From Pseudanabaena sp. BC1403 (GTDB lineage: Bacteria; Cyanobacteriota; Cyanobacteriia; Pseudanabaenales; Pseudanabaenaceae): DNA of 64,000 bases. Position numbers and translations under genes: made by a program. Under the pieces are notes generated by a model, which worked only from the letters and a program-made list of their open reading frames with translations, had not been told where the DNA came from and did not search any database. Shown here piece by piece: positions 1-64,000 of the stretch. Within the stretch, counting starts at the first letter, position 1. Each line of letters opens with the position of its first letter. Where the stretch lies: NCBI RefSeq assembly GCF_002914585.1, contig NZ_PDDM01000011.1:62001-126000 (forward strand), in the 5' to 3' direction.

Positions 1-517
1 AGCTGCTTAGTTCGGCAATAATCCAATCAGGATTAAGTTTTTGCTGTAATACCTGTAAAGCTATTTCGCAAGCGGGAAAGCCAATATTGCCGCAGGCGAT
101 CGCCTTTAACCCCGCCTCCTGAAAAATCGCCGTTGTCAGCGATGTGACAGTAGTCTTTCCGTTAGTTCCTGTGATACCTACCCAAGGAATATGCTTAAGA
201 TATCGCCATGCAAGTTCGATCTCACCGATTGTATCAATACCAAGAGATCGCGCCTGTTCAACTTCTTGCCGATCCCAAGGCACACCTGGGCTAACAGCCA
301 CGAGGTCTACATTTTGCCCCGATTCAATTAATCTGGCAAAGTCAGGAAATCCTCCAAGCTCAACCGCAATTCCTTCCGACTCTAAAACTTGCTTACGCTG
401 CTCTAAGCTAGGACTAACACTGCTATCACTAACTGTCACTTGCCAGCCATCAGCTTTAAGCAATTTTGCCGCAGAAATTCCAGACTGTCCCAGTCCCAGT
501 ACATACGCTTGATGCAT
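1..517 (-). CDS. murD: UDP-N-acetylmuramoylalanine--D-glutamate ligase, N-terminal part (runs off the window)
   Basis: MurD adds D-glutamate to UDP-MurNAc-L-Ala in the cytoplasm, an ATP-dependent step of peptidoglycan precursor synthesis. Only about 172 N-terminal residues are inside the window; the 3' end lies beyond base 1. The translation opens MHQAYVLGLGQSGISAAKLL, a Rossmann-like nucleotide-binding start typical of MurD. It continues through a VSPGVP segment and reaches the ATP-binding P-loop GITGTNGKTT near residue 114, then CGNIG further on, all in the order expected for MurD. The start is the ATG whose complement is at 515-517; no better upstream start was seen. The 405 nt upstream, before the chemoreceptor gene, hold only a hairpin and a short tandem duplication. 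Identity is firm; completeness cannot be judged. Confidence 0.93.
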   Translation of the reverse strand, partial: MHQAYVLGLGQSGISAAKLLKADGWQVTVSDSSVSPSLEQRKQVLESEGIAVELGGFPDFARLIESGQNVDLVAVSPGVPWDRQEVEQARSLGIDTIGEIELAWRYLKHIPWVGITGTNGKTTVTSLTTAIFQEAGLKAIACGNIGFPACEIALQVLQQKLNPDWIIAELSS

Positions 518-605
518 GGCGATCGCTTGATTGATAAATTTATTAAATTAAAAAGTTAATATCCAAGGATACAGGAACTTGCGTAAGTAATTTAGGCAAA
601 ACCTT

Positions 606-644
606 AAAACCCATGTTGCCCGCTGCGCGGGCAACATGGGTTTT
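606..644. repeat. Perfect 18-bp stem hairpin with a 3-nt loop
   Basis: Arms 606-623 and 627-644 are exact reverse complements around the loop TGC (624-626). The stem begins with AAAA and ends with TTTT, so it could terminate transcription in either direction. It belongs to the window-wide group of hairpins with a GC-NNN-GC apex. The rest of the 518-922 spacer shows no gene. Confidence 0.85.
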
Positions 645-709
645 GAATCTGAGGTTTATTTATATCGAAATGTCAGAATTATTGAGTCGGGCTTTATGTT
701 ACGCAATAA

Positions 710-737
710 TTTGAGCCTTAAAGTTTGAGCCTTAAAG
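710..737. repeat. Exact tandem duplication of a 14-mer
   Basis: TTTGAGCCTTAAAG occurs twice in direct succession (710-723, 724-737) in the spacer upstream of the chemoreceptor gene. It looks like a simple slippage duplication; no function is inferred. Confidence 0.8.
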
Positions 738-922
738 TCATTGGGCAAGTAGTAAGCTTTCTGAGTATTATTTTTGACATTGTTGCGAAGCATACTCAAG
801 AGTCACAACAGGAAGCTGTATGTTGGTAATATCATAAAGTCAAGCTAATTTACGGGGTACTGATAAGCTAACCGCAAATTATCCTACTTTTGACATTTCC
901 CAACTTTTGTATATGTTTATAT

Positions 923-2548
923 ATGGCGAATAAACCTCCCTTTTCAAGCAAAAAAGCGAATGCAAAAAGAAAGAGGAAGGCTGCCGTTGCTGCTGCCCCT
1001 ATATCCAGACAAGCTTCAAACAAGAGTAGTTGGTTAAATAATTTACCAATCAGCTTCAAGATCCTCTTCGCAATCGTTTCAACTAGCTTTTTTTCATTAG
1101 TTAGTTTTGTGATTGCCTCTTTGTATCTCAACAGCCATCTTTCGGCGATCGTTAACCAAGATGCTCAAAGGCAACTATCCGATGCCACATTATTTGTGTT
1201 TGGCTTAGGGACTATTTTGATTGTGATTAGTTCATTGCTTGGTCTATTTATTGGTAATACCCTTAGCAAGAGGATTCGTGGTCTAGAAGCGATCGCTAGA
1301 CAATATGCCGCAGGGGATTTCGGCTCAACTGTAGAGCTTGGTGCACAGGATGAAGTTGGTAAGTTAGCAGATGTTTTTAACCTGATGACTTTTAACCTTG
1401 CGCAAAACAAGCAAGATCAATCTACTGCCCAGATTGAAGCCGAAGCTCAAAATGATATTTTCCAAGATGAGATTTCGCATTTGCTGGATGTGGTCTCGGA
1501 GTTAGAGCTTGGAGATCTAACAGTTAAGGCAGAAGTCAGCCCCCATGCAACGGGATTAATTGCAGATACGCTCAATCGTTTGTCAGAGCAGCTATCTGAA
1601 GTGCTTGCCGCAGTTTTGCAGACCGCTCAACAAGTAACGATTCGCACCGATCGCCTTGAGAAATTAGCGATCGCTGTGTCTCAAAACGCTGAACAGCAGG
1701 AAGCATTAGTGGTGCAAGCCCGTTTAGGAATTGAAGATGTAAACCAATTGGCGCAAGATGCGGCACAACTTGCGATCGCGGCAAACAAAGCTGTGCAGAG
1801 AGTGCGATCGGCTGTGCGACAAGGTGAGGAGCAAATTATTTACTTGACTGCTTCGATTGAGTCTCTGCAAGCTGCCACCGTGCAGATGGTGCAAAGGATT
1901 AAAAATCTAGGCGAATTCGTTGCTCTTGCCAAACAATTTGTGTTGGATCAAAAACGTCTTGCCTCTTTAACTCAGGTTTTGGCGACTAATGCCTCAATGG
2001 TAGCGTCACGGGCGTTAGAACAGCGCGACCCTGAACAATTTGTCTCTGTGGCAAGGGAATTTGAAGCGATCGCGTCGCAGGTAAATAACTTAGCTACCCA
2101 AACTAATCAAGGGCTAGTAGCTTTGCAACAACGAACGGGATTCGTTGATGTAGTAGTTTCGGGTATTGATCAAGACGTTCGTGATGTGAATAGCCTTGTA
2201 TTTGACTTTACCAATAGTGTGAATAGTTCAGAGCAGTCATTTACCAATATCGCAACTGTAACCGAGGAGTTATCTGAAATTGGTGTCGCAGTTACTGATT
2301 CTTCGCAATCAATCGCTGAAGCTGTAAAATTTAGCTTAGCTTCGATTCAAGATATTGAAGCGATCGCTGAACGTTCTGCTTCTCAGGCACAGTTTACTCG
2401 TGATCAATCGGGGAAGATGGGAATGTTGGCACGTCAATTGCTAGAAAGGGTACAGTTTTTCCGTTTGCCGCCAATGCTGGAAACAGTGGACAAGGAAATC
2501 GACGACATGGAGTCTCTTGAAATTGATGAATTTCAGGCTGTGCGCTGA
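923..2548 (+). CDS. Methyl-accepting chemotaxis-type receptor (PilJ/PixJ-like), 541 aa
   Basis: A transmembrane chemoreceptor that should sit in the inner membrane and control the CheA-type kinase encoded just downstream. Two hydrophobic segments flank a very short periplasmic stretch (about residues 37-63 and 82-108), so sensing is probably cytoplasmic or intramembrane. A HAMP region follows (AIARQYAAGDFG, then DEVGKLADVFN), then a second HAMP-like block and a long coiled coil. The signalling tip is degenerate: the segment containing NASMVASRALEQRDPEQF stands where classical receptors have the highly conserved E-A-R-A-G-E hairpin. ATG 923 was chosen; the frame also opens at a TTG at 890, which would add 11 residues. 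In cyanobacteria such receptors act in type IV pilus motility or phototaxis; the link here is inference from the neighbour. Confidence 0.88.
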   Translation: MANKPPFSSKKANAKRKRKAAVAAAPISRQASNKSSWLNNLPISFKILFAIVSTSFFSLVSFVIASLYLNSHLSAIVNQDAQRQLSDATLFVFGLGTILIVISSLLGLFIGNTLSKRIRGLEAIARQYAAGDFGSTVELGAQDEVGKLADVFNLMTFNLAQNKQDQSTAQIEAEAQNDIFQDEISHLLDVVSELELGDLTVKAEVSPHATGLIADTLNRLSEQLSEVLAAVLQTAQQVTIRTDRLEKLAIAVSQNAEQQEALVVQARLGIEDVNQLAQDAAQLAIAANKAVQRVRSAVRQGEEQIIYLTASIESLQAATVQMVQRIKNLGEFVALAKQFVLDQKRLASLTQVLATNASMVASRALEQRDPEQFVSVAREFEAIASQVNNLATQTNQGLVALQQRTGFVDVVVSGIDQDVRDVNSLVFDFTNSVNSSEQSFTNIATVTEELSEIGVAVTDSSQSIAEAVKFSLASIQDIEAIAERSASQAQFTRDQSGKMGMLARQLLERVQFFRLPPMLETVDKEIDDMESLEIDEFQAVR

Positions 2549-2599
2549 TGTTCGAGCGACAATCGTCATAATCACAAATTGATAGCGAATAGCGAAATA

Positions 2600-5254
2600 A
2601 TGCCAAATTCTGAATTTGATGATTTACAATTGCAAGAAGAACTGCGTAATCTATTTGAATTAGATACTCAGAAATATTTGCAATTATATGTGGATACTGT
2701 TCGCAATCTGAATGCTACCAATTGGCGCGAAGATATTCAGCAACTATATCGTTGTGTCCATACGATTAAAGGTGGTTCCGTAACTGTAGGATTTCAAGCT
2801 GTACTTCAAGTCTCGACCATATTAGAGGATGTACTTTCCGATCTTCGCTATCTCGACGTTGCTCCACCTTTAGCTGACGGGGAATTAGCTAAAGCTCTGA
2901 TCGAAGCTGGCGAGCTTTTGATTGGCTCAGTCCAGATGGGTGAACAGAGTGATCCTGATGCAGCGGTGAAGTATATCCAAACTCTGCGCGATCGCCTTCA
3001 ATCCAAATATTTACCCGAATGGAACGAAATGCGCCAAGTTCAGCAAGAATTTGCTGATCAAGGTTTTGATTTGGTCATCCTTGAACTAGAAATGGCGATC
3101 GAAGATTTGCCTCTCACGGGTGAAGTCCCGACAGAAGCTGCTGAGATCGCTAAGCAAACAGTTTCCCAGTTACAGGAAATCGGTTCAGAAATTAATTTGG
3201 CGATAACTTGGCAAGATTTTTTGCAAAAAGGGAGTGATTTATGCGATCGCCTAGATTGTGAGTTATGGCACAGAGAATGGATGCCATTTCTGCAAAAAGT
3301 CAAAGAAAGCGCTCGTCTGGGTGGAATTTTTGAAATTGAGCCAGAATCAATTATTTCATCGGCAAATATAGAATCAGGATTAATCACTGGCAATGAGGTT
3401 GCATCCTTCACCAACTCTCCAGTTTCTCCCACGGCAGACATTCAAATTCCTGTGCCCCTCGATCGCCTAGAGCGATCATCCCAATATCTAGTTGAGACCT
3501 TAATGGCAACTCGTGCCACCCAAGGGTTTTACCAGTCTGTTTATGCAAACTTAATGCCGTTAGTCTCGCTTGCTCAGAATAGTGTGCAGTACATTACCCA
3601 ACTGCGCGAAGTCCAAGATGATTATGCATTATTAGACGCTTCAGGAGAACAGGATGGGCTGAAAATTGAGCGCTATCGTCAAGGCTATACAGCAATTAAC
3701 CGTTTATTGGAAATCAGTCTCCGTTTGATTGAGTTAGGCTCAGAAACTGGCGAATCGGCAAGGCGAACTGCTGATAGCATCCAAGTTCTCGATCGCAGCC
3801 TACGCAACCTCCAGCAAACCATCGAAGAAAGCCGACTTGTTCCATTCTCAACCCTAGCTTTTAGATCGAGAGGAATTTTACGAGATCTAATGACTCGCGT
3901 CGGTAAAATTGTCCAGTTTACAATTATTGGAGAGCAACTGGAACTTGATGCAGGTACACTTCGCAGTTTAGAACCTGTGGTACTCCATTTGTTGCGTAAT
4001 TCCTATGATCATGGAATTGAAGATACACCTAACCGAGAGAAGTTGGGCAAATCTCTACAGGGAAAAATTGAGCTATCTCTAAAACGTCGAGGCAGTATGT
4101 TTGACCTTAACATTCGTGATGATGGTAAGGGAATTGATCCCGATCTCATTAGCCAGATAGCCAAATCTAAAGGACTGCCGCTTACCGATACCAGTACTTC
4201 TGATCGCCTCCTAAACGTACTATGTCAATCGGGCTTTACTTCTACCACAGTTGTTAGCGATATTTCAGGTCGCGGCGTGGGGATGGATGTGGTGGCGAGT
4301 CAAGTTGCCCTAATGAATGGCAAGCTCAGCCTAGTCTCCCAAATTGGTAAAGGCACAGCTTTCACAATTCAAATTCCTGTGCCACACTTGTTTGTACGCT
4401 GTATGCTCTTGCAGGCAGGCGATCGCACTTTTGCAGTTCCCACTTCAGAAATTCACACCACCACCTTAGTGGAGGCGCTACTCTGGCAAAAGATAGAGCG
4501 CTCCGACTACACAATTGAAGTGCAAGAAGAGTATGGGAAAGTACCAGCGATCGATCTTTATCAATATTGGCAAGGACAAACCGAAACTAGAACGCTCTTA
4601 CCATCAGCGATCGCAGTGAGGACAAAACAATCCGACAGCAATCAAGGTGTTTGGTTAATAGCTGACACCCTGATTGGACAGAGTGATTTGCTAGTGAATC
4701 CAATTCCAGAACCTCTGGTTGCACCGATCGGCTTAATTGGGATGAGCTTGATGCCTGACGGAAAACTTATTCCTGTAATTGACGCACTTTCCTTTGTCGA
4801 AGTCTTCTTCTCATCAGAGTCTGAACGTCTCACAATTTCTAGTTCCCAATCAAATACGTCCTTCCTTGAACTATCTAGCGATCGCCAAATTTTAGTAGTC
4901 GATGATGCGGCTCTGATGCGGCGAAGAATTGAGAGTAGCTTGTCACCACAGGGATATGAAGTTACAACTTGTGATGATGGTATGGATGCTTGGCAATGGC
5001 TGCAACAGCATAGTCAACCAGCATTACTAATTACTGATATTGAGATGCCTCGGATGGATGGATTCACGTTGATTGATCGTTGTCGTCAAGCAGGATTTGA
5101 TATGCCGATTCTTGTGATTTCATCTCGTCTTGCGGAAGAATGGTCTCGCGAGACAAATCGTCTCGGTGCAACTGATTATCTCACCAAAGGTTTCTCGACA
5201 TCGGAGTTAGTGAATAAAGTTAGCGCTCTCCTCGAATTAAGAACGCTTGCATAA
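2600..5254 (+). CDS. CheA-type hybrid histidine kinase with C-terminal receiver (PilL/PixL-like), 884 aa
   Basis: Cytoplasmic kinase of a chemotaxis-like array. Domains in order: Hpt with the phospho-histidine motif VHTIKGG (His about 54); a long linker and dimerisation region; a CheA-type ATPase core (LLRNSYDHGIED N-box, DDGKGIDP and GRGVGMDVV G-boxes, GKGTAF); a CheW-like coupling domain; and a receiver with an acidic pair (VVDDAA), phospho-Asp in ITDIEMPRMDG, and a conserved Lys (YLTKGF). The gene follows the receptor by 51 nt and is probably cotranscribed. The frame opens at a TTG at 2579, but ATG 2600 gives the usual short lead into the Hpt helix. No cheW, cheY or methylation genes are visible on either side, so those partners must be elsewhere. 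Confidence 0.93.
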   Translation: MPNSEFDDLQLQEELRNLFELDTQKYLQLYVDTVRNLNATNWREDIQQLYRCVHTIKGGSVTVGFQAVLQVSTILEDVLSDLRYLDVAPPLADGELAKALIEAGELLIGSVQMGEQSDPDAAVKYIQTLRDRLQSKYLPEWNEMRQVQQEFADQGFDLVILELEMAIEDLPLTGEVPTEAAEIAKQTVSQLQEIGSEINLAITWQDFLQKGSDLCDRLDCELWHREWMPFLQKVKESARLGGIFEIEPESIISSANIESGLITGNEVASFTNSPVSPTADIQIPVPLDRLERSSQYLVETLMATRATQGFYQSVYANLMPLVSLAQNSVQYITQLREVQDDYALLDASGEQDGLKIERYRQGYTAINRLLEISLRLIELGSETGESARRTADSIQVLDRSLRNLQQTIEESRLVPFSTLAFRSRGILRDLMTRVGKIVQFTIIGEQLELDAGTLRSLEPVVLHLLRNSYDHGIEDTPNREKLGKSLQGKIELSLKRRGSMFDLNIRDDGKGIDPDLISQIAKSKGLPLTDTSTSDRLLNVLCQSGFTSTTVVSDISGRGVGMDVVASQVALMNGKLSLVSQIGKGTAFTIQIPVPHLFVRCMLLQAGDRTFAVPTSEIHTTTLVEALLWQKIERSDYTIEVQEEYGKVPAIDLYQYWQGQTETRTLLPSAIAVRTKQSDSNQGVWLIADTLIGQSDLLVNPIPEPLVAPIGLIGMSLMPDGKLIPVIDALSFVEVFFSSESERLTISSSQSNTSFLELSSDRQILVVDDAALMRRRIESSLSPQGYEVTTCDDGMDAWQWLQQHSQPALLITDIEMPRMDGFTLIDRCRQAGFDMPILVISSRLAEEWSRETNRLGATDYLTKGFSTSELVNKVSALLELRTLA

Positions 5255-5261
5255 TACTAGA

Positions 5262-5288
5262 GAACTGCGGTGCGAAGAGCCGCAGTTC
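5262..5288. terminator. Hairpin between convergent genes
   Basis: Arms GAACTGCGG (5262-5270) and its reverse complement (5280-5288) enclose a 9-nt loop. It lies 7 nt after the kinase stop and 37 nt from the end of the opposing Ser/Thr kinase gene, so it is a likely shared terminator. No strong T-run follows on either side. Confidence 0.6.
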
Positions 5289-5325
5289 ATGTTATGGCTG
5301 TCGCTATACAAGTTAGGACATACAG

Positions 5326-6933
5326 CTATTGACGGACAGGTAAGCAGATTGTATTGGTGATTGTACAATCAACGCCTTTATATTTCTGGCAGACTCGTTT
5401 TGCGGTATTTTCGGCGGCAGTCATATCTTCTGCCCAGCCTGAGCCAGCCGCTCCATTAGAACTCTCCGCTAGAGATATGCAGGCATTTTGCGCCCAGATT
5501 AATACTTGGCAGTCTCCTGAAGCGGAAGAGCTTTCACATTCATTTAAAGCCCTTGTTTCGGCTGCTTTTTGGGAAGGGAAGTTCCAAGAGTATCCTTTGG
5601 CTTGTGTCGATGGGGAACGCGCGATCGCACCAAAACTTGACAAAGTGGGATTGGTAGTTGCAACTACAGGAGGAGGCTCTGGAGGCGCATCTGTTGCTTT
5701 TATAGGCCCTAGTGTTTCGGGGGTGGGCGAAGTAGTTGGCGAAGCAACAGGAGAACTTGTTGCCGCTTTTGTGACTTCAGCTTGGGGCGTATTATCAGCA
5801 GGGCGATTAGTTAGTTTTGGGATCAGAATTGCTGTGGCGATCGCAGCCGAAACTGATATCACTCCAGTTAAGATAATCCATACAAATGGTTGGAATCTCG
5901 TAAAAGCTGGATTAGGAGCCGTGACTGTGACATGGGGAGTTGTGACTGGAGACTGAGGAGGTGTTGGGATAGGGGTTTGGGGTGTAGTAGAAGCAGATAC
6001 AGGAACAGTGTCTCTGTTTGTATTAGTAATTATAGTTGGCGACGCATCTGCTGCGGTTGATGGATAAGCGATCACTTCTGTTGGTGCAATACTATTGATG
6101 TTGGTGGCACCAAGAGATTGAATTGCCTGTAGAGCTTCGATCGCAGATTTATAGCGCTGACTAAAATGATAAAACACCATGTTTTGCAATACTTCCGCAA
6201 AAGCATTACTGACATCTACGCGATCGCGCCACAAAATCTCGCCCGTATTAGCATCTTCTTGCAAGCTATCAGGAGCAATTCCTGTGAGAGCTTGAATTCC
6301 AATCATGCCGACAGCATAAACATCACTGCTGAGTCGAGGTTTTCCCCTTGCTTGCTCGCTGGGCATATATCCTGGTGAACCAATGCTTACTGTGACATCT
6401 GTATTGCCTTGTGAGTCAGTTCCTAGAGCGGTGATGTCTTTAACTGCACCAAAGTCAATGAGGACGATTTTGCTATCTTGCTGACGACGCATGAGGTTTG
6501 CAAGTTTAATGTCACGGTGAATAACATTATTCTGATGGACAAAGGATAGAACCTCTAAAATCTCTAGCAATAAAGTAATCGTGGCACTTTCAGATAATCG
6601 CATTCCAATGAGAATCTCAGCAGCGAGGCTATGCCCTTCCACAAATTCTTGTACTAAAAAGAATTCATTGCTTTCTTCAAAGTGCGCAAATAGCTTAGGA
6701 ATCTGTGGATGGGCATTTCCCAATTTGTAAAGATACTCCGCTTCCCTTTCAAATAAGCTTTTAGCGATCGGCAAAACATTTGGGCTAGTATCCTTGGGCT
6801 TAAGTTGCTTGACAACACAGGTGGGATGACCTGGTAGATCTGTGTCTTGAGCCAAGTAAGTATCGCCAAATCCTCCACTTCCGAGAACTTTGAGGATCTT
6901 GTAGCGATTCCTTAATGTTTTGCCTACTAACAT
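5326..6933 (-). CDS. Serine/threonine protein kinase with transmembrane segment and C-terminal DUF4189, 535 aa
   Basis: Hanks-type protein kinase. The kinase domain spans about residues 11-270: glycine loop GSGGFGDTY, ATP-anchoring Lys42 (VVKQL), catalytic HRDIKLANL (Asp141, Asn146), DFG at 160-162, and the activation segment and APE-like region in GSPGYMPSEQARG. All catalytic residues are present. A low-complexity Pro/Thr/Ser linker leads to one membrane helix (about 345-370), a second Pro/Thr-rich linker, and a terminal domain of roughly 95 residues (W-rich start, several Cys, WAQNACISLAE) that matches DUF4189. This predicts a cytoplasmic kinase tethered to a periplasmic sensor. An 11-bp inverted repeat lies about 50 nt upstream. 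The large open frame on the opposite strand is a shadow. Confidence 0.93.
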   Translation of the reverse strand: MLVGKTLRNRYKILKVLGSGGFGDTYLAQDTDLPGHPTCVVKQLKPKDTSPNVLPIAKSLFEREAEYLYKLGNAHPQIPKLFAHFEESNEFFLVQEFVEGHSLAAEILIGMRLSESATITLLLEILEVLSFVHQNNVIHRDIKLANLMRRQQDSKIVLIDFGAVKDITALGTDSQGNTDVTVSIGSPGYMPSEQARGKPRLSSDVYAVGMIGIQALTGIAPDSLQEDANTGEILWRDRVDVSNAFAEVLQNMVFYHFSQRYKSAIEALQAIQSLGATNINSIAPTEVIAYPSTAADASPTIITNTNRDTVPVSASTTPQTPIPTPPQSPVTTPHVTVTAPNPAFTRFQPFVWIILTGVISVSAAIATAILIPKLTNRPADNTPQAEVTKAATSSPVASPTTSPTPETLGPIKATDAPPEPPPVVATTNPTLSSFGAIARSPSTQAKGYSWNFPSQKAAETRALNECESSSASGDCQVLIWAQNACISLAESSNGAAGSGWAEDMTAAENTAKRVCQKYKGVDCTITNTICLPVRQ

Positions 6934-6982
6934 AGTTACCTTCCAAGTTACATAGCTATTGGACAGAAGCCTTCGTAGATCA

Positions 6983-7010
6983 ATATGAGCAATTCATATA
7001 TTGCTCATAT
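6983..7010. promoter_or_regulatory. Inverted repeat upstream of the Ser/Thr kinase gene
   Basis: ATATGAGCAAT (6983-6993) and its exact reverse complement (7000-7010) are separated by 6 nt, 50 nt upstream of the kinase start on the minus strand. Symmetry and position suit an operator. No regulator is identified, and a cruciform without regulatory role is possible. Confidence 0.4.
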
Positions 7011-7093
7011 CTCCACAATCAAATAGGATTGCTTTAGATTTAAGCTTAACAAACAGAGCTATGATTGAACTATAGTTTTAGCCATTCTTAAAA

Positions 7094-7138
7094 CCAAAAT
7101 ATGAGAGGCGGCGCATCGCGCCGCCTCTCATATTTTGG
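7094..7138. repeat. Perfect 21-bp stem hairpin with loop ATC
   Basis: Arms 7094-7114 and 7118-7138 are exact reverse complements. The GC-rich inner stem (GGCGGCGC/GCGCCGCC) lies inside AT-rich outer arms and has the common GC-NNN-GC apex. It lies upstream of ubiX and of the divergent kinase gene, so it does not follow a stop codon as most family members do. Confidence 0.85.
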
Positions 7139-7186
7139 GCTTAGAAGCTATACTGTGCTGAGTTAAATGCTGAATTTAGATACTGA

Positions 7187-7834
7187 ATGCAAAATCAAAA
7201 AGCGATTGTATTAGGAGTCTCTGGGGCATCAGGCATGATTTATGCTGTGCGATCGCTCAAATTTTTATTAAATAATCATTACAACGTCGATCTGGTTGCT
7301 TCTAAGGCGGCGATGATGGTTTGGCAATCAGAAAATGATATGGCGATGCCGAGTAACTTGCGATCTCAAGAACAATTTTGGCGCGATCGTAGTGAAACTA
7401 GTGATGGTAAGTTGATTTGTCATCAATTTGCCGATGTGGGAGCAACGATCGCTAGTGGTTCATTTCGGACATTGGGAATGCTGGTAATTCCTTGCAGTAT
7501 GGCTACTGTAGCTAAAATTGCTCATGGACTAAGCTCAGATCTATTAGAACGTGCCGCCGATGTACATCTTAAGGAAGGGCGAAGATTGGTAATCGTTCCT
7601 CGTGAAACTCCCTTGAGCTTGATCCATTTGCGAAATCTCACCACCTTAGCCGAGGCAGGAGCAAGAATCGTTCCTGCGATTCCTGCTTGGTATCACAACC
7701 CGCAAACGATTGAGGATTTGGTAGATTTTGTAATCGCCAGAGCATTAGATCAAATGGATATTGATGCAGATTTAATTCAGCGTTGGCAAGGTAGAATGCC
7801 CTCAAATATTGCCGCAGGAGATCCAGAATTATGA
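7187..7834 (+). CDS. ubiX: UbiX-type flavin prenyltransferase, 215 aa
   Basis: Makes prenylated FMN, the cofactor of UbiD-type decarboxylases, from FMN and dimethylallyl phosphate in the cytoplasm. Family marks are the N-terminal flavin-binding LGVSGASGMIYA (residues 9-20), PCSMATVAKIAHG, the LLERAADVHLKEGRRLVIVPRE region and ETPLSLIHLRNL, followed by the usual C-terminal helix (QTIEDLVDFVIARALD). Length is normal for the family. Start is ATG 7187. Its stop overlaps the start of the LapA-family gene (ATGA), implying translational coupling. No ubiD-like gene is visible nearby. In cyanobacteria the pathway feeds plastoquinone synthesis; that role is from family knowledge. Confidence 0.93.
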   Translation: MQNQKAIVLGVSGASGMIYAVRSLKFLLNNHYNVDLVASKAAMMVWQSENDMAMPSNLRSQEQFWRDRSETSDGKLICHQFADVGATIASGSFRTLGMLVIPCSMATVAKIAHGLSSDLLERAADVHLKEGRRLVIVPRETPLSLIHLRNLTTLAEAGARIVPAIPAWYHNPQTIEDLVDFVIARALDQMDIDADLIQRWQGRMPSNIAAGDPEL

Positions 7835-8367
7835 CCCGATCGCGTTTTTCACAAACTACAAATGCGGCTAACAGGAAATCATCAAGCACGATCTTGATCT
7901 TGCAGCTTACGAGCATAGGGCTTGCGATCACCTTACTAGCGGCTGTCTTTGTCCAAAATTTACAACCTGCGGTGCAGATTTCTTTTTTAGGACAAAAAAC
8001 GATCGAGATTCCCTTAAGTGTGGCAATGTTAGTTGCTTTTGTGGGTGGTGGGATTCTGGCGTTTGTGTTTAATGCGATCGCCTCTTGGCGACAAAATTTA
8101 TTAATTCGTCGAGCCGTTATTGCATCTGGATCTGGTAAAGATCCGAAAGAGCAGGTCAAAGCTGAAAAATTCCAAAGTAAAGAAGAATTTGAGGAGGAGG
8201 AAGAAGAATACGAAGATGAAGAGGAGTATGAAGAAGAAGATGAAGAAGAGTATGAAGATAATGATCCTGACACCGTTCCCTACGGCAATCGCTCAAACAT
8301 GAAATCTAAAGATTCGCGTCAAGTTAAGCGCGATCGACCTCCCCTTGACGCAAAATTCATCAAATAA
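7831..8367 (+). CDS. LapA-family (DUF1049) membrane protein with acidic tail, 178 aa
   Basis: Small membrane protein. Two hydrophobic helices (about 18-40 and 55-80) contain the family signature FVQNLQPAVQISFLG followed by IPLSVAMLVAFVGG. After a basic juxtamembrane stretch the protein ends in a very acidic region of Glu/Asp/Tyr repeats (about 118-147) and then a basic Lys/Arg tail. The acidic stretch is coded by near-repeats of GAA/GAG, which produces a spurious Ser-rich frame on the other strand. The start overlaps the ubiX stop by 4 nt. E. coli LapA works in envelope lipopolysaccharide assembly; whether this homologue does so is unknown. The stop codon lies next to a 28-bp hairpin. Confidence 0.8.
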   Translation: MTRSRFSQTTNAANRKSSSTILILQLTSIGLAITLLAAVFVQNLQPAVQISFLGQKTIEIPLSVAMLVAFVGGGILAFVFNAIASWRQNLLIRRAVIASGSGKDPKEQVKAEKFQSKEEFEEEEEEYEDEEEYEEEDEEEYEDNDPDTVPYGNRSNMKSKDSRQVKRDRPPLDAKFIK

Positions 8368-8424
8368 ACCAAACCCAAGATAGAGAATGCTGCAAAGCAG
8401 CATTCTCTATCTTGGGTTTGGTTT
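8366..8424. terminator. Perfect 28-bp stem hairpin with loop AAA
   Basis: Arms 8366-8393 and 8397-8424 are exact reverse complements closing on GC-AAA-GC. It starts inside the LapA-family stop codon and ends 28 nt before the next gene, so it probably ends the ubiX unit. There is no dedicated T-run beyond the TTT of the stem. Confidence 0.75.
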
Positions 8425-8452
8425 AAGCACAGAGCATTGTAGTTGAATACTA

Positions 8453-9940
8453 ATGAGTTCATATCTATCCCTATTCTTGCTGTTGTTGATCCTTTTGCGA
8501 TGCATCTTTTGGCTATTTGCGCCGCCAAATCCCGATGAAGCTTACTATTGGTTGTGGGGACAACATTTAGACTTCTCTTATTACGATCATCCGCCTTTAC
8601 AGTCATGGTTACAGGGATTGATAACCGCATGGTTTGGCAAATCTCTATTTACATTGCGATCGCTAAATCTACTCACTAATGGCATCTTTTTCTATACCTA
8701 TTACTACATTCTCAAATATCTCTATGGAGATCTTGCACGGCGTTATATCTGGTGGGTGATTCTCGCCATCCTTGCTTCGCCTTTATATAGCATCATGCTT
8801 TCTTTGGCATGGCATGACCATTTAGCGATCACCCTTAGCCTGCTTGGTGCATACCTATGCATTCGCTTTCTTGATGAATATTTAGTAAATGGAAAAGGCA
8901 CAAACTGGCGACTATATGGCAGTGCGATCGCCCTTTCTCTTGCACATATTACTAAATATAATTCGCTGTTTATGACATTGGGTTTATTGGCTGCGATCGC
9001 TACCTATTCTCAATTAAGAAAATTATTTCAAGATTTGCGTTTGTGGCTATGTTTTGTCATTGGTGCGATCGCGTTTCTGCCAGTATTTTATTGGAACTAC
9101 AGTAATAATTTTTTGTCATTCCGTTTCTATGCAAATCGCAGTGTCGATAGTGGCACATTAATCATGCGATTGTTGGAACCATTGGGCTTTATCGGGATTT
9201 CATTATTAATGCTTTCTCCATTCGTAGCATGGTTACTGTGGCAAGGTTTTTGCAATGCAAAAGGAATTTACAAAAGAGTTGCGCTGTGGACATTTATAAT
9301 TCCCACAGGTTTATTGATGGTAATTTCTCTGTTTTCTACAGCCCTCTATTATTGGAATATTCATGCGTATTTACTTCTATTTCCCTTACTTCCTTTAGCT
9401 GTAGCAGATTCCCCTCAGCCGCCAGCCCCATCTCCAAGAGGCAGAGGGGGAGAGAATCTGAAAATTTTTTATGGGATGGGAGTATTTGGACTATTATTTA
9501 CATCTCTATTTGTCTGGAACTCCTGCATGTTCCCTATCAGTGCCGTATTTGGGAAAGATGGAGATCAGGATGGGCGGATGATTTATGGCTGGAAAGAAGT
9601 TGCAGCGGAAGTGCAGAAAATTAGCAATACTTTGCCCGAAAGTCCTCTGTTAATTACTTCTGATTATCGCTCGGCGGCAGAACTTGCCTATGAGATGCAA
9701 AATCCCAATGTGACCGCAATTTCTAAACGCATCAGTCAATTTACTATTTGGAACCTAGAGAATGCAGTGAAACATAAAGGTAAAAATGCAATTGTGATTT
9801 CCGATCAATGGTATCCCCTTACTGATGAAGCGATCGCGCATTTTGATCGGGTCACCCCGATTAGTAATGTCAAGATTCATCGATTTGGCTTGTACTTGAA
9901 GACCTATGAAATTGCGATCGGGCAAAATTACAAACCATAA
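8453..9940 (+). CDS. GT39/ArnT-like membrane glycosyltransferase, 495 aa
   Basis: Multi-pass inner-membrane glycosyltransferase of the PMT/ArnT kind, which moves sugars from polyprenyl-phosphate donors onto lipid or protein acceptors on the outer face of the membrane. The first loop carries the family marks PNPDEAYYWLWGQ (catalytic acidic residue) and FSYYDHPPLQSWL, then about ten hydrophobic segments and a C-terminal soluble part (VITSDYRSAAELAYEMQN...). Substrate cannot be told from sequence. Residues about 319-336, rich in Pro, Arg and Gly, are encoded by an inserted palindromic repeat (see 9407-9458). Flanked by hairpins on both sides, so it is probably a single-gene transcript. Confidence 0.87.
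   Translation: MSSYLSLFLLLLILLRCIFWLFAPPNPDEAYYWLWGQHLDFSYYDHPPLQSWLQGLITAWFGKSLFTLRSLNLLTNGIFFYTYYYILKYLYGDLARRYIWWVILAILASPLYSIMLSLAWHDHLAITLSLLGAYLCIRFLDEYLVNGKGTNWRLYGSAIALSLAHITKYNSLFMTLGLLAAIATYSQLRKLFQDLRLWLCFVIGAIAFLPVFYWNYSNNFLSFRFYANRSVDSGTLIMRLLEPLGFIGISLLMLSPFVAWLLWQGFCNAKGIYKRVALWTFIIPTGLLMVISLFSTALYYWNIHAYLLLFPLLPLAVADSPQPPAPSPRGRGGENLKIFYGMGVFGLLFTSLFVWNSCMFPISAVFGKDGDQDGRMIYGWKEVAAEVQKISNTLPESPLLITSDYRSAAELAYEMQNPNVTAISKRISQFTIWNLENAVKHKGKNAIVISDQWYPLTDEAIAHFDRVTPISNVKIHRFGLYLKTYEIAIGQNYKP
9407..9458 (+). repeat. Intergenic-type palindromic repeat inserted in frame inside the glycosyltransferase gene
   Basis: Begins GATTCCCCTCAGCC and ends AGGGGGAGAGAATC. It resembles the GATCCCC-TCAGCCC...GGAGGGAGAA repeats of the cynA-cynB spacer (15715-15760) but lies inside an open reading frame. 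It encodes about 17 extra hydrophilic residues, including PQPPAPSPRGRGG, between two membrane helices without breaking the frame. Confidence 0.65.
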
Positions 9941-9948
9941 AAAAATAA

Positions 9949-9981
9949 AAAAAGAGGTGGCGCTTTGCGCCGCCTCTTTTT
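9949..9981. terminator. Bidirectional terminator hairpin, loop TTT
   Basis: 15-nt arms (9949-9963, 9967-9981) pair with a single mismatch and close on GC-TTT-GC. A-runs on the left and T-runs on the right suit termination from both sides. It sits between the convergent glycosyltransferase and HIT genes. Confidence 0.8.
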
Positions 9982-9987
9982 CTTTGC

Positions 9988-10428
<441 letters not shown>

Positions 10429-10487
10429 ATGGTTCGTTTATTTTTAGCGCTATTGTGACGCAATGCGTCGCAATAGCCATAACTTAT

Positions 10488-11333
10488 TTACAATTCGTTC
10501 TTTGCTAAGCCTTTAAATACAAGAGTTGCGGGGCCAGTCATCAAGACGCGATCGCTTTCGGCTGACCAGTTGATTTTGAGATCGCCTCCAGGCAGATTAA
10601 CAGTACAAATGCGATCGCAAAGATCATTTAAAACACCAGCAACCACCGTCGCACAAGCGCCCGTACCACAAGCCAGAGTTGCTCCTGCGCCGCGTTCCCA
10701 TACACGCATTTTCACATAGCCGCGATTAACGACTTCCACAAATTCCGTATTTGTCCGTTTTGGAAATACAGGATGATGTTCAAAGAGAACGCCAAGTTCT
10801 GCTAAAGGAATCGTATCGACATCATCAACAAAGGTCATGCAGTGGGGATTTCCCATGCTCACTGTTGTGACATTCCAAGTTTTACCACCAACCTCAAATG
10901 GAAGATTGACAACCTTGCGATCGCTTTCACCCAAAGTCGTAGGAATCTCGGCGGCGGTCAAAAATGGTTTGCCCATATCCACAGTTACCTGTCCATCCAC
11001 ATCCATTTGTGGCACGATCAAACCTGCCCCAGTTTGGATCTGATACTTACCATCAGTAGTCGGGATATCCAAGTCCTGCATGAACTTAGCTAAGCAACGA
11101 ATTCCATTACCGCACATCTCTGGCTCAGAACCATCGGAGTTAAAAATCCGCATCCGATGCTCACCATTTGCCTCAGTCAGCAAGAAAATGACACCATCTG
11201 CACCAATACCAAAATTGCGATCGCACCATTTGACAGCCTGCTCAGAGGTGAGAATTGGTTCGGCACTGTGACGGTTATCGATCAGGATAAAATCGTTACC
11301 TAAGCCGTGATATTTACTAAATGCGATCGACAT
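10488..11333 (-). CDS. dapF: Diaminopimelate epimerase, 281 aa
   Basis: Converts LL- to meso-diaminopimelate for peptidoglycan cross-links and lysine; cytoplasmic and cofactor-free. The N-terminus KYHGLGNDF is diagnostic. The two catalytic cysteines are present: Cys74 in EMCGNGIRC and Cys222 in LACGTGACA, at the expected spacing. GNPHCMTFV and ERGAGAT complete the active-site signature. Length is normal and the protein looks intact. The start ATG is at 11331-11333 on the minus strand. The upstream 293-nt spacer contains two large hairpins and no gene. With murD in the same window this is a second cell-wall precursor gene, though not adjacent. Confidence 0.96.
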
Positions 11334-11379
11334 GGATTAATTCAATATATTTTTGAATATTATATCGATCTCCATCGAC

Positions 11380-11431
11380 AAATCAAAAAAGGAGATGAGG
11401 TGCAAAGCACCTCATCTCCTTTTTTTGATTT
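11380..11431. repeat. Long hairpin, loop AAA
   Basis: 24-nt left arm (11380-11403) pairs with 11407-11431, with one extra T bulged in the T-run, and closes on GC-AAA-GC. It lies in the spacer shared by the divergent dapF and OsmC genes, where a terminator would not be expected. Confidence 0.8.
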
Positions 11432-11453
11432 GGTATTATAAAGCAAATCAAAA

Positions 11454-11502
11454 CCCAATAAGATCAGTGGCGGCGCGAAGCGCCACCACTGATCTTATTG
11501 GG
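11454..11502. repeat. Long hairpin, loop GAA
   Basis: 23-nt arms 11454-11476 and 11480-11502 pair with one mismatch and close on GCGC-GAA-GCGC. It is the second such element in the same divergent spacer, 22 nt from the first. Confidence 0.8.
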
Positions 11503-11626
11503 AGCAAAACTTTCTTTGCAACATATGTAATATGTGATACGGAAATTGCGAGAGGTTGTATAGTATTTAATTGTATAGATCGTTCTATTTATTTAAGTAA
11601 GCAATAAACATCAAGTATTTGAAACC

Positions 11627-12166
11627 ATGACTACAACTGTGACTGCCTCCGTAACTACTCCCTTGCGTCCTGTTAGCAAAGATGGATTGGTAGCCTTGGC
11701 TGCGAAAGCACAAGCTAACCCCAATGTCATCGGCACATTGAAAGTAAAGACTGTCTGTGAAGGGCAATTTCGCAACCTAACCTATGTGCGTGATCTACCT
11801 GAGCATGTCATTGACGAACCACCAACCTTGCTTGGACAAGATACCGCTCCTAACCCTTCCGAAGCTTTACTGGCTTGTCTAGGCTCTTGTCTGTCCGTGG
11901 GCATTCATGCTAACGCGATCATGCGTGGAATTACGCTTTCCAAATTAGAGTTATATCTCGAAGGCGATATTAACATCACAGGTGTTTGGGGTATTGGAGA
12001 TCTATCTAAGAAGCGTTTAGGCATTAGTGCTGTGCGTGTGAAAGTGGATATCGAGTCCGATGCAACGAAGGAAGAACTTGCTGAACTTCTAGAACATGCA
12101 AATTACTGGTCACCAGTTGCCAATACTTTCCGTAATCCCGTCGATATGGAAGTTTCGCTAGCATAA
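11627..12166 (+). CDS. OsmC family protein, 179 aa
   Basis: OsmC-like proteins are small cytoplasmic thiol peroxidases or related enzymes. The family core is visible: two cysteines in ALLACLGSCLSVGIHANAIMRG (one or two Cys in the long central helix are usual), preceded by APNPSEALL, with a preceding strand region (VCEGQF). The C-terminal beta-strand region (VRVKVDIESDA, then ELLEHANYWSPVANTFRNPVDMEVSL) is also typical. Start ATG 11627. A small GC-rich hairpin separates it from the acyl-CoA dehydrogenase-like gene 81 nt downstream, on the same strand. Whether peroxide is its substrate here is unknown. Confidence 0.88.
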   Translation: MTTTVTASVTTPLRPVSKDGLVALAAKAQANPNVIGTLKVKTVCEGQFRNLTYVRDLPEHVIDEPPTLLGQDTAPNPSEALLACLGSCLSVGIHANAIMRGITLSKLELYLEGDINITGVWGIGDLSKKRLGISAVRVKVDIESDATKEELAELLEHANYWSPVANTFRNPVDMEVSLA

Positions 12167-12175
12167 AATGAAAGG

Positions 12176-12198
12176 TATGCCGCGCTAAGCGCGGCATA
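12176..12198. repeat. Small hairpin, loop TAA
   Basis: Arms TATGCCGCGC (12176-12185) and its reverse complement (12189-12198) follow the OsmC stop by 9 nt. The apex is GC-TAA-GC. It may attenuate or end OsmC transcription before the next gene. Confidence 0.65.
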
Positions 12199-12247
12199 TT
12201 TGGGCTTAATCAAAAAATATTAAAAGTTTAAGATAAGGGAAGAAGCA

Positions 12248-13390
12248 ATGCAGGTTAGTGACACCATAATCAAGCAACCTCAAGCAAAACTGCTCACTGA
12301 CGCAGCATTAATGCAGAGTTTAAAAGAGGCGATCGCTCAAAAATTAGCACCTGATGTTACTAACATTGATCTAAAAGGGATTTATCCAGAAGAATTTTTG
12401 CGCGATATTGGTAGTCTGGGTGCATATGGTCAAGGTGTTAGTACGGAATATGGTGGCACGGGGCGTGGCGTATTACCTGCATTAAAGGCGATCGAAATAG
12501 TTTCGGAAACTTGCCTCAGTACTGGGTTTATGACTTGGTGTCACAATGCTTGCTCTTGGTATCTGCAAAATACTGACAATCTTTTTCTAAGAGAACAAAT
12601 CTTACCGCAAGTTGCAACGGGCAAGCTTTTGTCAGGCACGGGTTTATCGAATCCGATGAAACACTTTGCAGGCATTGAGAAGATTAAAATCATTGCTACG
12701 CCTTGCGAAGGTGGTTATATTCTCAATGGCACATTGCCTTGGGTTTCTAATATAGGCGATCAGCATTTATTTGGGATATCGGCTCAAATAGAAGGAACTG
12801 ATAACTATCTGATGGCGATCGCACAGGGTGGAATGCAAGGGCTAGAACTAAAGCAAGATGTGCATTTTATCGCTCTTGAAGGAACGAATACCTTTAGATG
12901 TCTGTTTCGTAATGCTTTTATCAGTCATGATTGGGTGTTAGCGGCTCCATGCGATCGCTATGTGGAATATATCAAAGCAGGGTTTATTTTAATGCAGGTG
13001 GGGATGGGCTTAGGTTTGACCCAAAACTGTATTGATTTAATGCGAAGGATTGATAGAACTAAGCAACATGTCAATCAATACCTCGATGATCGTCCCGATG
13101 AAATGGAAGATGAACTCGAAACTCTGCGCTTGAAATCCTATCGTTTAGCCGAAGCGATCGGGCATGGTCGAGAAATCGTTAGCAAGGAAATTTTGCGGGA
13201 AGTGATTGAATCGAGAGCAACTGCTTCAGAGCTATCACTTCGAGCTTCGCAATCTTTAATGCTCCATGCAGGTGCGATCGGCTATGTGCATGGCAGTGTG
13301 TACGATCGCCGTTTACGCGAATCATATTTCGTTGCCATGGTAACACCTGCGCTCAAACATTTACGCAAAGTATTAGCAAGTATGTCTTAG
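12248..13390 (+). CDS. Acyl-CoA dehydrogenase family protein, 380 aa
   Basis: FAD-dependent acyl-CoA dehydrogenase fold. Evidence: the N-terminal helical domain (LGAYGQGVSTEYGGTGRGVL), the middle-domain flavin strand LSGTGLSNPMKHFAG followed by GGYILNGTLPWVSN, and the C-terminal helical bundle with ASELSLRASQSLMLHAGAIGYVHGS and a terminal RESYFVAMVTPALKHLRK. Full length. A Glu catalytic base cannot be placed with certainty, so a dehydrogenase of a non-acyl-CoA substrate or a monooxygenase relative is possible. It is 660 nt upstream of the cyanate operon, with several palindromes and the NtcA promoter between, and is probably not part of that operon. Substrate unknown. Confidence 0.8.
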   Translation: MQVSDTIIKQPQAKLLTDAALMQSLKEAIAQKLAPDVTNIDLKGIYPEEFLRDIGSLGAYGQGVSTEYGGTGRGVLPALKAIEIVSETCLSTGFMTWCHNACSWYLQNTDNLFLREQILPQVATGKLLSGTGLSNPMKHFAGIEKIKIIATPCEGGYILNGTLPWVSNIGDQHLFGISAQIEGTDNYLMAIAQGGMQGLELKQDVHFIALEGTNTFRCLFRNAFISHDWVLAAPCDRYVEYIKAGFILMQVGMGLGLTQNCIDLMRRIDRTKQHVNQYLDDRPDEMEDELETLRLKSYRLAEAIGHGREIVSKEILREVIESRATASELSLRASQSLMLHAGAIGYVHGSVYDRRLRESYFVAMVTPALKHLRKVLASMS

Positions 13391-13460
13391 TTAAAAATAG
13401 CTAGTTTTTATGAGATTAATATAGCTAAAATTTAAAAGGCTAAATCACGATCTAAAATCC

Positions 13461-13495
13461 TAACAAAATTTGATTTTAAAAATCAAATTTTGTTA
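13461..13495. repeat. AT-rich 16-bp stem hairpin
   Basis: Arms 13461-13476 and 13480-13495 are exact reverse complements (TAACAAAATTTGATTT and complement) with a 3-nt loop. It lies about 70 nt after the acyl-CoA dehydrogenase-like gene and may be its terminator. Confidence 0.7.
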
Positions 13496-13588
13496 GTTTC
13501 TGCTGAGAAAAAAATTATAAATCAGTTGATATAAATTAAAAAGTCAAGAAATAATCTATAAGTATAAAGGCTTAATTGTCTGTAGTTT

Positions 13589-13663
13589 GTAGGATGTGTT
13601 AGCGATAGCGTAACGCATCATTCCAAACAATTGATGCGTTACGCTATCGCTAACACATCCTAC
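13589..13663. repeat. REP-like palindrome with perfect 32-bp arms
   Basis: Arms 13589-13620 and 13632-13663 are exact reverse complements around an 11-nt loop. The arms contain GATGCGTTACGCTATCGC followed by TAACACATCCTAC. This motif type recurs in many cyanobacterial spacers, so it is probably a dispersed palindromic element and not a site specific to this locus. Confidence 0.85.
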
Positions 13664-13746
13664 TTTTAATTCTAATAATCTACTTATATCAACACTATAG
13701 TAATTGCCGATTATACAAATCAGAAAATATTTTTGATGTGAGAGGT

Positions 13747-13764
13747 AAGGGGCTTAAGCCCCTT
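13747..13764. terminator. 18-nt palindrome followed by a T-run
   Basis: AAGGGGCTTAAGCCCCTT is a perfect palindrome followed by GTTTTTT, a plausible rho-independent stop for plus-strand readthrough before the cyanate promoter. The loop would have to open the central AT pairs. Confidence 0.5.
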
Positions 13765-13911
13765 GTTTTTTAGTCTTAAGTTATTGTGATTTATTTGGGA
13801 TTTATATGTAATTCATGTATTTAATTAGTTTTTTGATGCTAAAAAATCGATTTATATTCAGCATAAAAATGATCTACAAATTATCTCCATATTAATAATG
13901 TAATACTTTTC

Positions 13912-13954
13912 GTATATGTCTATACCGATTTAATTGCAAACAAGTTGCTAAAGT
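13912..13954 (+). promoter_or_regulatory. NtcA-activated promoter of the cyanate operon
   Basis: GTA-TATGTCTA-TAC (13912-13925) is an exact GTAN8TAC NtcA box. The -10 element TAAAGT (13949-13954, TAN3T) follows after 23 nt, the classic NtcA-activated layout with no -35 box. It lies 95 nt upstream of the cynA start, giving a leader of roughly 90 nt. Activation under nitrogen limitation is expected from known NtcA control of cyanobacterial cyanate genes. Confidence 0.82.
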
Positions 13955-14049
13955 ATTAATAATTAAATTTATCTTTAGCTATTTATGGCTAACTGAACTG
14001 CATTCATTGGATTAAGAATTATTCTCTAAAATATAAACAATAACCAATC

Positions 14050-15714
14050 ATGACATCTCACCTGATAGAACAGATGGTTGCTTCAGCAATAGGAAATAAC
14101 TCGATCTCTGCTCAAACTTCTGATTACTCTGTTGCTCAAATAAATAATAATTTATGGAATGCTTGTCCTTGTGGTGCAGATCATAACGTTGATCAGCATC
14201 AGAGCGTTATGGAAGGAATGCCGACAGATCCTGTGGAATTGGTGAATGACCTGATGCGGATGGGTCACTACTCCGATCGCGCTCAATTGATGGCGCAGTC
14301 ATGGGAAACCAACGCCATGAAAGCAGACCTATGGCAACTTTTAGAACAGGGTTCATTATCCCATGCTTCTGAGAGTCAAAAGCGGATTTGCTATGACCTG
14401 ATCAAGATGGCTGGCGGTGTCGAAGAAGCTTTTAATGCAGCCTTTGGTCCCCAAGCACAGGAATTCTTTACCGATACATTGCAATCTAGCACCTTCCGTC
14501 GGCGCGAATTTCTAATTAAAGTAGCCGCCGCCGCCGCCGTGGTAACGCTTACAGGATGTCCTTCTGCGCCTCCTCCTGAGACTCCCTCTAAGGCAACTAC
14601 CAATACCCCAAACACCCCACCTGCGGGAGTGGAGAAAACTAATTTAAAAGTTGGTTTCTTACCGATTACTTGCGCCACCCCGATTATCATGTCGGAACCA
14701 TTGGGCTTTTATACTAAGTATGGTCTGAAGGTTGAACTAGTGAAGATGCCTAGCTGGGCGGCAATTCGTGACTCCGCGATCGCAGGTGAATTGGATGCCT
14801 ATCACATGCTTTCACCTATGCCGATTTCCATGTCTTTAGGGCTAGGTTCCACCGCATTTCCTATAAAGCTTGCTAGTATTGAAAATATTAATGGTCAGGC
14901 AATCTCAGTTGCCAATCAGCATTTGGGCAAAGTCAAAGAAGCCAAAGACTTTAAAGGATTTACTATTGGCGTTCCTTTTGCCTTCTCCATGCACAATTTG
15001 TTGTTGCGCTATTACTTAGCGGCTGGTGGACTAAATCCTGATAAGGATGTACAGATTCAAGTGATTCCACCACCTGATGCGATCGCGAAGATGACAGCAG
15101 GACAGCTTGATGCGTTCCTACTACCCGATAACGTAGTCCAACGTTCTGTCTTTAATAAGATTGGCTTTATCCATTTGCTCACCAAAGATATTTGGGCTGG
15201 ACATCCCTGCTGTGCTTTTGCTGCTAGCCAAAAATGGATTGATACCAATCCGAATACTTTCCGCGCAATTAATAAAGCGATTATTGATGGTGCTGGCTAT
15301 GCCAATGATCCTAAACATCGTGAAGAAATCGCCAAGGCGATCGCAGGTAAAAACTATCTCAACCAACCTGAACCAGTCTTAAAAGCAGTATTAACTGGCA
15401 AATTTGAGGATGGTCAGGGCAATACCTTAGATGTTCCTGATCGCATTGGTTTTGATCCCTATCCTTGGAAGAGTTTCGCAAAATGGATTTCTTCTCAGTT
15501 TGTGCGTTGGGACTTAATGCCAAAAGATAAGGCTGATTACAAAACTATCGCACAAGATATCTATCAAACCGATCTTGCCCGTGAGTTAGCGAAGGAATTA
15601 GGTCAAACTCCGCCAACGGAAACTGAACGTACTGAGAAATTGAAGTATGACTCCTTCGATCCTGCTAAGCCTGAAGCCTATATCGAAGAACAGATTAAGC
15701 AGTTTAAGGTCTAG
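14050..15714 (+). CDS. cynA: Cyanate ABC transporter substrate-binding lipoprotein (NrtA/CmpA family) with long N-terminal extension, 554 aa
   Basis: Periplasmic binding protein of the nitrate/bicarbonate/cyanate family, assigned to cyanate because cynB, cynD and cynS follow. The mature part starts after a twin-arginine-like signal (RRREFLIKV, residues 150-158) and a lipobox LTGC with Cys170. Family sequence then follows: KVGFLPITCATPIIMSEPLG, PSWAAIRDSAIAGELDAYHML, GHPCCAFAASQKWI. Odd feature: about 149 residues precede the signal, including CPCG at 39-42, where family members normally begin with the signal. In-frame Met codons downstream (for example residue 120) still leave a long lead. 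Either the start is internal or the extension is a real cytoplasmic domain. The next gene is 521 nt away because of inserted repeats. Confidence 0.87.
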   Translation: MTSHLIEQMVASAIGNNSISAQTSDYSVAQINNNLWNACPCGADHNVDQHQSVMEGMPTDPVELVNDLMRMGHYSDRAQLMAQSWETNAMKADLWQLLEQGSLSHASESQKRICYDLIKMAGGVEEAFNAAFGPQAQEFFTDTLQSSTFRRREFLIKVAAAAAVVTLTGCPSAPPPETPSKATTNTPNTPPAGVEKTNLKVGFLPITCATPIIMSEPLGFYTKYGLKVELVKMPSWAAIRDSAIAGELDAYHMLSPMPISMSLGLGSTAFPIKLASIENINGQAISVANQHLGKVKEAKDFKGFTIGVPFAFSMHNLLLRYYLAAGGLNPDKDVQIQVIPPPDAIAKMTAGQLDAFLLPDNVVQRSVFNKIGFIHLLTKDIWAGHPCCAFAASQKWIDTNPNTFRAINKAIIDGAGYANDPKHREEIAKAIAGKNYLNQPEPVLKAVLTGKFEDGQGNTLDVPDRIGFDPYPWKSFAKWISSQFVRWDLMPKDKADYKTIAQDIYQTDLARELAKELGQTPPTETERTEKLKYDSFDPAKPEAYIEEQIKQFKV

Positions 15715-15832
15715 ATCCCCTCAGCCCTGCTTGAAAAGGAGGGAGAATTTTCTTCTTCCGCCTTTTCTTAAGCTGTGGTGTACACACAAGTCTCTCTGTC
15801 TACGTTTCAGGGCTTAGATCCCCCCAGCCCCC
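15715..15832. repeat. Palindromic repeat remnants and a solo MITE end downstream of cynA
   Basis: 15715-15769 holds a GATCCCC...GGAGGGAGAATTTTC repeat that recurs at 16021-16085 in related form. 15770-15808 (AAGCTGTGGTGTACACACAA, then GTCTCTCTGTCTACGTTTC) resembles, in inverted orientation, the right end of the element at 15843-16016 (15982-16019). It looks like a truncated second copy. No gene is present. Confidence 0.65.
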
Positions 15833-16026
15833 CTTAAAAAGGCTACGGTGTACACACAAGTCATAAAACCTATTCAAGTCAACAATTAATCGCCCCCTAA
15901 CCCCCAATTCTGGGGGAACAAGAAAATAAAATTCTTTCAAAGTCCCCCAGAATTGGGGGATTTAGGGGGCTGAGATAAATCGAAACGTAGACAGTTGACT
16001 TGTGTGTACACGGTAGCTTAAAAAGG
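15833..16026. mobile_element. MITE-like element with 20-bp terminal inverted repeats and 10-bp target duplication
   Basis: The left end CTACGGTGTACACACAAGTC (15843-15862) is the reverse complement of the right end (15997-16016) with one mismatch. The exact sequence CTTAAAAAGG flanks both sides (15833-15842 and 16017-16026). Removing the 174-bp element and one flank copy restores a palindromic CCCCCCTTAAAAAGGGGGG site. Inside is a further palindrome of the CCCCCTAACCCCCAATTCT type. It has no coding capacity, so it would be non-autonomous. Confidence 0.75.
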
Positions 16027-16235
16027 GGGGAGAATAAACTGAATTTTCTTCTTCCCCCTTTTTAAGGGGGATTGAGGGGGATCTCTTAGGGCTTTTGACC
16101 GTAGAAAGTGATTCTTAAATGGTTTCTTAGCGGTTTTCGCTTTATAAAAGGCAAAGTAAATACCGTAATTGTTTTTTATTTTGAGAATAGCTATGCACTT
16201 ATTCTCAAAAAGTTATCAATCTAGCACGAAAAACT
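16027..16235. repeat. C/G-run palindromes and leader before cynB
   Basis: 16027-16085 continues the interrupted GGGGGG-AGAA...TTCTTCCCCCTTTTTAAGGGGG repeat. The remaining 150 nt up to cynB are AT-rich with no open frame. A separate cynB promoter may lie here, but none could be assigned. Confidence 0.5.
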
Positions 16236-17093
16236 ATGGACTATTCTCCTTCGATGCCCAAGTCTCGACCACGCTCAAATCCAATCATGGCAATGATTCA
16301 GAGCGTATTGCCTAATCAAGACTTGCAAGCATTTGTTTTATTCCTATTGATCCTTAGCTCGATATTGATTTTTTGGGAAGTAGGTGCAGTTAAAGGCTGG
16401 TTTTCTCCCCTGATGCCCTCCGCTTCACAAACTTTAACCGATTTTTGGGCATGGGTTTCTAACCCTTTTTATGTAAAGGGAACGAACGATCGCGGCATTG
16501 GTTGGCACTTGATTACCAGCTTACGTCGGGTTGCGATTGGCTTTACCGTGGGCGCAGCGATCGCCATTCCTTCAGGTGTTCTGATTGGACTATTTCCTGT
16601 GGTTTCCAAGGCTGTCGATCCATTTATCCAAATCCTTAAACCAGTTTCACCTCTAGCTTGGTTGCCCATTGGTTTGGGACTAATCAAGGATTCAGAAAGC
16701 ACTGCTATTTTTGTAATCGCAATTACCAGTCTCTGGCCGACTCTGATTAATACCAAATTCGGTGTAAGTAATGTTGACCCAACCTACATCGATGTGACCC
16801 GTACCCTTGGCGCTTCACCTTGGCGCACAATTACGAAGGTGATTTTACCTGCGGCGGCTCCGAGTATTGTGTCAGGTATGCGAATTAGTGCAGGGATTGC
16901 ATGGCTGGTAATCGTGGCTGCGGAAATTCTGATCGGTGGTACGGGCGTGGGTTACTTCGTTTGGAATGAATGGAATAACTTGAGTATTACTAGCATTATT
17001 ACAGCTATTCTTTTAATCGGCGCGATCGGTTTAGTCATCGATCGCCTATTTGGATTGCTGCAACATTGGGTTTCATTTGGGAGAGAAGTATGA
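16236..17093 (+). CDS. cynB: Cyanate ABC transporter permease (NrtB family), 285 aa
   Basis: Inner-membrane permease that forms the channel for the substrate delivered by CynA. About six hydrophobic segments are visible, and the ATPase-contacting EAA loop is present as [29 protein letters not shown]. The region [24 protein letters not shown] is characteristic of the NrtB/CmpB/SsuC group. Length is normal. It overlaps cynD by 4 nt (ATGA), so the two are translationally coupled. The 521-nt distance from cynA is unusual for this operon and is filled by mobile repeats. Assignment to cyanate, as opposed to nitrate or a sulfonate, rests on cynS downstream and on the absence of a fused NrtC-type ATPase. 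Confidence 0.87.
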
Positions 17094-17965
17094 TCGTGTC
17101 TTCTATGGAAAAAGCATCTGCAAATATGGCAACTCAGCAAGCACAGATTTCCATCTGCGATGTTTCAATGGTTTATCGTGGCAGAAGTGGCTTGATCAAT
17201 AAGCTCACTCGCCGTACTTCTAAGGATTATGTCGCTTTAGCAAATATTAATTTTGACATTGCGCCCAATACCTTTGTCTCGATTATTGGTCCCTCTGGTT
17301 GTGGTAAATCCACACTTCTCAATCTCATTGCAGGTTTAACTAGTCCCTCTAGTGGTGCGATTTTGATCAATGGTGAAGAAGTTTATGCTCCAGGTCCCGA
17401 TCGCGGAGTAGTTTTTCAAAACTATGCATTGATGCCTTGGTTGACGGTTGCCGAGAACTTACACTTTGCGATCGAAACGGTTTATCCTACAATGTCGCTC
17501 GCCGATCGCAAAAGCCGTGTTTATGAATATATCGAACTAGTTGGCTTAAAGGGAGCCGAGAAAAAACATCCCCATGAGCTATCTGGTGGGATGAAACAAA
17601 GGGTGGGCATTGCTCGCGCCCTTGCGATCGATCCTCAAATTCTATTGATGGATGAACCCTTTGGCGCACTTGATGCGCTCACCCGTGGCTTCCTCCAAGA
17701 TGAAGTTGCCCGTATTTGGGAACAGAAACGCAAAACTGTAGTAATGATTACCCATAGTATCGAGGAAGCTTTGCTGCTTTCCGATAAAATCGTGATGATG
17801 AAGCGAGGGCCTGCCGCAGGGATTGATGAAATCCTAAATGTGCCTTTTCCCCGTCCGCGATCGCGTGAAAATCTCGATCAACAATCGGGATATCATGATC
17901 TCAAAGCGGAAATGGAAGAACATCTCATGCGTGAAACTCGTGCGGTTGAAGCCGCAAGAATATAG
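17090..17965 (+). CDS. cynD: Cyanate ABC transporter ATP-binding protein (NrtD family), 291 aa
   Basis: Cytoplasmic ATPase that powers CynAB. Walker [11 protein letters not shown]-loop in [11 protein letters not shown], signature [15 protein letters not shown], Walker [16 protein letters not shown] and the H-loop [13 protein letters not shown] are all intact. The start is ATG 17090, overlapping the cynB stop; a TTG further upstream in frame (17066) would lie inside cynB and is unlikely. Unlike NrtC or CmpC it has no C-terminal substrate-binding domain, so it is the only ATPase of the system and probably works as a homodimer. A 17-bp hairpin follows the stop before cynS. Confidence 0.9.
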
Positions 17966-17968
17966 GAA

Positions 17969-18005
17969 AATGTAAAAAATTTTGCCGTGCAAAATTTTTT
18001 ACATT
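17969..18005. repeat. Hairpin between cynD and cynS, loop CGT
   Basis: Arms AATGTAAAAAATTTTGC (17969-17985) and its exact reverse complement (17989-18005) form a 17-bp stem with the common GC-NNN-GC apex. It starts 4 nt after the cynD stop and may reduce readthrough into cynS or protect mRNA ends. Confidence 0.75.
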
Positions 18006-18040
18006 CCCAATACAAAATATCTAGAAACACCAAAAACATT

Positions 18041-18487
18041 ATGACAGTTGAATTTCCATCTTTTACTCAAACTCTATTAGCCGCCAAAAAAGCCAAAGGC
18101 TTAACTTTTGTTGACCTCGAAAAGCTATTAGGTCAAGATGAAGTGTGGATTGCTTCTCTTTTTTATGGTCAAAATAGCGCCAGTGTGGAACAAGCCACGA
18201 AACTCGCTGAAGCATTAGGACTAGGTGAAGATATAATCACCGCTTTGAGTTCCTATCCTAGCAAAGGATTGGGACCAGTAGTACCCACCGATCCATTGAT
18301 TTACCGATTCTATGAAATCATGCAGGTCTATGGCTATCCCATCAAGGAAATCATCCATGAGAAATTTGGTGATGGCATCATGAGTGCGATTGATTTCACC
18401 CTCGATATCGACAAAGTGGAAGATCCCAAAGGCGATCGCGTCAAAGTCACGATGAACGGCAAGTTCCTACCTTATAAAAAGTGGTAA
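18041..18487 (+). CDS. cynS: Cyanate hydratase (cyanase), 148 aa
   Basis: Converts cyanate and bicarbonate to carbamate and CO2; the carbamate breaks down to ammonia and CO2. The protein has the N-terminal helical domain ([16 protein letters not shown]) and the C-terminal catalytic domain with Arg89, Glu92 and Ser115 in YRFYEIMQ and [10 protein letters not shown]. These correspond to Arg96, Glu99 and Ser122 of the E. coli enzyme with a constant offset. Length is the usual one if ATG 18041 is the start; the open frame extends upstream, but only through the hairpin. It is the last gene of the cyn operon and fixes the substrate of the transporter as cyanate. Decameric and cytoplasmic by family knowledge. 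Confidence 0.96.
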
Positions 18488-18516
18488 CATTTTCCTGAAA
18501 ATGTAAATGCAATGTA

Positions 18517-18544
18517 GTAAGGGCAATTCATGAATTGCCCTTAC
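18517..18544. repeat. 28-nt perfect palindrome of the GGGCAATTCATGAATTGCCC type
   Basis: GTAAGGGCAATTCA and its reverse complement abut directly (18517-18530, 18531-18544). The same core occurs in the 44-nt palindrome at 62051-62094. It is a dispersed repeat that could end cynS transcription. Confidence 0.8.
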
Positions 18545-18583
18545 ATATTAATCGCTATGCCTAATATGAAAATCAGTTAGTTT

Positions 18584-19171
18584 ATGGCAAATCTCAAACG
18601 TACACGCGAAGATATTCTCACCTCAGCGATCGATCTTGTCCATCGTCAGGGTTTGCAATCGACTGGCTTAAAGGAGTTGTTTGCTGCTACTCAGGCTTCA
18701 TCGGGCAGTTTCTATAACTACTTCCAATCAAAGGATGAATTTGCCCATGCGCTGATTGATTTCCAGTGGCACAAAATCAGAGAAAATGCCTTTCTGTCAG
18801 CTTCTCAAGTTACCGATGATCCGATTCAGCGACTCATACTGACAATTGATAAAATCGAAGCAAAACATCTCTCTGAAATTAACTGTGCAGGATGTTTATT
18901 GGGGAACTTAATTGTCGATTTAGCCGAATATAACGAAACCTTTCGGAAGCATCTCCAACAGGTTTTTGATGAATGGCAAGCCTTATTTGCTCAAATGTTG
19001 CGGGATGGAAAAGAGCAATTAAGCGATCGCATTGATCCCAATTTATTAGCTGAGCAGATTTTGACTATGCTAGAGGGAGTTCTTTTAATTGCTAGACTCT
19101 ACGATCAGCCCGAACGTCTTAGACGGGGTTTTACTAGTATTCGACAGTTAATTAAAGATGCTCTTGTCTAA
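18584..19171 (+). CDS. TetR/AcrR family transcriptional regulator, 195 aa
   Basis: DNA-binding repressor. The N-terminal helix-turn-helix region is clear: REDILTSAIDLVHRQGLQSTGLKELFAATQASSGSFYNYFQSKDEFAHAL (about residues 9-58), with the typical G-[ST]-FYNYF recognition helix. The C-terminal ligand-binding half (CAGCLLGNLIVDLAE) resembles the AcuR/YxaF-like group. Start ATG 18584. Its stop overlaps the end of the convergent VOC gene by 4 nt. Its target is not obvious; no divergent partner or clear dyad was seen immediately upstream, where only the 18517 palindrome lies. It could regulate the VOC gene or act elsewhere. Confidence 0.9.
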   Translation: MANLKRTREDILTSAIDLVHRQGLQSTGLKELFAATQASSGSFYNYFQSKDEFAHALIDFQWHKIRENAFLSASQVTDDPIQRLILTIDKIEAKHLSEINCAGCLLGNLIVDLAEYNETFRKHLQQVFDEWQALFAQMLRDGKEQLSDRIDPNLLAEQILTMLEGVLLIARLYDQPERLRRGFTSIRQLIKDALV

Positions 19172-19560
19172 AGCATTGCCATTATCTCAATCGGTAATCC
19201 ATCAGGATCGGCGATAAAAGCAACTTGATAGGTACGATCGCCTATAGTTTGCTCTCTTGGCGGCAATAATAATTTGATCTTCCCTAATTTATTCACAAGT
19301 TCTAGTAAAAAAGCTTCCAAATTCTCCACATGAAACGATAGGTGATAGTAACCCACATAATGCTCATCACCAAAAGCATCAGGAGCCTTCTTTGGCTCAG
19401 GAACTTGTATTAGTTCCAGATTAGTCCCAGCTCCATGCATCCAACAAGCCAGTGTAATTCCTGCGGTAAAGCGCTCAGTCACCTCAAATCCTAACGCTTC
19501 GTAAAAGGCGATCGCCTCAAAAATATCCGCAGTTTTAATCGAAGTATGGTGATGTTGCAT
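19168..19560 (-). CDS. VOC (glyoxalase/dioxygenase superfamily) protein, 130 aa
   Basis: Small cytoplasmic vicinal-oxygen-chelate fold protein. Two beta-alpha-beta-beta-beta modules are visible: HHTSIKTADIFEAIAFYEALGF at the start, and HYVGYYHLSFHVENLEAFL with a terminal FIADPDGLPIEIMAML in the second. Candidate metal ligands are His4 or His5, the second-module His residues and the terminal Glu. The start is ATG at 19558-19560; an in-frame extension upstream would run into repeat DNA. Convergent with the TetR gene, overlapping it by 4 nt. A lactoylglutathione lyase-like role is possible but the sequence does not decide it. Confidence 0.8.
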   Translation of the reverse strand: MQHHHTSIKTADIFEAIAFYEALGFEVTERFTAGITLACWMHGAGTNLELIQVPEPKKAPDAFGDEHYVGYYHLSFHVENLEAFLLELVNKLGKIKLLLPPREQTIGDRTYQVAFIADPDGLPIEIMAML

Positions 19561-19576
19561 TGTCTCTTTAAGTAGT

Positions 19577-19706
19577 AGCCCTGCACTCAAGCCCTGCACT
19601 CAAGTGCGGGCTAAAAGCTCAAACCCGTTGAAACGGGTTAATTAAAAGCATTCCGTAGTCCACTTCAGTGGACTTTAGCTCTTAGCCCGCACTTGAGTGC
19701 AGGGCT
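19577..19706. repeat. Three-stem compound palindrome, copy 1
   Basis: Outer 22-nt arms (19591-19612 and 19684-19705, GCCCTGCACTCAAGTGCGGG type) are exact reverse complements. Inside are two more hairpins, AACCCGTTGAAACGGGTT (19622-19639) and GTCCACTTCAGTGGAC (19658-19673). A 13-nt piece (GCCCTGCACTCAA) is duplicated at the left edge (19578-19603). The same element recurs at 26875-26992. Confidence 0.88.
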
Positions 19707-19712
19707 GCTAAA

Positions 19713-20474
19713 CTAAATTTTCTTGGCTTTGAATAAAGAATCTTTGGTGACGCACCAGACAAAATGAGGAAGCGAGAGCATTCGCTTCCATCGCCAAGGC
19801 TCTTGGTAGAGACGATATAGCCACTCTAGATGATTTTTGCTAAACCACTCAGGAGCGCGAGTTTTTGTGCCAGCCCAGATATCAAAACTACCGCCTACCC
19901 CAATCCACACCGCATTGGGACTAAGATGGCGATATTTCTGAATCCACAGCTCTTGGCGCGGCACACCTAACCCAACAAGAATCAGCTCTGATTGAGAGTT
20001 TTGTAGCTGCTCACAGACTTGCTGCTCAAGCACATCATCAAAATAACCATGATGGGTTCCCGCGATCGCAATATCAGCCCATTTTTGCTGCCAAATATCG
20101 ACAACATTATCGACAACATTAGGAGCACCACCAAGTAAAAAGATCCGCCATTGCTTCTTGGCTGCAATCTCTACAACTTGCTCAGATAGCTCAATTCCTG
20201 GACAGCGATTAATTTTTTCACCTTGCGATCGCAGGTACAGCACAATACCAGCTCCATCTGGCACAACTAACTCAGCTCGTTGAATGACTTTAGCCAAATC
20301 AGAGTTTTTACGAGCCTGCATTGTCATTTCTGCATTCAGCGTCACAACATGAGCGCCTTGATTGGCTTGCAATCTCTGTACAAGCCAGTCTCTATAGTTT
20401 TCATGGATATGAACGGGCATCCCAAGGACAGCAAACTGACGCAAAATAACTTTCTCCAAATACTGCGTAGTCAT
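19713..20474 (-). CDS. WecB/TagA/CpsF family glycosyltransferase, 253 aa
   Basis: Membrane-associated sugar transferase of the GT26 fold, usually adding ManNAcA or a similar sugar to a polyprenyl-linked acceptor in surface polysaccharide synthesis. Family marks: VTLNAEMTMQARKN near the N-terminus, VPDGAGIVL with the catalytic Asp, RCPGIEL, FLLGGAPNVV, GYFDD, LILVGLGVPRQELWI and the C-terminal VWIGVGGSFDIWAGTKTRAPEW, followed by the basic EWLYRLYQEPWRWKRM. Full length and intact. ATG 20474 was chosen over a TTG one codon upstream. It is flanked by repeats and a hairpin, so it is probably monocistronic. The surface glycan it serves is unknown. Confidence 0.92.
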   Translation of the reverse strand: MTTQYLEKVILRQFAVLGMPVHIHENYRDWLVQRLQANQGAHVVTLNAEMTMQARKNSDLAKVIQRAELVVPDGAGIVLYLRSQGEKINRCPGIELSEQVVEIAAKKQWRIFLLGGAPNVVDNVVDIWQQKWADIAIAGTHHGYFDDVLEQQVCEQLQNSQSELILVGLGVPRQELWIQKYRHLSPNAVWIGVGGSFDIWAGTKTRAPEWFSKNHLEWLYRLYQEPWRWKRMLSLPHFVWCVTKDSLFKAKKI

Positions 20475-20533
20475 CAATTTATCATTTTATTACGACCGAA
20501 GGTAGTTATCAGAGAAGTACGGCTTTATTACAA

Positions 20534-20578
20534 TAAACCCTTTAAGATTTTGGCCTAGCAACAATCTTAAAGGGTTTA
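20534..20578. terminator. Hairpin downstream of the DUF3370 gene
   Basis: TAAACCCTTTAAGATT (20534-20549) pairs exactly with 20563-20578 across a 13-nt loop. It lies 22 nt beyond the DUF3370 stop (minus strand) and upstream of the WecB-type gene. Confidence 0.65.
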
Positions 20579-20599
20579 CTTGGTTTTGAGCAAAGCGCT

Positions 20600-22009
20600 T
20601 TATGGTATAGTCGTTACCGTCAAAACCTGTGGTGGCGTAGCATCCGCAGGATAGAGGAAATCAAACTGGACGACACGGCGATCGCTTGGGGGCATCGTCA
20701 AAGTCACCAAAGACTTCCCACGTTCCCCACGCCGCATCATCAAATGTACATAGCGCGATTGGGCCAAGCCTCTATCATCTCGAAATCTGACCCGAACCGA
20801 ACCTCGAAAAAACACATCATCAGGTAATGGCTCAAAAAACTGTAAACCCCCAACAGGTTTATCATATTTGATCGGGTTTTGGAATGAGAGCGTGACCGTT
20901 TTCGTTTCGTTAGTTGGATTATGCAGAGGTAACGTCAAGTTATACTGCACGCCGTAATTACCGTGAGCAGAATATGCTGTGTCAGGATAGCGCACTTTCA
21001 ACGGCGCAGTTTGGACTTGACCAGTGCCCATAGTGCCGTACTGCAACAGACTCAAGCCGTAGGAATATGATTCACCAGATTTAGGGATAGCTAGATCATT
21101 GCTATCTTTATCTGTTAAATTTCCAAACCATTGTGAACCAAGCTGAACACCAGCTACACGGCTATATTCAAAGGCTCCTTCCGTTAAATCTGGCGGTGTC
21201 GGCACAACGTCACGCGGTTTAGAGAGTTCTCCATTCTTGAGGATATTTTCCCATTCTTCAAGATTGGGAGCGCGTTCAGTTCCATCAGAGTTAAGTCGAG
21301 CATAGAGCGCTAGAGTTGCGACATAAACCTTGCCATTGCTACGTAAACGTGATAACCCCGATCGCCCATTTAATGGCGGATCTAATTCTTTAACAGGAAT
21401 CGGGATATTCATCAACATCCGACTTTGCTTTGGCGGAATCACAATTTGAGCAGGAAAAATATTCTGGCGGCGACCACGCAAAATATCGAGCATGGCGCGA
21501 TCGCCAGGCCCGCGATAGGTTTCGCCATTATTATTGAGGCTGTAGTTGGGCGCATCGTAAAATGGTGCGTCGGGCTGGCTGAGATAGCTGGCTCCCAGCA
21601 AGGTATCAATGGTTACTGGCTGATCGGTTGGATTATAGACGATCGCACCAATATACAAAGTCCTCAAATCGACTGGTGGTGGTGCTTTAGAAATATGGTG
21701 CGTGAATAAATCGAATCGCCCTTGAAAGGGAAAGTTTAAATGAGCCTTTGGATGAGTCATGCCTTCAGGTGGGAAAGCTGACAGCAAAATTCCTTCTGTT
21801 TGGACAATTTCAGGACTATTACTATTAAACATTGGTACGTCGTCAAGTTTGCCCATCAGAGGACGCATTTCTTGCCGTTCTAAAATGATTTGGCGTTGGT
21901 TGGTAGCTTGAGCAACTTTGCTAGTTGAATTAGGAACATGTGCCAAGTTGGCTGCGGGTAAGACTGGTGAAATAGGAGTCAATAACGACATCAAAAAAGC
22001 TGTCAACAT
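20600..22009 (-). CDS. DUF3370 family protein, secreted, 469 aa
   Basis: Conserved cyanobacterial protein without known function. The first 35 or so residues are hydrophobic with AANLA, consistent with a signal peptide and export. The body matches DUF3370: QEMRPLMGKLDDVPMFNSNSPEIV near the start, LYIGAIVYNPTDQPVTIDTLLGASYLSQPDAP, a PPKQSRMLMNIPIP stretch, and a C-terminal beta-rich part with NLTLPLHNPTNETKTVTLSFQNP and GSVRVRFRDD. The beta-sandwich-like pattern suggests a periplasmic or cell-surface protein; that is inference. Start ATG at 22007-22009. The next DNA upstream is the decayed toxin region on the other strand; no functional link is evident. Confidence 0.85.
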   Translation of the reverse strand: MLTAFLMSLLTPISPVLPAANLAHVPNSTSKVAQATNQRQIILERQEMRPLMGKLDDVPMFNSNSPEIVQTEGILLSAFPPEGMTHPKAHLNFPFQGRFDLFTHHISKAPPPVDLRTLYIGAIVYNPTDQPVTIDTLLGASYLSQPDAPFYDAPNYSLNNNGETYRGPGDRAMLDILRGRRQNIFPAQIVIPPKQSRMLMNIPIPVKELDPPLNGRSGLSRLRSNGKVYVATLALYARLNSDGTERAPNLEEWENILKNGELSKPRDVVPTPPDLTEGAFEYSRVAGVQLGSQWFGNLTDKDSNDLAIPKSGESYSYGLSLLQYGTMGTGQVQTAPLKVRYPDTAYSAHGNYGVQYNLTLPLHNPTNETKTVTLSFQNPIKYDKPVGGLQFFEPLPDDVFFRGSVRVRFRDDRGLAQSRYVHLMMRRGERGKSLVTLTMPPSDRRVVQFDFLYPADATPPQVLTVTTIP

Positions 22010-22088
22010 AGGCTTTTAGCATTCAAGGTTTGAGGCAAGTTTATATGATAAACGCGATTTCAGCGCTTTGCTTGTAACGGAGGTGCGC

Positions 22089-22953
22089 ATCTGTACAGAA
22101 ACTTACGCGGTTAAAGATGCAAATCTGCATACTACTGAATATGCCTACGATAATCTGGGTGAATTGACTTCGGTGAAGTTGGCGAATCAAGCGACTACTA
22201 TTTACGACTATGACAATTTAGGTCGTCTCTTTTAATGTAAATAAATTTATTTTGCAAACTGCTTTCTAAGAGACTCAATTTAATGCTACTCATTCTGTCA
22301 CAATTATTGCTAGAGGATTTAACTTTGAAATTAGCGTACCTAACTCAGTTTCTGATAGTACTTTCCCTTTAAGTTATACAAGTGATCAAAAGTTTGACCA
22401 AAATGATATTAATTTTGGTAAATATATCGATTCTGTTTTGTGTGACTGGATTGACGGTTATCCTTCTCCCAATGATGATTTCAATCCTAATGATATAAAT
22501 ACGAATAAAGGCGGTGACTCCAGCCAAAACTGGCGCGACTTTATCGAAACTTTTCCTGCTGCCAATGGTGGTTTTAGCCCGAATGATATTAATTTGGGTA
22601 AAGCCTTAGGCGATCTTCTTCTACCTCATATTTTTCTTGCTATTGTCCAATATAGCCGCCCTTCTAAATTTCGGAAGGGTGTGCAAGACAAAGTATGAGA
22701 AAATTCTAAGAATTCAGATGGAGATGTACTTGATCAAAATGGACAAATCATGGATCCCAGTGAACCTTGGGACATGGGACATATGAATGGATATGAGTTC
22801 AGAAAACATAGAGCTAGTGCTAAAGACAGAGGTATTAGCAGAGAAGAATTTTTGGATGAACACAATAATCCAGCTCACTATCGACCTGAGAGACCTAGCT
22901 ATAACCAAAGTCATCAGGGTGAAGATTTAACTGACACATATTTAGGACCATAG
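22089..22953 (+). pseudogene. Decayed C-terminal end of an RHS-type polymorphic toxin with a GH-E nuclease domain
   Basis: Three blocks survive. (1) 22095-22235 reads as RHS/YD repeats, including TEYAYDNLGELTSVK and IYDYDNLGRL, then a stop. (2) From 22270 another frame reads to TGA at 22696-22698; it contains three NDIN repeats (QNDINFGK, PNDINTNK, PNDINLGK) and ends SRPSKFRKGVQDKV. (3) The same frame continues after the TGA with ENSKNSDGDVLDQNG, then PWDMGHMNGYEFRKHRASA, RGISREEFLDEHNNPAHYRP and NQSHQGEDLTDTYLGP, matching the GH-E (HNH/EndoVII-type) nuclease toxin domain. Relatives have Trp where the TGA stands (VWENAK-like), so TGG to TGA is the likely lesion. The upstream RHS core is missing. 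ATG 22750 could still start a short domain. Confidence 0.82.
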
Positions 22954-22957
22954 TCTT

Positions 22958-23539
22958 ATGCCTAGTAATCAAAATAAAATGATTGCAAAACTAATGCATA
23001 GTGCATTTGGCGATAAACCAAATGCTAGAGTAGTAGAGTATCTAGATGATGATGAGTCTCTTCGGATTCCTATACTTATTTGTCCAGATAGTCCTTTGGA
23101 AAACTTCACGACATGCGCAACTATTGGGCTTTCAGACTATCCAATGTATCAAAACAACCGTGAGTTTCCAAGCCGTTTGGAGATTATCAGTGTTGGTAAT
23201 ACAGGTCTTGAATGGTTCCCAAATGTTGTTTCTACTGCCGCGTTTTATATTATGCAAAATAGATGGCTATGTCATCCTGGGGGAACGCTCTTAAATGTTT
23301 TAAATGATTATGCATTGAACTTAGATCTAATTCATCTTTATTTTACATCTCCATTTCTATGGCAAGAAGAGTTGAAAACTTTACAGATTGAGACCAAAAT
23401 GGTCTCTTGGCTACTAGCAATTCCAATTACCGATGCTGAATATAAATATATAAAGGATTATGGGGATGAAAAATTTGAGGATTTGTTAGAAAAAAGTGAA
23501 ATTGATGTTTTTGACATGAATAGACATTCAGCAATCTAA
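22958..23539 (+). CDS. SUFU-family immunity protein, 193 aa
   Basis: Intact gene starting 5 nt after the toxin stop, the usual place for an immunity gene. The sequence fits the bacterial suppressor-of-fused (SUFU) superfamily, known as antitoxins of nuclease polymorphic toxins. Supporting segments: an N-terminal acidic stretch, a beta-rich middle (CATIGLSDYPM, FPSRLEIISVG), YFTSPFLWQEEL, and the characteristic end VSWLLAIPITDAEYKYIKDYG with FEDLLEKSEIDVFDMNRHS. It would bind and block the GH-E nuclease in the cytoplasm. Its frame is open and undamaged although the toxin gene is broken, so it may be kept as protection against neighbours' toxin, or may simply be recently orphaned. No clear Shine-Dalgarno sequence; coupling to the toxin is likely. 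Confidence 0.82.
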   Translation: MPSNQNKMIAKLMHSAFGDKPNARVVEYLDDDESLRIPILICPDSPLENFTTCATIGLSDYPMYQNNREFPSRLEIISVGNTGLEWFPNVVSTAAFYIMQNRWLCHPGGTLLNVLNDYALNLDLIHLYFTSPFLWQEELKTLQIETKMVSWLLAIPITDAEYKYIKDYGDEKFEDLLEKSEIDVFDMNRHSAI

Positions 23540-23602
23540 ACTTATGATGAAATATCGTTCTCTCATCGTCAAATATTAAGTAGGCGGTGCGATTAAAAAC
23601 TT

Positions 23603-23852
23603 CTCGTTTGATAGCGATCAGTATTTTAGAAATATGTATGTACGCTATCAGTGATTTTGAGATGACATTTTAAGTGATCGGGAATGTCTCGTTTGATAGT
23701 GATCAGCATTTTAGAAATATGTAGGCGATCGATGTTTTTTTAGATTTAGTAGCGATCGCTTTTTCATTTGAGGGCTATCAGGGATTTCGAGATGATGTTT
23801 TAAGAGATCGGGAATGTCCGATTGATAGCGATCGCTTTCTTAGAATGATTAG
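23603..23852. repeat. Decayed tandem repeats downstream of the immunity gene
   Basis: CTCGTTTGATAGYGATCAGY, followed by ATTTTAGAAATATGTA, occurs at 23603-23638 and 23698-23733 (95-nt spacing). A weaker third copy is at 23818-23852. A second unit, GCTATCAG-N-GATTT then GAGATGA and GATCGGGAATGTC, lies between copies at about 23644 and 23774. The 472-nt spacer holds no gene. Confidence 0.7.
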
Positions 23853-24011
23853 GCGATCGCATTTAAGCTTTAATGTGTATTTCCGCTTGTGTTTTTAAAA
23901 CCCTTAATGGTTTTGTTTTTTAATACACAAAAGTGTCATCACGCTTTCGGGTATTGGTGTAAGTTGATAAACTGTAAGCATCCGCATAGCACGCGACGGC
24001 TTAAAAGTAAG

Positions 24012-25541
24012 ATGACAATGCAAGATTTTAATTGGAAGAAGCTCCAGAATGGTTCCGATATTCGGGGTGTAGCGATCGCAGGTGTACCCAACGAAGATTT
24101 AAACTTGACACCTGAAGTTGTCAAAATTTTAGGTAAAGCCTTTACTAGCTGGCTATCTCAGAAATTAGATAAACCCAAATCAGATCTGCTAATCTCTATT
24201 GGGCGTGATAGTCGGCTCTCTGGCGCAGAATTAACCCAAGCTGTAATCGCAGGAATTAATATGTTAGGCAGTCAGGTTTATGACTTTGAGATCGCCTCTA
24301 CGCCTGCAATGTTTATGAGCACAATTACCGATGGCTTTAATTGCGATGGCGCAATTATGCTTACAGCTAGTCATTTACCCTTCAATCGCAATGGTTTAAA
24401 GTTTTTCACAGCACAAGGTGGTTTAGAGAAAAAAGATATTACGGATATTCTCACACTTGCGGAAAAGAATGAATTTGAAATTTCATCTTCTCAAGGTAAC
24501 ATCACCAAGCATGATTTTATTTCCGTTTATGCTTATCAATTTGTTACCAAAATCCGCGAAGCTGTCAATCATCCTGAACACTATGAGCAACCTTTAAAAG
24601 GATTGAAAATAATTGTTGATGCTGGGAATGGTGCAGGTGGATTTTATGCCGACAAGGTTTTGCAGCCCTTGGGTGCAGATATTGCGGGTAGTCAGTTTCT
24701 CGATCCCGATGGCAATTTCCCCAATCATGTTCCCAATCCCGAAGATAAGGTTGCTATGGCTTCTATTTGTGAAGCAGTAGTCAAACATCAAGCTGATTTT
24801 GGGATTATTTTTGATACCGATGTCGATCGCAGTGCGGCTGTCGATCAATTTGGTAAGGAGCTTAATCGTAATCGCTTGATTGCCATAATTTCCGCGATCA
24901 TTTTACAGGAGCACCCTCAATCAACAATTGTTACAGATTCCATCACTTCCGATGGCTTAACTAAGTTTATAGAGCAAGATTTACAGGGTGTGCATCATCG
25001 GTTTAAGCGTGGTTACAAAAATGTAATTAATGAGTCCATACGCTTAAACCAATCAGGGCAGGAGTCATGGTTAGCGATCGAGACTTCAGGGCATGGCGCA
25101 ATGAAAGAAAATTATTTTCTTGATGATGGTGCATATTTAGTCAGTAAGCTGTTAATTGAGCTAGCCAAGTCGAAACTGGCTGGTAAATCTCTCACTGATT
25201 TGATTGCTAATTTACAAGAGCCTGTTGAGAGCGAAGAGTTTCGGATCAAGATGGGTGTGGAAGATTTTAAAGCATTAGGCGATCGCGTAATTACAGATTT
25301 ACATGCTTTTGCCGCCACTCAAGCAGACTGGAAAATCGTTCCTAATAACTATGAAGGCATCCGTGTTTCCTGTGCTTCCCCAGATGAAAATGGTTGGTTT
25401 TTATTGCGGCTTTCCCTCCACGATCCTGTCATGCCTCTAAATATTGAGTCAAATGTCCAAGGTGGAGTTGCGAAAATCGCTCAAAGATTAATTGCGTTTT
25501 TTCGTCCTATTGAGTCCCTTGACATCTCAACATTTTTATAA
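24012..25541 (+). CDS. Phosphomannomutase/phosphoglucomutase, 509 aa
   Basis: Alpha-D-phosphohexomutase that interconverts hexose 1- and 6-phosphates for nucleotide-sugar and polysaccharide synthesis; cytoplasmic. The phosphoserine loop is TASHLP (Ser120), the metal-binding loop is DTDVDRSA (Asp268, Asp270, Asp272), the sugar-binding loop is ETSGHGA, and the C-terminal phosphate-binding domain has NYEGIRVS. NGSDIRG at the start matches the family N-terminus. An alternative start 41 codons upstream in the same frame would add a Cys/His-rich segment without homology, so ATG 24012 was preferred; ATG 24018 is also possible. It could serve the surface-glycan genes in this window, but no operon links them. 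Confidence 0.92.
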   Translation: MTMQDFNWKKLQNGSDIRGVAIAGVPNEDLNLTPEVVKILGKAFTSWLSQKLDKPKSDLLISIGRDSRLSGAELTQAVIAGINMLGSQVYDFEIASTPAMFMSTITDGFNCDGAIMLTASHLPFNRNGLKFFTAQGGLEKKDITDILTLAEKNEFEISSSQGNITKHDFISVYAYQFVTKIREAVNHPEHYEQPLKGLKIIVDAGNGAGGFYADKVLQPLGADIAGSQFLDPDGNFPNHVPNPEDKVAMASICEAVVKHQADFGIIFDTDVDRSAAVDQFGKELNRNRLIAIISAIILQEHPQSTIVTDSITSDGLTKFIEQDLQGVHHRFKRGYKNVINESIRLNQSGQESWLAIETSGHGAMKENYFLDDGAYLVSKLLIELAKSKLAGKSLTDLIANLQEPVESEEFRIKMGVEDFKALGDRVITDLHAFAATQADWKIVPNNYEGIRVSCASPDENGWFLLRLSLHDPVMPLNIESNVQGGVAKIAQRLIAFFRPIESLDISTFL

Positions 25542-25551
25542 GCTTTAACTT

Positions 25552-25594
25552 CCAAAAGAGATATGTGTCAGTTAGTCCACCATCTCTCTTTTGG
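25552..25594 (+). terminator. Imperfect hairpin after the phosphohexomutase gene
   Basis: CCAAAAGAGAT (25552-25562) pairs with 25582-25594 with a 2-nt bulge across a 19-nt loop, 11 nt after the stop codon. A plausible but not strong terminator. Confidence 0.45.
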
Positions 25595-25716
25595 GGTTTA
25601 AAAGAGCGATCGCATAAAGCTAAAGACTCACAGTAATAGTAATCGGCTTTAGCAGATAGATTTTAGAACTGGTGTTAAGTGGAACTCGCACTACTACTAT
25701 TTAGGATTGCTAGATG

Positions 25717-26286
25717 TTAATAAAATAATAGTTTTCGAGAAATTGTTGCTATAACAATGGTTGCGCACACAACTAAAAACTGACCTGATAAAACTTGGAC
25801 AGAATATTGCCAAAATGTAGTTTGAATGGCACTAAAATTTGGTATTTGAATTGCTATTAAATAGACTATCCCGATTAGATGAATTGCTATTAATCCACCA
25901 AAACAACTGATTGCCATCTGCGATAAACTTGGTGGTCTCAAAAAAGCTAGAAATCCACAAAGCCATCCGCCAAACACAAACCCAAGCAAATATCCGAAAG
26001 CGGGAGATTTAAGATAGCTTAAACCACCACCTTGATAAAATACGCCAAATCCACTTAAGCCCAAAGTAATATAAGTGATTTGCGATAAGAGAGCGGCGTA
26101 GCGTCCCCCGAGACAACCTGTGAGGAGAACTGCACCAATTTGCATAGTGACACTGATCGATTCGATCGCAACATTATTGCCCTGACCTGCGAGGGAGGGT
26201 AGGAGCATGGAGGGTTGAATGAACGTGCTAGCAATCGTCAGCAATAGTCCAGACAATGCCCACATTAGCTGTAATGGTTTTGGCAC
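25717..26286 (-). CDS. bioY: BioY family biotin transporter, about 189 aa
   Basis: Membrane substrate-binding (S) component for biotin uptake, usually working with an ECF module or alone. About six hydrophobic helices; family marks are WALSGLLLTIASTFIQPSM near the N-terminus, MQIGAVLLTGCLGGRYAALLSQITYITLGLSGFGVF, and GGGLSYLKSPAFGYLLGFVFGGWLCGFL, the G-rich P-A-F-GYL-G-F segment being diagnostic. The start is uncertain: GTG 26286 gives a lead of the usual length, ATG 26265 is also possible, and the longest frame starts at ATG 26373 inside a palindrome, which looks accidental. No bioM/bioN-like ATPase or permease is adjacent. Confidence 0.82.
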   Translation of the reverse strand: MPKPLQLMWALSGLLLTIASTFIQPSMLLPSLAGQGNNVAIESISVTMQIGAVLLTGCLGGRYAALLSQITYITLGLSGFGVFYQGGGLSYLKSPAFGYLLGFVFGGWLCGFLAFLRPPSLSQMAISCFGGLIAIHLIGIVYLIAIQIPNFSAIQTTFWQYSVQVLSGQFLVVCATIVIATISRKLLFY

Positions 26287-26349
26287 AAGTGTCTCAGTCA
26301 GAAAAATAGATGCAATATAGAATCGTACATGAATTCTGACCCAAAAGAT

Positions 26350-26376
26350 GAGATGCAGCGCGAAGCGCCGCATCTC
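26350..26376. repeat. Short hairpin, loop GAA
   Basis: 12-nt arms (26350-26361, 26365-26376) pair with one mismatch and close on GCGC-GAA-GCGC. It directly abuts the larger hairpin at 26377-26435, and lies upstream of bioY. Confidence 0.75.
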
Positions 26377-26435
26377 AATCAGCTCTTAATTAGTGTTGCG
26401 CGGCAAAGCCGCGCAACACTAATTAAGAGCTGATT
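26377..26435. terminator. Perfect 28-bp stem hairpin overlapping the end of a VOC gene
   Basis: Arms 26377-26404 and 26408-26435 are exact reverse complements with a GC-AAA-GC apex. The right arm contains the stop and last few codons (SALN) of the VOC gene at 26419. It probably ends that minus-strand transcript. Confidence 0.8.
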
Positions 26436-26811
26436 GGACAATTTCGAGCATATTGCCATCAGGATCGCTTAAAAACAAAATTCTTTGTCCCCAAGGCATC
26501 AAAGTTGGTAGTGAAATGATATCTACTAAAATATTCGTTTGCCGATCGCATATTTGCTGATAAACCTGATCGAGATCATCAACGGTCATTGATAGCAAAA
26601 ATGGATTGCCACTAATAATCTGCTCACCGCGATCGCCAAATAATTTTGGTAACCAACTGCGATCGTAAATCCCTATTTTTAGCTTTCCGCTATAACCTTC
26701 CACTCCATCAAGTTTGGCAGGTTTCTCAAAGCTAAAGCCTAAAACATCACGATAAAAAATTAGCGATCGTGCTACATCAGAAACAAATAGAGCAATATAG
26801 TCGATTTCCAT
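26419..26811 (-). CDS. VOC family protein, 130 aa
   Basis: Second vicinal-oxygen-chelate protein of the window, only distantly similar to the one at 19168. Modules: MEIDYIALFVSDVARSLIFYRDVLGFSFEKP at the N-terminus and LLSMTVDDLDQVYQQI leading to MPWGQRILFLSDPDGNMLEIVQ at the end. Here the usual first-strand metal His is replaced by Ala or Leu context (YIALFV), and only the terminal Glu of LEIVQ is obvious. A binding or resistance-type function may therefore be likelier than metal catalysis. The last residues are encoded by the arm of a 28-bp hairpin. Start ATG at 26809-26811. Substrate unknown. Confidence 0.8.
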   Translation of the reverse strand: MEIDYIALFVSDVARSLIFYRDVLGFSFEKPAKLDGVEGYSGKLKIGIYDRSWLPKLFGDRGEQIISGNPFLLSMTVDDLDQVYQQICDRQTNILVDIISLPTLMPWGQRILFLSDPDGNMLEIVQSALN

Positions 26812-26874
26812 AAATTTAAAAACGCAGGTGGCGGTGCTTCACCCCGTCACTTTTTTAAGTTGGGAATTACACAG

Positions 26875-26992
26875 TAGTTCTGCACTCAAGTGCTGGCTAA
26901 AAGCTCAAACCCGTTTCAACGGGTTAATTAACAGTTTTATGTAGTCCACTTCAGTGGACTTAAGCTTTTAGCCCGCACTTGAGTGCAGGGCT
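26875..26992. repeat. Three-stem compound palindrome, copy 2
   Basis: Same layout as 19577-19706: outer arms of the CTGCACTCAAGTGC type (left arm partly decayed, CTGGCT for CGGGCT), then the inner hairpins AACCCGTTTCAACGGGTT and GTCCACTTCAGTGGAC. In the first inner hairpin the loop centre is inverted relative to copy 1 (TTTCAA versus TTGAAA). It lies 10 nt beyond the trpD stop. Confidence 0.88.
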
Positions 26993-27002
26993 GATGTATT
27001 TG

Positions 27003-28049
27003 TTATTGCAAAAATTTCACCAATGCTTCTGCTTTTGACCATGCTGCACCACTTTTGAGGATGTCTGAGGCAAGGCTCACACCCTCTGCCCAAGTACTCG
27101 CCGCACCGCCAATTCGTAGGGCTAAGCCACTATTTAAAGCGACACAATCAGCTTGAGCTTGGCTACCTTTGCCTTGCAGAACTGCGCGTAAAATATCCGC
27201 ATTTTCCTGAACATTGCCACCCTTTAGACTCTCAAGCGGTGCAGAAGTTAATCCTAATTCTTGAGGTGCGATCGCTTCTTCAGTTACGATACCGTCGCGC
27301 AAAAATGAAATGTCAGTAAGATCGCCTAAACCTGCCTCATCCATGCCTTCCCGACTATGTAAAACCACAGCTTGCTGGCGATCAAGTAACCGTAAAGCTT
27401 CAGCGACAGTATGCGTTAAGGACTTACTATAAACTCCTAAAACTTGTGCCGTAGGATGAAGAGGATTTACCAAAGGCCCAATCAAATTAAATACCGTGCG
27501 AACTCCTAAGCTGCGACGAATTGCCCCGACCGCTTTCATCGCAGGATGCCAACTAGGTGCAAATAGAAAGGTGATCCCTACCGCAGGCAGAGCTTCGTAA
27601 ATCTTTTCTGTGGATGTACTAAGGTGAATCCCGATCGCTTCTAAAACATCCGCCGAGCCAGAGCGACTAGAAACTGCCCGATTGCCATGTTTCGCCACAG
27701 GAATTCCTGCCGCTGCCGCCACAAAAGCAACGGAAGTAGAAATATTGAAAGTCGAAGCGCCATCGCCACCAGTGCCACAGGTATCAATCAAAGGTTTGGA
27801 GCGATCGACAATATGACCAAATTGTTCTTTAAGTTTTTGCCCTTCGCTTTGAGATTGCAGCACATTTGCCATAGCAGCTAATTCAGAAGCCTCGATCCCT
27901 TTAAATTGTAAAGCCGTCAAGATTGCTCCCGACAACTCTGGTGCGATCGCTCCTTCTAACCAACCCTGCATCAGTGCTGTAGCCTGCTCGCTCATTAGGG
28001 CTTGTTTATCCATAAGCTGCTTTAGCAGTTGGGACCAATTCTGTTCCAT
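27003..28049 (-). CDS. trpD: Anthranilate phosphoribosyltransferase, 348 aa
   Basis: Second step of tryptophan synthesis: joins anthranilate and PRPP in the cytoplasm. The PRPP-binding loop [17 protein letters not shown] and the anthranilate-site segment [21 protein letters not shown] are exact family hallmarks, followed by [36 protein letters not shown]. Full length. ATG 28049 (MEQNWSQLL) was chosen; the open frame extends 14 codons upstream without conservation. It stands alone, as is common for trp genes in cyanobacteria. A compound palindrome lies just downstream and a 24-bp hairpin lies upstream, between it and the fusion glycosyltransferase gene. Confidence 0.96.
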
Positions 28050-28110
28050 AATCTCTTCTATATGACTCTGTGTATTGCTAAAAGGATACAATGCTTTGCG
28101 AACAAACCCA

Positions 28111-28161
28111 AACCCAAAAAATTAAAAGTGTTGCGAAGCAACACTTTTAATTTTTTGGGTT
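28111..28161. terminator. Perfect 24-bp stem hairpin, loop GAA
   Basis: Arms 28111-28134 and 28138-28161 are exact reverse complements around GC-GAA-GC. It lies 14 nt downstream (minus strand) of the sugar-transferase fusion and probably terminates it before trpD. Confidence 0.85.
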
Positions 28162-28175
28162 CTTTTGGGAGTAAG

Positions 28176-30314
28176 CTAAACTGCCTTATTCTTTCTATCA
28201 AATAGAACTAGAAAAGTCTGGACAATCAACTTGAGATCGTACCAAATACTCCAATTTTTACGATATTCAATGTCGTAGTTTACTACCTCACCAAAAGTTC
28301 TTACACTGGAGCGCCCATTCACTTGCCACACGCCAGTAATTCCTGGTCTCACATCTAGACGATTCCATTCTGTATAGCGCTCATCATGATATTCAACTTC
28401 TAATTCATAGGAGTTAATCTCATCAAACGTAGGAGGACGAGTTCCGACTAAACTCATATCTCCGATCAAAACATTCCAAAATTGTGGGAATTCATCAAGA
28501 CTAGTTTTTCTTAAGAACTTACCCATTTTGGTTACCCGTGGATCATCAGCATTCTTAAAAAATTTGCCACTTACAGTCGTATCATCTCCATCCACAATAG
28601 GCACTTTTGAACCTGCTTCTACCTGATTCTCAACTTTTATTTTAAGTTGCTCAGCATTTTTTACCATTGACCTAAATTTCCAAATTCGGAATGGTTTGCT
28701 TAATAGACCGCAACGAATTTGTCCAAACAGAACATTACCTTTGCTTTCTACCATAATCGCGATCGCGATCGGAACAAATAAAACAGCAGTGAAACTTAAG
28801 CCAATTAATGAACCAACTATATCTATTAGCCTTTTAATAGGGCTACGGACTGAAGGATGGACAGGTACGCTGGGGTCGATGTCGATGAAAGGGAAGAAAA
28901 ATTTAAGGATGGGATAAAAAATCCTGAGCACAGGGATTTTCTTGAGTAATTGCTGTGTGCGAAATAGAAACAATCCTGACATCGTAATATTTTTAACTTT
29001 AGTCATTTGGATTGAATTTGAAAATCGGAAAGTATTGCTGGTTGGCTCAGTTACGAATAAATTACTAAGAGAAGATAGTCCAATCAAATCACCAACAGCT
29101 TCACTCACACTCCATAAAGCCAATTTAGTTTTATTCGCTGTCGCCATCCTAAGACAGTTAGTTAAAACGCCCAAGCCAGCGCTATCCATAACCGTAGTGT
29201 GACTCATATCAATCACAATCTTCTTATAGAATTCATCGTTATTGCAAATAGTTTGGAAATCGATCAAAAATTCTCTAGCAGTAGAAAACACCAACCTTTC
29301 GGGACTAAAGATAAATGCAACTTCATCAAAAGTGACGATTGAGGCTTGTTTATAATCTCGATTTTGAGTTATTTCTTTATTACTTCCATCACTAACAGGA
29401 ATGTACACAGACTTAGGATATCGATTTGCGATCGCCCTACTTCTAACGACAATTAGGTCAAGCACATTTAATTTCATTAAGATCCATGCTGGCAAACCTA
29501 TATCTTGAAAGCGTGTCTTTGATTCTATAAAAACAACTTTACTACCACAAACCCATCTAGCAATAAGTAGATAAGGAAGAGAAAATCCTGAACCCGTACA
29601 AACAACTAACTCTGGCTTCTGACGAGGCATAACCCTAAAGGCTAGAACTACATTACGGATGAAATTTGCGAAGTTGTCTTTTACAGGAGCATAACCCCAA
29701 TACCGAAGAACATTCTCAATCTCACTTTCAGTGGTATGCGTCCGTACAGATATCCATGAGCGATCGCTATAATTTTCCCAAAAACTTTTGAGGCTTTGCA
29801 TATAACGAAAATAACCACCCGCAGCACAGACAAGCATTAATTTCTGCGATGGATATCGATCTTTTAGGTATTCACATAATTGAGTCTCATCAACTTTAGG
29901 GATTACTGTGGCTGTCTGTTGTAACTTGATAAATTTGACTAAATCTCCTGGGGATCTAGCGATCGCTACACCTTTGTGCTCAAATTCATCGGCAACTTCC
30001 ATTTGACGATTATCAATATATTCTCGAAATCTATGTAATCTTGGCACAAGAACATATGGCGTATCTTTGTCTTCTAACAGTAGAGCTGTATTTTCATCAC
30101 AATGACTAATAATCAAACTGGCTCGATCAACAAAGTTCAAAAATTCTTGCTCAGATAAATTTCGATAAGCCGTAGAGCCATCAGGTAAATGCGTTGAAAA
30201 GCCGTATTGTACTAATACATCTTCATTAATTAGTTGGTACTTAATTAACAACTCTATCCAATGCATTAGAGCGTTAAATTGGTATTGTTCTGTCCCAACT
30301 GTGATTAAAAGCAT
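28176..30314 (-). CDS. Four-domain fusion: Alg13-like + Alg14-like + STAS + polyprenyl sugar-phosphate transferase, 712 aa
   Basis: Predicted to build the first sugars of an envelope glycan. Residues 1-140 resemble the Alg13/GT28 C-terminal fold (MLLITVGTEQYQFNALMHWI, IISHCDENTALLL, LVPRLHRFREYIDNRQMEVA). Residues 157-305 resemble Alg14 (LMLVCAAGGYFRYMQSL, ELVVCTGSGFSLPYLLIARW, VFIESKTRFQ). Residues 325-425 are a STAS domain with DSAG at 377-380. Residues 490-712 are a bacterial sugar transferase (KRLIDIVGSLIGL helix, FGQIRCG, RVTKMGKFLRKTSLDEFPQF, SLVGTRPP, RPGITGVWQVNGRSS). Both glycosyl-transfer steps, lipid-phosphate priming and addition of the next sugar, would thus sit in one chain with a regulatory domain between. 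Ends are intact. Order and extent of the domains are read by eye from motifs. Confidence 0.85.
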   Translation of the reverse strand: MLLITVGTEQYQFNALMHWIELLIKYQLINEDVLVQYGFSTHLPDGSTAYRNLSEQEFLNFVDRASLIISHCDENTALLLEDKDTPYVLVPRLHRFREYIDNRQMEVADEFEHKGVAIARSPGDLVKFIKLQQTATVIPKVDETQLCEYLKDRYPSQKLMLVCAAGGYFRYMQSLKSFWENYSDRSWISVRTHTTESEIENVLRYWGYAPVKDNFANFIRNVVLAFRVMPRQKPELVVCTGSGFSLPYLLIARWVCGSKVVFIESKTRFQDIGLPAWILMKLNVLDLIVVRSRAIANRYPKSVYIPVSDGSNKEITQNRDYKQASIVTFDEVAFIFSPERLVFSTAREFLIDFQTICNNDEFYKKIVIDMSHTTVMDSAGLGVLTNCLRMATANKTKLALWSVSEAVGDLIGLSSLSNLFVTEPTSNTFRFSNSIQMTKVKNITMSGLFLFRTQQLLKKIPVLRIFYPILKFFFPFIDIDPSVPVHPSVRSPIKRLIDIVGSLIGLSFTAVLFVPIAIAIMVESKGNVLFGQIRCGLLSKPFRIWKFRSMVKNAEQLKIKVENQVEAGSKVPIVDGDDTTVSGKFFKNADDPRVTKMGKFLRKTSLDEFPQFWNVLIGDMSLVGTRPPTFDEINSYELEVEYHDERYTEWNRLDVRPGITGVWQVNGRSSVRTFGEVVNYDIEYRKNWSIWYDLKLIVQTFLVLFDRKNKAV

Positions 30315-30461
30315 GTCTCAAGCCTTATTACATCAAAACTAAACAATTTCTAGGATATCTAGTATTCTATGCCTAGAGAATTATAGTAACGCTAAAGTTG
30401 ACTAGCTGAGTCTATCAAACATTACAATAACAAATAAAATAATTTTCAAACCCTCAAATTT

Positions 30462-30746
30462 ATGACAAAAGCTATTTGGAATGGTGCTGTCCTTGCTGAA
30501 AGTGATCGCTGTGAAGTCGTGGAGGGAAATCAGTATTTTCCTGCTGATGCGCTGAATATGGAATATTTTAAGCCCAGTAATACGCATACAACTTGCGGAT
30601 GGAAAGGGGTAGCGAGTTATTACAATGTCGAAGTTAATGGCGAGACTAATAAAGATGCAGCTTGGTACTATCCTGAACCAAAGGATGCGGCAAAGCAGAT
30701 CAAAGGTCATATTGCATTTTGGCGTGGTGTAAAAGTTCAACCATAA
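30462..30746 (+). CDS. DUF427 family protein, 94 aa
   Basis: Small soluble protein of a widespread uncharacterised family. MTKAIWNGAVLAESDRCEVVEGNQYFPADAL and FKPSNTHTTCGWKGVASYYNVEVNG followed by AAWYYPEPKDAAKQIKGHIAFW match the family along the whole length. The single-domain form is complete. No catalytic residues are known for the family, so no reaction is proposed. Start ATG 30462. The 147-nt spacer upstream, shared with the divergent fusion glycosyltransferase, shows no clear motif. Its stop codon is the first base triplet of a hairpin shared with the convergent PilB-like gene. Confidence 0.9.
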   Translation: MTKAIWNGAVLAESDRCEVVEGNQYFPADALNMEYFKPSNTHTTCGWKGVASYYNVEVNGETNKDAAWYYPEPKDAAKQIKGHIAFWRGVKVQP

Positions 30747-30780
30747 ATAAAAAGCCGCGCAAAGCGCGGCTTTTTATTTA
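30744..30780. terminator. Bidirectional terminator covering two stop codons
   Basis: 17-nt arms (30744-30760, 30764-30780) are exact reverse complements with loop AAA, GC-rich near the apex and A/T-rich at the base. The DUF427 stop (30744-30746) and the opposing ATPase stop (30778-30780) are the outermost triplets of the stem. Confidence 0.9.
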
Positions 30781-32472
30781 TGAGTTAACAGCCTTGATAT
30801 GGGCTTGGCGAGAAATGGGAGAATTGACTCGGTATAGGGCACTACGCGGTAAGACTCGCAAAATTTCTTCGGTTGTAGTTATTCCAGAGTTGAGCTTATC
30901 GATCGCTGCTAGTCGAAATGAATTAAAGTCAATTTCATTAAGATAACGATTCATTTGGGTGATTGTGCCTTCATAGATCATTTGGCGAAAAGCATCATCA
31001 ATATCGATCAATTCGACCACAGCTTCGCGTCCAATATATCCAGTGAAAAAGCATTTTTCACAACCTTTACCTTTACGCCAACGACTGGGATCAATATCTT
31101 CGCGATCGAGTTTAAGAGATTGCAGCTCTGACAAAGATGGATGATGAAGCGCTGAGCAATGAGGGCAGTTTTTACGAATTAGCCGCTGAGCAACCACACC
31201 CAATAAAGCATCACTAATCAGTCCTGGATCTGGCCCTAGATCTTTGAGTCGAGGAATCGCACTAGCAGCATCATTCGTATGCATTGTCGATAGAACTAAA
31301 TGTCCTGTTAGAGCAGCTCTTACAACGGTTTCAGCGGTTTCAGGATCTCTAACTTCTCCCACCATCACAATGTCGGGATCTTGTCGTAAAATAGCCCGTA
31401 ACCCTGCGGCGAAGGTCATGCCTGCGGGTTCGCAAACTTGAGTTTGGGTGATATTTGGCAAGATATATTCGACAGGATCTTCAACGGTGATCACGTTGAC
31501 ATGTTCTTGAGCGATCGCTTGCAAACTTGTATAAAGGGTACTAGTTTTGCCCGAACCCGTGGGGCCAGTCATGATGATCAGGCCTTGGGGCTGTCGTAAC
31601 CAACTGTCGTAAATTTTTAGAGTGCGATCGCTAAATCCTAAATTTTCTAAATGATTCGAGAAAGGATTGTCGCGAGGCAAAAGCCTAATTACTGCTTTTT
31701 CACCGCAGACACAGGGCAATGTGCTCACTCGCATATCGAGATTACGATGCAGACTCTCATCGCTGGTATATTCTTTGCCAATGCGACCATCTTGAGGACG
31801 ACGACTATCGGCGATATCCATGTCGGACATCACTTTCAGGGCGACAATTATTTTGCGGCTAATTTCGAGGGGCAAGGTTTTGATATCGCGCAAAATGCCA
31901 TCAATACGAAAGCGGACTCTTAAACCTGTAGGAGTTGGCTCTAGGTGAATGTCACTTGCCCGATGTTGTAGAGCGATCGACATTAAGGCATTAATCCGAC
32001 GGGTTTGATCGACAGCTTGAGATAAATAAAGATCCGTAGCTTCGACAATATCAACTTGCTCAGTTTCCCCCGTAAGCGGATTGATCGACTGCGCCGAATG
32101 GATCTCATTAGGATTAGGAATATTTTGGCGACGAAACCATGTGCGATAACTCGTCGTTGTAATCTTGATCGTTTTGATGTCAGTTAAAGTGCGATCGCTG
32201 ATCAACTTAATGTGTTCATCAGTTAAAGGCTTGGGACTACCAATATAAAAACAGTTGCGCCATAGTAATAGCGGAATTACTGGTGGCAAGATGCTGCGGT
32301 CTTCAAATTCCCGAAAAAAACGGTGTGTAAGATCTTGGTCAAGCCAAGACAAATGAACATTTCCTTCAAGATCCACTAAAAACTGTAATGCTTCTTCGCA
32401 GGTCGCAATGTTGCCATGACGCAGTCTTTTCCAGACTGATTCCCCTACTGACTGCCCCGATGTTTCATTCAT
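30778..32472 (-). CDS. GspE/PilB-type secretion or pilus assembly ATPase, 564 aa
   Basis: Hexameric cytoplasmic ATPase that drives type IV pilus extension or type II-like secretion. After a divergent N-terminal region (1-160), the core has HRASDIHLEPTPTGLRVRFRIDG, Walker A GPTGSGKTSTLYTSLQ, the Asp box ITVEDPVEY, Walker B DPDIVMVGEVRDPETAE with catalytic Glu, and the His box ALTGHLVLSTMHTNDA. A tetra-cysteine zinc site (CPHCS...CEKCFFTGY) is characteristic of PilB/GspE and absent from PilT retraction ATPases. It is shorter at the N-terminus than typical PilB. No pilC, pilT or pilin genes are adjacent. Cyanobacteria often carry several PilB paralogues, so its exact role is open; the chemotaxis pair at 0.9-5.3 kb may control the same machinery. 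Confidence 0.9.
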   Translation of the reverse strand: MNETSGQSVGESVWKRLRHGNIATCEEALQFLVDLEGNVHLSWLDQDLTHRFFREFEDRSILPPVIPLLLWRNCFYIGSPKPLTDEHIKLISDRTLTDIKTIKITTTSYRTWFRRQNIPNPNEIHSAQSINPLTGETEQVDIVEATDLYLSQAVDQTRRINALMSIALQHRASDIHLEPTPTGLRVRFRIDGILRDIKTLPLEISRKIIVALKVMSDMDIADSRRPQDGRIGKEYTSDESLHRNLDMRVSTLPCVCGEKAVIRLLPRDNPFSNHLENLGFSDRTLKIYDSWLRQPQGLIIMTGPTGSGKTSTLYTSLQAIAQEHVNVITVEDPVEYILPNITQTQVCEPAGMTFAAGLRAILRQDPDIVMVGEVRDPETAETVVRAALTGHLVLSTMHTNDAASAIPRLKDLGPDPGLISDALLGVVAQRLIRKNCPHCSALHHPSLSELQSLKLDREDIDPSRWRKGKGCEKCFFTGYIGREAVVELIDIDDAFRQMIYEGTITQMNRYLNEIDFNSFRLAAIDKLNSGITTTEEILRVLPRSALYRVNSPISRQAHIKAVNS

Positions 32473-32511
32473 ATTTTGTAAGCCCTAAACCAGAACTTGC
32501 GCATATCTTAC

Positions 32512-32568
32512 ATCAAATGAATTGAGAGAATGCGTCTCATCGATTTGCATTCTCTCAATTCATTTGAT
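32512..32568. terminator. 22-bp stem hairpin at the end of the PCP-reductase-like gene
   Basis: Arms 32512-32533 and 32547-32568 are exact reverse complements with a 13-nt loop. The right arm includes the stop and last codons of the 62-aa gene at 32555. It probably ends that transcript before the PilB-like gene start at 32472. Confidence 0.75.
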
Positions 32569-32743
32569 CGTATTTTTTATTGAACATTTTTTTAGCTTGA
32601 TCATAAACATCGACAGTGATTGGCGAGAAGCTATTATCCTGAGCATATTTTTCAATCTTTTTACGTGCAAATGGACGCACAAAGAAGGGAATATCTTTCA
32701 GTTTGGCTTCGGCTTCAGCCGTCCATACGATCTTTTCACTCAT
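32555..32743 (-). CDS. PCP-reductase family small protein, 62 aa
   Basis: Short protein matching the PCP_red domain found at the C-terminus of the light-independent protochlorophyllide reductase B subunit and as stand-alone cyanobacterial proteins. The match is IVWTAEAEAKLKDIPFFVRPFARKKIEKYAQDN followed by SPITVDVYDQAKKMF, covering the whole gene. No catalytic role is known for the free-standing form; a fold with nucleic-acid or protein binding is possible. Start ATG at 32741-32743. The spacer downstream of the SH3 gene (32744-32843) contains only a hairpin. Small but well supported by conservation. Confidence 0.82.
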   Translation of the reverse strand: MSEKIVWTAEAEAKLKDIPFFVRPFARKKIEKYAQDNSFSPITVDVYDQAKKMFNKKYDQMN

Positions 32744-32812
32744 TGATTTTTAGAATTTATTTGTATTTTTTGTTTTACTTGTTGCTTTACAAAGTTTAAC
32801 CTAGAGACACCA

Positions 32813-32845
32813 AAAAAGTAGAGGTGCTTTGCACCGCTACTTTTT
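32813..32845. terminator. Hairpin at the end of the SH3 gene, loop TTT
   Basis: 15-nt arms (32813-32827, 32831-32845) pair with one mismatch and close on GC-TTT-GC. It abuts the SH3-protein stop codon on the minus strand. Confidence 0.75.
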
Positions 32846-33188
32846 ACCTGCTACATTGCTGAGCAAGAAAGTCTTCCCGAATCCATCCCCTAGTGCCACT
32901 TGGTCTGTACTCCACATAGTACCAAGTATTTCCTTCAGTATCTTGATCTTCAACTCTCTTACCAGAATCGTTATTGAGCATGTTTACATACTGCCCAACC
33001 AACAAGTACGAACGACTTCTAAACTGAGTACCAGCGTCGTCTCTCAGATTCACCCGCGAACCCGTTGTTCTTCCGACGATTTGTACATAACAATCACTCA
33101 ATGACTGCGCTGATGCGCTGGGAGTAGGCTGCATAGACAATGCCAAAAATGGCGCGATCGCAGTTACAAGAATTTTTTTGATTTTCAT
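32844..33188 (-). CDS. Exported bacterial SH3 domain protein, 114 aa
   Basis: Starts with a signal peptide (MKIKKILVTAIAPFLALSM... ending ASA), so it is exported. The mature part is a single SH3b-like domain: VQIVGRTTGSRVNLRDDAGTQF with the usual VNLR-G motif, VGQYVNMLNND, WYYVEYRPSGTRGWIREDFL. SH3b domains commonly bind peptidoglycan or other envelope polymers. Two Cys, one near each end of the domain, may form a disulfide. ATG 33188 was chosen because it places the signal peptide at the N-terminus; a longer frame upstream adds 17 unrelated residues. It lies between the PCP-reductase-like gene and the PadR gene on the same strand, separated from each by hairpins. Confidence 0.83.
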   Translation of the reverse strand: MKIKKILVTAIAPFLALSMQPTPSASAQSLSDCYVQIVGRTTGSRVNLRDDAGTQFRSRSYLLVGQYVNMLNNDSGKRVEDQDTEGNTWYYVEYRPSGTRGWIREDFLAQQCSR

Positions 33189-33263
33189 CGAATTAAAGAG
33201 ATCTGTTGACTCTAAAGAAGATGTAAAAATCTTACCCATTTACAAACTAGATACTATCTATGT

Positions 33264-33304
33264 AAAAGCCAAATATCGGTGTATTGCGACGATATTTGGC
33301 TTTT
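33264..33304. terminator. 15-bp stem hairpin after the PadR gene
   Basis: AAAAGCCAAATATCG (33264-33278) pairs exactly with 33290-33304, ending in TTTT, 4 nt beyond the PadR stop on the minus strand. Confidence 0.7.
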
Positions 33305-33307
33305 GGA

Positions 33308-33847
33308 CTATTTCCAAGCATCTAAAAGCTCCAATGCTTCATCACACCAATCAAGCCAGCCTTGCTCAAAGTTGATCCCTCGACGGAGTGTTAAATAGGC
33401 AAAACGAGACTCTTTGGGACAATCTTGAGGCGAACTAAAAAAGTTCCGTTCGATCGCTTGATAAATTTCTAGTTGCTGCTGGTGCAGTTGGCGATGGTGT
33501 TTGATTTTTTTGGCGATCGCATCTTCGGGAATGAGATAACCAGCATAGATTTTAAGCAAAAATTCATCTTTTACGGTTTCAACTTCGCTAGATTGCAGCA
33601 GCCATGTTTTTAGATGCGATAGCCCCGTATCAGAAACAGAGAATATCTTTTTGTCTGGTCTACCATCTTGAGCGATCGCTTCAGCAATGATCGAGTTTTG
33701 TTGCTCTAGTTTGGTTAACTCACGATAAATCTGCTGGTGTGTGGCTTGCCAGAAAAAGCCTACCGTGCCATCAAATTGTTTGGCGAGGTCATAGCCGCTT
33801 TTTGGTTCGCAAATCAATGAAACCAAGATGGCGTAAGCAAGGGACAT
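33308..33847 (-). CDS. PadR family transcriptional regulator, 179 aa
   Basis: Winged-helix repressor with the N-terminal PadR domain (MSLAYAILVSLICEPKSGYDLAKQF, then FFWQATHQQIYRELTKLEQQ) and the long C-terminal helical dimerisation half (HHRQLHQQQLEIYQAIERNFF, TLRRGINFEQGWLDWCDEAL). Both parts are full length. It is divergent from the epimerase-cupin-carotenoid oxygenase operon with a 136-nt spacer containing a 20-bp dyad overlapping a consensus promoter. Repression of that operon and of itself is therefore likely. The inducer is unknown; PadR proteins often respond to phenolic acids or antimicrobial compounds. Confidence 0.92.
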   Translation of the reverse strand: MSLAYAILVSLICEPKSGYDLAKQFDGTVGFFWQATHQQIYRELTKLEQQNSIIAEAIAQDGRPDKKIFSVSDTGLSHLKTWLLQSSEVETVKDEFLLKIYAGYLIPEDAIAKKIKHHRQLHQQQLEIYQAIERNFFSSPQDCPKESRFAYLTLRRGINFEQGWLDWCDEALELLDAWK

Positions 33848-33873
33848 ATTTTTGAAAATTAACTAGACTTGAG

Positions 33874-33930
33874 GTTGACATATGCACTTAGTTGAGTATA
33901 TATTATCTCTCATATTCAATTAAGTGCATA
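33874..33930 (+). promoter_or_regulatory. Consensus promoter inside a large dyad (probable PadR operator)
   Basis: TTGACA (33874-33879) and TATATT (33898-33903) are 18 nt apart, a good sigma70-type promoter facing the epimerase operon. Overlapping it, ATATGCACTTAGTTGAGTAT (33879-33898) and 33911-33930 form an inverted repeat with 18 of 20 positions paired. A PadR dimer bound here would block the -10 region. Confidence 0.72.
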
Positions 33931-33983
33931 TTAGCGTAGTTGAATATGGAAGAATAAACCAGCTATCTATAGGAGACAGAATA

Positions 33984-35000
33984 ATGAATGCTTCTCAACA
34001 AGATTTTCAAGTTATTTTTGGCACAGGTACTTTAGGTAAGGCGATCGCACAGCAACTTGTCGCACAGGGCAAGCAAGTCAGGATGGTAAGTCGTAGTGAT
34101 CGGACGAATTTGCCTCAAGGTGTGGAATTGTTTCTCGGTGATGCTGCCGATCCACAATTCACGCAAAAAGTTTGCCAAGGCGCAGAAGTGATTTATCACT
34201 GCGCGGGACCAAAGTACAATTTCAAAGCTTGGGTAAAAGAATTTCCTCCCTTGCAGCAGGGTATTCTCGCTGGTGCGATCGCTAGTGGCGCAAAGTTGAT
34301 TTACGGTGATAGTCTCTATGGCTATGGCAAAGTCAAAGAACCGATGCGCGAAGATATGCCCTATGCCGCAACTACAAATAAAGGTAAGATTCGCGCTCAA
34401 CTTGCGGAAACCTTGATGACAGCTCATCGTGCAGGAAAGGCACAGGTAGCGATCGCCAGATCTTCTGATGTCTATGGTGAAGGCGTTCGCAATTCTGTAT
34501 TTAGCGATCGCGTGTTTATTCCTGCCCTGCAAGGTAAGACAGCCGAAGCGATCGGTAACTTGGATCTACCTCATACCTATACCTACATTCGAGATTTTGC
34601 TAGAGCGATGATCATTTTGGGAGAGCGAGAGGAAGCGATCGGGCAAGTCTGGCATGTTCCCAACGCGCCCACGATTTCTACAAGAGAAATGTTGAATATT
34701 CTTTTTGAAGAATTGGGACTACCCGCAAAAATGAATGGCATGGGTAAATTGATGATGCGAATTGGTGGATTCTTCATTCCTGAAGCCGCTGAATCGGTAG
34801 AGATGATGTATCAATTTGAGAATCCATTTATTGTTGACAGTTCTAAGTTTGTCAAGGCTTTTGGCGATATTGCCACCACTCATCGTGAAGCAATTCGCAA
34901 TACAATTGCATGGTATCAGCAATATTTACAAACTCAAGCTGAATATGAATCAGTAAAAAATGAAGTTCGTAAATCTATGGAGAAAGTTGTTACAACCTAG
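33984..35000 (+). CDS. NAD(P)-dependent epimerase/dehydratase (extended SDR), 338 aa
   Basis: First gene of the PadR-linked operon. Rossmann motif IFGTGTLGKAIAQQL near the N-terminus (an atypical G-x-G-x-x-G) and RMVSRSDR as a possible NADP-binding strand. LFLGDAADPQF and EVIYHCAGPKY follow, then a substrate loop where the usual YxxxK is replaced by TTNKGKIRAQLAE. HTYTYIRDFARAMIIL and VWHVPNAPTISTREMLNILFEELG fit the family C-terminal half. The missing clear Tyr-x-x-x-Lys makes catalysis uncertain; it may be an atypical reductase or isomerase. ATG 33984 follows an AGGAGA ribosome-binding site by 7 nt; a longer frame from 33924 would begin inside the operator. Confidence 0.85.
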   Translation: MNASQQDFQVIFGTGTLGKAIAQQLVAQGKQVRMVSRSDRTNLPQGVELFLGDAADPQFTQKVCQGAEVIYHCAGPKYNFKAWVKEFPPLQQGILAGAIASGAKLIYGDSLYGYGKVKEPMREDMPYAATTNKGKIRAQLAETLMTAHRAGKAQVAIARSSDVYGEGVRNSVFSDRVFIPALQGKTAEAIGNLDLPHTYTYIRDFARAMIILGEREEAIGQVWHVPNAPTISTREMLNILFEELGLPAKMNGMGKLMMRIGGFFIPEAAESVEMMYQFENPFIVDSSKFVKAFGDIATTHREAIRNTIAWYQQYLQTQAEYESVKNEVRKSMEKVVTT

Positions 35001-35021
35001 AGAGAGTTCAATCCTACATCT

Positions 35022-35486
35022 ATGATTATCATCGATCCTAGCCAAATCCCAAGTCGCACAGGCAGTAACTATCCTGATCTCTTCAAACCCGTAGTTGCAG
35101 GCCGAGAGAAAAAACGTCTCGGTGATGCCGCAGGGCTAAAAAACTTTGGCGTAAATTTAACCACGCTCCCACCAAAATCGCGATCAGCACTCCGTCATTG
35201 GCATACAAAACAAGACGAGTTCATCTATATTCTTTCAGGAGAATTAACCTTGATTACTGATGAAGGAGAAGCGATTTTGTCGGCAGGACAATCGGCGGGA
35301 TTCCCTGCTGGTGAAGCAAATGGGCATTGTCTTTATAATCACTCCGATCAAGTAGCCACTTATCTAGAAATCGGCGATCGCACTCCCAACGATCAAGGAC
35401 ATTATCCAGATGACGATCTCGTAGCAAAAGCAACCGAACAAGGCTGGCAATTTACTCATAAAGATGGAACCGCTTATACTTCTTAA
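35022..35486 (+). CDS. Cupin domain protein, 154 aa
   Basis: Small beta-barrel protein with one cupin domain. The first motif is LRHWHTKQDEFIYILSGELTLITDEGE, giving the His-x-His...Glu metal ligands; the second is AGFPAGEANGHCLYNHSD with a possible fourth His. Many such proteins bind a divalent metal and act as isomerases or dioxygenases. It starts 22 nt after the epimerase stop and 12 nt before the next gene, so it belongs to the PadR-controlled operon. The substrate is unknown. Given an epimerase and a carotenoid oxygenase in the same operon, modification of a small oxygenated or terpenoid compound is conceivable, but this is inference. Confidence 0.87.
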   Translation: MIIIDPSQIPSRTGSNYPDLFKPVVAGREKKRLGDAAGLKNFGVNLTTLPPKSRSALRHWHTKQDEFIYILSGELTLITDEGEAILSAGQSAGFPAGEANGHCLYNHSDQVATYLEIGDRTPNDQGHYPDDDLVAKATEQGWQFTHKDGTAYTS

Positions 35487-35497
35487 TCACACATATT

Positions 35498-35866
35498 ATG
35501 TCTATACCTAAACTACTTCAATGGCAATGGAATGGCTATCTCCGCTATCACAAATCAAAAAGGAATCTGCTTCTGCATATTATCTTTGTACCTTTATTCC
35601 TTGCCGCAAACCTCGGACTATTGCTCGCACTTTTTAATGTCTCTTTGAGTGCTTGTGTACTCTGTATAGTGTTTATGACGTTATCCATAGTGCTTCAAGG
35701 AAAAGGTCATAGCATTGAGGAAAATTCCGCAGAACCATTCTCAAGCCCACTCAACGCGATCGTCCGTATCTTCTTAGAGCAGTGGATTACTTTTCCTAGG
35801 TTTGTCTTGACTGGATATTGGTTTAGTGCATTGCAGGATTCTAGTAAAACTTCCAAAACTTCCTAG
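35498..35866 (+). CDS. Mpo1/DUF962-like membrane protein, 122 aa
   Basis: Two to three hydrophobic segments; WNGYLRYHKSKRNLLLHIIFVPLFLAANLG resembles the start of the Mpo1 (YGL010w) family. GKGHSIEENSAEPFSSPLNAIVRIFLEQWITFPRFVLTGYWF contains the GH-x3-E and downstream aromatic pattern of that family. Yeast Mpo1 is a dioxygenase that alpha-oxidises 2-hydroxy fatty acids and needs Fe(II) bound by His residues; here His18, His27 and the GH motif could be ligands. The assignment is from motif resemblance and is moderate. It lies 12 nt after the cupin gene and 71 nt before the carotenoid oxygenase gene in the same operon. Confidence 0.65.
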   Translation: MSIPKLLQWQWNGYLRYHKSKRNLLLHIIFVPLFLAANLGLLLALFNVSLSACVLCIVFMTLSIVLQGKGHSIEENSAEPFSSPLNAIVRIFLEQWITFPRFVLTGYWFSALQDSSKTSKTS

Positions 35867-35937
35867 ACAAAGCCTTCCTAAATCCACAAAATCTCCCTAA
35901 AGTTTCTCACCCACAATCAAATTAACAGAATTAAATC

Positions 35938-37362
35938 ATGACTACAACTATTTCAAAACCAGCATCTTGGGCAAAGGCGATCGCAAAACCAGCTAGCGAA
36001 TTCCCTCTTACTCAACTCTCCACAATTTCTGGAACCATTCCCGAAAACCTTAAAGGCTCTCTTTATCGCAATGGGCCTGGGCGATTGGAGCGTGGAGGCG
36101 TGCAAGTTGGACATTGGTTTGATGGCGATGGTGCAATTCTTGCTGTGCATTTTATGGAAGGACAGGCTCGGGCTACCTATCGCTATGTCCAAACCAAAGG
36201 ATATTTAGAAGAAGAACGTGCTGATAAATTGATCTATGGCAATTATGGCATGACAGCCACAGGTGCATGGTGGCAGCGTTTCGGTAAAGCTTCTAAGAAT
36301 GTGGCAAATACTTCTGTGATTGCTCTCCCTGACAAGCTACTAACTTTGTGGGAAGGAGGATTGCCCCATGCATTGGATTTAGAAAACCTAGAAACCTATG
36401 GTTTAGAAAATCTTGAAGGTTTAGAAAATCATTTGCCCTATTCTGCCCATCCCAAGCGCGATCCAAAGACAGGTGAGATTTTTAACTTTGGAGTTTCCTA
36501 TGGCAAGAATGCAACCTTAAATATTTACCGCAGCGATCGCACTGGTAAGCTGATCAAAAAGAGCCAGACGAATCTTCAAGGGCTATCGATGGTGCATGAT
36601 TTTGTACTAGCAGGTGATTATCTAATTTTCTGTGTACCACCATTGCGGATGAATGTATTTCCTGTATTGCTCAATCTCCAAAGCTATAGTGAATCTTTGC
36701 AATGGAAGCCCCAAGAAGGAACGGAGATTTTAGTATTTAATCGCCACAATCTTGAATTGGTTAGTCGCAATGTTGTCGAGCCTTGGTTTCAGTGGCATTT
36801 TGGGAATGGCTATAGCGATCGCGATGGCAATCTTGTCTTTGATTTAGTGCGCTATCCTGACTTTGCGACCAATCAATATCTCAAGGAAATCGCGTCTGGC
36901 AAAACGACAACTAAAGCAAAAGGAACTCTCTGGCAAATGCGCCTCAATCCAAACACAGGCAAATTTCTGGAATCTTCGCAATTATGCGATCGCGGTTCTG
37001 AATTTCCTATTGTCGCCCCTTCGCAAGTTGGACAAAACTCTCGCTATACCTATCTTTCCATTCATCGACCTGATGCTGTCATTAATCAAGAACTATTTGG
37101 AGCGATCGCTCGTTATGACTATCAAACTCATACCCTTACCGAAGCCAATCTTGGGACAAATCGCTATCCGATGGAACCAATTTTTGCACCTGATTCATCC
37201 AATCCTGATACTGGTTGGGTGATCACCGTTGTATTTGATGGCGATCGCGAATGTTCAGAAGTATGGGTATTTGATAGCGATCGCTTAGATGCTGAACCAG
37301 TTTGTCGTTTAGCATTGCCCAGCGTTGTCCCGATGGGTTTTCATGGTACTTGGCGAGCATAG
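35938..37362 (+). CDS. Carotenoid cleavage oxygenase family protein, 474 aa
   Basis: Non-heme iron oxygenase that cleaves carotenoids or apocarotenoids, for example producing retinal. The seven-bladed propeller's four iron-binding His are visible at 171 (SAHPKRD), 220 (SMVHDF), 287 (FQWHFGNG) and 469 (MGFHGTW). GSLYRNGPGRLERGG and HWFDGDGAILAVHF are classic N-terminal motifs. Length (474) is normal for cyanobacterial apocarotenoid oxygenases. No signal peptide; soluble or membrane-associated. It is the last gene of the PadR operon, followed by a strong terminator. Exact cleavage site and substrate cannot be read from sequence. Confidence 0.93.
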   Translation: MTTTISKPASWAKAIAKPASEFPLTQLSTISGTIPENLKGSLYRNGPGRLERGGVQVGHWFDGDGAILAVHFMEGQARATYRYVQTKGYLEEERADKLIYGNYGMTATGAWWQRFGKASKNVANTSVIALPDKLLTLWEGGLPHALDLENLETYGLENLEGLENHLPYSAHPKRDPKTGEIFNFGVSYGKNATLNIYRSDRTGKLIKKSQTNLQGLSMVHDFVLAGDYLIFCVPPLRMNVFPVLLNLQSYSESLQWKPQEGTEILVFNRHNLELVSRNVVEPWFQWHFGNGYSDRDGNLVFDLVRYPDFATNQYLKEIASGKTTTKAKGTLWQMRLNPNTGKFLESSQLCDRGSEFPIVAPSQVGQNSRYTYLSIHRPDAVINQELFGAIARYDYQTHTLTEANLGTNRYPMEPIFAPDSSNPDTGWVITVVFDGDRECSEVWVFDSDRLDAEPVCRLALPSVVPMGFHGTWRA

Positions 37363-37397
37363 AAAACAAAAAAGGCGCTTTGCGCCTTTTTTGTTTT
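37363..37397. terminator. Strong bidirectional terminator, loop TTT
   Basis: 16-nt arms (37363-37378, 37382-37397) are exact reverse complements: A-rich outer arm, GGCGC inner arm, T-run on the right. It starts directly after the carotenoid oxygenase stop. Confidence 0.9.
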
Positions 37398-37439
37398 GCC
37401 CTAAGACAAGTGACTGTAACTATTCATGTGCAAAATTAC

Positions 37440-37488
37440 CCAAAAACGTAAAGTTGCGCCCCGCAGGGGCGCAACTTTACGTTTTTGG
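37440..37488. terminator. Perfect 23-bp stem hairpin, loop GCA
   Basis: Arms 37440-37462 and 37466-37488 are exact reverse complements. It lies 45 nt downstream of the CHAT gene stop (minus strand), so it may terminate the long TpsA-CHAT transcript. Confidence 0.8.
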
Positions 37489-37533
37489 ATGTGTAATTAA
37501 TTATGTATATCTACATATGCCACGCCGTCTTGA

Positions 37534-40098
37534 TTACAACCAATTACCCACTAGGACAAAAGATGACCAGAAGAACGGATCACTGAAGTTTTTGTCAGAG
37601 AGAATATAAATTTGGGCTTGACGCAATGCTTCAGCCTTAGAAATTTTACCTAAACCTTGATATAGCTTCACCATTAAACGGGAAGCGACTTTATCCTTCA
37701 CGGGCCAGAGTGTAGCGATCGTCGATCGCGCTCCTGACTTAACGGCTAATCCTGCTAGCCCTAAGACAGCCCGATCATCGCCAGCAGCGGTGTCGCAAGC
37801 ACTCAACACCAGTAAATCTATAGATCCCGAGTCACCTGTCTCTCGACTTTGTAGCATCTCTGACAACTCGCGAATGTTCAACCGTCCATCCCAAGTCAAT
37901 AAGAAAGTATTTTCTTGTTTAGAACTGAACTGACCATGAGTAGCTAAATGAACGACATTGGCACTCTTTGATTCTATCGATTTAGACAAAGTGGTAGGAG
38001 TAAATTCTTGATTTAGGAGTTTACTGCCAGAGGTAGATTTAGAAATTTCTAAGACCTCTGTCTCAACCGCAGGAAGGGATTGGAAGCCATTGCGGGAAGC
38101 GCTAATACCTGCGACAACAGATCGAATTTGTTTCTGTTCCAGTGATTGTGTCGATAGCAGTTTTAGCCCAGGAGACAGAGCTACAGCATAGTTTTCAATT
38201 AGGTATTGTTTCCCGTCATATAGAGCTGCCATGGGAATTTTTCGTAATATTCCATCTAGTACAAAGACTAGGGTTTGTTTGTCCTTTAGTGCTTGACTAG
38301 CTATAGCGGGACGAATCAACCAGTTGTATATTTTCTGGGAAAGTAGTTTCTGACCTGCATTATCTGAGGCAGGGTGGATTGAACCTAAGTACGAACGAAT
38401 GGTTTGCTCGGCTTCAGCTTTAGGGACAGCGCTACTGTAATAAGTCAGTGGTTGCCCTGCGGTAGAGAGAATCACTGCGATCCGATCAGGAAGCATGATC
38501 GCATAAACAACCGCCGCTTTCGTATCAATCTGGTCAATTTGCAGAGGCTGGGAATTAAGGCAAGATTCTCGGAAGAAATTATCTAGTTCCGCAAGTTGGA
38601 GAGCTTCAATCATCTCCCGTGCTTTGACGAGAGATGGTTGGTCTGGATTCTCATCAAGGAGGAGACTGACGAACTCTCTATATACGGGTTCAATGCTTTC
38701 ACGGAAGGAGAATTGCACTTCTTGATTGATGCCCACTAGATCACTACGAAGATTTTGTAGTGCATCAACGGCTTCCCCGTAGGCGGCGATCGCAGCTTGC
38801 CTCTGTCCCTGTTGATGGAGCAAGCGACCTAACTTCCATGCTGACTGAGACAGGATGTTTTTGGCTTGAATAGACTGCGACAGTTGCATGGATTGTTGAA
38901 GGAGACGAATTCCTTCGGTTGATTGTCCGTTATTTGCAACTATTTGCCCCCATTGGGAAAGGATATAGGCTTCAGCTTGCGGATCGTTGAGCTTACGAGC
39001 AGACTGTAACGACTTGTCTAGAAGCTGAATCAGTGGTGTGGCTGGAATGGGCTGACTCTGGGGAGGGAGCTTCGAGAGGTTGCTGACGAGGTTGACGATC
39101 GCATACAGCGAAGCTCGACTAGCGGGAATCTCGCTGAGTTCTTGCTGGATTTGGGGGGCGAGTGTGGCGATCGCTTGGGTCTGCCCAGTATTCACATAGA
39201 TCTGCAATTGGTTGAGTTTTGCCTCAATACTAACGCTGGAGTTAGTAGCAACTTTTTCAGCTTCGATAAAGTATTGCAGCGCTTCGTCAAAGTTGCGAGT
39301 ATCGGCGGCGTTATTGCCTAAGCCAATTAGAATTGGACTTAGCTCATTGGTGGCGTTGAGGTTTTTGGCGATCGCTAAACCCCATGTCAGGGCTTTGTGG
39401 CTTGCCTCATTATCTCCTAGCACGCGCAAGGCATTCCCCACGCTCCGTAAGCCACTCACTTTCAAGAGTGAATCATCACTTTTTTCGAGTTTCTGGTTGA
39501 TGTCATCTAGGGTTTGGCGCGATCGCCGATAAAAACCTAAACTTTGTAGAGCCTGAGCCTGATTGATCTCAGTACCCAGTACGCCTTGCAGATCACCTGC
39601 TTGTTGATAGTAATCTTCAGCCTGCTTCCATGTTTCTACCGCAATTTGCGATTGTCCAATTTGTTGCTGGAGGCTTGCCTTGGTATTCAAAGCCTGCGCC
39701 CAGAGAATTGCATCGACAGGTTTTGCCAAAGTTAGAAGTGCTAAACTTTCGTCAACGGTCTTTTGAGCCGCACTCCATTGATTTAGTTGCTGGTAAGCCA
39801 AAGAGAGATAACTGAGGGTAAGAGCTTGGTTAGAGCGATCACCTTTAGCCCCGTATTCCTGTGCAGCCTGTTGCCAAACTTGAGCTGCTTCAGCAAATCG
39901 CCCCGCATCATACAAATTACGCCCCTGATCTAGACTGCTGGTTGAGGAGACTGCGATCGTGACAGATGGCTCAGCTGGTGCAGTTAGAGAAATAGCATTG
40001 GAATGGTCTACTCCCAAGGAAACTGCTAAGCAGAGTCCTAGAAATCCGAGCAGACTATATCGCACGATCTTTTTTATTAACACTAGATTTATCAACAC
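37534..40098 (-). CDS. Exported TPR-CHAT protein (caspase-like), 854 aa
   Basis: Last gene of the exoprotein array, 15 nt after A7. An N-terminal hydrophobic stretch (YSLLGFLGLCLAVSLGV) looks like a signal peptide. Residues 55-480 are tetratricopeptide-like helical repeats (for example AGRFAEAAQVWQQAAQEYG, NFDEALQYFIEAEKVA). Residues about 520-854 form a CHAT domain, a caspase-like protease fold, with catalytic His721 (HLATHGQ) and Cys768 (VLSACDT) both present. CHAT-TPR genes are often seen beside hemagglutinin-type exoproteins in cyanobacteria. A processing or surveillance role for the secreted proteins is an inference. The start is GTG 40098; GTG 40083 is a shorter option. No ATG is available nearby. 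Confidence 0.9.
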   Translation of the reverse strand: MLINLVLIKKIVRYSLLGFLGLCLAVSLGVDHSNAISLTAPAEPSVTIAVSSTSSLDQGRNLYDAGRFAEAAQVWQQAAQEYGAKGDRSNQALTLSYLSLAYQQLNQWSAAQKTVDESLALLTLAKPVDAILWAQALNTKASLQQQIGQSQIAVETWKQAEDYYQQAGDLQGVLGTEINQAQALQSLGFYRRSRQTLDDINQKLEKSDDSLLKVSGLRSVGNALRVLGDNEASHKALTWGLAIAKNLNATNELSPILIGLGNNAADTRNFDEALQYFIEAEKVATNSSVSIEAKLNQLQIYVNTGQTQAIATLAPQIQQELSEIPASRASLYAIVNLVSNLSKLPPQSQPIPATPLIQLLDKSLQSARKLNDPQAEAYILSQWGQIVANNGQSTEGIRLLQQSMQLSQSIQAKNILSQSAWKLGRLLHQQGQRQAAIAAYGEAVDALQNLRSDLVGINQEVQFSFRESIEPVYREFVSLLLDENPDQPSLVKAREMIEALQLAELDNFFRESCLNSQPLQIDQIDTKAAVVYAIMLPDRIAVILSTAGQPLTYYSSAVPKAEAEQTIRSYLGSIHPASDNAGQKLLSQKIYNWLIRPAIASQALKDKQTLVFVLDGILRKIPMAALYDGKQYLIENYAVALSPGLKLLSTQSLEQKQIRSVVAGISASRNGFQSLPAVETEVLEISKSTSGSKLLNQEFTPTTLSKSIESKSANVVHLATHGQFSSKQENTFLLTWDGRLNIRELSEMLQSRETGDSGSIDLLVLSACDTAAGDDRAVLGLAGLAVKSGARSTIATLWPVKDKVASRLMVKLYQGLGKISKAEALRQAQIYILSDKNFSDPFFWSSFVLVGNWL

Positions 40099-40113
40099 AA
40101 GATTAACTCCAAA

Positions 40114-42609
40114 TTATAGGTTAGATGTAGATATGCCCGCACAGTTAGTGAGAGAGAAAGCTGAAGTAGAAGGCACCGAGTTTGTGGCGTAGATATCTAC
40201 AGTTCCTTTGGCATTAGTCCGCCAGCCAGTAGCTTCGACAATCGGCGGAGTGGCAGTCTCAGATTGACTTACAGCCGTTGAGTTTGTGGCTTTATGGAAA
40301 GCAGAGGGATCGCGGATATCTGTCCAAGGATGGTTACTACTGCGGCGATCGCTAGGATCTTCAGGCAACCCACCTCTGCCTGTGGCGACAAACCGACTAT
40401 TGCCATAGGTTCTACAACCTTGGACAATTCGCTGGCTCGGATCATCGATATTGCTAGGTAGCTCGATTAACCCTGCGGTGGGAGTAAAAGCAAGGTTGCT
40501 AATACTTACCGTGCCGCTTAGCCCAAATTGTGAGCTTGCTGTGATGTCATTTTCTGATGTCAATTGCGGACGAAATTTCAGTCCAAATAATCCCTGCGTA
40601 GTGATATTGATATTCCCACCTGATCCTCGCACAGCATTAGCAATAATGTCACTGTTTTCAAATCCAGCAATAACTGGGGCACTGATTTTAATGTTCCCGC
40701 CATTGCCATTACCACTTGCTGTAGCTGAAATCACACTATTGTGACGCAGCAGCAATAGTTTATCTGCGTGTAAGTCAATGTTGCCGCCATTGCCAGACTC
40801 AGTTTGTGCTTGGATCGTGCCTTGGCGGTCTAATTGAATTGTGCTGGCAATAACCTTGATATTTCCACCATTGCCAGTACCTTGATTGGTAACACTTACT
40901 GTCCCACCATCCGTCAGAATTAGTTTTGGTGTAGTAACTGTCACATTACCCGCATCAGCACTCAGAATATTGGGTAGATTAAATAGCTGTTTGATCAGCG
41001 GTTCTGGACGCAATACAGAAGAGTTAATGCTGCTATTGTTCAATCGACTGCGATCGCTAATTTGGATAGATTCTGCCGCATTAATATCTAGATCTCCAGC
41101 CCGACCAACTAAGAATGAAGTTGTGGCGATCGCACCTCCATTTAAAATTTGTAAGCGATTGGTATTTAACGTCAAAGCTTTAGAATTGCCAGTTCCATAG
41201 GTAATGGCGCTAATATTGCTGTAGAGTCCACCAAAGTTATCACCAATCACTGTGGTCTCTGCGTTGTTGATGGTGACTTGACCACTGGAGCCAGCACTAA
41301 ATGCGATCGAAGACAGTGCTGCACCACCAGATATCACTAAACTATTACCATTTACTAAGATGTCACCTGCGGCTTGATTCCCACGAGTGCTAGTAGTCAA
41401 GCTGGTTACACCTGTTGGATTGACATTAGAAGAACCAGACAATTCAATTGCTGTTGCGTCAATGGTAATATTGCCACTGGAACCTGCTCCAAATGCATTG
41501 TTATTTATTCCTGCGCCCTGCTGGAGAGTTAGCCGAGGGGTAGTAATACTAACGTTTGCACCCTTCCCCGTACCCAAAACTTCAGAACGAATGCCGCTAC
41601 GAATCTGGGCATTAGTTGTTGTGCCGATGATATCGATCGCCTCTGAAGCCTGTAAGTGAATGTCACCACTGGGAAGATTGCCAAGGTTTTTGGACAATAC
41701 CAATGAGCCATCAGTAAATTGCATCCTTCGTCCTTGTATCTGCACCGAACCCGAATTGACTCCACTCACATCCAGTAGGGATTTTTGAGTAAGCTGAATA
41801 TCACCAAAGCGTTGATTGCCATATCCCAGCATATAGCCACTTGTAGTTGGGATCAGATTGATCCGTCCAGCATCGCTGATGCTACCTAGTTCTATGCGCC
41901 CTTGTTCAGCAGTTAGAGTTGCTCCATTCAGATGTAAATCCCCTCCCACCAACGCTAGCGTGTTTTTTGGATTGACTCGCAGTTCGCTGGCACTGGGAGT
42001 CCGAATAAAGGGAGCTAGACTATTGACAACTGTTAAGCCATAACCTGTCCCTTGTACAGTGATCGGCGCTGCATTAGCTGGGAGGTCTAACCCAATAGGA
42101 GCGTTTACGGTTAAGAGAGGATTAGCTGTGAGATCGTTAGCACTAAACTTTACTCCATCACTAAAAATGACGCTATTAGCTGTAGTTCCTACAAACGATC
42201 CACCGATATTTAGTCTTGCATTGGGACCAAAAATAATCCCATTGGGATTGAGCAGAAACAAACTCACAGGATTGCTATTATTTGTGGTTTGAATCATGCC
42301 ATCAATGTTGGAGACATTGCCTCCCGTCACTCGACTAAAAATGGTCGTAATATTCGGTGTGCTAACTAGATTAAAAGTAGCAGAACCACCCGTCGGTACT
42401 GAGAATTGACTAAAACTATGGAATAGATTTGCCCCACTATTGGGCTGATTACCATTGGTAATCGTAAAGTTAAGATTATCAGGACTAGTGACTGTAGTAG
42501 ACAGCGTGCCATCGGCTGTCACACTCTGAGCAGAAGCGGTTATGGGTAAAAGCATTCCCAAGAACAGAACGCTAGAACCACACCACAATAGTTTTTGACT
42601 AAAATTCAT
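40114..42609 (-). CDS. TPS exoprotein A7 (filamentous hemagglutinin N-terminal domain protein), 831 aa
   Basis: Seventh and last exoprotein of the array. Signal peptide MNFSQKLLWCGSSVLFLGML...ASA, then the TPS secretion domain with LLNPNGIIFGPNARLNIGGSF. The core contains RIELGSISDAGRINLIP and IQGRRMQFTDGSLVLSKN and resembles A4 more than its immediate neighbours. The constant C-terminal module begins near GLFGLKFRPQLTSENDITA and includes GCRTYGNSRFVATGRGGLPE; it ends with a tail unlike the others (YATNSVPSTSAFSLTNCAGISTSNL). The start ATG overlaps the A6 stop by 11 nt and is preceded by AAAGAGGT 8 nt upstream, so translation is coupled to A6. Confidence 0.92.
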   Translation of the reverse strand: MNFSQKLLWCGSSVLFLGMLLPITASAQSVTADGTLSTTVTSPDNLNFTITNGNQPNSGANLFHSFSQFSVPTGGSATFNLVSTPNITTIFSRVTGGNVSNIDGMIQTTNNSNPVSLFLLNPNGIIFGPNARLNIGGSFVGTTANSVIFSDGVKFSANDLTANPLLTVNAPIGLDLPANAAPITVQGTGYGLTVVNSLAPFIRTPSASELRVNPKNTLALVGGDLHLNGATLTAEQGRIELGSISDAGRINLIPTTSGYMLGYGNQRFGDIQLTQKSLLDVSGVNSGSVQIQGRRMQFTDGSLVLSKNLGNLPSGDIHLQASEAIDIIGTTTNAQIRSGIRSEVLGTGKGANVSITTPRLTLQQGAGINNNAFGAGSSGNITIDATAIELSGSSNVNPTGVTSLTTSTRGNQAAGDILVNGNSLVISGGAALSSIAFSAGSSGQVTINNAETTVIGDNFGGLYSNISAITYGTGNSKALTLNTNRLQILNGGAIATTSFLVGRAGDLDINAAESIQISDRSRLNNSSINSSVLRPEPLIKQLFNLPNILSADAGNVTVTTPKLILTDGGTVSVTNQGTGNGGNIKVIASTIQLDRQGTIQAQTESGNGGNIDLHADKLLLLRHNSVISATASGNGNGGNIKISAPVIAGFENSDIIANAVRGSGGNINITTQGLFGLKFRPQLTSENDITASSQFGLSGTVSISNLAFTPTAGLIELPSNIDDPSQRIVQGCRTYGNSRFVATGRGGLPEDPSDRRSSNHPWTDIRDPSAFHKATNSTAVSQSETATPPIVEATGWRTNAKGTVDIYATNSVPSTSAFSLTNCAGISTSNL

Positions 42610-45136
42610 TAAATACTACCTCTTTAAAAAAATTTGTTGCGATCGCTAAGAATCCTGCACAATCAGTTACAGGTGTTCCTCTTGCTGCGTTATTGGTAGC
42701 ATAGATATCTACCTCACCCTTCGCATTTAATTGCCAACCCGTAGCTTCCACAATAGGTGTTTTCGCATTCTCAGATTGCGGTGTAGTTGCTAAAGCGGCG
42801 GGATTGCGGAAAGTGGAAGGATCGCGGAGATCGTTCCAAGGATGGGAGCTATTACGGCGATCGCTTGGATCTTCAGGCAACCCTCCTCGCCCTGTGGAGA
42901 CAAATCGACTATTGCCATAGGTTCTACAACCTTGGACAATTCTCTGGCTCGGATCATCGATATCGCTAGGCAGTTGAATCAATCCAGCGCTCGGAGTAAA
43001 AGCGAGGTTATTAATATTTACCGTGCCACTCAATCCAAATTGCGAACTTGCCGTGATGTCATTCTCAGGGGTCAATTGCGGACGGAATTTCAGTCCAAAT
43101 AAACCTTGTGTAGTGATACTGATATTCCCACCTGATCCTCGCACCGCATTCGCAATAATGTCACTGTTCTCTATTCCCACAATCACAGGTGAGTTAATTG
43201 TCAAGTTACCACCATTCCCATTACCTGCTGCGGTGGCAGAAATCAGGCTGTTGTGACGTAGCAGTAAAAATGATTGCAAGTTTAAGTTAACATCTCCTCC
43301 ATTACCAGAAGCAGTTGAGGCTAAAATACTACCTTGATTGTCTAGAAAAATTGAATTAGCATTAATCTGCACATCTCCTGCTCTACCAGATCCATCGTTT
43401 TTAACTGCAACATACGCTCCATCAGTAATGCGTAACGATGGGGTGTTAATTATGAGTGAACCCGAATCACCACTGGGAATTGGAGGCAATCCATAGATTT
43501 GTTGAGTGGCTGCATCCAAAATCTCAGCCGATGAAATGATGCGGCTAGGTACAATTGAATCAACCTGCCGACCCTGAACGTCCACGGAATTCGACGCATT
43601 GATGCTTACATTACCCGATGTTCCCTTACCAGCAACAATAGACCCTACTACTCCACCATCTCGAATCACTAAGCGGGCGGTGTTGATCAAAAGATCTCCA
43701 GTATCTCCAAGAGCGGTGCTTGCTAAAAGGATTCCACTCGGTGACACTAGCTGGCTGGGGATGTATTCACCAACTTCGATCAAATCTTGAGCTTGGACTC
43801 GAATGTTTCCTGTCTTTCCAGTGCCAAATGATATACTGCTCAAAATGCCACGACGCAGAAGCCTCAGATTGCTCGTGGAGAGTGTAATATTGCCTGCATT
43901 AGCGGAGTTAAAGGTGATTGTGTAGATCGAGGATGGGTTCGCTGGGCTAGTGGGATTAAAGCCATCTAGCAAGATTGAGTCGGCAACCTTGGCTATAATA
44001 TTTCCCCCCGATGCTGGAGTATACATACCAGTAATGATATTTCCGCCATCTTGGATGGATACTTGCTTGGCGGAGATGGCAATATCTCCCACTTGCCCAG
44101 TACCTAAATTGTCAATTTTGATATAACTTGCATAGCTGCCGTCGCGGACTGTACCAGTCAGATTTAGCGAACCTGCTGCCTTAATAGTAATTCCTCCAGA
44201 GGCTTGGGAACCCAAGTTTTGCAGCAAAATAGCGGAACCTTCGCTCAAGCTGATATTCTTCCCATGTACTTGGATAGAACCCTTCGCACCACTGGCATCG
44301 AGCAGCGATTGCTGGGCAAGATGAACATCTTGGAATTGCCGCACCGATGAGTAGTCTCCTACCCACCCTGTAGACGTAGCTTTGAGTCCGACCTGTCCAT
44401 CGCTGACACCACTAACTTCCAGATGTCCACCTCCATTCGTGGTAATAATACCACCTGATAGATTCACCTCGCCACCAATCAGCGCCAGAGTATTACCTCC
44501 GTTAACTTGTAACCCAACAGGACTTTGGCTGCGATCGGTGGGGGTAAAAATCCTATCGATTAAGCGATGTCCCGTATTCTGCACAGTAATTCCCTTGGGA
44601 TTTTGGGCAAAATCTAGACCGAGTGGGGCATTCACTGTCAGTAAAGGTGAAGCTGATGGATTCACGGCGCTAAATTCTATTCCATCAATAAACTTGACGC
44701 TATTTGCCGTCGTAGCGATAAACGATCCACCGATATTGAGACTGGCATTGGCTCCAAAGATAATTCCATTGGGATTGAGCAGAAACAAACTCACAGGATT
44801 GCTGCTATTTGTGGTCTGAATCAAGCCATCAATGTTAGAAACACTACCTCCCGTCACCCTACTAAAAATGGTCGTAATATTCGGTGTGCTAACTAGATTA
44901 AAAGTAGCAGAACCACCCGTGGGCACTGAGAATTGACTAAAACTATGGAATAGATTTGCTCCACTATTGGGCTGATTACCATTGGTAATCGTAAAGTTAA
45001 GATTGTCGGGACTGTTGACTGTTGTTGAGAGCGTGCCATCGGCTGTCACGCTCTGAGCAGAAACATTTGTGGGTAAAAGCATTCCCAAGAATAGAAAGAT
45101 AGAACCACACCACCATAGTCTTTGACTAAAATTCAT
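42599..45136 (-). CDS. TPS exoprotein A6, 845 aa
   Basis: Signal peptide MNFSQRLWWCGSIFLFLGML, TPS domain with LLNPNGIIFGANASLNIGGSF. The core is the sister of A5: both have NGGGHLEV, then STGWVGDYSSV, and a QNLGSQASGGITI-type strand. Further core segments are distinct (YIKIDNLGTGQVGDIAISA, VQGRQVDSIVPSRIISSAE). The C-terminal module is nearly the same as in A5 but reads NINNLAFTPSAGLIQLPSDID where most copies have NISNLAFTPTAGLIELPSNID. A one-base frame difference at the end replaces the usual early stop with the tail FFKEVVFNEF, so the stop overlaps the A7 start. The start ATG overlaps the A5 stop by 11 nt. Confidence 0.92.
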   Translation of the reverse strand: MNFSQRLWWCGSIFLFLGMLLPTNVSAQSVTADGTLSTTVNSPDNLNFTITNGNQPNSGANLFHSFSQFSVPTGGSATFNLVSTPNITTIFSRVTGGSVSNIDGLIQTTNSSNPVSLFLLNPNGIIFGANASLNIGGSFIATTANSVKFIDGIEFSAVNPSASPLLTVNAPLGLDFAQNPKGITVQNTGHRLIDRIFTPTDRSQSPVGLQVNGGNTLALIGGEVNLSGGIITTNGGGHLEVSGVSDGQVGLKATSTGWVGDYSSVRQFQDVHLAQQSLLDASGAKGSIQVHGKNISLSEGSAILLQNLGSQASGGITIKAAGSLNLTGTVRDGSYASYIKIDNLGTGQVGDIAISAKQVSIQDGGNIITGMYTPASGGNIIAKVADSILLDGFNPTSPANPSSIYTITFNSANAGNITLSTSNLRLLRRGILSSISFGTGKTGNIRVQAQDLIEVGEYIPSQLVSPSGILLASTALGDTGDLLINTARLVIRDGGVVGSIVAGKGTSGNVSINASNSVDVQGRQVDSIVPSRIISSAEILDAATQQIYGLPPIPSGDSGSLIINTPSLRITDGAYVAVKNDGSGRAGDVQINANSIFLDNQGSILASTASGNGGDVNLNLQSFLLLRHNSLISATAAGNGNGGNLTINSPVIVGIENSDIIANAVRGSGGNISITTQGLFGLKFRPQLTPENDITASSQFGLSGTVNINNLAFTPSAGLIQLPSDIDDPSQRIVQGCRTYGNSRFVSTGRGGLPEDPSDRRNSSHPWNDLRDPSTFRNPAALATTPQSENAKTPIVEATGWQLNAKGEVDIYATNNAARGTPVTDCAGFLAIATNFFKEVVFNEF

Positions 45137-47672
45137 TGGCTACTACCTCTTTAAAAAGCTTTGGTGCGATCGCTAAGAATCCCGCACAATCAGTTACGGT
45201 TGTTTCTCTAGCTACGTTATTAGCAGCATAGATATCTACCTCACCCTTCGCATTTAGTTGCCAACCCGTAGCTTCCACAATAGGTGTTTTCGCATTCTCA
45301 GATTGCGGTGTAGTTGTTAAAGCGGCGGGATTGCGGAAAGCAGAAGGATCGCGGAGATCGTTCCAAGGATGGGAGCTATTACGGCGATTACTAGGATCTT
45401 CAGGTAACCCTCCTCGCCCTGTGGCGACAAACCGACTATTGCCATAGGTTCTACAACCTTGGACAATTCTCTGGCTCGGATCATCGATATTGCTAGGTAG
45501 CTCGATTAACCCTGCGGTGGGAGTGAAAGCAAGATTGCTGATATTTACCGTGCCGCTTAGCCCAAATTGCGAACTTGCTGTGATGTCATTTTCTGATGTC
45601 AATTGCGGACGAAATTTCAGTCCAAATAATCCCTGCGTAGTGATGTTGATATTCCCACCTGATCCTCGCACAGCATTAGCAATAATGTCACTGTTTTCTA
45701 TTCCCACAATCACAGGTGAGTTAATTGTCAAGTTACCACCATTACCATTACCCGCAGCAGTGGCAGAAATCAAGCTATTGTGACGCATCAACAGATTGCT
45801 TTGGAGGTTTAAGCGAATATCTCCTCCGTTTCCAGAGGCGGTAGAGGCGACAATACTACTTTTGCCATCTAGAAACAGAGAGTTGGCATTAATCTGTATA
45901 TTCCCAGCAAGCCCTGGACCATCATTTTTGACGCTCACAGCCGCCCCATCAGCAATGCGTAATGATGGCGTATTAATGGTGAGAGAACCCGCATTACCAG
46001 TGGGAATAGCAGGTAGTATAAAAGCTGCTTGAGTCTCTGGACTAAGAAGTTCAGCGTTTGAAGTAATGCGAGAGATTACCCCAGCCGCATTACCCTCAGT
46101 ACCACACCCTTGGATTTCGATGGACTTTGAAGCGTTAATTTCCACGCTACCTGCTGAACCAGTGGCAACGGTAGAAGATCCCAGAGCTGCTCCCCCTTGA
46201 AGCACTAATCTAGAGGTGTTGATGACTAAGCTATTAGCATTACCAGAACCCTGAGTAAAAGTAGTTAGCGAACTTTCTGAAAATGCCAGAGGATTGAAAC
46301 CTGCAATTTCGATTTGATCTGTTGCCTTCACTTGGATTGTGCCAGTGTCTCCAGAGCGTAAGGCTACAGAAATAATCTGACCAGAATCTAGAACCCTGAG
46401 AATTCTGGTGGATAACATGATATTCCCTGCATTGCCGCTATCTGCTGAAAATGTTGTGAGCGCAGTATAAATGGCTGGGTTGTTGCTGTTAAAGCCAATG
46501 ACCTCGGTCGAGCCGCTCACATTTGCGGTAATATTCCCACCTGCTGTTTGCGTCCGAGTTCTAGTCAAAATTCTGGCTCCATCTTGGAGGGATAACTGGG
46601 CAGCAGAGATGGCAATATCTCCAGTCCGTCCTGTGCCGAAATTTTGGATTTGCATGAAACTTCCCAAGTCACCATTGGCTGTATTCCCTGCCAAATTGAG
46701 GGAGCCAGTGGCATTAACCGTAATTCCTCCAGACGGTTGCGTTCCTAAGTTTTGGAGCAACAAAGAAGAACCCTCAGTCAAGCTAATGTTTCCTCCTTGC
46801 AATCGGATGGAGCCGTTACTACCGCTAGCGTCCAGTAGTGATTCTTTCGCAAGATGAATATCGTTAAATTGCGGCACAGATGAATAATCGCCAACCCAAC
46901 CCGTAGAAGTAGGCTTGAGTACCACTTGCCCATTACTAACACTACCCACCTCTAGATGCCCACCGCCATTAGTGGTGACAACGCCACCAGAAAAGTTTAC
47001 AGCACCGCCAATCAATGCCAGCGTATTATTTGCACTGATTTGTAATCCGATTGGGGTATTGATGTTACTGGGCGTACCAAAGCCAGTAACATCGAACAAC
47101 TTATTTCCCTGACCCTGCACAGTAATTGTTCCTGCATTGCTACCCATATTTAAGCCAATCGGCGATGCAATTGTGAGCAGTGGTGATGCTTGGGGGGTAA
47201 TGGCACTAAATTCCGCGCCATCAGCAAATTTAATACTATTTGCTGTAGTTCCTACAAACGATCCACCGATATTTAGACTGGCATTGGGACCAAAAATAAT
47301 CCCACTGGGATTGATTAAAAACAAACTCACAGGATTGCTATTATTTGTGGTTTGAATCATGCCATCAATGTTAGAAACATTGCCTCCCGTCACCCGACTA
47401 AAAATGGTCGAAATATTTGGTGTGTTAACTAGATTAAAAGTAGCAGAACCACCCGTGGGTACTGAGAACTGATTAAAACTATGGAATAGATTTCCTCCAC
47501 TATTGGGCTGATTACCATTGGTAATCGTAAAATTGAGATTGTCGGGACTGGTGACTGTAGTAGAAAGTGTGCCATCGGCTGTCACGCTCTGAGCAGAAAC
47601 ATTTGTGGGTAAAAGCATTCCCAAGAATAGAAAGCTAGAACCACACCACCATAGTCTTTGACTAAAATTCAT
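45126..47672 (-). CDS. TPS exoprotein A5, 848 aa
   Basis: Signal peptide with MNFSQRLWWCGSSFLFLGML, TPS domain with NPSGIIFGPNASLNIGGSF. The beta-helical core has strand repeats rich in G-N-I/L-x-I (GGNITANVSGSTEVIGF, SGNAGNIMLSTRILRVL) and an isolated Cys (EIQGCGTEGNA) not seen in the other copies. Sister of A6 in the first half of the core. C-terminal module typical, with TGRGGLPEDPSNRRNSSHPW; the tail is extended (LFKEVVANEF) by the same one-base shift as in A6. Begins 14 nt after the A4 stop with the shared junction sequence and AAAGAGGTAG ribosome-binding site. Confidence 0.92.
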   Translation of the reverse strand: MNFSQRLWWCGSSFLFLGMLLPTNVSAQSVTADGTLSTTVTSPDNLNFTITNGNQPNSGGNLFHSFNQFSVPTGGSATFNLVNTPNISTIFSRVTGGNVSNIDGMIQTTNNSNPVSLFLINPSGIIFGPNASLNIGGSFVGTTANSIKFADGAEFSAITPQASPLLTIASPIGLNMGSNAGTITVQGQGNKLFDVTGFGTPSNINTPIGLQISANNTLALIGGAVNFSGGVVTTNGGGHLEVGSVSNGQVVLKPTSTGWVGDYSSVPQFNDIHLAKESLLDASGSNGSIRLQGGNISLTEGSSLLLQNLGTQPSGGITVNATGSLNLAGNTANGDLGSFMQIQNFGTGRTGDIAISAAQLSLQDGARILTRTRTQTAGGNITANVSGSTEVIGFNSNNPAIYTALTTFSADSGNAGNIMLSTRILRVLDSGQIISVALRSGDTGTIQVKATDQIEIAGFNPLAFSESSLTTFTQGSGNANSLVINTSRLVLQGGAALGSSTVATGSAGSVEINASKSIEIQGCGTEGNAAGVISRITSNAELLSPETQAAFILPAIPTGNAGSLTINTPSLRIADGAAVSVKNDGPGLAGNIQINANSLFLDGKSSIVASTASGNGGDIRLNLQSNLLMRHNSLISATAAGNGNGGNLTINSPVIVGIENSDIIANAVRGSGGNINITTQGLFGLKFRPQLTSENDITASSQFGLSGTVNISNLAFTPTAGLIELPSNIDDPSQRIVQGCRTYGNSRFVATGRGGLPEDPSNRRNSSHPWNDLRDPSAFRNPAALTTTPQSENAKTPIVEATGWQLNAKGEVDIYAANNVARETTVTDCAGFLAIAPKLFKEVVANEF

Positions 47673-47686
47673 TGGCTACTACCTCT

Positions 47687-50203
47687 TTAAAAAGTTTTGC
47701 TTGTAATCGCCAAGAATCCTGCGCAATCAGTTACGGTTGTTCCTATAGCTGCGTTATTAACAGCATAGATATCTACCTCACCCTTCGCATTTAATTGCCA
47801 ACCCGTAGCTTCCACAATGGGTGTTTTCGCATTCTCAGATTGCTTTTCGGATTGCTTTACAGTTGCTAAAGCACTGGGATTGCGGAAAGCAGAAGGATCA
47901 CGCAGATCTGTCCAAGGATGGTTACTATTGCGGCGATCGCTAGGATCTTCAGGCAACCCTCCTCGACCTGTGGCGACAAACCGACTATTGCCATAGGTTC
48001 TACAACCTTGGACAATTCGCTGACTCGGATCATCGATATTGCTAGGTAGCTCGATTAAACCTGCGGTGGGAGTAAAAGCAAGGTTGCTGATATTTACCGT
48101 GCCGCTTAGCCCAAATTGCGAACTTGCCGTGATGTCATTTTCTGATGTCAATTGCGGACGGAATTTCAGTCCAAATAAACCTTGCGTAGTGATGTTGATA
48201 TTACCACCTGATCCTCGCACCGCATTCGCAATAATGTCACTGTTTTCTATCCCCACAATCACAGGTGAGTTAATTGTCAAGTTACCACCATTACCAGCAC
48301 CACCTGCTTCAGCGCTGATGAGACTACCATGACGCATCAATAGGAGATCGCGAACTTGCAGGTTAATATTGCCACCTTCACCAACTTTGGTGGAAGTGGA
48401 GAGGCGACCATTATCGAGTTTAATGGTATTCGCATTAATTGTGAGTGTGCCAGCATCACCAAGAACTTGATTCTCAGCGATCACAGTTCCCCCGTTACGA
48501 ACCATCAAAGTTGGCGTATTAATTGTAATATTGCCTGCATCCGCTTGGGAAGTAGGATTGTTAGTTAATACAAATGTACGCGCCACCGCACCTATGTAAC
48601 TTGGGTTCTGGCTATCTTTCACCCCACTGACATCGATCGACTCAGACGCATTGATTGTGAGATTGCCAGCACTCCCAGTACTCACAGTAGAAACTGAAAC
48701 CAGTCCCCCATCTTGAATTGATAGCGTGCGCGTATCGAGCTGAAGATTTCCTGCATTACCAGAACCAAAAGTATTCGCTGATAGGAGACTAATTACTGTG
48801 GAATTATTAGGAAGGGCATCCAAGCTCGAAACCATCACCTTATCAGCGATGACATTGACATTTCCCCCATTCCCCCTACTAAAAGTTCTAGTGCCAACAT
48901 TCCCGCCTCCAAAAATAGTCAGTTGATTAGTGGAGATAGATAAATCTCCACCCTGACCAGTACCAAGGGTAGCGGCGATCAGCACCCCAAATATCGGTGC
49001 AGTAGAAGGATTGCCAGGTTGAATCCCACCTACTCCTACTTCATTCGCTTTAACGGTTATATTGCCTCCTTGGGCATTACCGAAGGCACGATCCATCACG
49101 ATTGCCCCTTTATCAATCATCAGCTTGGGGGTAGTAATGAAAATATTGCCTGCCCCTCCAGCGGCAGTAGTTTCATTCACCACACCACTAGAACTGAGAA
49201 AATCTGGAGACATACCAATTACTTGCAAGGATTCTGTGGCGTTGATCGTAACATCGCCTGCCTTTTGAATGCCGAGGTTTTGGACAACTGCGATCGAACC
49301 ACCACTAAGACTAACCTGTTTACCTTGCATTTGAATTGAACCAGGACTAGTGCCACGAACTGCTACTAAGGCGCGTTGGCTCATCTGAATATTGCCAAAG
49401 CTAGCGGCATTGGGATATGCGAGTGTCAATCCTTGCGATGTTGCACCAATCTCAACGCTGCCTCCAGTGACACTTCCCAATTCAATTCGCCCACCTAAAG
49501 CTGAAATCACACCCCCCTCTAGAGAGACATTTCCACCCACCAAAGCCAGTGTTTGACCAGATTGAACCTGTAAACCGCTTAAATTTAAATTAGTCAGATT
49601 TGAAACAGATGATGCGCCATTTAACCTAGCGTTACTACCATTTCCCTGTACGGTGATATTTCCCGAATTGCTCCCCATATTTAAGCCAATTGGCGATGCG
49701 ACCGTCAGCAGCGGATTAGTAGTGCTGTCGCTAGCACTAAATTCCACCCCATCCGCAAATTTGATACTATTTGCCGTCGTACCGACAAATGATCCGCCAA
49801 TATTTAGTCTTGCATTGGGACCAAAAATAATCCCACTTGGATTGATTAGAAACAAACTCACAGGATTGCTATTATTTGTGGTCTGAATCATGCCATCAAT
49901 GTTAGAAACACTACCTCCCGTCACCCGACTAAAAATGGTTGTAATATTCGGTGTGCTTACTAGATTAAAAGTTGCCGAACCACCCGTCGGTACTGAGAAC
50001 TGACTAAAACTATGGAATAGATTTGCTCCACTATTGGGTTGATTACCATTGGTAATCGTAAAATTGAGATTGTCAGGACTAGTGACTGTTGTAGAAAGTG
50101 TGCCATCGGCTGTCACAGATTGCGCTGAGACAGTTATGGGTAAAAGCATTCCCAAGAACAGAAAACTAGAACCACACCACAATAGTTTTTGACTAAAATT
50201 CAT
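47687..50203 (-). CDS. TPS exoprotein A4, 838 aa
   Basis: ATG 50203 with a GGAG site 6 nt upstream was chosen; the frame extends to 50257 across the junction. Signal peptide ends TVSA. TPS domain with LINPSGIIFGPNARLNIGGSF. The core is partly like A7 (GRIELGSVTGG, IQMQGKQVSLSGGSIAVVQNLG) and has its own stretches (GIQPGNPSTAPIFGVLIAAT, KVMVSSLDALPNNSTVISLL). The C-terminal module is standard except for a duplicated KQSEKQSENAK segment, also present in A1, where most others have a single QSENAK. Ends DCAGFLAITSKTF. It follows A3 by 14 nt. Confidence 0.92.
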   Translation of the reverse strand: MNFSQKLLWCGSSFLFLGMLLPITVSAQSVTADGTLSTTVTSPDNLNFTITNGNQPNSGANLFHSFSQFSVPTGGSATFNLVSTPNITTIFSRVTGGSVSNIDGMIQTTNNSNPVSLFLINPSGIIFGPNARLNIGGSFVGTTANSIKFADGVEFSASDSTTNPLLTVASPIGLNMGSNSGNITVQGNGSNARLNGASSVSNLTNLNLSGLQVQSGQTLALVGGNVSLEGGVISALGGRIELGSVTGGSVEIGATSQGLTLAYPNAASFGNIQMSQRALVAVRGTSPGSIQMQGKQVSLSGGSIAVVQNLGIQKAGDVTINATESLQVIGMSPDFLSSSGVVNETTAAGGAGNIFITTPKLMIDKGAIVMDRAFGNAQGGNITVKANEVGVGGIQPGNPSTAPIFGVLIAATLGTGQGGDLSISTNQLTIFGGGNVGTRTFSRGNGGNVNVIADKVMVSSLDALPNNSTVISLLSANTFGSGNAGNLQLDTRTLSIQDGGLVSVSTVSTGSAGNLTINASESIDVSGVKDSQNPSYIGAVARTFVLTNNPTSQADAGNITINTPTLMVRNGGTVIAENQVLGDAGTLTINANTIKLDNGRLSTSTKVGEGGNINLQVRDLLLMRHGSLISAEAGGAGNGGNLTINSPVIVGIENSDIIANAVRGSGGNINITTQGLFGLKFRPQLTSENDITASSQFGLSGTVNISNLAFTPTAGLIELPSNIDDPSQRIVQGCRTYGNSRFVATGRGGLPEDPSDRRNSNHPWTDLRDPSAFRNPSALATVKQSEKQSENAKTPIVEATGWQLNAKGEVDIYAVNNAAIGTTVTDCAGFLAITSKTF

Positions 50204-50217
50204 TGAATACTCCATTT

Positions 50218-53200
50218 TTAAAAAGATTTGTTTGCGATCGCCAAGAATCCTGCACAATCAGTTACAGGTATTCCTCTTGTTTCGTTATTGGCAGCATAGA
50301 TCTCCACTTCGCCCTTTGCATTTAGTTGCCAACCCGTAGCTTCCACAATGGGTGTTTTCGCATTCTCAAATTGCGGTGTAGTTGCTAAAGCATTGGGATT
50401 GCGGAAAGCAGAAGGATCACGGAGATCTGTCCAAGGATGGACGCTATTGCGGCGATCGCTTGGGTCATCAGGCAACCCTCCTCGACCTGTGGAGACAAAT
50501 CGACTATTGCCATAGGTTCTACAACCTTGGACAATTCTCTGGCTCGGATCATCAATATTGCTAGGCAGCTCGATTAACCCTGCGGTGGGAGTAAAAGCAA
50601 GGTTGCTAATATTTACCGTGCCGCTTAGCCCAAATTGCGAACTTGCCGTGATGTCGTTATCAACGGTGCGGTAAGGACGGTATTTCAACCCAAAGATGCC
50701 ATTAGTACTAATTTGGATATTGCCCCCATTGCCTTGAAAGGCATTAGCGACTATATCACTATTGCCTAGACCAATAATGAAAGGACTGCTAATCGTAATA
50801 TTACCGCCATTGCCCTTACCGCCCGCTTCCGCCGATAGCAAACTTTCATTCCGCAACAGAAGCAGTTCCCCAAGGGAAAGATTCAGGTTGCCGCCATTAC
50901 CAAAGTTCGTTTGGGCATTGATTTGGGAAGCATCATTTAAAAATAGCGATCGCGCATTTACTTGAATAGTGCCACCATCACCCGTACCTTGACTGCGACT
51001 AGTGATTTGGGAACTATTCGCTAGGGTAACTTGTTGAGAGCTGATGTTAATGTTTCCAGCTTTACCCATGCCTGATGAAGCTGTAGAAAGTTGGGCATAG
51101 TCTGCCAACAAAAGTCGGGAAGTACGTAGATCTAAGGAACCACTGTTACCATTACCTGAGGATTGACTGCTAATGATACTTCCTTGAACATTTATATTAT
51201 TGGCGGAGATCTCCACATTGCCTGCATTGCCACTACCTTGAGTAGATGTAGAGATTTCAGAACCATTGAATAGGGAAAGCGAACCCTTTGGTATTGTGAG
51301 CTTCACCTCCCCCGCTGCTCCAGTGCTAGAGGTATTAGAAGAGACCCTTGCCCGATCAATTGTCACGTCATCAGCGTTGATGTTAATGTTTCCCGCTCGC
51401 CCACTCCCAGAGGAGGATGCTGACAGTTCCGCCCCATCTCGTAAGTTTAATTGCGCAGTGCTGATATCAATGTTGCCTGCATTGCCACTGCTACTGGTGA
51501 GCGCCGAAAGGCGACTATTGTTGCCGATGTCAATGCCTTTGCTAGCGTTGAGGTTGATGTTGCCTGCAAGTCCTGAATTGCTGGTACTACTGGCAATTTG
51601 GCTATTGTCAAAGCGAATCAATCCGCTACTAGTGAGAGTGACATTGCCAGCGGAGTCCAGTCCCTTGGTATCGCTTTCGATGCGGCTGTTGTTGAGGGTG
51701 AGATTACCCACACTGTTGATATTGACATCGCCCGAACGTCCTGTACCATCTGTTGAAATATTAATCGCTCCCGTAAATGGAGTGGAAATAGAAACCTGTT
51801 TACTTGTTAGAACCACGGTATCGGCGATCGCTAAATCCCCATGCCCCAAAATCGACACTGCCCCCGCCCGATCGGAAGATGATGTCGTTAGTAATGTCAG
51901 TCCAGATATCTGATTTTGGGCTTCTAATTTGATCGAACCACCATTGCTAGATGTTCCGTTAGGAGCAACAGAAAAAGTATATAAACTGCTCATATTGCCA
52001 AGGATATCTCCTTCTTTGGCAATTAGATTGATGTCACCACCATACCCGCTATTACCTGTCTGTGCAACGGATGAGGAGTATAGATCCCTCTGGTTAGAAA
52101 GATTGCCGTTAGTCGCAGAAAATGTAATATTGCCACCATTGCCACTATTCACTTGTCCAATGGATAAGGAGGACAAATCTCCTAGATTAGAAAGATTGCC
52201 GTTAGTCGCAGAAAATGTAATATTGCCACCATTGCCACTATTCACTAGTGCGAAGGATATAGAATATAAATCCCCTTGGTTAGAAAGATTGCCGTTAGTC
52301 GTAGAAAATGTAATATTGCCCCCATTGCCACTATTCATAACCCCTAGGGAATAGGCGCTCAAACTACTCTCATTTAAAAGGTTCCCATTGCTCACAGAAA
52401 GTGTAATATTGCCTCCATTGCCACTATTATCAGTTGAGAAGGAATCAGAAGACATAAGGCCTTGGCTAATAAGGTTCCCATTAATCGCAGAAAGGGTGAT
52501 ATCGCCTCCATTACCATTTGTCCCTGTGAACGAAGCGGATAATAAACTATTAACAGAGAGATTACCGTTAGTTACAGAAAAGCTAATTGCACCTCCTTTC
52601 CCTGTACCTTGGCTATTTACTGATGAAGATAATAAAGCATTAACAGAGAGATTACCGTTAGTTGCAGAAAGGCTAATTGCACCTCCATTCGCTGTACCTA
52701 TACCTGCACCTAGGCTATTTGCTACTGAAAATAAGTTTCCATTAACAGAGAGATTGCCATTAGTCGTGGCAATCGTGATATCGCCCCCATACCCACTATT
52801 GGCTGTTAAAAATGTGCTTGAGTCAAAGTTATTGCTTGAGATATTGCCATTGGCAAAAAGATTGATGCTGCCACCATTCACACCATCGCCAAAAGCAACC
52901 GAGTTCAAATCTCCCGTTACAATATCCCCAGCAGCATTCAGAATGATTGAACCGCCATCCCCACCCGTGAAATTGGAGGTGTTAACACTGGCAACCCTAA
53001 TGCTACCAGCAGGCAGTCCCGCCACTGTCCCCGTTGTAAAATTGGTGGATCCCACTCCCAGTTGGGGCAAATTGGATGTAGGTAAAGAAGTCACCCCAGC
53101 TCGTAAAATTGCCGCAGACTGCGTCGTTAGAGTAATAAAATCTGGATCACTACTGGGAACGGTGATATCGGGGCCCGTAATGGTAATATTTCCTCCCTCA

Positions 53201-54189
53201 ATGCTCCCCGTCGCTTCTACCTTCAGGGCTACGCCTGTATAGTCTCCAAATACCACATCCCCATTAGCATAAATGATCGGATCGAATAGGCTGATAAACT
53301 TACCTGGAGTACCTGTCACCGTCTGAAATGAAACATTACCACCACTGACAAAATGGGCATCTCCAGAAATATTCCCATTGCTTATCAATCTCAGATCTCC
53401 CCCACTCCGCAAGGCTCCTCCAGCATGGTTCAAGGCTAGGATATCAACACTCTGATTTCCTTGAATCGTCAAGTTCCTTCCTGCTTGGGCGAGGAATGGA
53501 GTTATGACAGTATCTCGAATCTTCACGGTATCCTGTGCTTTTAAGGTAATATCTCTCCCTGCTATCAATTGTCCTTGCAGATCTAGGCTACCACCTTCCA
53601 GTATTAGATCCACTCCTGTGGTGAGATTGCTCCGTATTGTTATCGGTGCTGCATTTGCTCCCATGTGTAACCCAATTGGCGAATTAATCGTTAACAATGG
53701 TTGGCTATTGGTGTTCACCGCACTAAACTCTGTTCCATCAACAAATTTGACGCTATTTGCTGTCGTGCCTACAAACGATCCACCGATATTTAGACTGGCA
53801 TTGGGACCAAAAATAATCCCACTGGGATTGAGTAGAAACAAACTTACAGGATTGCTGCTATTTGTAGTCTGAATCAAGCCATCTATATTAGAAATATTCC
53901 CTCCCGTCACCCGACTAAAAATTGTTGAAATATTCGGTGTGTTGACTAAATCAAAGGTTGCTGAACCTCCCGTCGGCACTGAGAATTGATTAAAGCTATG
54001 GAATAGATTGCCTCCACTATTGGGCTGATTGCCATTGGTAATCGTAAAGTTAAGATTGTCGGGACTGGTGACTGTTGTAGATAGTGTGCCATCAGCTGTC
54101 ACGCTCTGCGCAGAAACATTTGTGGGTAAAAGCATTCCCAAGAATAGGAAGCTAGAACCGCACCACCATAGTCTTTGACTAAAACTCAT
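50218..54189 (-). CDS. TPS exoprotein A3, giant member with internal tandem repeats, 1323 aa
   Basis: Longest of the array. ATG 54189 (MSFSQRLWW) was chosen with the usual junction and ribosome-binding site. After the TPS domain (LLNPSGIIFGPNASLNIGGSF) the core differs completely from the others. It first has a block like large hemagglutinins (DLILEGGSLDLQGQLIAGRD, VDILALNHAGGALRSGGDLRL). Then come about ten tandem repeats of roughly 30 residues around NSGNGGNITFSATNGNLSNQ, some coded by almost identical 93-nt DNA units. A second set of short GNAGNI-type turns follows. The constant C-terminal module resumes abruptly at NDITASSQFGLSGTVNISNLAF; just before it the sequence is divergent (GLKYRPYRTVDNDIT). 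Uses PDDPSDRRNSVHPW in the end module. Predicted long surface fibre. Confidence 0.92.
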   Translation of the reverse strand: MSFSQRLWWCGSSFLFLGMLLPTNVSAQSVTADGTLSTTVTSPDNLNFTITNGNQPNSGGNLFHSFNQFSVPTGGSATFDLVNTPNISTIFSRVTGGNISNIDGLIQTTNSSNPVSLFLLNPSGIIFGPNASLNIGGSFVGTTANSVKFVDGTEFSAVNTNSQPLLTINSPIGLHMGANAAPITIRSNLTTGVDLILEGGSLDLQGQLIAGRDITLKAQDTVKIRDTVITPFLAQAGRNLTIQGNQSVDILALNHAGGALRSGGDLRLISNGNISGDAHFVSGGNVSFQTVTGTPGKFISLFDPIIYANGDVVFGDYTGVALKVEATGSIEGGNITITGPDITVPSSDPDFITLTTQSAAILRAGVTSLPTSNLPQLGVGSTNFTTGTVAGLPAGSIRVASVNTSNFTGGDGGSIILNAAGDIVTGDLNSVAFGDGVNGGSINLFANGNISSNNFDSSTFLTANSGYGGDITIATTNGNLSVNGNLFSVANSLGAGIGTANGGAISLSATNGNLSVNALLSSSVNSQGTGKGGAISFSVTNGNLSVNSLLSASFTGTNGNGGDITLSAINGNLISQGLMSSDSFSTDNSGNGGNITLSVSNGNLLNESSLSAYSLGVMNSGNGGNITFSTTNGNLSNQGDLYSISFALVNSGNGGNITFSATNGNLSNLGDLSSLSIGQVNSGNGGNITFSATNGNLSNQRDLYSSSVAQTGNSGYGGDINLIAKEGDILGNMSSLYTFSVAPNGTSSNGGSIKLEAQNQISGLTLLTTSSSDRAGAVSILGHGDLAIADTVVLTSKQVSISTPFTGAINISTDGTGRSGDVNINSVGNLTLNNSRIESDTKGLDSAGNVTLTSSGLIRFDNSQIASSTSNSGLAGNINLNASKGIDIGNNSRLSALTSSSGNAGNIDISTAQLNLRDGAELSASSSGSGRAGNININADDVTIDRARVSSNTSSTGAAGEVKLTIPKGSLSLFNGSEISTSTQGSGNAGNVEISANNINVQGSIISSQSSGNGNSGSLDLRTSRLLLADYAQLSTASSGMGKAGNINISSQQVTLANSSQITSRSQGTGDGGTIQVNARSLFLNDASQINAQTNFGNGGNLNLSLGELLLLRNESLLSAEAGGKGNGGNITISSPFIIGLGNSDIVANAFQGNGGNIQISTNGIFGLKYRPYRTVDNDITASSQFGLSGTVNISNLAFTPTAGLIELPSNIDDPSQRIVQGCRTYGNSRFVSTGRGGLPDDPSDRRNSVHPWTDLRDPSAFRNPNALATTPQFENAKTPIVEATGWQLNAKGEVEIYAANNETRGIPVTDCAGFLAIANKSF

Positions 54190-54203
54190 TGAATAATACC
54201 TCT

Positions 54204-56954
54204 TTAAAAAGCTTTGCTTGCGATCGCTAAGAATCCCGCACAATCATTTACGGTTGTTTCTCTAGCTAAGTTATTAGCAGCATAGATATCTACCTCACCC
54301 TTCGCATTTAGTTGCCAACCCGTAGCTTCCACAATGGGTGTTTTCGCATTCTCAGATTGCGGTGTAGTTGCTAAAGCATTGGGATTGCGGAAAGCAGAGG
54401 GATCGCGGATATCTGTCCAAGGATGGGAGCTATTACGGCGATTACTAGGATCGTCAGGCAACCCTCCTCGACCTGTGGCGACAAATCGACTATTGCCATA
54501 GGTTCTACAACCTTGGACAATTCTTTGGCTCGGATCATCGATATTGCTAGGTAGCTCGATTAACCCTGCGGTGGGAGTAAAAGCAAGGTTGCTAATATTT
54601 ACCGTGCCGCTTAGCCCAAATTGCGAACTTGCCGTGATGTCGCTCTCTGATGTCAATTGCGGACGAAATTTCAGTCCAAATAAACCTTGCGTAGTGATGT
54701 TGATCTTCCCACCTGCTCCTTGTACAGCATTAGCAGTGATGTCACTGTTTTCCGATAGAACCGCTACGATAAATGCTGAATTGATGTTGATATTACCTCC
54801 TGTAGCATTACCTGTTGCATTAGTGTTAATTTGACTGCCGTGCCGCAGCAGCAGCACATCAGAGTCAATCGAGATATTGCCGCGATCGCCTGCGGAAACT
54901 TCCGATCGCAGACTGCCCCCGTAATCAAGTTGAACGCGAGAAGCCCTAATGCTTAAGTTACCCGCATCGCCACCACCTGTATTACTAACAGAAATTTCCG
55001 CCCCATTGCGTACGTCAAGCCGATTACTATTTATACTTATCGAACCAGCATCAGATTTTGTAGAAGAAATTGCATTAATACTACTGGGGAGTTGCCGACC
55101 GTTAATTAGCGATTGAGAGATGCCCTGTACGTCAACATTTTTAACGATCAGGTTAATGCTGCCAGCAGCACCGTTACCATCAGTAGATGAGGTGATTTGT
55201 CCACCGTTGAATATATTTAAGAGATCGCTTTTGATATTAATATTGCCACCCTGTCCGATCGCATTTGCCCCAACAGCCACAGTGATTCCACTGACAGTCT
55301 GACTAAAACTATCAATGACGGGATCGCTCACACTCACTTCTGTGGCTTGGATATTTATACTTCCTGCCACACCATTGCCAACAAGCGCACTAGAAATTGT
55401 GCCACCATTAGCGAGTACCAATTTCCCAGTTGAGATCGATACATTTCCACTATTTCCTTCCGCAAAAGGTTGGATTGAACTAGTCACAGCACTTGTAAAG
55501 CTTGATGGATTTGCGCCTCGAATTTCTAGACTCTGAGTAGCTCGGATGGAGATATCCCCAGCCGACCCAGTAGTACTTGGTTGCAAAACACCTGGAAAAT
55601 TGAGACCTACCAGATCTGTGCTGATATGTGCACCATCCAGCATCTGTATTCGATCCGCCTGAACAGAAATATTCCCACCAATATTGCGATTACCACTGGT
55701 AATCAGAGTGGTAATCGAACTAGGACGGAAAAAAGGAATACCAAAAAAAGGATTAGGAAATGGATTGTAGCCACTTAATTTGACATCTTTAGCAAGAATG
55801 GAAATATTGCCAGTGGAGGAGTCATTGAAAGTTACGAAAGAATTAGTCGCGAAAGAATAAACGCCATTATTAACTGATTGCAACCAAGATCCATTCGCAA
55901 TTCGTAAAGACTCGGTTTCTACAGTAATATCACCTGCTCTAGCGCCATTCCCCAATACTGTAGTAGATAGACCAGGAGTCTCATATTGCAGTGCATCCGT
56001 TGCCCCCAGCAAATCCACAAATTCTGTGGTTTTGACATTAATACCTTGCCCTTGACCTCCCGCTCCAGTGTCAGAAGAAATATTTGAGCCATTCTGAAGT
56101 GTTAGCCCTCGCCCACGAATTACGATCGCGCCGCCGTTGAGTCCACTCGTATCAATTAGAGAGGATTTACTCAGTGTAATTTGACCCCAGTCAGCAGTAG
56201 TTGAGGCACTAGTTAATTGCAGTTGAGTGGCATTTGTGAACTTAACTTCAGCATTTTGTACTGCCCACAGTTCCACTCGTCCATCTGGATTCGATAGACT
56301 AGCGTTAGTCAAACTAATCTCTCCACCTACTAACGCGATGGTCTGAGCTTTGAATAGTTGGGGCGATCGCAAAAAGAAATTAGGCGCAGGTGTTCCCTGT
56401 ACTTCAATTGGTGCAGCATTGGTTCCGAGAATTAGCCCTACAGGAGCATTCACAGTTAACAGAGGATTAGCTGTGATATCGCTAGCACTAAACTTTACTC
56501 CATCACTAAAAATGACGCTATTTGCTGTAGTTCCAACAAATGATCCACCGATATTGAGCCTTGCATTGGGACTAAAAATAATCCCACTGGGATTGAGCAG
56601 AAACAAACTCACAGGATTGCTGCTATTTGAGGTCTGAATCAAGCCATCAATGTTGGAGACACTACCTCCCGTCACCCGACTGAAAATCGTTGTAATATTC
56701 GGTGTGCTAACTAGATTAAAAGTAGCAGAACCACCCGTCGGTACTGAGAATTGACTAAAACTATGGAATAGATTTGCTCCACTATTGGGCTGATTACCAT
56801 TGGTAATCGTAAAATTAAGATTGTCGGGACTAGTGACTGTAGTAGACAGCGTGCCATCGGCTGTCACAGATTGTGCTGAGACATTTATGGGTAAAAGCAT
56901 TCCCAAGAAAAGAAAGCTAGAACCACACCACAATAGTCTTTGACTAAAACTCAT
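54204..56954 (-). CDS. TPS exoprotein A2, 916 aa
   Basis: ATG 56954 begins the shared leader MSFSQRLLWCGSSFLFLGML. TPS domain with LLNPSGIIFSPNARLNIGGSF (Ser where others have Gly-Pro context). The core is a sister of A1: VELWAVQNAEV, IRGRGLTLQNGSNI, TTEFVDLLGATDALQ and RVQLDYGGSLRSEVSAGDRG all have direct counterparts there. Both carry NSAFIVAVLSENSDITANAV before the constant end, unlike the IVGIENSDIIANAVRG of A4-A6. End module PDDPSNRRNSSHPW; tail DCAGFLAIASKAF. Starts 14 nt after A1. Confidence 0.92.
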   Translation of the reverse strand: MSFSQRLLWCGSSFLFLGMLLPINVSAQSVTADGTLSTTVTSPDNLNFTITNGNQPNSGANLFHSFSQFSVPTGGSATFNLVSTPNITTIFSRVTGGSVSNIDGLIQTSNSSNPVSLFLLNPSGIIFSPNARLNIGGSFVGTTANSVIFSDGVKFSASDITANPLLTVNAPVGLILGTNAAPIEVQGTPAPNFFLRSPQLFKAQTIALVGGEISLTNASLSNPDGRVELWAVQNAEVKFTNATQLQLTSASTTADWGQITLSKSSLIDTSGLNGGAIVIRGRGLTLQNGSNISSDTGAGGQGQGINVKTTEFVDLLGATDALQYETPGLSTTVLGNGARAGDITVETESLRIANGSWLQSVNNGVYSFATNSFVTFNDSSTGNISILAKDVKLSGYNPFPNPFFGIPFFRPSSITTLITSGNRNIGGNISVQADRIQMLDGAHISTDLVGLNFPGVLQPSTTGSAGDISIRATQSLEIRGANPSSFTSAVTSSIQPFAEGNSGNVSISTGKLVLANGGTISSALVGNGVAGSINIQATEVSVSDPVIDSFSQTVSGITVAVGANAIGQGGNINIKSDLLNIFNGGQITSSTDGNGAAGSINLIVKNVDVQGISQSLINGRQLPSSINAISSTKSDAGSISINSNRLDVRNGAEISVSNTGGGDAGNLSIRASRVQLDYGGSLRSEVSAGDRGNISIDSDVLLLRHGSQINTNATGNATGGNININSAFIVAVLSENSDITANAVQGAGGKINITTQGLFGLKFRPQLTSESDITASSQFGLSGTVNISNLAFTPTAGLIELPSNIDDPSQRIVQGCRTYGNSRFVATGRGGLPDDPSNRRNSSHPWTDIRDPSAFRNPNALATTPQSENAKTPIVEATGWQLNAKGEVDIYAANNLARETTVNDCAGFLAIASKAF

Positions 56955-56968
56955 TGGACAATACCTCT

Positions 56969-59641
56969 TTAAAAAGTTTTGCTTGTAATCGCCAAGAATC
57001 CTGCGCAATCAGTTATAGGCGTTCCTATAGCTGCATTATTGGCAGCATAGATATTTACCTCACCCTTCGCATTTAATTGCCAACCCGTAGCTTCTACAAT
57101 GGGCGGTGCTGAATTCTCCGATTGCTTTTCGGATTGCTTGACAGTTGCTAAAGCGACGGGATTGCGGAAAGCAGATGGATCACGGATATCTGTCCAAGGA
57201 TGGGAGCTATTGCGGCGATCGCTAGGATCTTCAGGCAACCCTCCTCTGCCTGTGGCAACAAACCGACTATTGCCATAGGTTCTACAACCTTGGACAATTC
57301 GCTGACTCGGATCATCGATATTGCTAGGTAGCTCGATTAACCCTGCGGTGGGAGTAAAAGCAAGGTTATTAATATTCACCGTGCCGCTTAGCCCAAATTG
57401 CGAACTTGCCGTGATGTCACTTTCTGAGGTCAATTGCGGACGGAATTTTAGCCCAAATAAACCTTGCGTAGTGATGTTGATCTTCCCACCTGCTCCTAGT
57501 ACAGCATTAGCCGTGATGTCACTGTTTTCCGATAGAACCGCTACGATAAATGCTGAATTGATGTTGATATTACCTCCTGTAGCATTACCTGTGGCATTGG
57601 TGTTAATTTGGCTGCCGTGCCTCAGCAGCAACACATCAGAGTTAATCGAGATATTGCCGCGATCGCCTGCGGAAACTTCCGATCGCAGACTTCCCCCATA
57701 ATCAAGTTGAACGCGAGAAGCGCTAACGCTTAAGTTACCTGCATTTCCACCACCAGTATTACTAACAGAAATTTCTCCACGATTAAGAACATCAAGCCGA
57801 TCGCTAACTATATTGACTGAACCCGCATCAGATTTTGTAGAAGAAGTTGCCGCGATCGTGCTGGGCAGAGTTTGACCATTGGACAAGGTTTTAGAGACAC
57901 CATCTACCGCAATGTTTTTGACTTGCAGATTGATACTACCCGCATTACCATTTCCATTGGTTGAAGAGGTGATTTGCCCACCATCAAAAAGCCGTAACGT
58001 ATCAGCCGTTAAGGTAATATTTCCCCCTGAGCCAACCGCATTAGCCCCCAGAGAAACCGTAATACCGCCAGGTAAGCTGCTGAGACCATCAAGTTCTGGC
58101 TCGCTCACTGTCACATCCTTAGCCCTAATGGTGATATTCCCCGCTTTTCCTGTTCCCGATAGCGTACTCCGAACAGTCCCCCCGTTAAAGATTTGCAAAC
58201 TGCCAACATCAATCGAGATGTTTCCTGCTTCCCCCGTTGTTGCTCCAATTCTCGAACTCACTCCAGATAGCAGTTTAGCGGGTGTGAATCCCGATATTAC
58301 AAGGCTCTCAGTTGCTCGGATCGAGATGTCTCCAGCCTTACCTGTAGGAAGAACAGGACTTACGACAACCAAAGCCGTACTGATAATTCCACCATCTTGC
58401 ACGCGAATTCGATCTGCATCGATGGTAATCTTGCCACTCTCATTATTAGTGCCAACAAAGAGGTTGGCGTTTATAGCGGTAGGCGTTTCAAGAAATGGAT
58501 TAGATCCCAATACATCCACATCCGCAGCTTTAACGGTCACATCTCCCGATCGCGAATTGTCACCAGTAGAGGAGGACTGAAGCCAAGCGCCATTACTCAA
58601 CCGTAAACTCCCTGTCTCAACGGTCACATCTCCAGCTCGCCCAGTTGCAGGAGCGCCAAACAATATACCCACAGAAGTCGAAATGCCAGGAGCAAATTGA
58701 CCTGCTTGGGAAGCTCCCAGCAGATCAACAAATTCTGTAGTTTGGACGGTGATCCCCTTACCTTGCCCAGCCGAAGTAATAGAACGAATATTTGAGCCAT
58801 CTTGCAAGGTCAGCCCGCGTCCACGGATGTTGATTGCTCCGCCATTGATTCCACTTGCATCAACTAAGGAGGTTTGACTGAGTGAAATATTTCCCCAATT
58901 CACAATACTAGGGGCAGAAGTAAGTTGCCATTTCGCTTGATTGTTTATGGCGATTTGGGCATTCTGTGCTGCCCATAGTTCCACTTGTCCATCTGGAGCG
59001 ATCAGGTTTGCGCCTGTCATATTGATTTGACTGCCTACTAAAGCCAAGGTATTTCCCTGAGCCACTTGCAGGGTAGCCATTTTCTGTAAACTAATTGCTC
59101 CCGCATTTGCCTCAAGGTTTAGCCCAATGGGAGCATTCACAGTCAACAGAGGATTAGATGTGAGATCGTTGGCACTAAACTTAACTCCATCACTAAAAAT
59201 GACGCTATTTGCTGTAGTTCCTACAAACGATCCACCGATATTTAGACTGGCATTGGGACCAAAAATAATCCCACTGGGATTGATTAGAAACAAACTCACA
59301 GGATTGCTGTTATTTGTGGTCTGAATCAAGCCATCAATGTTGGAAACATTGCCTCCCGTCACCCGACTAAAAATCGTCGAAATATTCGGTGTGCTAACCA
59401 GATTAAAAGTAGCAGAACCACCCGTGGGCACTGAGAACTGACTAAAACTATGGAATAGATTTGCTCCACTATTGGGCTGATTACCATTGGTAATCGTAAA
59501 GTTAAGATTGTCAGGACTGGTGACTGTTGTAGAAAGTGTGCCATCGGCTGTCACAGATTGTGCTGAGACAGAATAAGTTAGGGATAAATGCCCCAGAAAT
59601 AGACAGCCACCTAAACAAGATAAACGAAAAATAGAAGTCAT
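56969..59641 (-). CDS. TPS exoprotein A1 (first of the array), 890 aa
   Basis: TpsA-type protein predicted to cross the inner membrane by Sec and the outer membrane through the divergent TpsB, then fold as a right-handed beta-helix on the cell surface or in the medium. The TPS domain (about 35-180) includes LINPSGIIFGPNASLNIGGSF, the NPxGI secretion motif. Unlike A2-A7 its signal peptide is MTSIFRLSCLGGCLFLGHL, so the leader was not exchanged with the others. ATG 59641 has GGGGAG 8 nt upstream; GTG 59662 is less likely. The core is similar to A2. The constant C-terminal module carries two Cys (GCRTYG and DCAGF) that could form a disulfide or processing site. The transcript probably starts in the 431-nt spacer to tpsB. 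Confidence 0.93.
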   Translation of the reverse strand: MTSIFRLSCLGGCLFLGHLSLTYSVSAQSVTADGTLSTTVTSPDNLNFTITNGNQPNSGANLFHSFSQFSVPTGGSATFNLVSTPNISTIFSRVTGGNVSNIDGLIQTTNNSNPVSLFLINPSGIIFGPNASLNIGGSFVGTTANSVIFSDGVKFSANDLTSNPLLTVNAPIGLNLEANAGAISLQKMATLQVAQGNTLALVGSQINMTGANLIAPDGQVELWAAQNAQIAINNQAKWQLTSAPSIVNWGNISLSQTSLVDASGINGGAINIRGRGLTLQDGSNIRSITSAGQGKGITVQTTEFVDLLGASQAGQFAPGISTSVGILFGAPATGRAGDVTVETGSLRLSNGAWLQSSSTGDNSRSGDVTVKAADVDVLGSNPFLETPTAINANLFVGTNNESGKITIDADRIRVQDGGIISTALVVVSPVLPTGKAGDISIRATESLVISGFTPAKLLSGVSSRIGATTGEAGNISIDVGSLQIFNGGTVRSTLSGTGKAGNITIRAKDVTVSEPELDGLSSLPGGITVSLGANAVGSGGNITLTADTLRLFDGGQITSSTNGNGNAGSINLQVKNIAVDGVSKTLSNGQTLPSTIAATSSTKSDAGSVNIVSDRLDVLNRGEISVSNTGGGNAGNLSVSASRVQLDYGGSLRSEVSAGDRGNISINSDVLLLRHGSQINTNATGNATGGNININSAFIVAVLSENSDITANAVLGAGGKINITTQGLFGLKFRPQLTSESDITASSQFGLSGTVNINNLAFTPTAGLIELPSNIDDPSQRIVQGCRTYGNSRFVATGRGGLPEDPSDRRNSSHPWTDIRDPSAFRNPVALATVKQSEKQSENSAPPIVEATGWQLNAKGEVNIYAANNAAIGTPITDCAGFLAITSKTF

Positions 59642-60072
59642 AGATACCGCTCCCCATCTCACACAAAATAAATAAAATTAACAGACAAACATCTTTAGCA
59701 AAATCTTTTTGAGAATATTAAAGGAAAATAAAGAGCGTAATATAAGCAAGCCAATACTAAGTAGCTGAGCATAATTAAAAACTAGATTCAAAGCCTTTGG
59801 TGTAAGCTGCGCATAAACCATAAGCTTTAGGTTTTATATTTAATTACGATATGATACTTATAGCGTTTTACAAATGAATTTCCCCCTAATTTGTAAAACA
59901 AAAAAACTAATCACAGTTAAAGTTTTAAGTTTTTTATTTTATCGTAGAAAAATAAAAAACTGATATAATTTTATCGATTAGTTAATATTACCTGATTTTA
60001 CTTCACTTATGGTTTATTAATATTGCCCGATTGAAATCATCTTGAAAAAGCATAGAAATTACTCTTGAATAT
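59642..60072. other. AT-rich divergent spacer between A1 and tpsB
   Basis: 431 nt without an open frame. It must contain the promoters of both the seven-gene exoprotein operon (minus) and tpsB (plus). It is strongly AT-rich with several TATAAT-like stretches. No convincing operator dyad or NtcA-type box was identified, and no GC-NNN-GC hairpin is present. Confidence 0.6.
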
Positions 60073-61959
60073 ATGAATTTTTGCAATCTTTTGTTGTGTA
60101 ATTATCTAGCTCGTACTTTGCCATTCATGAGATTTACGATTATTTTAATATTTGTAAGTTTGTCCTCAGAATTATCTGCCGTCGAGGTAAGTGAGGCTAA
60201 ATCTAAATTTAATGAACAAGGCTTATTATCACGACCTGTAAGTACAAAGCTCGACACTTCACGATTTCCGATTGAGCAAAGCCCCCTTGAACAGCCATTG
60301 CTCACGGCGCAGAGGGTTGAGCCTAATATTTCTAATCCTTTACAACGGATTAATCCCTCTCCTAGTCAACCTGTTCTACCCCCAGAGACGCTGCCTCCAG
60401 CACCAACTTTAGATCAATCAATACCTAAAGTCCCTGAAGATACAGAGACACGTCCAAATACATTTCCAGCTAAATTTTTTGTCAAACAAATTGAGGTAAC
60501 TGATAGCACGGTATTTAGTACCGAAGAACTGGCTGTAGTGACTAAGCCTTTTATAGGCAGGGAGTTGACATTTGCTGAGTTATTACAGGTGCGATCGGCT
60601 ATTACTCAGCTCTATACAAGTCGCGGTTATATTTCTTCAGGTGTAATTATTCCTCCCCAAACTTTGTCGAATGGGGTGATCAAAATGCAAGCGATCGAAG
60701 GCAGTTTGGAAGAGATTAAAGTTACAGGGTTACAACACCTTAATCCCGATTATATTCGTAGTCGTTTGCAATTAGCGGGGGCTAAACCTTTAAATATCAA
60801 TCAATTACTTGAAGGACTACAATTACTAAAGCTAAATCCCTTAATTGAAAACATTTCTGCTGAGTTGCAAACAGGCGATCGCCCTGAAACTCGGATTTTG
60901 TTAGTGGAAGCTAAGGAAGCCAAGAATTTCAGTGTTATTCCTACTATTGATAATGGGCGATCGCCTAGTGTCGGTAGTTTCCGCCGTCAAATCCAACTAT
61001 CTCATGCTAATTTGTTTGGACTTGGTGATGGATTGAAATTGGGATATACCAACACCGATGGGAGTAATGGCTTTGATTTTAGCTACACTTTGCCGATTAA
61101 TCCCAGCAACGGTACGATCCAATTGGCGGCTGGCACTACGACTAGCAATGTAATTGAATCCCCATTTGATGTACTCAAAATTTCGGCTGTCTCGAAATAT
61201 TACGAAGCCACCTATCGCCAACCACTGATTTTACGCCCTCAAGAAGAACTAGCTGTGGGGCTAACATTCTCTAGGCAAGAAAGCCAAACTTCACTAGGAA
61301 TTGACAATATTGGGCCTTTCCCCATTTCTTCTGGTTCCGACAGCCAAGGTAGTACCCGTGTCTCCGCATTGCGATTCTTCCAAGAATGGACTAGGCGAAA
61401 TGAGCAATCTGTAATGGCTTTTCGCTCTCAATTTAGTCTTGGGCTTGGTGGTCTATTCAATGCCACCGTCAACCAGCAAGAAGTGCCTGATAGCAACTTT
61501 TTGTCATGGCGAGGACAAGGTCAATGGGTACAGCTACTTGCGCCCGATACGCTTTTTCTATTGCGGGGAGATATTCAAATTGCCAATCGCACGTTGCTAA
61601 CTTTGGAGCAATTTGGATTGGGGGGAGTCAGTACTGTTCGCGGCTATCGCCAAGAAGCCCTTCTAACAGATAATGGCGCACAAATTTCTGCCGAAGTTCG
61701 TTTGCCAATCTTTAAAGATGTTGCATCTAAAGAGGTTTTGCAACTAACCCCATTTGTTGATGCAGGAACTGGTTGGAATAGCAATGGCAGAAATCCTAAT
61801 CCTAATACTTTGGTGGGGCTGGGTGTTGGACTATTGTGGCAACAGGGGGAAAATTTATCTATCAGACTTGATTGGGGCGTTCCTCTAGTTAATGTGCCAT
61901 CACAGGGCAATAGCTCACAAGAAAGAGGCTTATATTTTTCTGCTACTGCACGTTTTTAA
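60073..61959 (+). CDS. TpsB/ShlB/FhaC-type outer-membrane transporter, 628 aa
   Basis: Outer-membrane pore that recognises TPS domains and secretes the exoproteins. After a leader (either from ATG 60073 or from ATG 60127, which starts a cleaner signal peptide MRFTIILIFVSLSSELSA) and a Pro-rich linker (90-132), POTRA1 spans about 134-210 (FFVKQIEVTDSTVF, RGYISSGVIIPPQ) and POTRA2 about 211-281. The barrel covers 285-628 and has the conserved loop-6 tip VRGYR (522-526), followed by GAQISAEVRLP. It ends in Phe (YFSATARF), as outer-membrane proteins do. It is the only TpsB in the window and is divergent from seven TpsA genes, so it probably serves all of them. Confidence 0.94.
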   Translation: MNFCNLLLCNYLARTLPFMRFTIILIFVSLSSELSAVEVSEAKSKFNEQGLLSRPVSTKLDTSRFPIEQSPLEQPLLTAQRVEPNISNPLQRINPSPSQPVLPPETLPPAPTLDQSIPKVPEDTETRPNTFPAKFFVKQIEVTDSTVFSTEELAVVTKPFIGRELTFAELLQVRSAITQLYTSRGYISSGVIIPPQTLSNGVIKMQAIEGSLEEIKVTGLQHLNPDYIRSRLQLAGAKPLNINQLLEGLQLLKLNPLIENISAELQTGDRPETRILLVEAKEAKNFSVIPTIDNGRSPSVGSFRRQIQLSHANLFGLGDGLKLGYTNTDGSNGFDFSYTLPINPSNGTIQLAAGTTTSNVIESPFDVLKISAVSKYYEATYRQPLILRPQEELAVGLTFSRQESQTSLGIDNIGPFPISSGSDSQGSTRVSALRFFQEWTRRNEQSVMAFRSQFSLGLGGLFNATVNQQEVPDSNFLSWRGQGQWVQLLAPDTLFLLRGDIQIANRTLLTLEQFGLGGVSTVRGYRQEALLTDNGAQISAEVRLPIFKDVASKEVLQLTPFVDAGTGWNSNGRNPNPNTLVGLGVGLLWQQGENLSIRLDWGVPLVNVPSQGNSSQERGLYFSATARF

Positions 61960-61997
61960 TTGATGTTAAGTAGCTAAGCGAAATTAAATACAAAACC

Positions 61998-62040
61998 CAA
62001 AAAGCTGTAGCGCACGCGCAGCTTGCGCTACAGCTTTTTG
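61998..62040. terminator. 17-bp stem hairpin downstream of tpsB
   Basis: CAAAAAGCTGTAGCGCA (61998-62014) pairs exactly with 62024-62040, ending in a T-run on the plus side, 39 nt after the tpsB stop. Likely tpsB terminator. Confidence 0.8.
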
Positions 62041-62050
62041 ATCTGGCTTT

Positions 62051-62094
62051 TAAAAAATGGAGGGGCAATTCATGAATTGCCCCTCCATTTTTTA
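62051..62094. terminator. 44-nt perfect palindrome with GGGGCAATTCATGAATTGCCCC core
   Basis: 22-nt arms abut at 62072/62073 with A-run and T-run ends. It shares its core with 18517-18544. It lies 50 nt beyond the histidine kinase stop (minus strand) and could terminate that gene. Confidence 0.75.
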
Positions 62095-62143
62095 AATTTT
62101 TTTTGTACATCGGTCATTTGGAAATTGCTGGATAGCGAGTTAT

Positions 62144-63508
62144 TTAATCTTTCTCGCTGGGATCATAAACAGGTATTTCAATCGTAAACTCTGTTCCTTC
62201 TGATGAGGTAGAAGTGAGCGTCAATTTACCTCCATGAATTTCTTCGACAATCTCGCGACTAATGGAAAGACCCAGCCCAGTTCCTTTCCCCACAGGCTTA
62301 GTTGTAAACAGCGATTCAAATATTTTGGTTTGTAAATTGGGTGGAATTCCGAGTCCATTATCTCGAATGGTAATTCGCACCTTGTCATCTAATCGAGTCT
62401 CACATTGGAGCAATTCGGTTTTCACCCAAATTGTCGGTTGTTTCGCTTCACCCCGTTTTACCATTGAAACTGTGTAGCCAGAAGCGTGCAACGCATCGAT
62501 CGCATTGGCTAGCAGGTTCATAAATACTTGATTCAACTGTCCCGCATAACAAGCTACTTTGGGTAGATCTGCATAATCCTTGATGATATGAATTTCAGGA
62601 ATTTGATCCACGGATTTGAGGCGATGACGTAGCAGCATCAACGTAATTTCAAGCCCCTCTTCAATTTTAAAGCTCACGCGATGTTCAGTATCAGATCTAG
62701 AGAATATGCCTAGAGAATTAGAAATCGCCTTGATGCGATCGCATCCTACACGCAGAGATTTAGTGAGAGCAGGTAAGTCTGTTAATAGAAATTCTAGATC
62801 AATTAATTCAGCGTGGTCAATGATCTTATCGCTAACCTTGGGAAACTCCGCTTGATAAAGTTGCAGATGATTTAGTAGATTTGCAAATGCTTCCTGAGCT
62901 AAAGACAGGTTACCGTTAATAAATCCTAGAGGGTTATTAATTTCATGGGCTATTCCAGCCATCAACTGACCAATACTAGACATCTTCTCACTCTGCACGA
63001 GTTGAAGTTGAGACTTTTGTAGGGTTTCTAAAGCTTGAGTCAATTCTGCCGTGCGTTCTACCACCTGCTGTTCCAAATGTTGATTTTGTTCGGCAATTGT
63101 CTTATTGAGAGAACTCAACTTCAAATGTAGATTGACCCTAGCAATCACTTCTTCTTGTTGGAAAGGTTTGGTGATGTAATCTACCGCCCCAAGTTCAAAG
63201 CCCTTTACCTTTTCTGTGGGATCAGCAAGGGCAGTCATAAAGATCACTGGAATATTTTGGGTTTTAGGATTGGACAGCAGAAGCCGACAAGCTTCAAAGC
63301 CATCAATCCCTGGCATCATCACATCCAAAAGGATTAAATCAGGCTCTAGATATTCGGCTTGGGATAGGGCATTTTCGCCATCGATCGCTACTGAGACCGT
63401 AAAGCCATGATCTTCTAGAGTAGTAGAAAGCACTTCCAAATTGGTGGGATTATCATCCACAATCAAAATCGTGCTTGGCTGTAATGGCAAAGGTTGATTG
63501 AAATTCAT
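62144..63508 (-). CDS. Hybrid response regulator-sensor histidine kinase, 454 aa
   Basis: Cytoplasmic two-component protein. An N-terminal receiver (13-130) has VDDN, phospho-Asp62 in LLDVMMPGIDG, and Lys114 in YITKPF. A coiled coil (130-175) follows, then a histidine kinase core with MSSIGQLMAGIAHEINNPLGF (His188), N-box NQVFMNLLANAIDAL, and G-boxes DNGLGIP and GKGTGLGLSI. All catalytic residues are present. There is no membrane or sensory domain, so its input is probably phosphorylation from another kinase such as the partially seen hybrid kinase just upstream, 4 nt away. This suggests a short phosphorelay operon. The output is unknown. Confidence 0.93.
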   Translation of the reverse strand: MNFNQPLPLQPSTILIVDDNPTNLEVLSTTLEDHGFTVSVAIDGENALSQAEYLEPDLILLDVMMPGIDGFEACRLLLSNPKTQNIPVIFMTALADPTEKVKGFELGAVDYITKPFQQEEVIARVNLHLKLSSLNKTIAEQNQHLEQQVVERTAELTQALETLQKSQLQLVQSEKMSSIGQLMAGIAHEINNPLGFINGNLSLAQEAFANLLNHLQLYQAEFPKVSDKIIDHAELIDLEFLLTDLPALTKSLRVGCDRIKAISNSLGIFSRSDTEHRVSFKIEEGLEITLMLLRHRLKSVDQIPEIHIIKDYADLPKVACYAGQLNQVFMNLLANAIDALHASGYTVSMVKRGEAKQPTIWVKTELLQCETRLDDKVRITIRDNGLGIPPNLQTKIFESLFTTKPVGKGTGLGLSISREIVEEIHGGKLTLTSTSSEGTEFTIEIPVYDPSEKD

Positions 63509-63512
63509 AAGT

Positions 63513-64000
63513 TTATAAGGATTGATCTGTATATTGCTGAAGTAATTCTTGCAATTTCTTTATTTGAAAACCACTGGCAAGCTGACGAAGTTGACGAGTA
63601 AATGGGATAAGATTCTCATCCTGCTGCTCCAATCTGTCCAGATTTTTAACTAAATTTTTGAGCACACCTTTTCGAGCTAAATCCAGTAAAATAGCCAGCT
63701 CTTCGGTCTGCGGTAAGACGATCGCAGGATTAGAATCTAATGAAGGCTCAGTAGCATTGATGGACATATCGTTAGTAGCAGGATTCATGACCGAAGTGGC
63801 AACAAAGGCTGAGGAATTTTTAGGCCCTTCGTAAATCCACTCCAAATTCAAATGTTGCTTTAACTTTAAAAACAGGTGTTTTGACTGAATTGGTTTGGGA
63901 GTGAAGTCTGTACAGCCAGCAGTCAAACTTTCTTGCAGATCGTTGTCAAAGGTGCTTGCCGAACAAGCAATGATCGGAACAGTTTCAAATCCTTCTTGAC
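63513..64000 (-). CDS. Response-regulator-containing protein, C-terminal part (5' end outside the window)
   Basis: About 162 residues are visible; the frame is open to the window edge. It begins with the end of a receiver domain (FETVPIIACSAST, then AGCTDFTPKPIQSKHLF, whose KP matches the conserved Lys-Pro of receivers). A linker follows, and then a helical region of about 60 residues (LPQTEELAILLDLARKGVLKNLVKNLDRLEQ, then IPFTRQLRQLASGFQIKKLQELLQQY). This terminal segment resembles the conserved end of many cyanobacterial hybrid sensor kinases, so the whole protein is probably a large hybrid kinase. Its stop is 4 nt before the next kinase start, indicating one transcript. Confidence 0.85.
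   Translation of the reverse strand, partial: QEGFETVPIIACSASTFDNDLQESLTAGCTDFTPKPIQSKHLFLKLKQHLNLEWIYEGPKNSSAFVATSVMNPATNDMSINATEPSLDSNPAIVLPQTEELAILLDLARKGVLKNLVKNLDRLEQQDENLIPFTRQLRQLASGFQIKKLQELLQQYTDQSL

Follow-up and report, generated by a model that had tools for sequence, protein, structure and literature searches.

A tandem array of seven TpsA genes with an adjoining TPR-CHAT gene and a single TpsB gene in Pseudanabaena sp. BC1403: signs of cassette exchange and a candidate substrate for a predicted exported caspase-fold protein

In the window (the whole stretch of 64,000 nucleotides that was analysed), the freshwater cyanobacterium Pseudanabaena sp. BC1403 carries seven complete genes for two-partner secretion (TPS) exoproteins (TpsA; A1–A7), in tandem on the minus strand and with zero internal stops, together with a TPR-CHAT gene and one tpsB (Table 1). 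We are practically certain of the composition of the module to which they belong, namely TpsA, a separate CHAT protein and, often, DUF928 and a CHASE2 receptor. Exchange of cassettes by recombination is very likely from the sequence comparisons given below; that the CHAT protein acts on TpsA, by predicted proteolysis, is an evenly balanced proposition.

Table 1 Features of the array and its surroundings. Positions are those of the window, except where C11 is given.
Feature	Position	Strand	Description
tpsA1	56969..59641	-	890 aa, opens the array; PF05860 E 1.1e-55
tpsA2	54204..56954	-	916 aa; PF05860 E 4.3e-56
tpsA3	50218..54189	-	1323 aa, middle long and of a separate type; PF05860 E 1.6e-47
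tpsA4	47687..50203	-	838 aa; PF05860 E 3.6e-63
tpsA5	45126..47672	-	848 aa; PF05860 E 1.6e-60
tpsA6	42599..45136	-	845 aa; PF05860 E 1.7e-59
tpsA7	40114..42609	-	831 aa, last gene of the array; PF05860 E 1.2e-59
TPR-CHAT gene	37534..40098	-	854 aa, predicted exported caspase-fold peptidase; PF12770 E 1.4e-61
20-bp palindrome	37441..37487	.	3' of CHAT; dispersed repeat
tpsB	60073..61959	+	628 aa, pore in the outer membrane, oriented divergently to the array; POTRA_2, ShlB, Omp85 barrel
Response regulator-histidine kinase gene	62144..63508	-	454 aa, beside tpsB; PF00072, PF00512, PF02518
CHASE2-histidine kinase-receiver gene, 3' part	63513..64000	-	cut by the window edge
DUF928 gene	C11:128471-129568		beyond the window, after the CHASE2 kinase gene

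Each of the seven genes has a start codon, a signal-peptide-like N-terminus and a TPS domain (PF05860 in 7/7 ORFs; E 1e-47 to 4e-63, 163–214 bits against a cut-off of 33.5). Spacing is 14 nt each for A1-A2, A2-A3, A3-A4 and A4-A5; A5-A6 and A6-A7 overlap by 11 nt each; the CHAT gene begins 15 nt after A7. Coordinates and Pfam matches confirm the original prediction of a tandem same-strand TpsA array with an adjoining CHAT gene and one divergent TpsB. Its operon-like character was likewise upheld, with intergenic gaps that offer no promoter space and with promoter and terminator scans at or below chance inside the array. Near tpsB the scans were also at or below chance, so that they point neither to a single promoter nor to several. 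We infer that A1–A7 are carried on one transcript; the palindrome downstream of CHAT is a possible terminator, and Rfam gave zero RNAs within the window. The tpsB gene is the only one found in the array region (the whole genome has 16 TPS domains, 31 CHAT matches and 10 POTRA_2 matches), with orthologues in P. biceps PCC 7429 and in Roaring Creek. Synteny of the response regulator-histidine kinase gene is kept in PCC 7429, at 84% nucleotide identity. The full CHASE2-histidine kinase-receiver gene (947 aa) extends past the window to C11:128356.

Protein identity among A1–A7 is about 80–97% at the ends and about 25–40% on average in the middles (58% for A2 vs. A1; 57% for A5 vs. A6). In tpsA1, a position-1 type signal peptide (MTSIFRLSCLGG...) is followed by the TPS domain, the beta-helix middle and the conserved C-terminal region; the C-terminal end of tpsA7 (STSAF..NC.GI.T.NL) is of a last-position type. 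An AlphaFold model of A4 is a beta-helix with strands at 30–708 (pLDDT 81.6), with fold matches to HxuA, EtpA, HMW1 and FHA. The repertoire of distinct exoproteins that had been proposed is borne out, as differing beta-helix middles behind near-identical TPS domains; such near-identity is expected if one pore serves all, and a single TpsB probably exports all seven. With TPS domains, beta-helix passengers and a TpsB with POTRA and barrel, the locus has the parts of two-partner secretion of type Vb (FHA, HMW, HxuA, EtpA), and TpsB-dependent secretion is predicted; it differs from these known systems in having seven full TpsA per one TpsB, and in its CHASE2 and DUF928 partners. The number seven does not set the array apart: there are about nine TpsA in PCC 7429, six in Trichormus M33, and five each in Nostoc LEGE 06077 and in another Pseudanabaena.

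The middles of A1–A7 recur in PCC 7429 behind different, position-locked ends, which points to shuffling of cassettes by recombination. The middles are repetitive beta-helix, for which multiple alignment is unreliable, and BLAST together with pairwise profiles served to assign their orthology. In the PCC 7429 array, the first gene has an A1-type leader and signal peptide and the middle of A4 (92% identical; 87–94% at nucleotide level, against about 45% to the others); the second has the A1 middle behind an internal-type leader. The A3 middle is 73–84% identical to those of three PCC 7429 genes, one of which adjoins CHAT; the last gene there joins an A3-like middle to the last-position tail found on A7, and in the last gene of Roaring Creek this same tail follows a middle whose end is A3-like. 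The assemblies of PCC 7429 and Roaring Creek are drafts in which the array is interrupted by contig breaks, and exact repeats in PCC 7429 reach 157 nt, so that some array joins could be chimeric. Synonymous divergence (dS) of the C-terminal ends is mostly 0.2–0.5 among the array paralogues, against about 0.5–2.6 to Roaring Creek. To PCC 7429, dS is 0.27–0.38 for the cassette middles, 0.62 for CHAT and 0.61 for TpsB. The low values of the middles suggest that cassettes were exchanged between lineages; an unequal substitution rate could also account for them.

Plain tandem duplication, in which TPS and C-terminal constraint hold the ends while the middles drift and no cassette is exchanged, fits the conserved ends and divergent middles of all arrays examined, as well as the functional constraint on the TPS domains of all TpsA. 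Taken alone, conserved ends could be explained by purifying selection that preserves the export signal; it is only the dS values and the mosaic genes that favour recombination. These data, that is C-terminal ends closer among paralogues than to relatives and genes with a position-locked leader or tail around a foreign middle, together with an order and copy number that differ between PCC 7429 and BC1403, make duplication without exchange improbable. A precedent is the meningococcal tpsA/tpsC island, where copies recombine within one locus, shorter tpsC swap 3' ends with tpsA, and intervening ORFs are present, one of which confers immunity (PMC3848433). The array resembles it in that tpsA-related copies of one locus recombine, and departs from it in that all copies are complete genes and that middles, not ends, are exchanged; shorter tpsA-related cassettes downstream of one full tpsA were not found in the array (7/7 complete). 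Recombining tpsA-related cassettes, known from contact-dependent inhibition (PMC5422565) and from the meningococcal island, might also suggest that the TpsA are CdiA-like toxin carriers with immunity genes. The array has a conserved C-terminus and a variable middle, the opposite of such systems; its gaps of 14–15 nt and its overlaps leave no space for immunity genes, and Pfam and NCBIfam gave no toxin domain. A CdiA/CdiI identity was rejected on the conserved C-terminus and missing immunity genes, and this reading is exceedingly improbable.

Association of TpsA with CHAT extends well beyond the array. Eight genomes together contain 62 TPS domains, of which 15 are joined to CHAT in a single ORF (fusions, counted by ORF identity) and 32 have a same-strand CHAT downstream, together 47/62; by density, a CHAT within 10 kb of a TPS domain is expected by chance for about 2%. 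Viewed from CHAT, 35 of 80 loci have a TpsA at most 600 nt upstream and 9 more have one farther upstream on the same strand; with 44/80, the TpsA-to-CHAT order is conserved across cyanobacteria. Each fusion holds both Pfam domains in a single ORF; a one-contig genome (G017) has three such genes, and the two in the BC1403 genome retain His and Cys. A functional TpsA-CHAT link is indicated by these natural fusions. No description of the TpsA-CHAT(-CHASE2) cluster was found in the open-access literature, a weak absence, and an article on conflict systems (eLife 52696) does not contain the terms CHAT, CHASE2 or DUF928.

The CHAT gene product consists of TPRs and a C-terminal CHAT domain with intact HLATHG and SAC motifs, and has a hydrophobic N-terminus of signal-peptide type, as claimed originally for its His/Cys pair and its signal peptide. 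It would therefore be located in the periplasm or at the cell surface; among the CHATs of these cyanobacteria that were inspected, most have export-type N-termini. H717, H721 and C768 do not vary in 50 aligned CHAT sequences; the protein has the caspase-fold CHAT domain and the catalytic His and Cys of CHAT peptidases, and is predicted to be proteolytically active. Its fold resembles Csx29 (matches over 500–580 residues) and human separase; DdvA, a transmembrane anti-sigma factor, is the best Foldseek match and ranks before Csx29. With Csx29 (of Craspase) and separase it shares a TPR or helical-repeat array joined to a CHAT or caspase fold with a His-Cys dyad; in contrast to them, it is predicted to be exported and is tied to TPS secretion instead of CRISPR or cohesin, and the window ORFs scanned include no Cas7-11/gRAMP gene, which in type III-E Craspase is linked together with a CRISPR array. 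In type IX secretion, PorU, a peptidase of caspase-like fold, acts on a C-terminal domain common to many exported proteins; the idea of a peptidase acting on a common C-terminal region is shared, by analogy only. Proteolytic processing of a TpsA is known for FHA, which is matured by SphB1, a subtilisin autotransporter; the gene of SphB1 lies outside the fha locus (PMC5422565), whereas the putative processing protease here is encoded in the TPS array itself.

In TpsA of the array class, the conserved C-terminal tail contains the motif G[R/K]GG, which the model places in a low-confidence segment behind the beta-helix that is probably disordered. R or K is present at the motif in 100/103 TpsA with a CHAT at most 12 kb away; the motif is absent from fused TpsA (0/11) and from other TpsA (0/26), and an orthologous set of TpsA without CHAT has TGSGG at this site. 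The conserved C-terminal region goes with a separate CHAT (17/21 loci vs. 6/30, tallied by hand; p 3.5e-5) and never occurs in fusions; four TpsA loci with no CHAT nearby have the region, two of which (L132, L141) retain GRGG. CHAT-linked TpsA of the C1 type (at least 7) have neither region nor motif. Not all such CHATs can therefore have the motif as their substrate, and a role of the motif for all CHAT-linked TpsA was rejected.

DUF928 or CHASE2 was found in 21 of 39 fetched regions with TpsA and a separate CHAT, in 0/15 fused and in 0/18 CHAT-less regions (21/39 vs. 0/33, Fisher 1e-7); outside the latter count, five more CHAT-less regions hold DUF928/CHASE2, these being array stretches or loci with CHAT outside the stretch, not found, or past the contig end. 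The 18 regions with TpsA and a separate CHAT that have neither include some that stop at contig ends. In the BC1403 genome, 4/4 such loci carry both; for the array, the two genes sit just beyond the window edge. Outputs of CHASE2 vary by locus (GGDEF, cyclase, kinase, AAA_35). At 20/80 CHAT loci, 17 of them with CHASE2, DUF928 is present and the fetched stretch lacks a TPS domain. From this conserved clustering, CHASE2 may tentatively be proposed to report on surface fibres or on CHAT action. An earlier reading of this DNA had overlooked DUF928 and CHASE2 as a further half of the module, and likewise the signs of cassette movement.

A sensor or scaffold role would leave TpsA untouched: the CHAT protein would belong to the CHASE2 pathway in the periplasm, its TPR-CHAT binding a ligand, and TpsA would be only the adhesin for whose expression the pathway exists. 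Support comes from DUF928 and CHASE2, which are about as CHAT-linked as TpsA is (the 20/80 DUF928 loci without TPS), the top match to DdvA, and the C1-type TpsA that have a CHAT without the common tail motif. Invariant H717, H721 and C768 are difficult to account for without catalysis, however; none of the 15 fusions has a neighbouring DUF928 or CHASE2, and the tail motif is limited to one TpsA class, mostly with a separate CHAT. We hold this role to be rather unlikely. Less probable again is a quality-control peptidase for unexported or misfolded periplasmic TpsA, which would lack both a specific site and a part in signalling. The position of CHAT at the operon end with tight spacing, the generic binding surface of TPRs and the prospect that many large beta-helix proteins may jam a single pore would suit it, but a degrader would not need a conserved basic tail motif, is difficult to reconcile with CHAT fusions, and leaves the CHASE2/DUF928 partners without explanation.

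In the mechanism that we propose, A1–A7 would be expressed from one transcript and exported via the single TpsB, each folding as a beta-helix with its own middle. The TPR-CHAT protein, in the periplasm or at the surface, would cut TpsA as a cysteine peptidase. The cut would most likely fall at or close to G[R/K]GG, in the conserved and probably unstructured tail, and would serve to finish, release or report secretion. DUF928 (predicted to be exported) and the CHASE2 receptor would relay the surface state inward; according to the locus, the output would be a histidine kinase, a diguanylate cyclase, a nucleotide cyclase or AAA. From the sequence comparisons, homologous recombination at the conserved ends very likely enlarges and alters the array, carries middles from one position to another and keeps the ends alike. 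Such a variable display of surface fibres, trimmed or monitored by an exported separase/Csx29-like peptidase that signals through CHASE2, has in our estimate an equal chance of being right or wrong, its proteolysis and signalling being the conjectural parts. A fuller version is doubtful: strains would trade cassettes of a recombining beta-helix library exported via one TpsB, the basic tail motif would be cut by the separase-like TPR-CHAT, and this activity would be read by DUF928 and CHASE2 with exchangeable outputs, possibly in phage, kin or surface recognition.

If the model holds, the CHAT protein would be, to our knowledge, the first maturation protease encoded inside a TPS operon, and we know of no earlier shuffling array made of complete TpsA genes, nor of substrates for the CHAT proteins of these cyanobacteria. 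TpsA emerges from the fusions and the conserved cluster as a concrete candidate substrate for the abundant cyanobacterial CHATs, and the CHASE2/DUF928 linkage suggests a possible role for the unstudied DUF928 and a possible input to the receptors of the CHASE2 type. In a phage-resistant Nostoc substrain, a gene that encodes a TPS-domain protein is mutated (PMC10811720), which hints at a benefit of varying such fibres. If true, the fuller version of the mechanism would amount to protease signalling from the outside inward, with sensors that vary.

The seven tandem TpsA genes (A1-A7) were confirmed at the positions of the original prediction, as were the genes for TPR-CHAT and the divergent TpsB. 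A start and a reading frame free of internal stops are present in all seven TpsA genes; each product begins with a hydrophobic stretch resembling a signal peptide and includes a PF05860 domain. Intergenic spacing (14 nt or 11-nt overlaps; 15 nt to CHAT) leaves no space for separate promoters, and promoter and terminator scans inside the array returned no more sites than shuffled sequence. We infer that A1-A7 and CHAT form one operon and that all seven TpsA are exported through one pore. The palindrome after CHAT is a possible terminator, but it is also a dispersed repeat in the genome. The window covers C11:62001-126000 of this draft genome, which spans 5.5 Mb and contains 16 TPS domains along with 31 matches to CHAT and 10 to POTRA_2. 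Among named records, Pseudanabaena biceps PCC 7429 and Pseudanabaena sp. 'Roaring Creek' are closest, with 86% identity of CHAT by tblastn; shared identical contigs tie them to the surveyed genomes G020 (PCC 7429) and G004 (Roaring Creek) through the stretch pairs L190/L021 and L175/L022.

Features of the array, related loci and other arrays (L, fetched stretch; C, contig; G000, own genome)
Feature	Location	Remarks
TPR-CHAT	window 37534-40098 (-)	
A7	window (-)	array member nearest CHAT
A1	window (-), start 59641	array member nearest tpsB
TpsB	window 60073-61959 (+)	
20-bp palindrome, CGTAAAGTTGCGCCCC arm	window 37441-37487	3' of CHAT; at least 6 palindromic copies in genome
CHASE2-kinase-receiver gene	window 63513 past edge	array locus; DUF928 next
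C31 locus	G000	CHASE2-GGDEF
C1 locus	G000	CHASE2-cyclase
C8 locus	G000	CHASE2-kinase
Fusion, 1455 aa	G000:C9:75486-79853 (L004:7487-11854)	own TpsB adjoining
Fusion, 1969 aa	G000:C2:263413-269322 (L005:7414-13323)	own TpsB adjoining
TpsB	G000:C2:317974-319719 (L018:5975-7720)	no TpsA in fetched stretch
TGSGG TpsA	L148:14060-16579	
TGSGG TpsA	L149:2920-5433	
TGSGG TpsA	L199:7990-10494	
Trichormus M33_DOE_039		six TpsA
Nostoc LEGE 06077		five TpsA
Pseudanabaena G008	C27; L180-L181	five TpsA, ~1450-1700 aa; TpsB divergent, CHAT last, DUF928 after
Rivularia MS3		three TpsA
Oscillatoria SIO1A7		three TpsA

A1-A7 share ~80-97% protein identity over their ~160 N-terminal residues and over most of the C-terminal ~150. 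Identity between the middles averages 25-40%, with A1/A2 and A5/A6 forming pairs (57-58% identical) and the long middle of A3 a type of its own. The C-terminal region also holds two cysteines that do not vary across 40 aligned sequences. In the AlphaFold model, A4 comprises a beta-helix (residues 30-708), a low-confidence tail (710-795) containing the conserved motif TGRGGxPxnP, and a short hairpin. HxuA, EtpA, HMW1 and FHA were matched by the TpsA model in Foldseek, and on this predicted fold the array TpsA are true TPS exoproteins.

In PCC 7429, orthology of the locus is seen towards tpsB (neighbouring kinase gene 84% identical in nucleotides), but the array itself differs. Its first gene joins the A1 leader and signal peptide to an A4 middle (87-94% nucleotide identity; ~45% to others), its second an internal-type leader to the A1 middle; three genes carry A3-like middles, and the last, adjoining CHAT, combines such a middle with the tail otherwise found on A7; the last gene of the separately assembled Roaring Creek joins the same A3-like segment to that tail. 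The arrays are mosaic, and cassettes appear to move between array positions, as read from draft assemblies in which exact repeats reach 157 nt (PCC 7429) and 90 nt (our genome). The PCC 7429 array spreads over four contigs and has about nine TpsA genes, one of them broken near its end. At L189:1-250 the C-terminal region of a PCC 7429 array gene is cut off where other coding sequence, perhaps a mobile element, joins it; in L188:6157-19999 the array locus adjoins another TPS locus, and the two TpsB genes are separated by genes for a kinase, CHASE2, DUF928 and again CHASE2. C-terminal dS is mostly 0.2-0.5 within the array and mostly higher when compared with Roaring Creek (0.5-2.6), and in trees the ends cluster in large part by genome; by contrast, the A1 middle shares 84% identity with its counterpart in Roaring Creek but 58% with A2. 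Towards PCC 7429, dS is lower for the middles (0.27-0.38) than for CHAT (0.62) and TpsB (0.61), a hint that middles may have been exchanged between lineages.

All TPS and CHAT domains were listed in eight genomes (seven Pseudanabaena including our own, and one of another genus). Among 62 TPS domains, 15 share an ORF with CHAT and 32 have CHAT downstream on the same strand; CHAT density would place CHAT within 10 kb of ~2% by chance. Fusions measure 802 to 5111 aa, three lie in a one-contig genome, and Pfam recovered both domains in all five scanned. Around the 80 nearest CHAT relatives, from named cyanobacterial genomes (Nostocales, Oscillatoriales, Leptolyngbya, Crocosphaera and others), TpsA lies no more than 600 nt upstream in 35 and further up in nine more. 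Annotated plasmids carry the same TpsA and CHAT genes. In Pseudanabaena ULC187bin1 (G011:C36; L069, L105, L133) an intact TpsA-CHAT pair stands beside a TpsB split into three ORFs. The TpsA of C8, with no TpsB in its fetched stretch, may use the solitary TpsB on our contig C2. Tandem TPR-CHAT groups with no TPS genes nearby, their N-termini mostly signal-peptide-like, occur on our contigs C38, C8, C3 and C52 (L006, L008-L010, L015, L016).

The module is larger than seen in the window. DUF928 was present at 59 and CHASE2 at 50 of the 80 CHAT loci, and both on plasmid clusters of Pseudanabaena ABRG5-3 and Planktothrix. Among the Pseudanabaena regions fetched, one or both accompany TpsA with separate CHAT in 21/39, against 0/15 fusion and 0/18 CHAT-less regions (21/39 vs 0/33, Fisher 1e-7); neither was found beside our C9 and C2 fusions. 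CHASE2 also occurs in five more regions whose fetched stretch has no CHAT; these stand outside the 0/18 group and are mostly partial loci with CHAT outside the stretch or past the contig end. All four of our TpsA loci with separate CHAT have both genes; the receptor output varies among them, from GGDEF and cyclase to kinase and kinase-receiver, and CHASE2, DUF928, CHAT and TpsA stay together. Signalling would proceed through CHASE2.

The CHAT model (pLDDT 82) consists of TPR helices (55-457) and the CHAT domain. VIA-align gave Z of 19-23 over ~480-580 residues against Csx29/TPR-CHAT and ~19-20 against separase, and CHAT is predicted to be a peptidase of Csx29/separase-like fold, probably exported. 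Human separase cleaves after Arg. A profile of the TpsA C-terminal region, derived from window sequences together with CHAT-anchored loci, matched 21 TpsA loci in the eight genomes, 17 with separate CHAT and no fusions (hand tally). The G[R/K]GG motif is present in 102/117 TpsA with this region, 0/11 fused and 0/26 other TpsA; Arg or Lys occupies it in 100/103 bearing the region with CHAT within 12 kb. An orthologous CHAT-less set from three genomes has Ser (TGSGG replacing TG[R/K]GG), with no CHAT, DUF928 or CHASE2 in the fetched stretches. A flexible tail with a conserved basic residue is compatible with a peptidase of the CHAT fold, and CHAT may cleave TpsA tails; C1-type TpsA, a CHAT-linked class, have neither region nor motif beside separate CHAT, which counts against this fit. 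The leading rival makes CHAT a sensor part of the CHASE2 pathway, with no action on TpsA; against it stand the TpsA-CHAT fusions and the catalytic residues, both His of HLATHG and the Cys of SAC, invariant in 50 sequences.

TPS, CHAT peptidases and CHASE2 receptors are each already known singly. A search of mostly open-access literature found no published description of a TpsA-CHAT-CHASE2/DUF928 cluster. The nearest precedent for recombination is the meningococcal tpsA/tpsC island, where 3' ends are exchanged, an event found to be rare (PMC3848433). The independent Pseudanabaena G008 array has one member split into two ORFs. Conserved ends with divergent middles are common to the arrays of Trichormus, Nostoc, G008, Rivularia and Oscillatoria, so the seven-gene array is a large representative of an arrangement that recurs.
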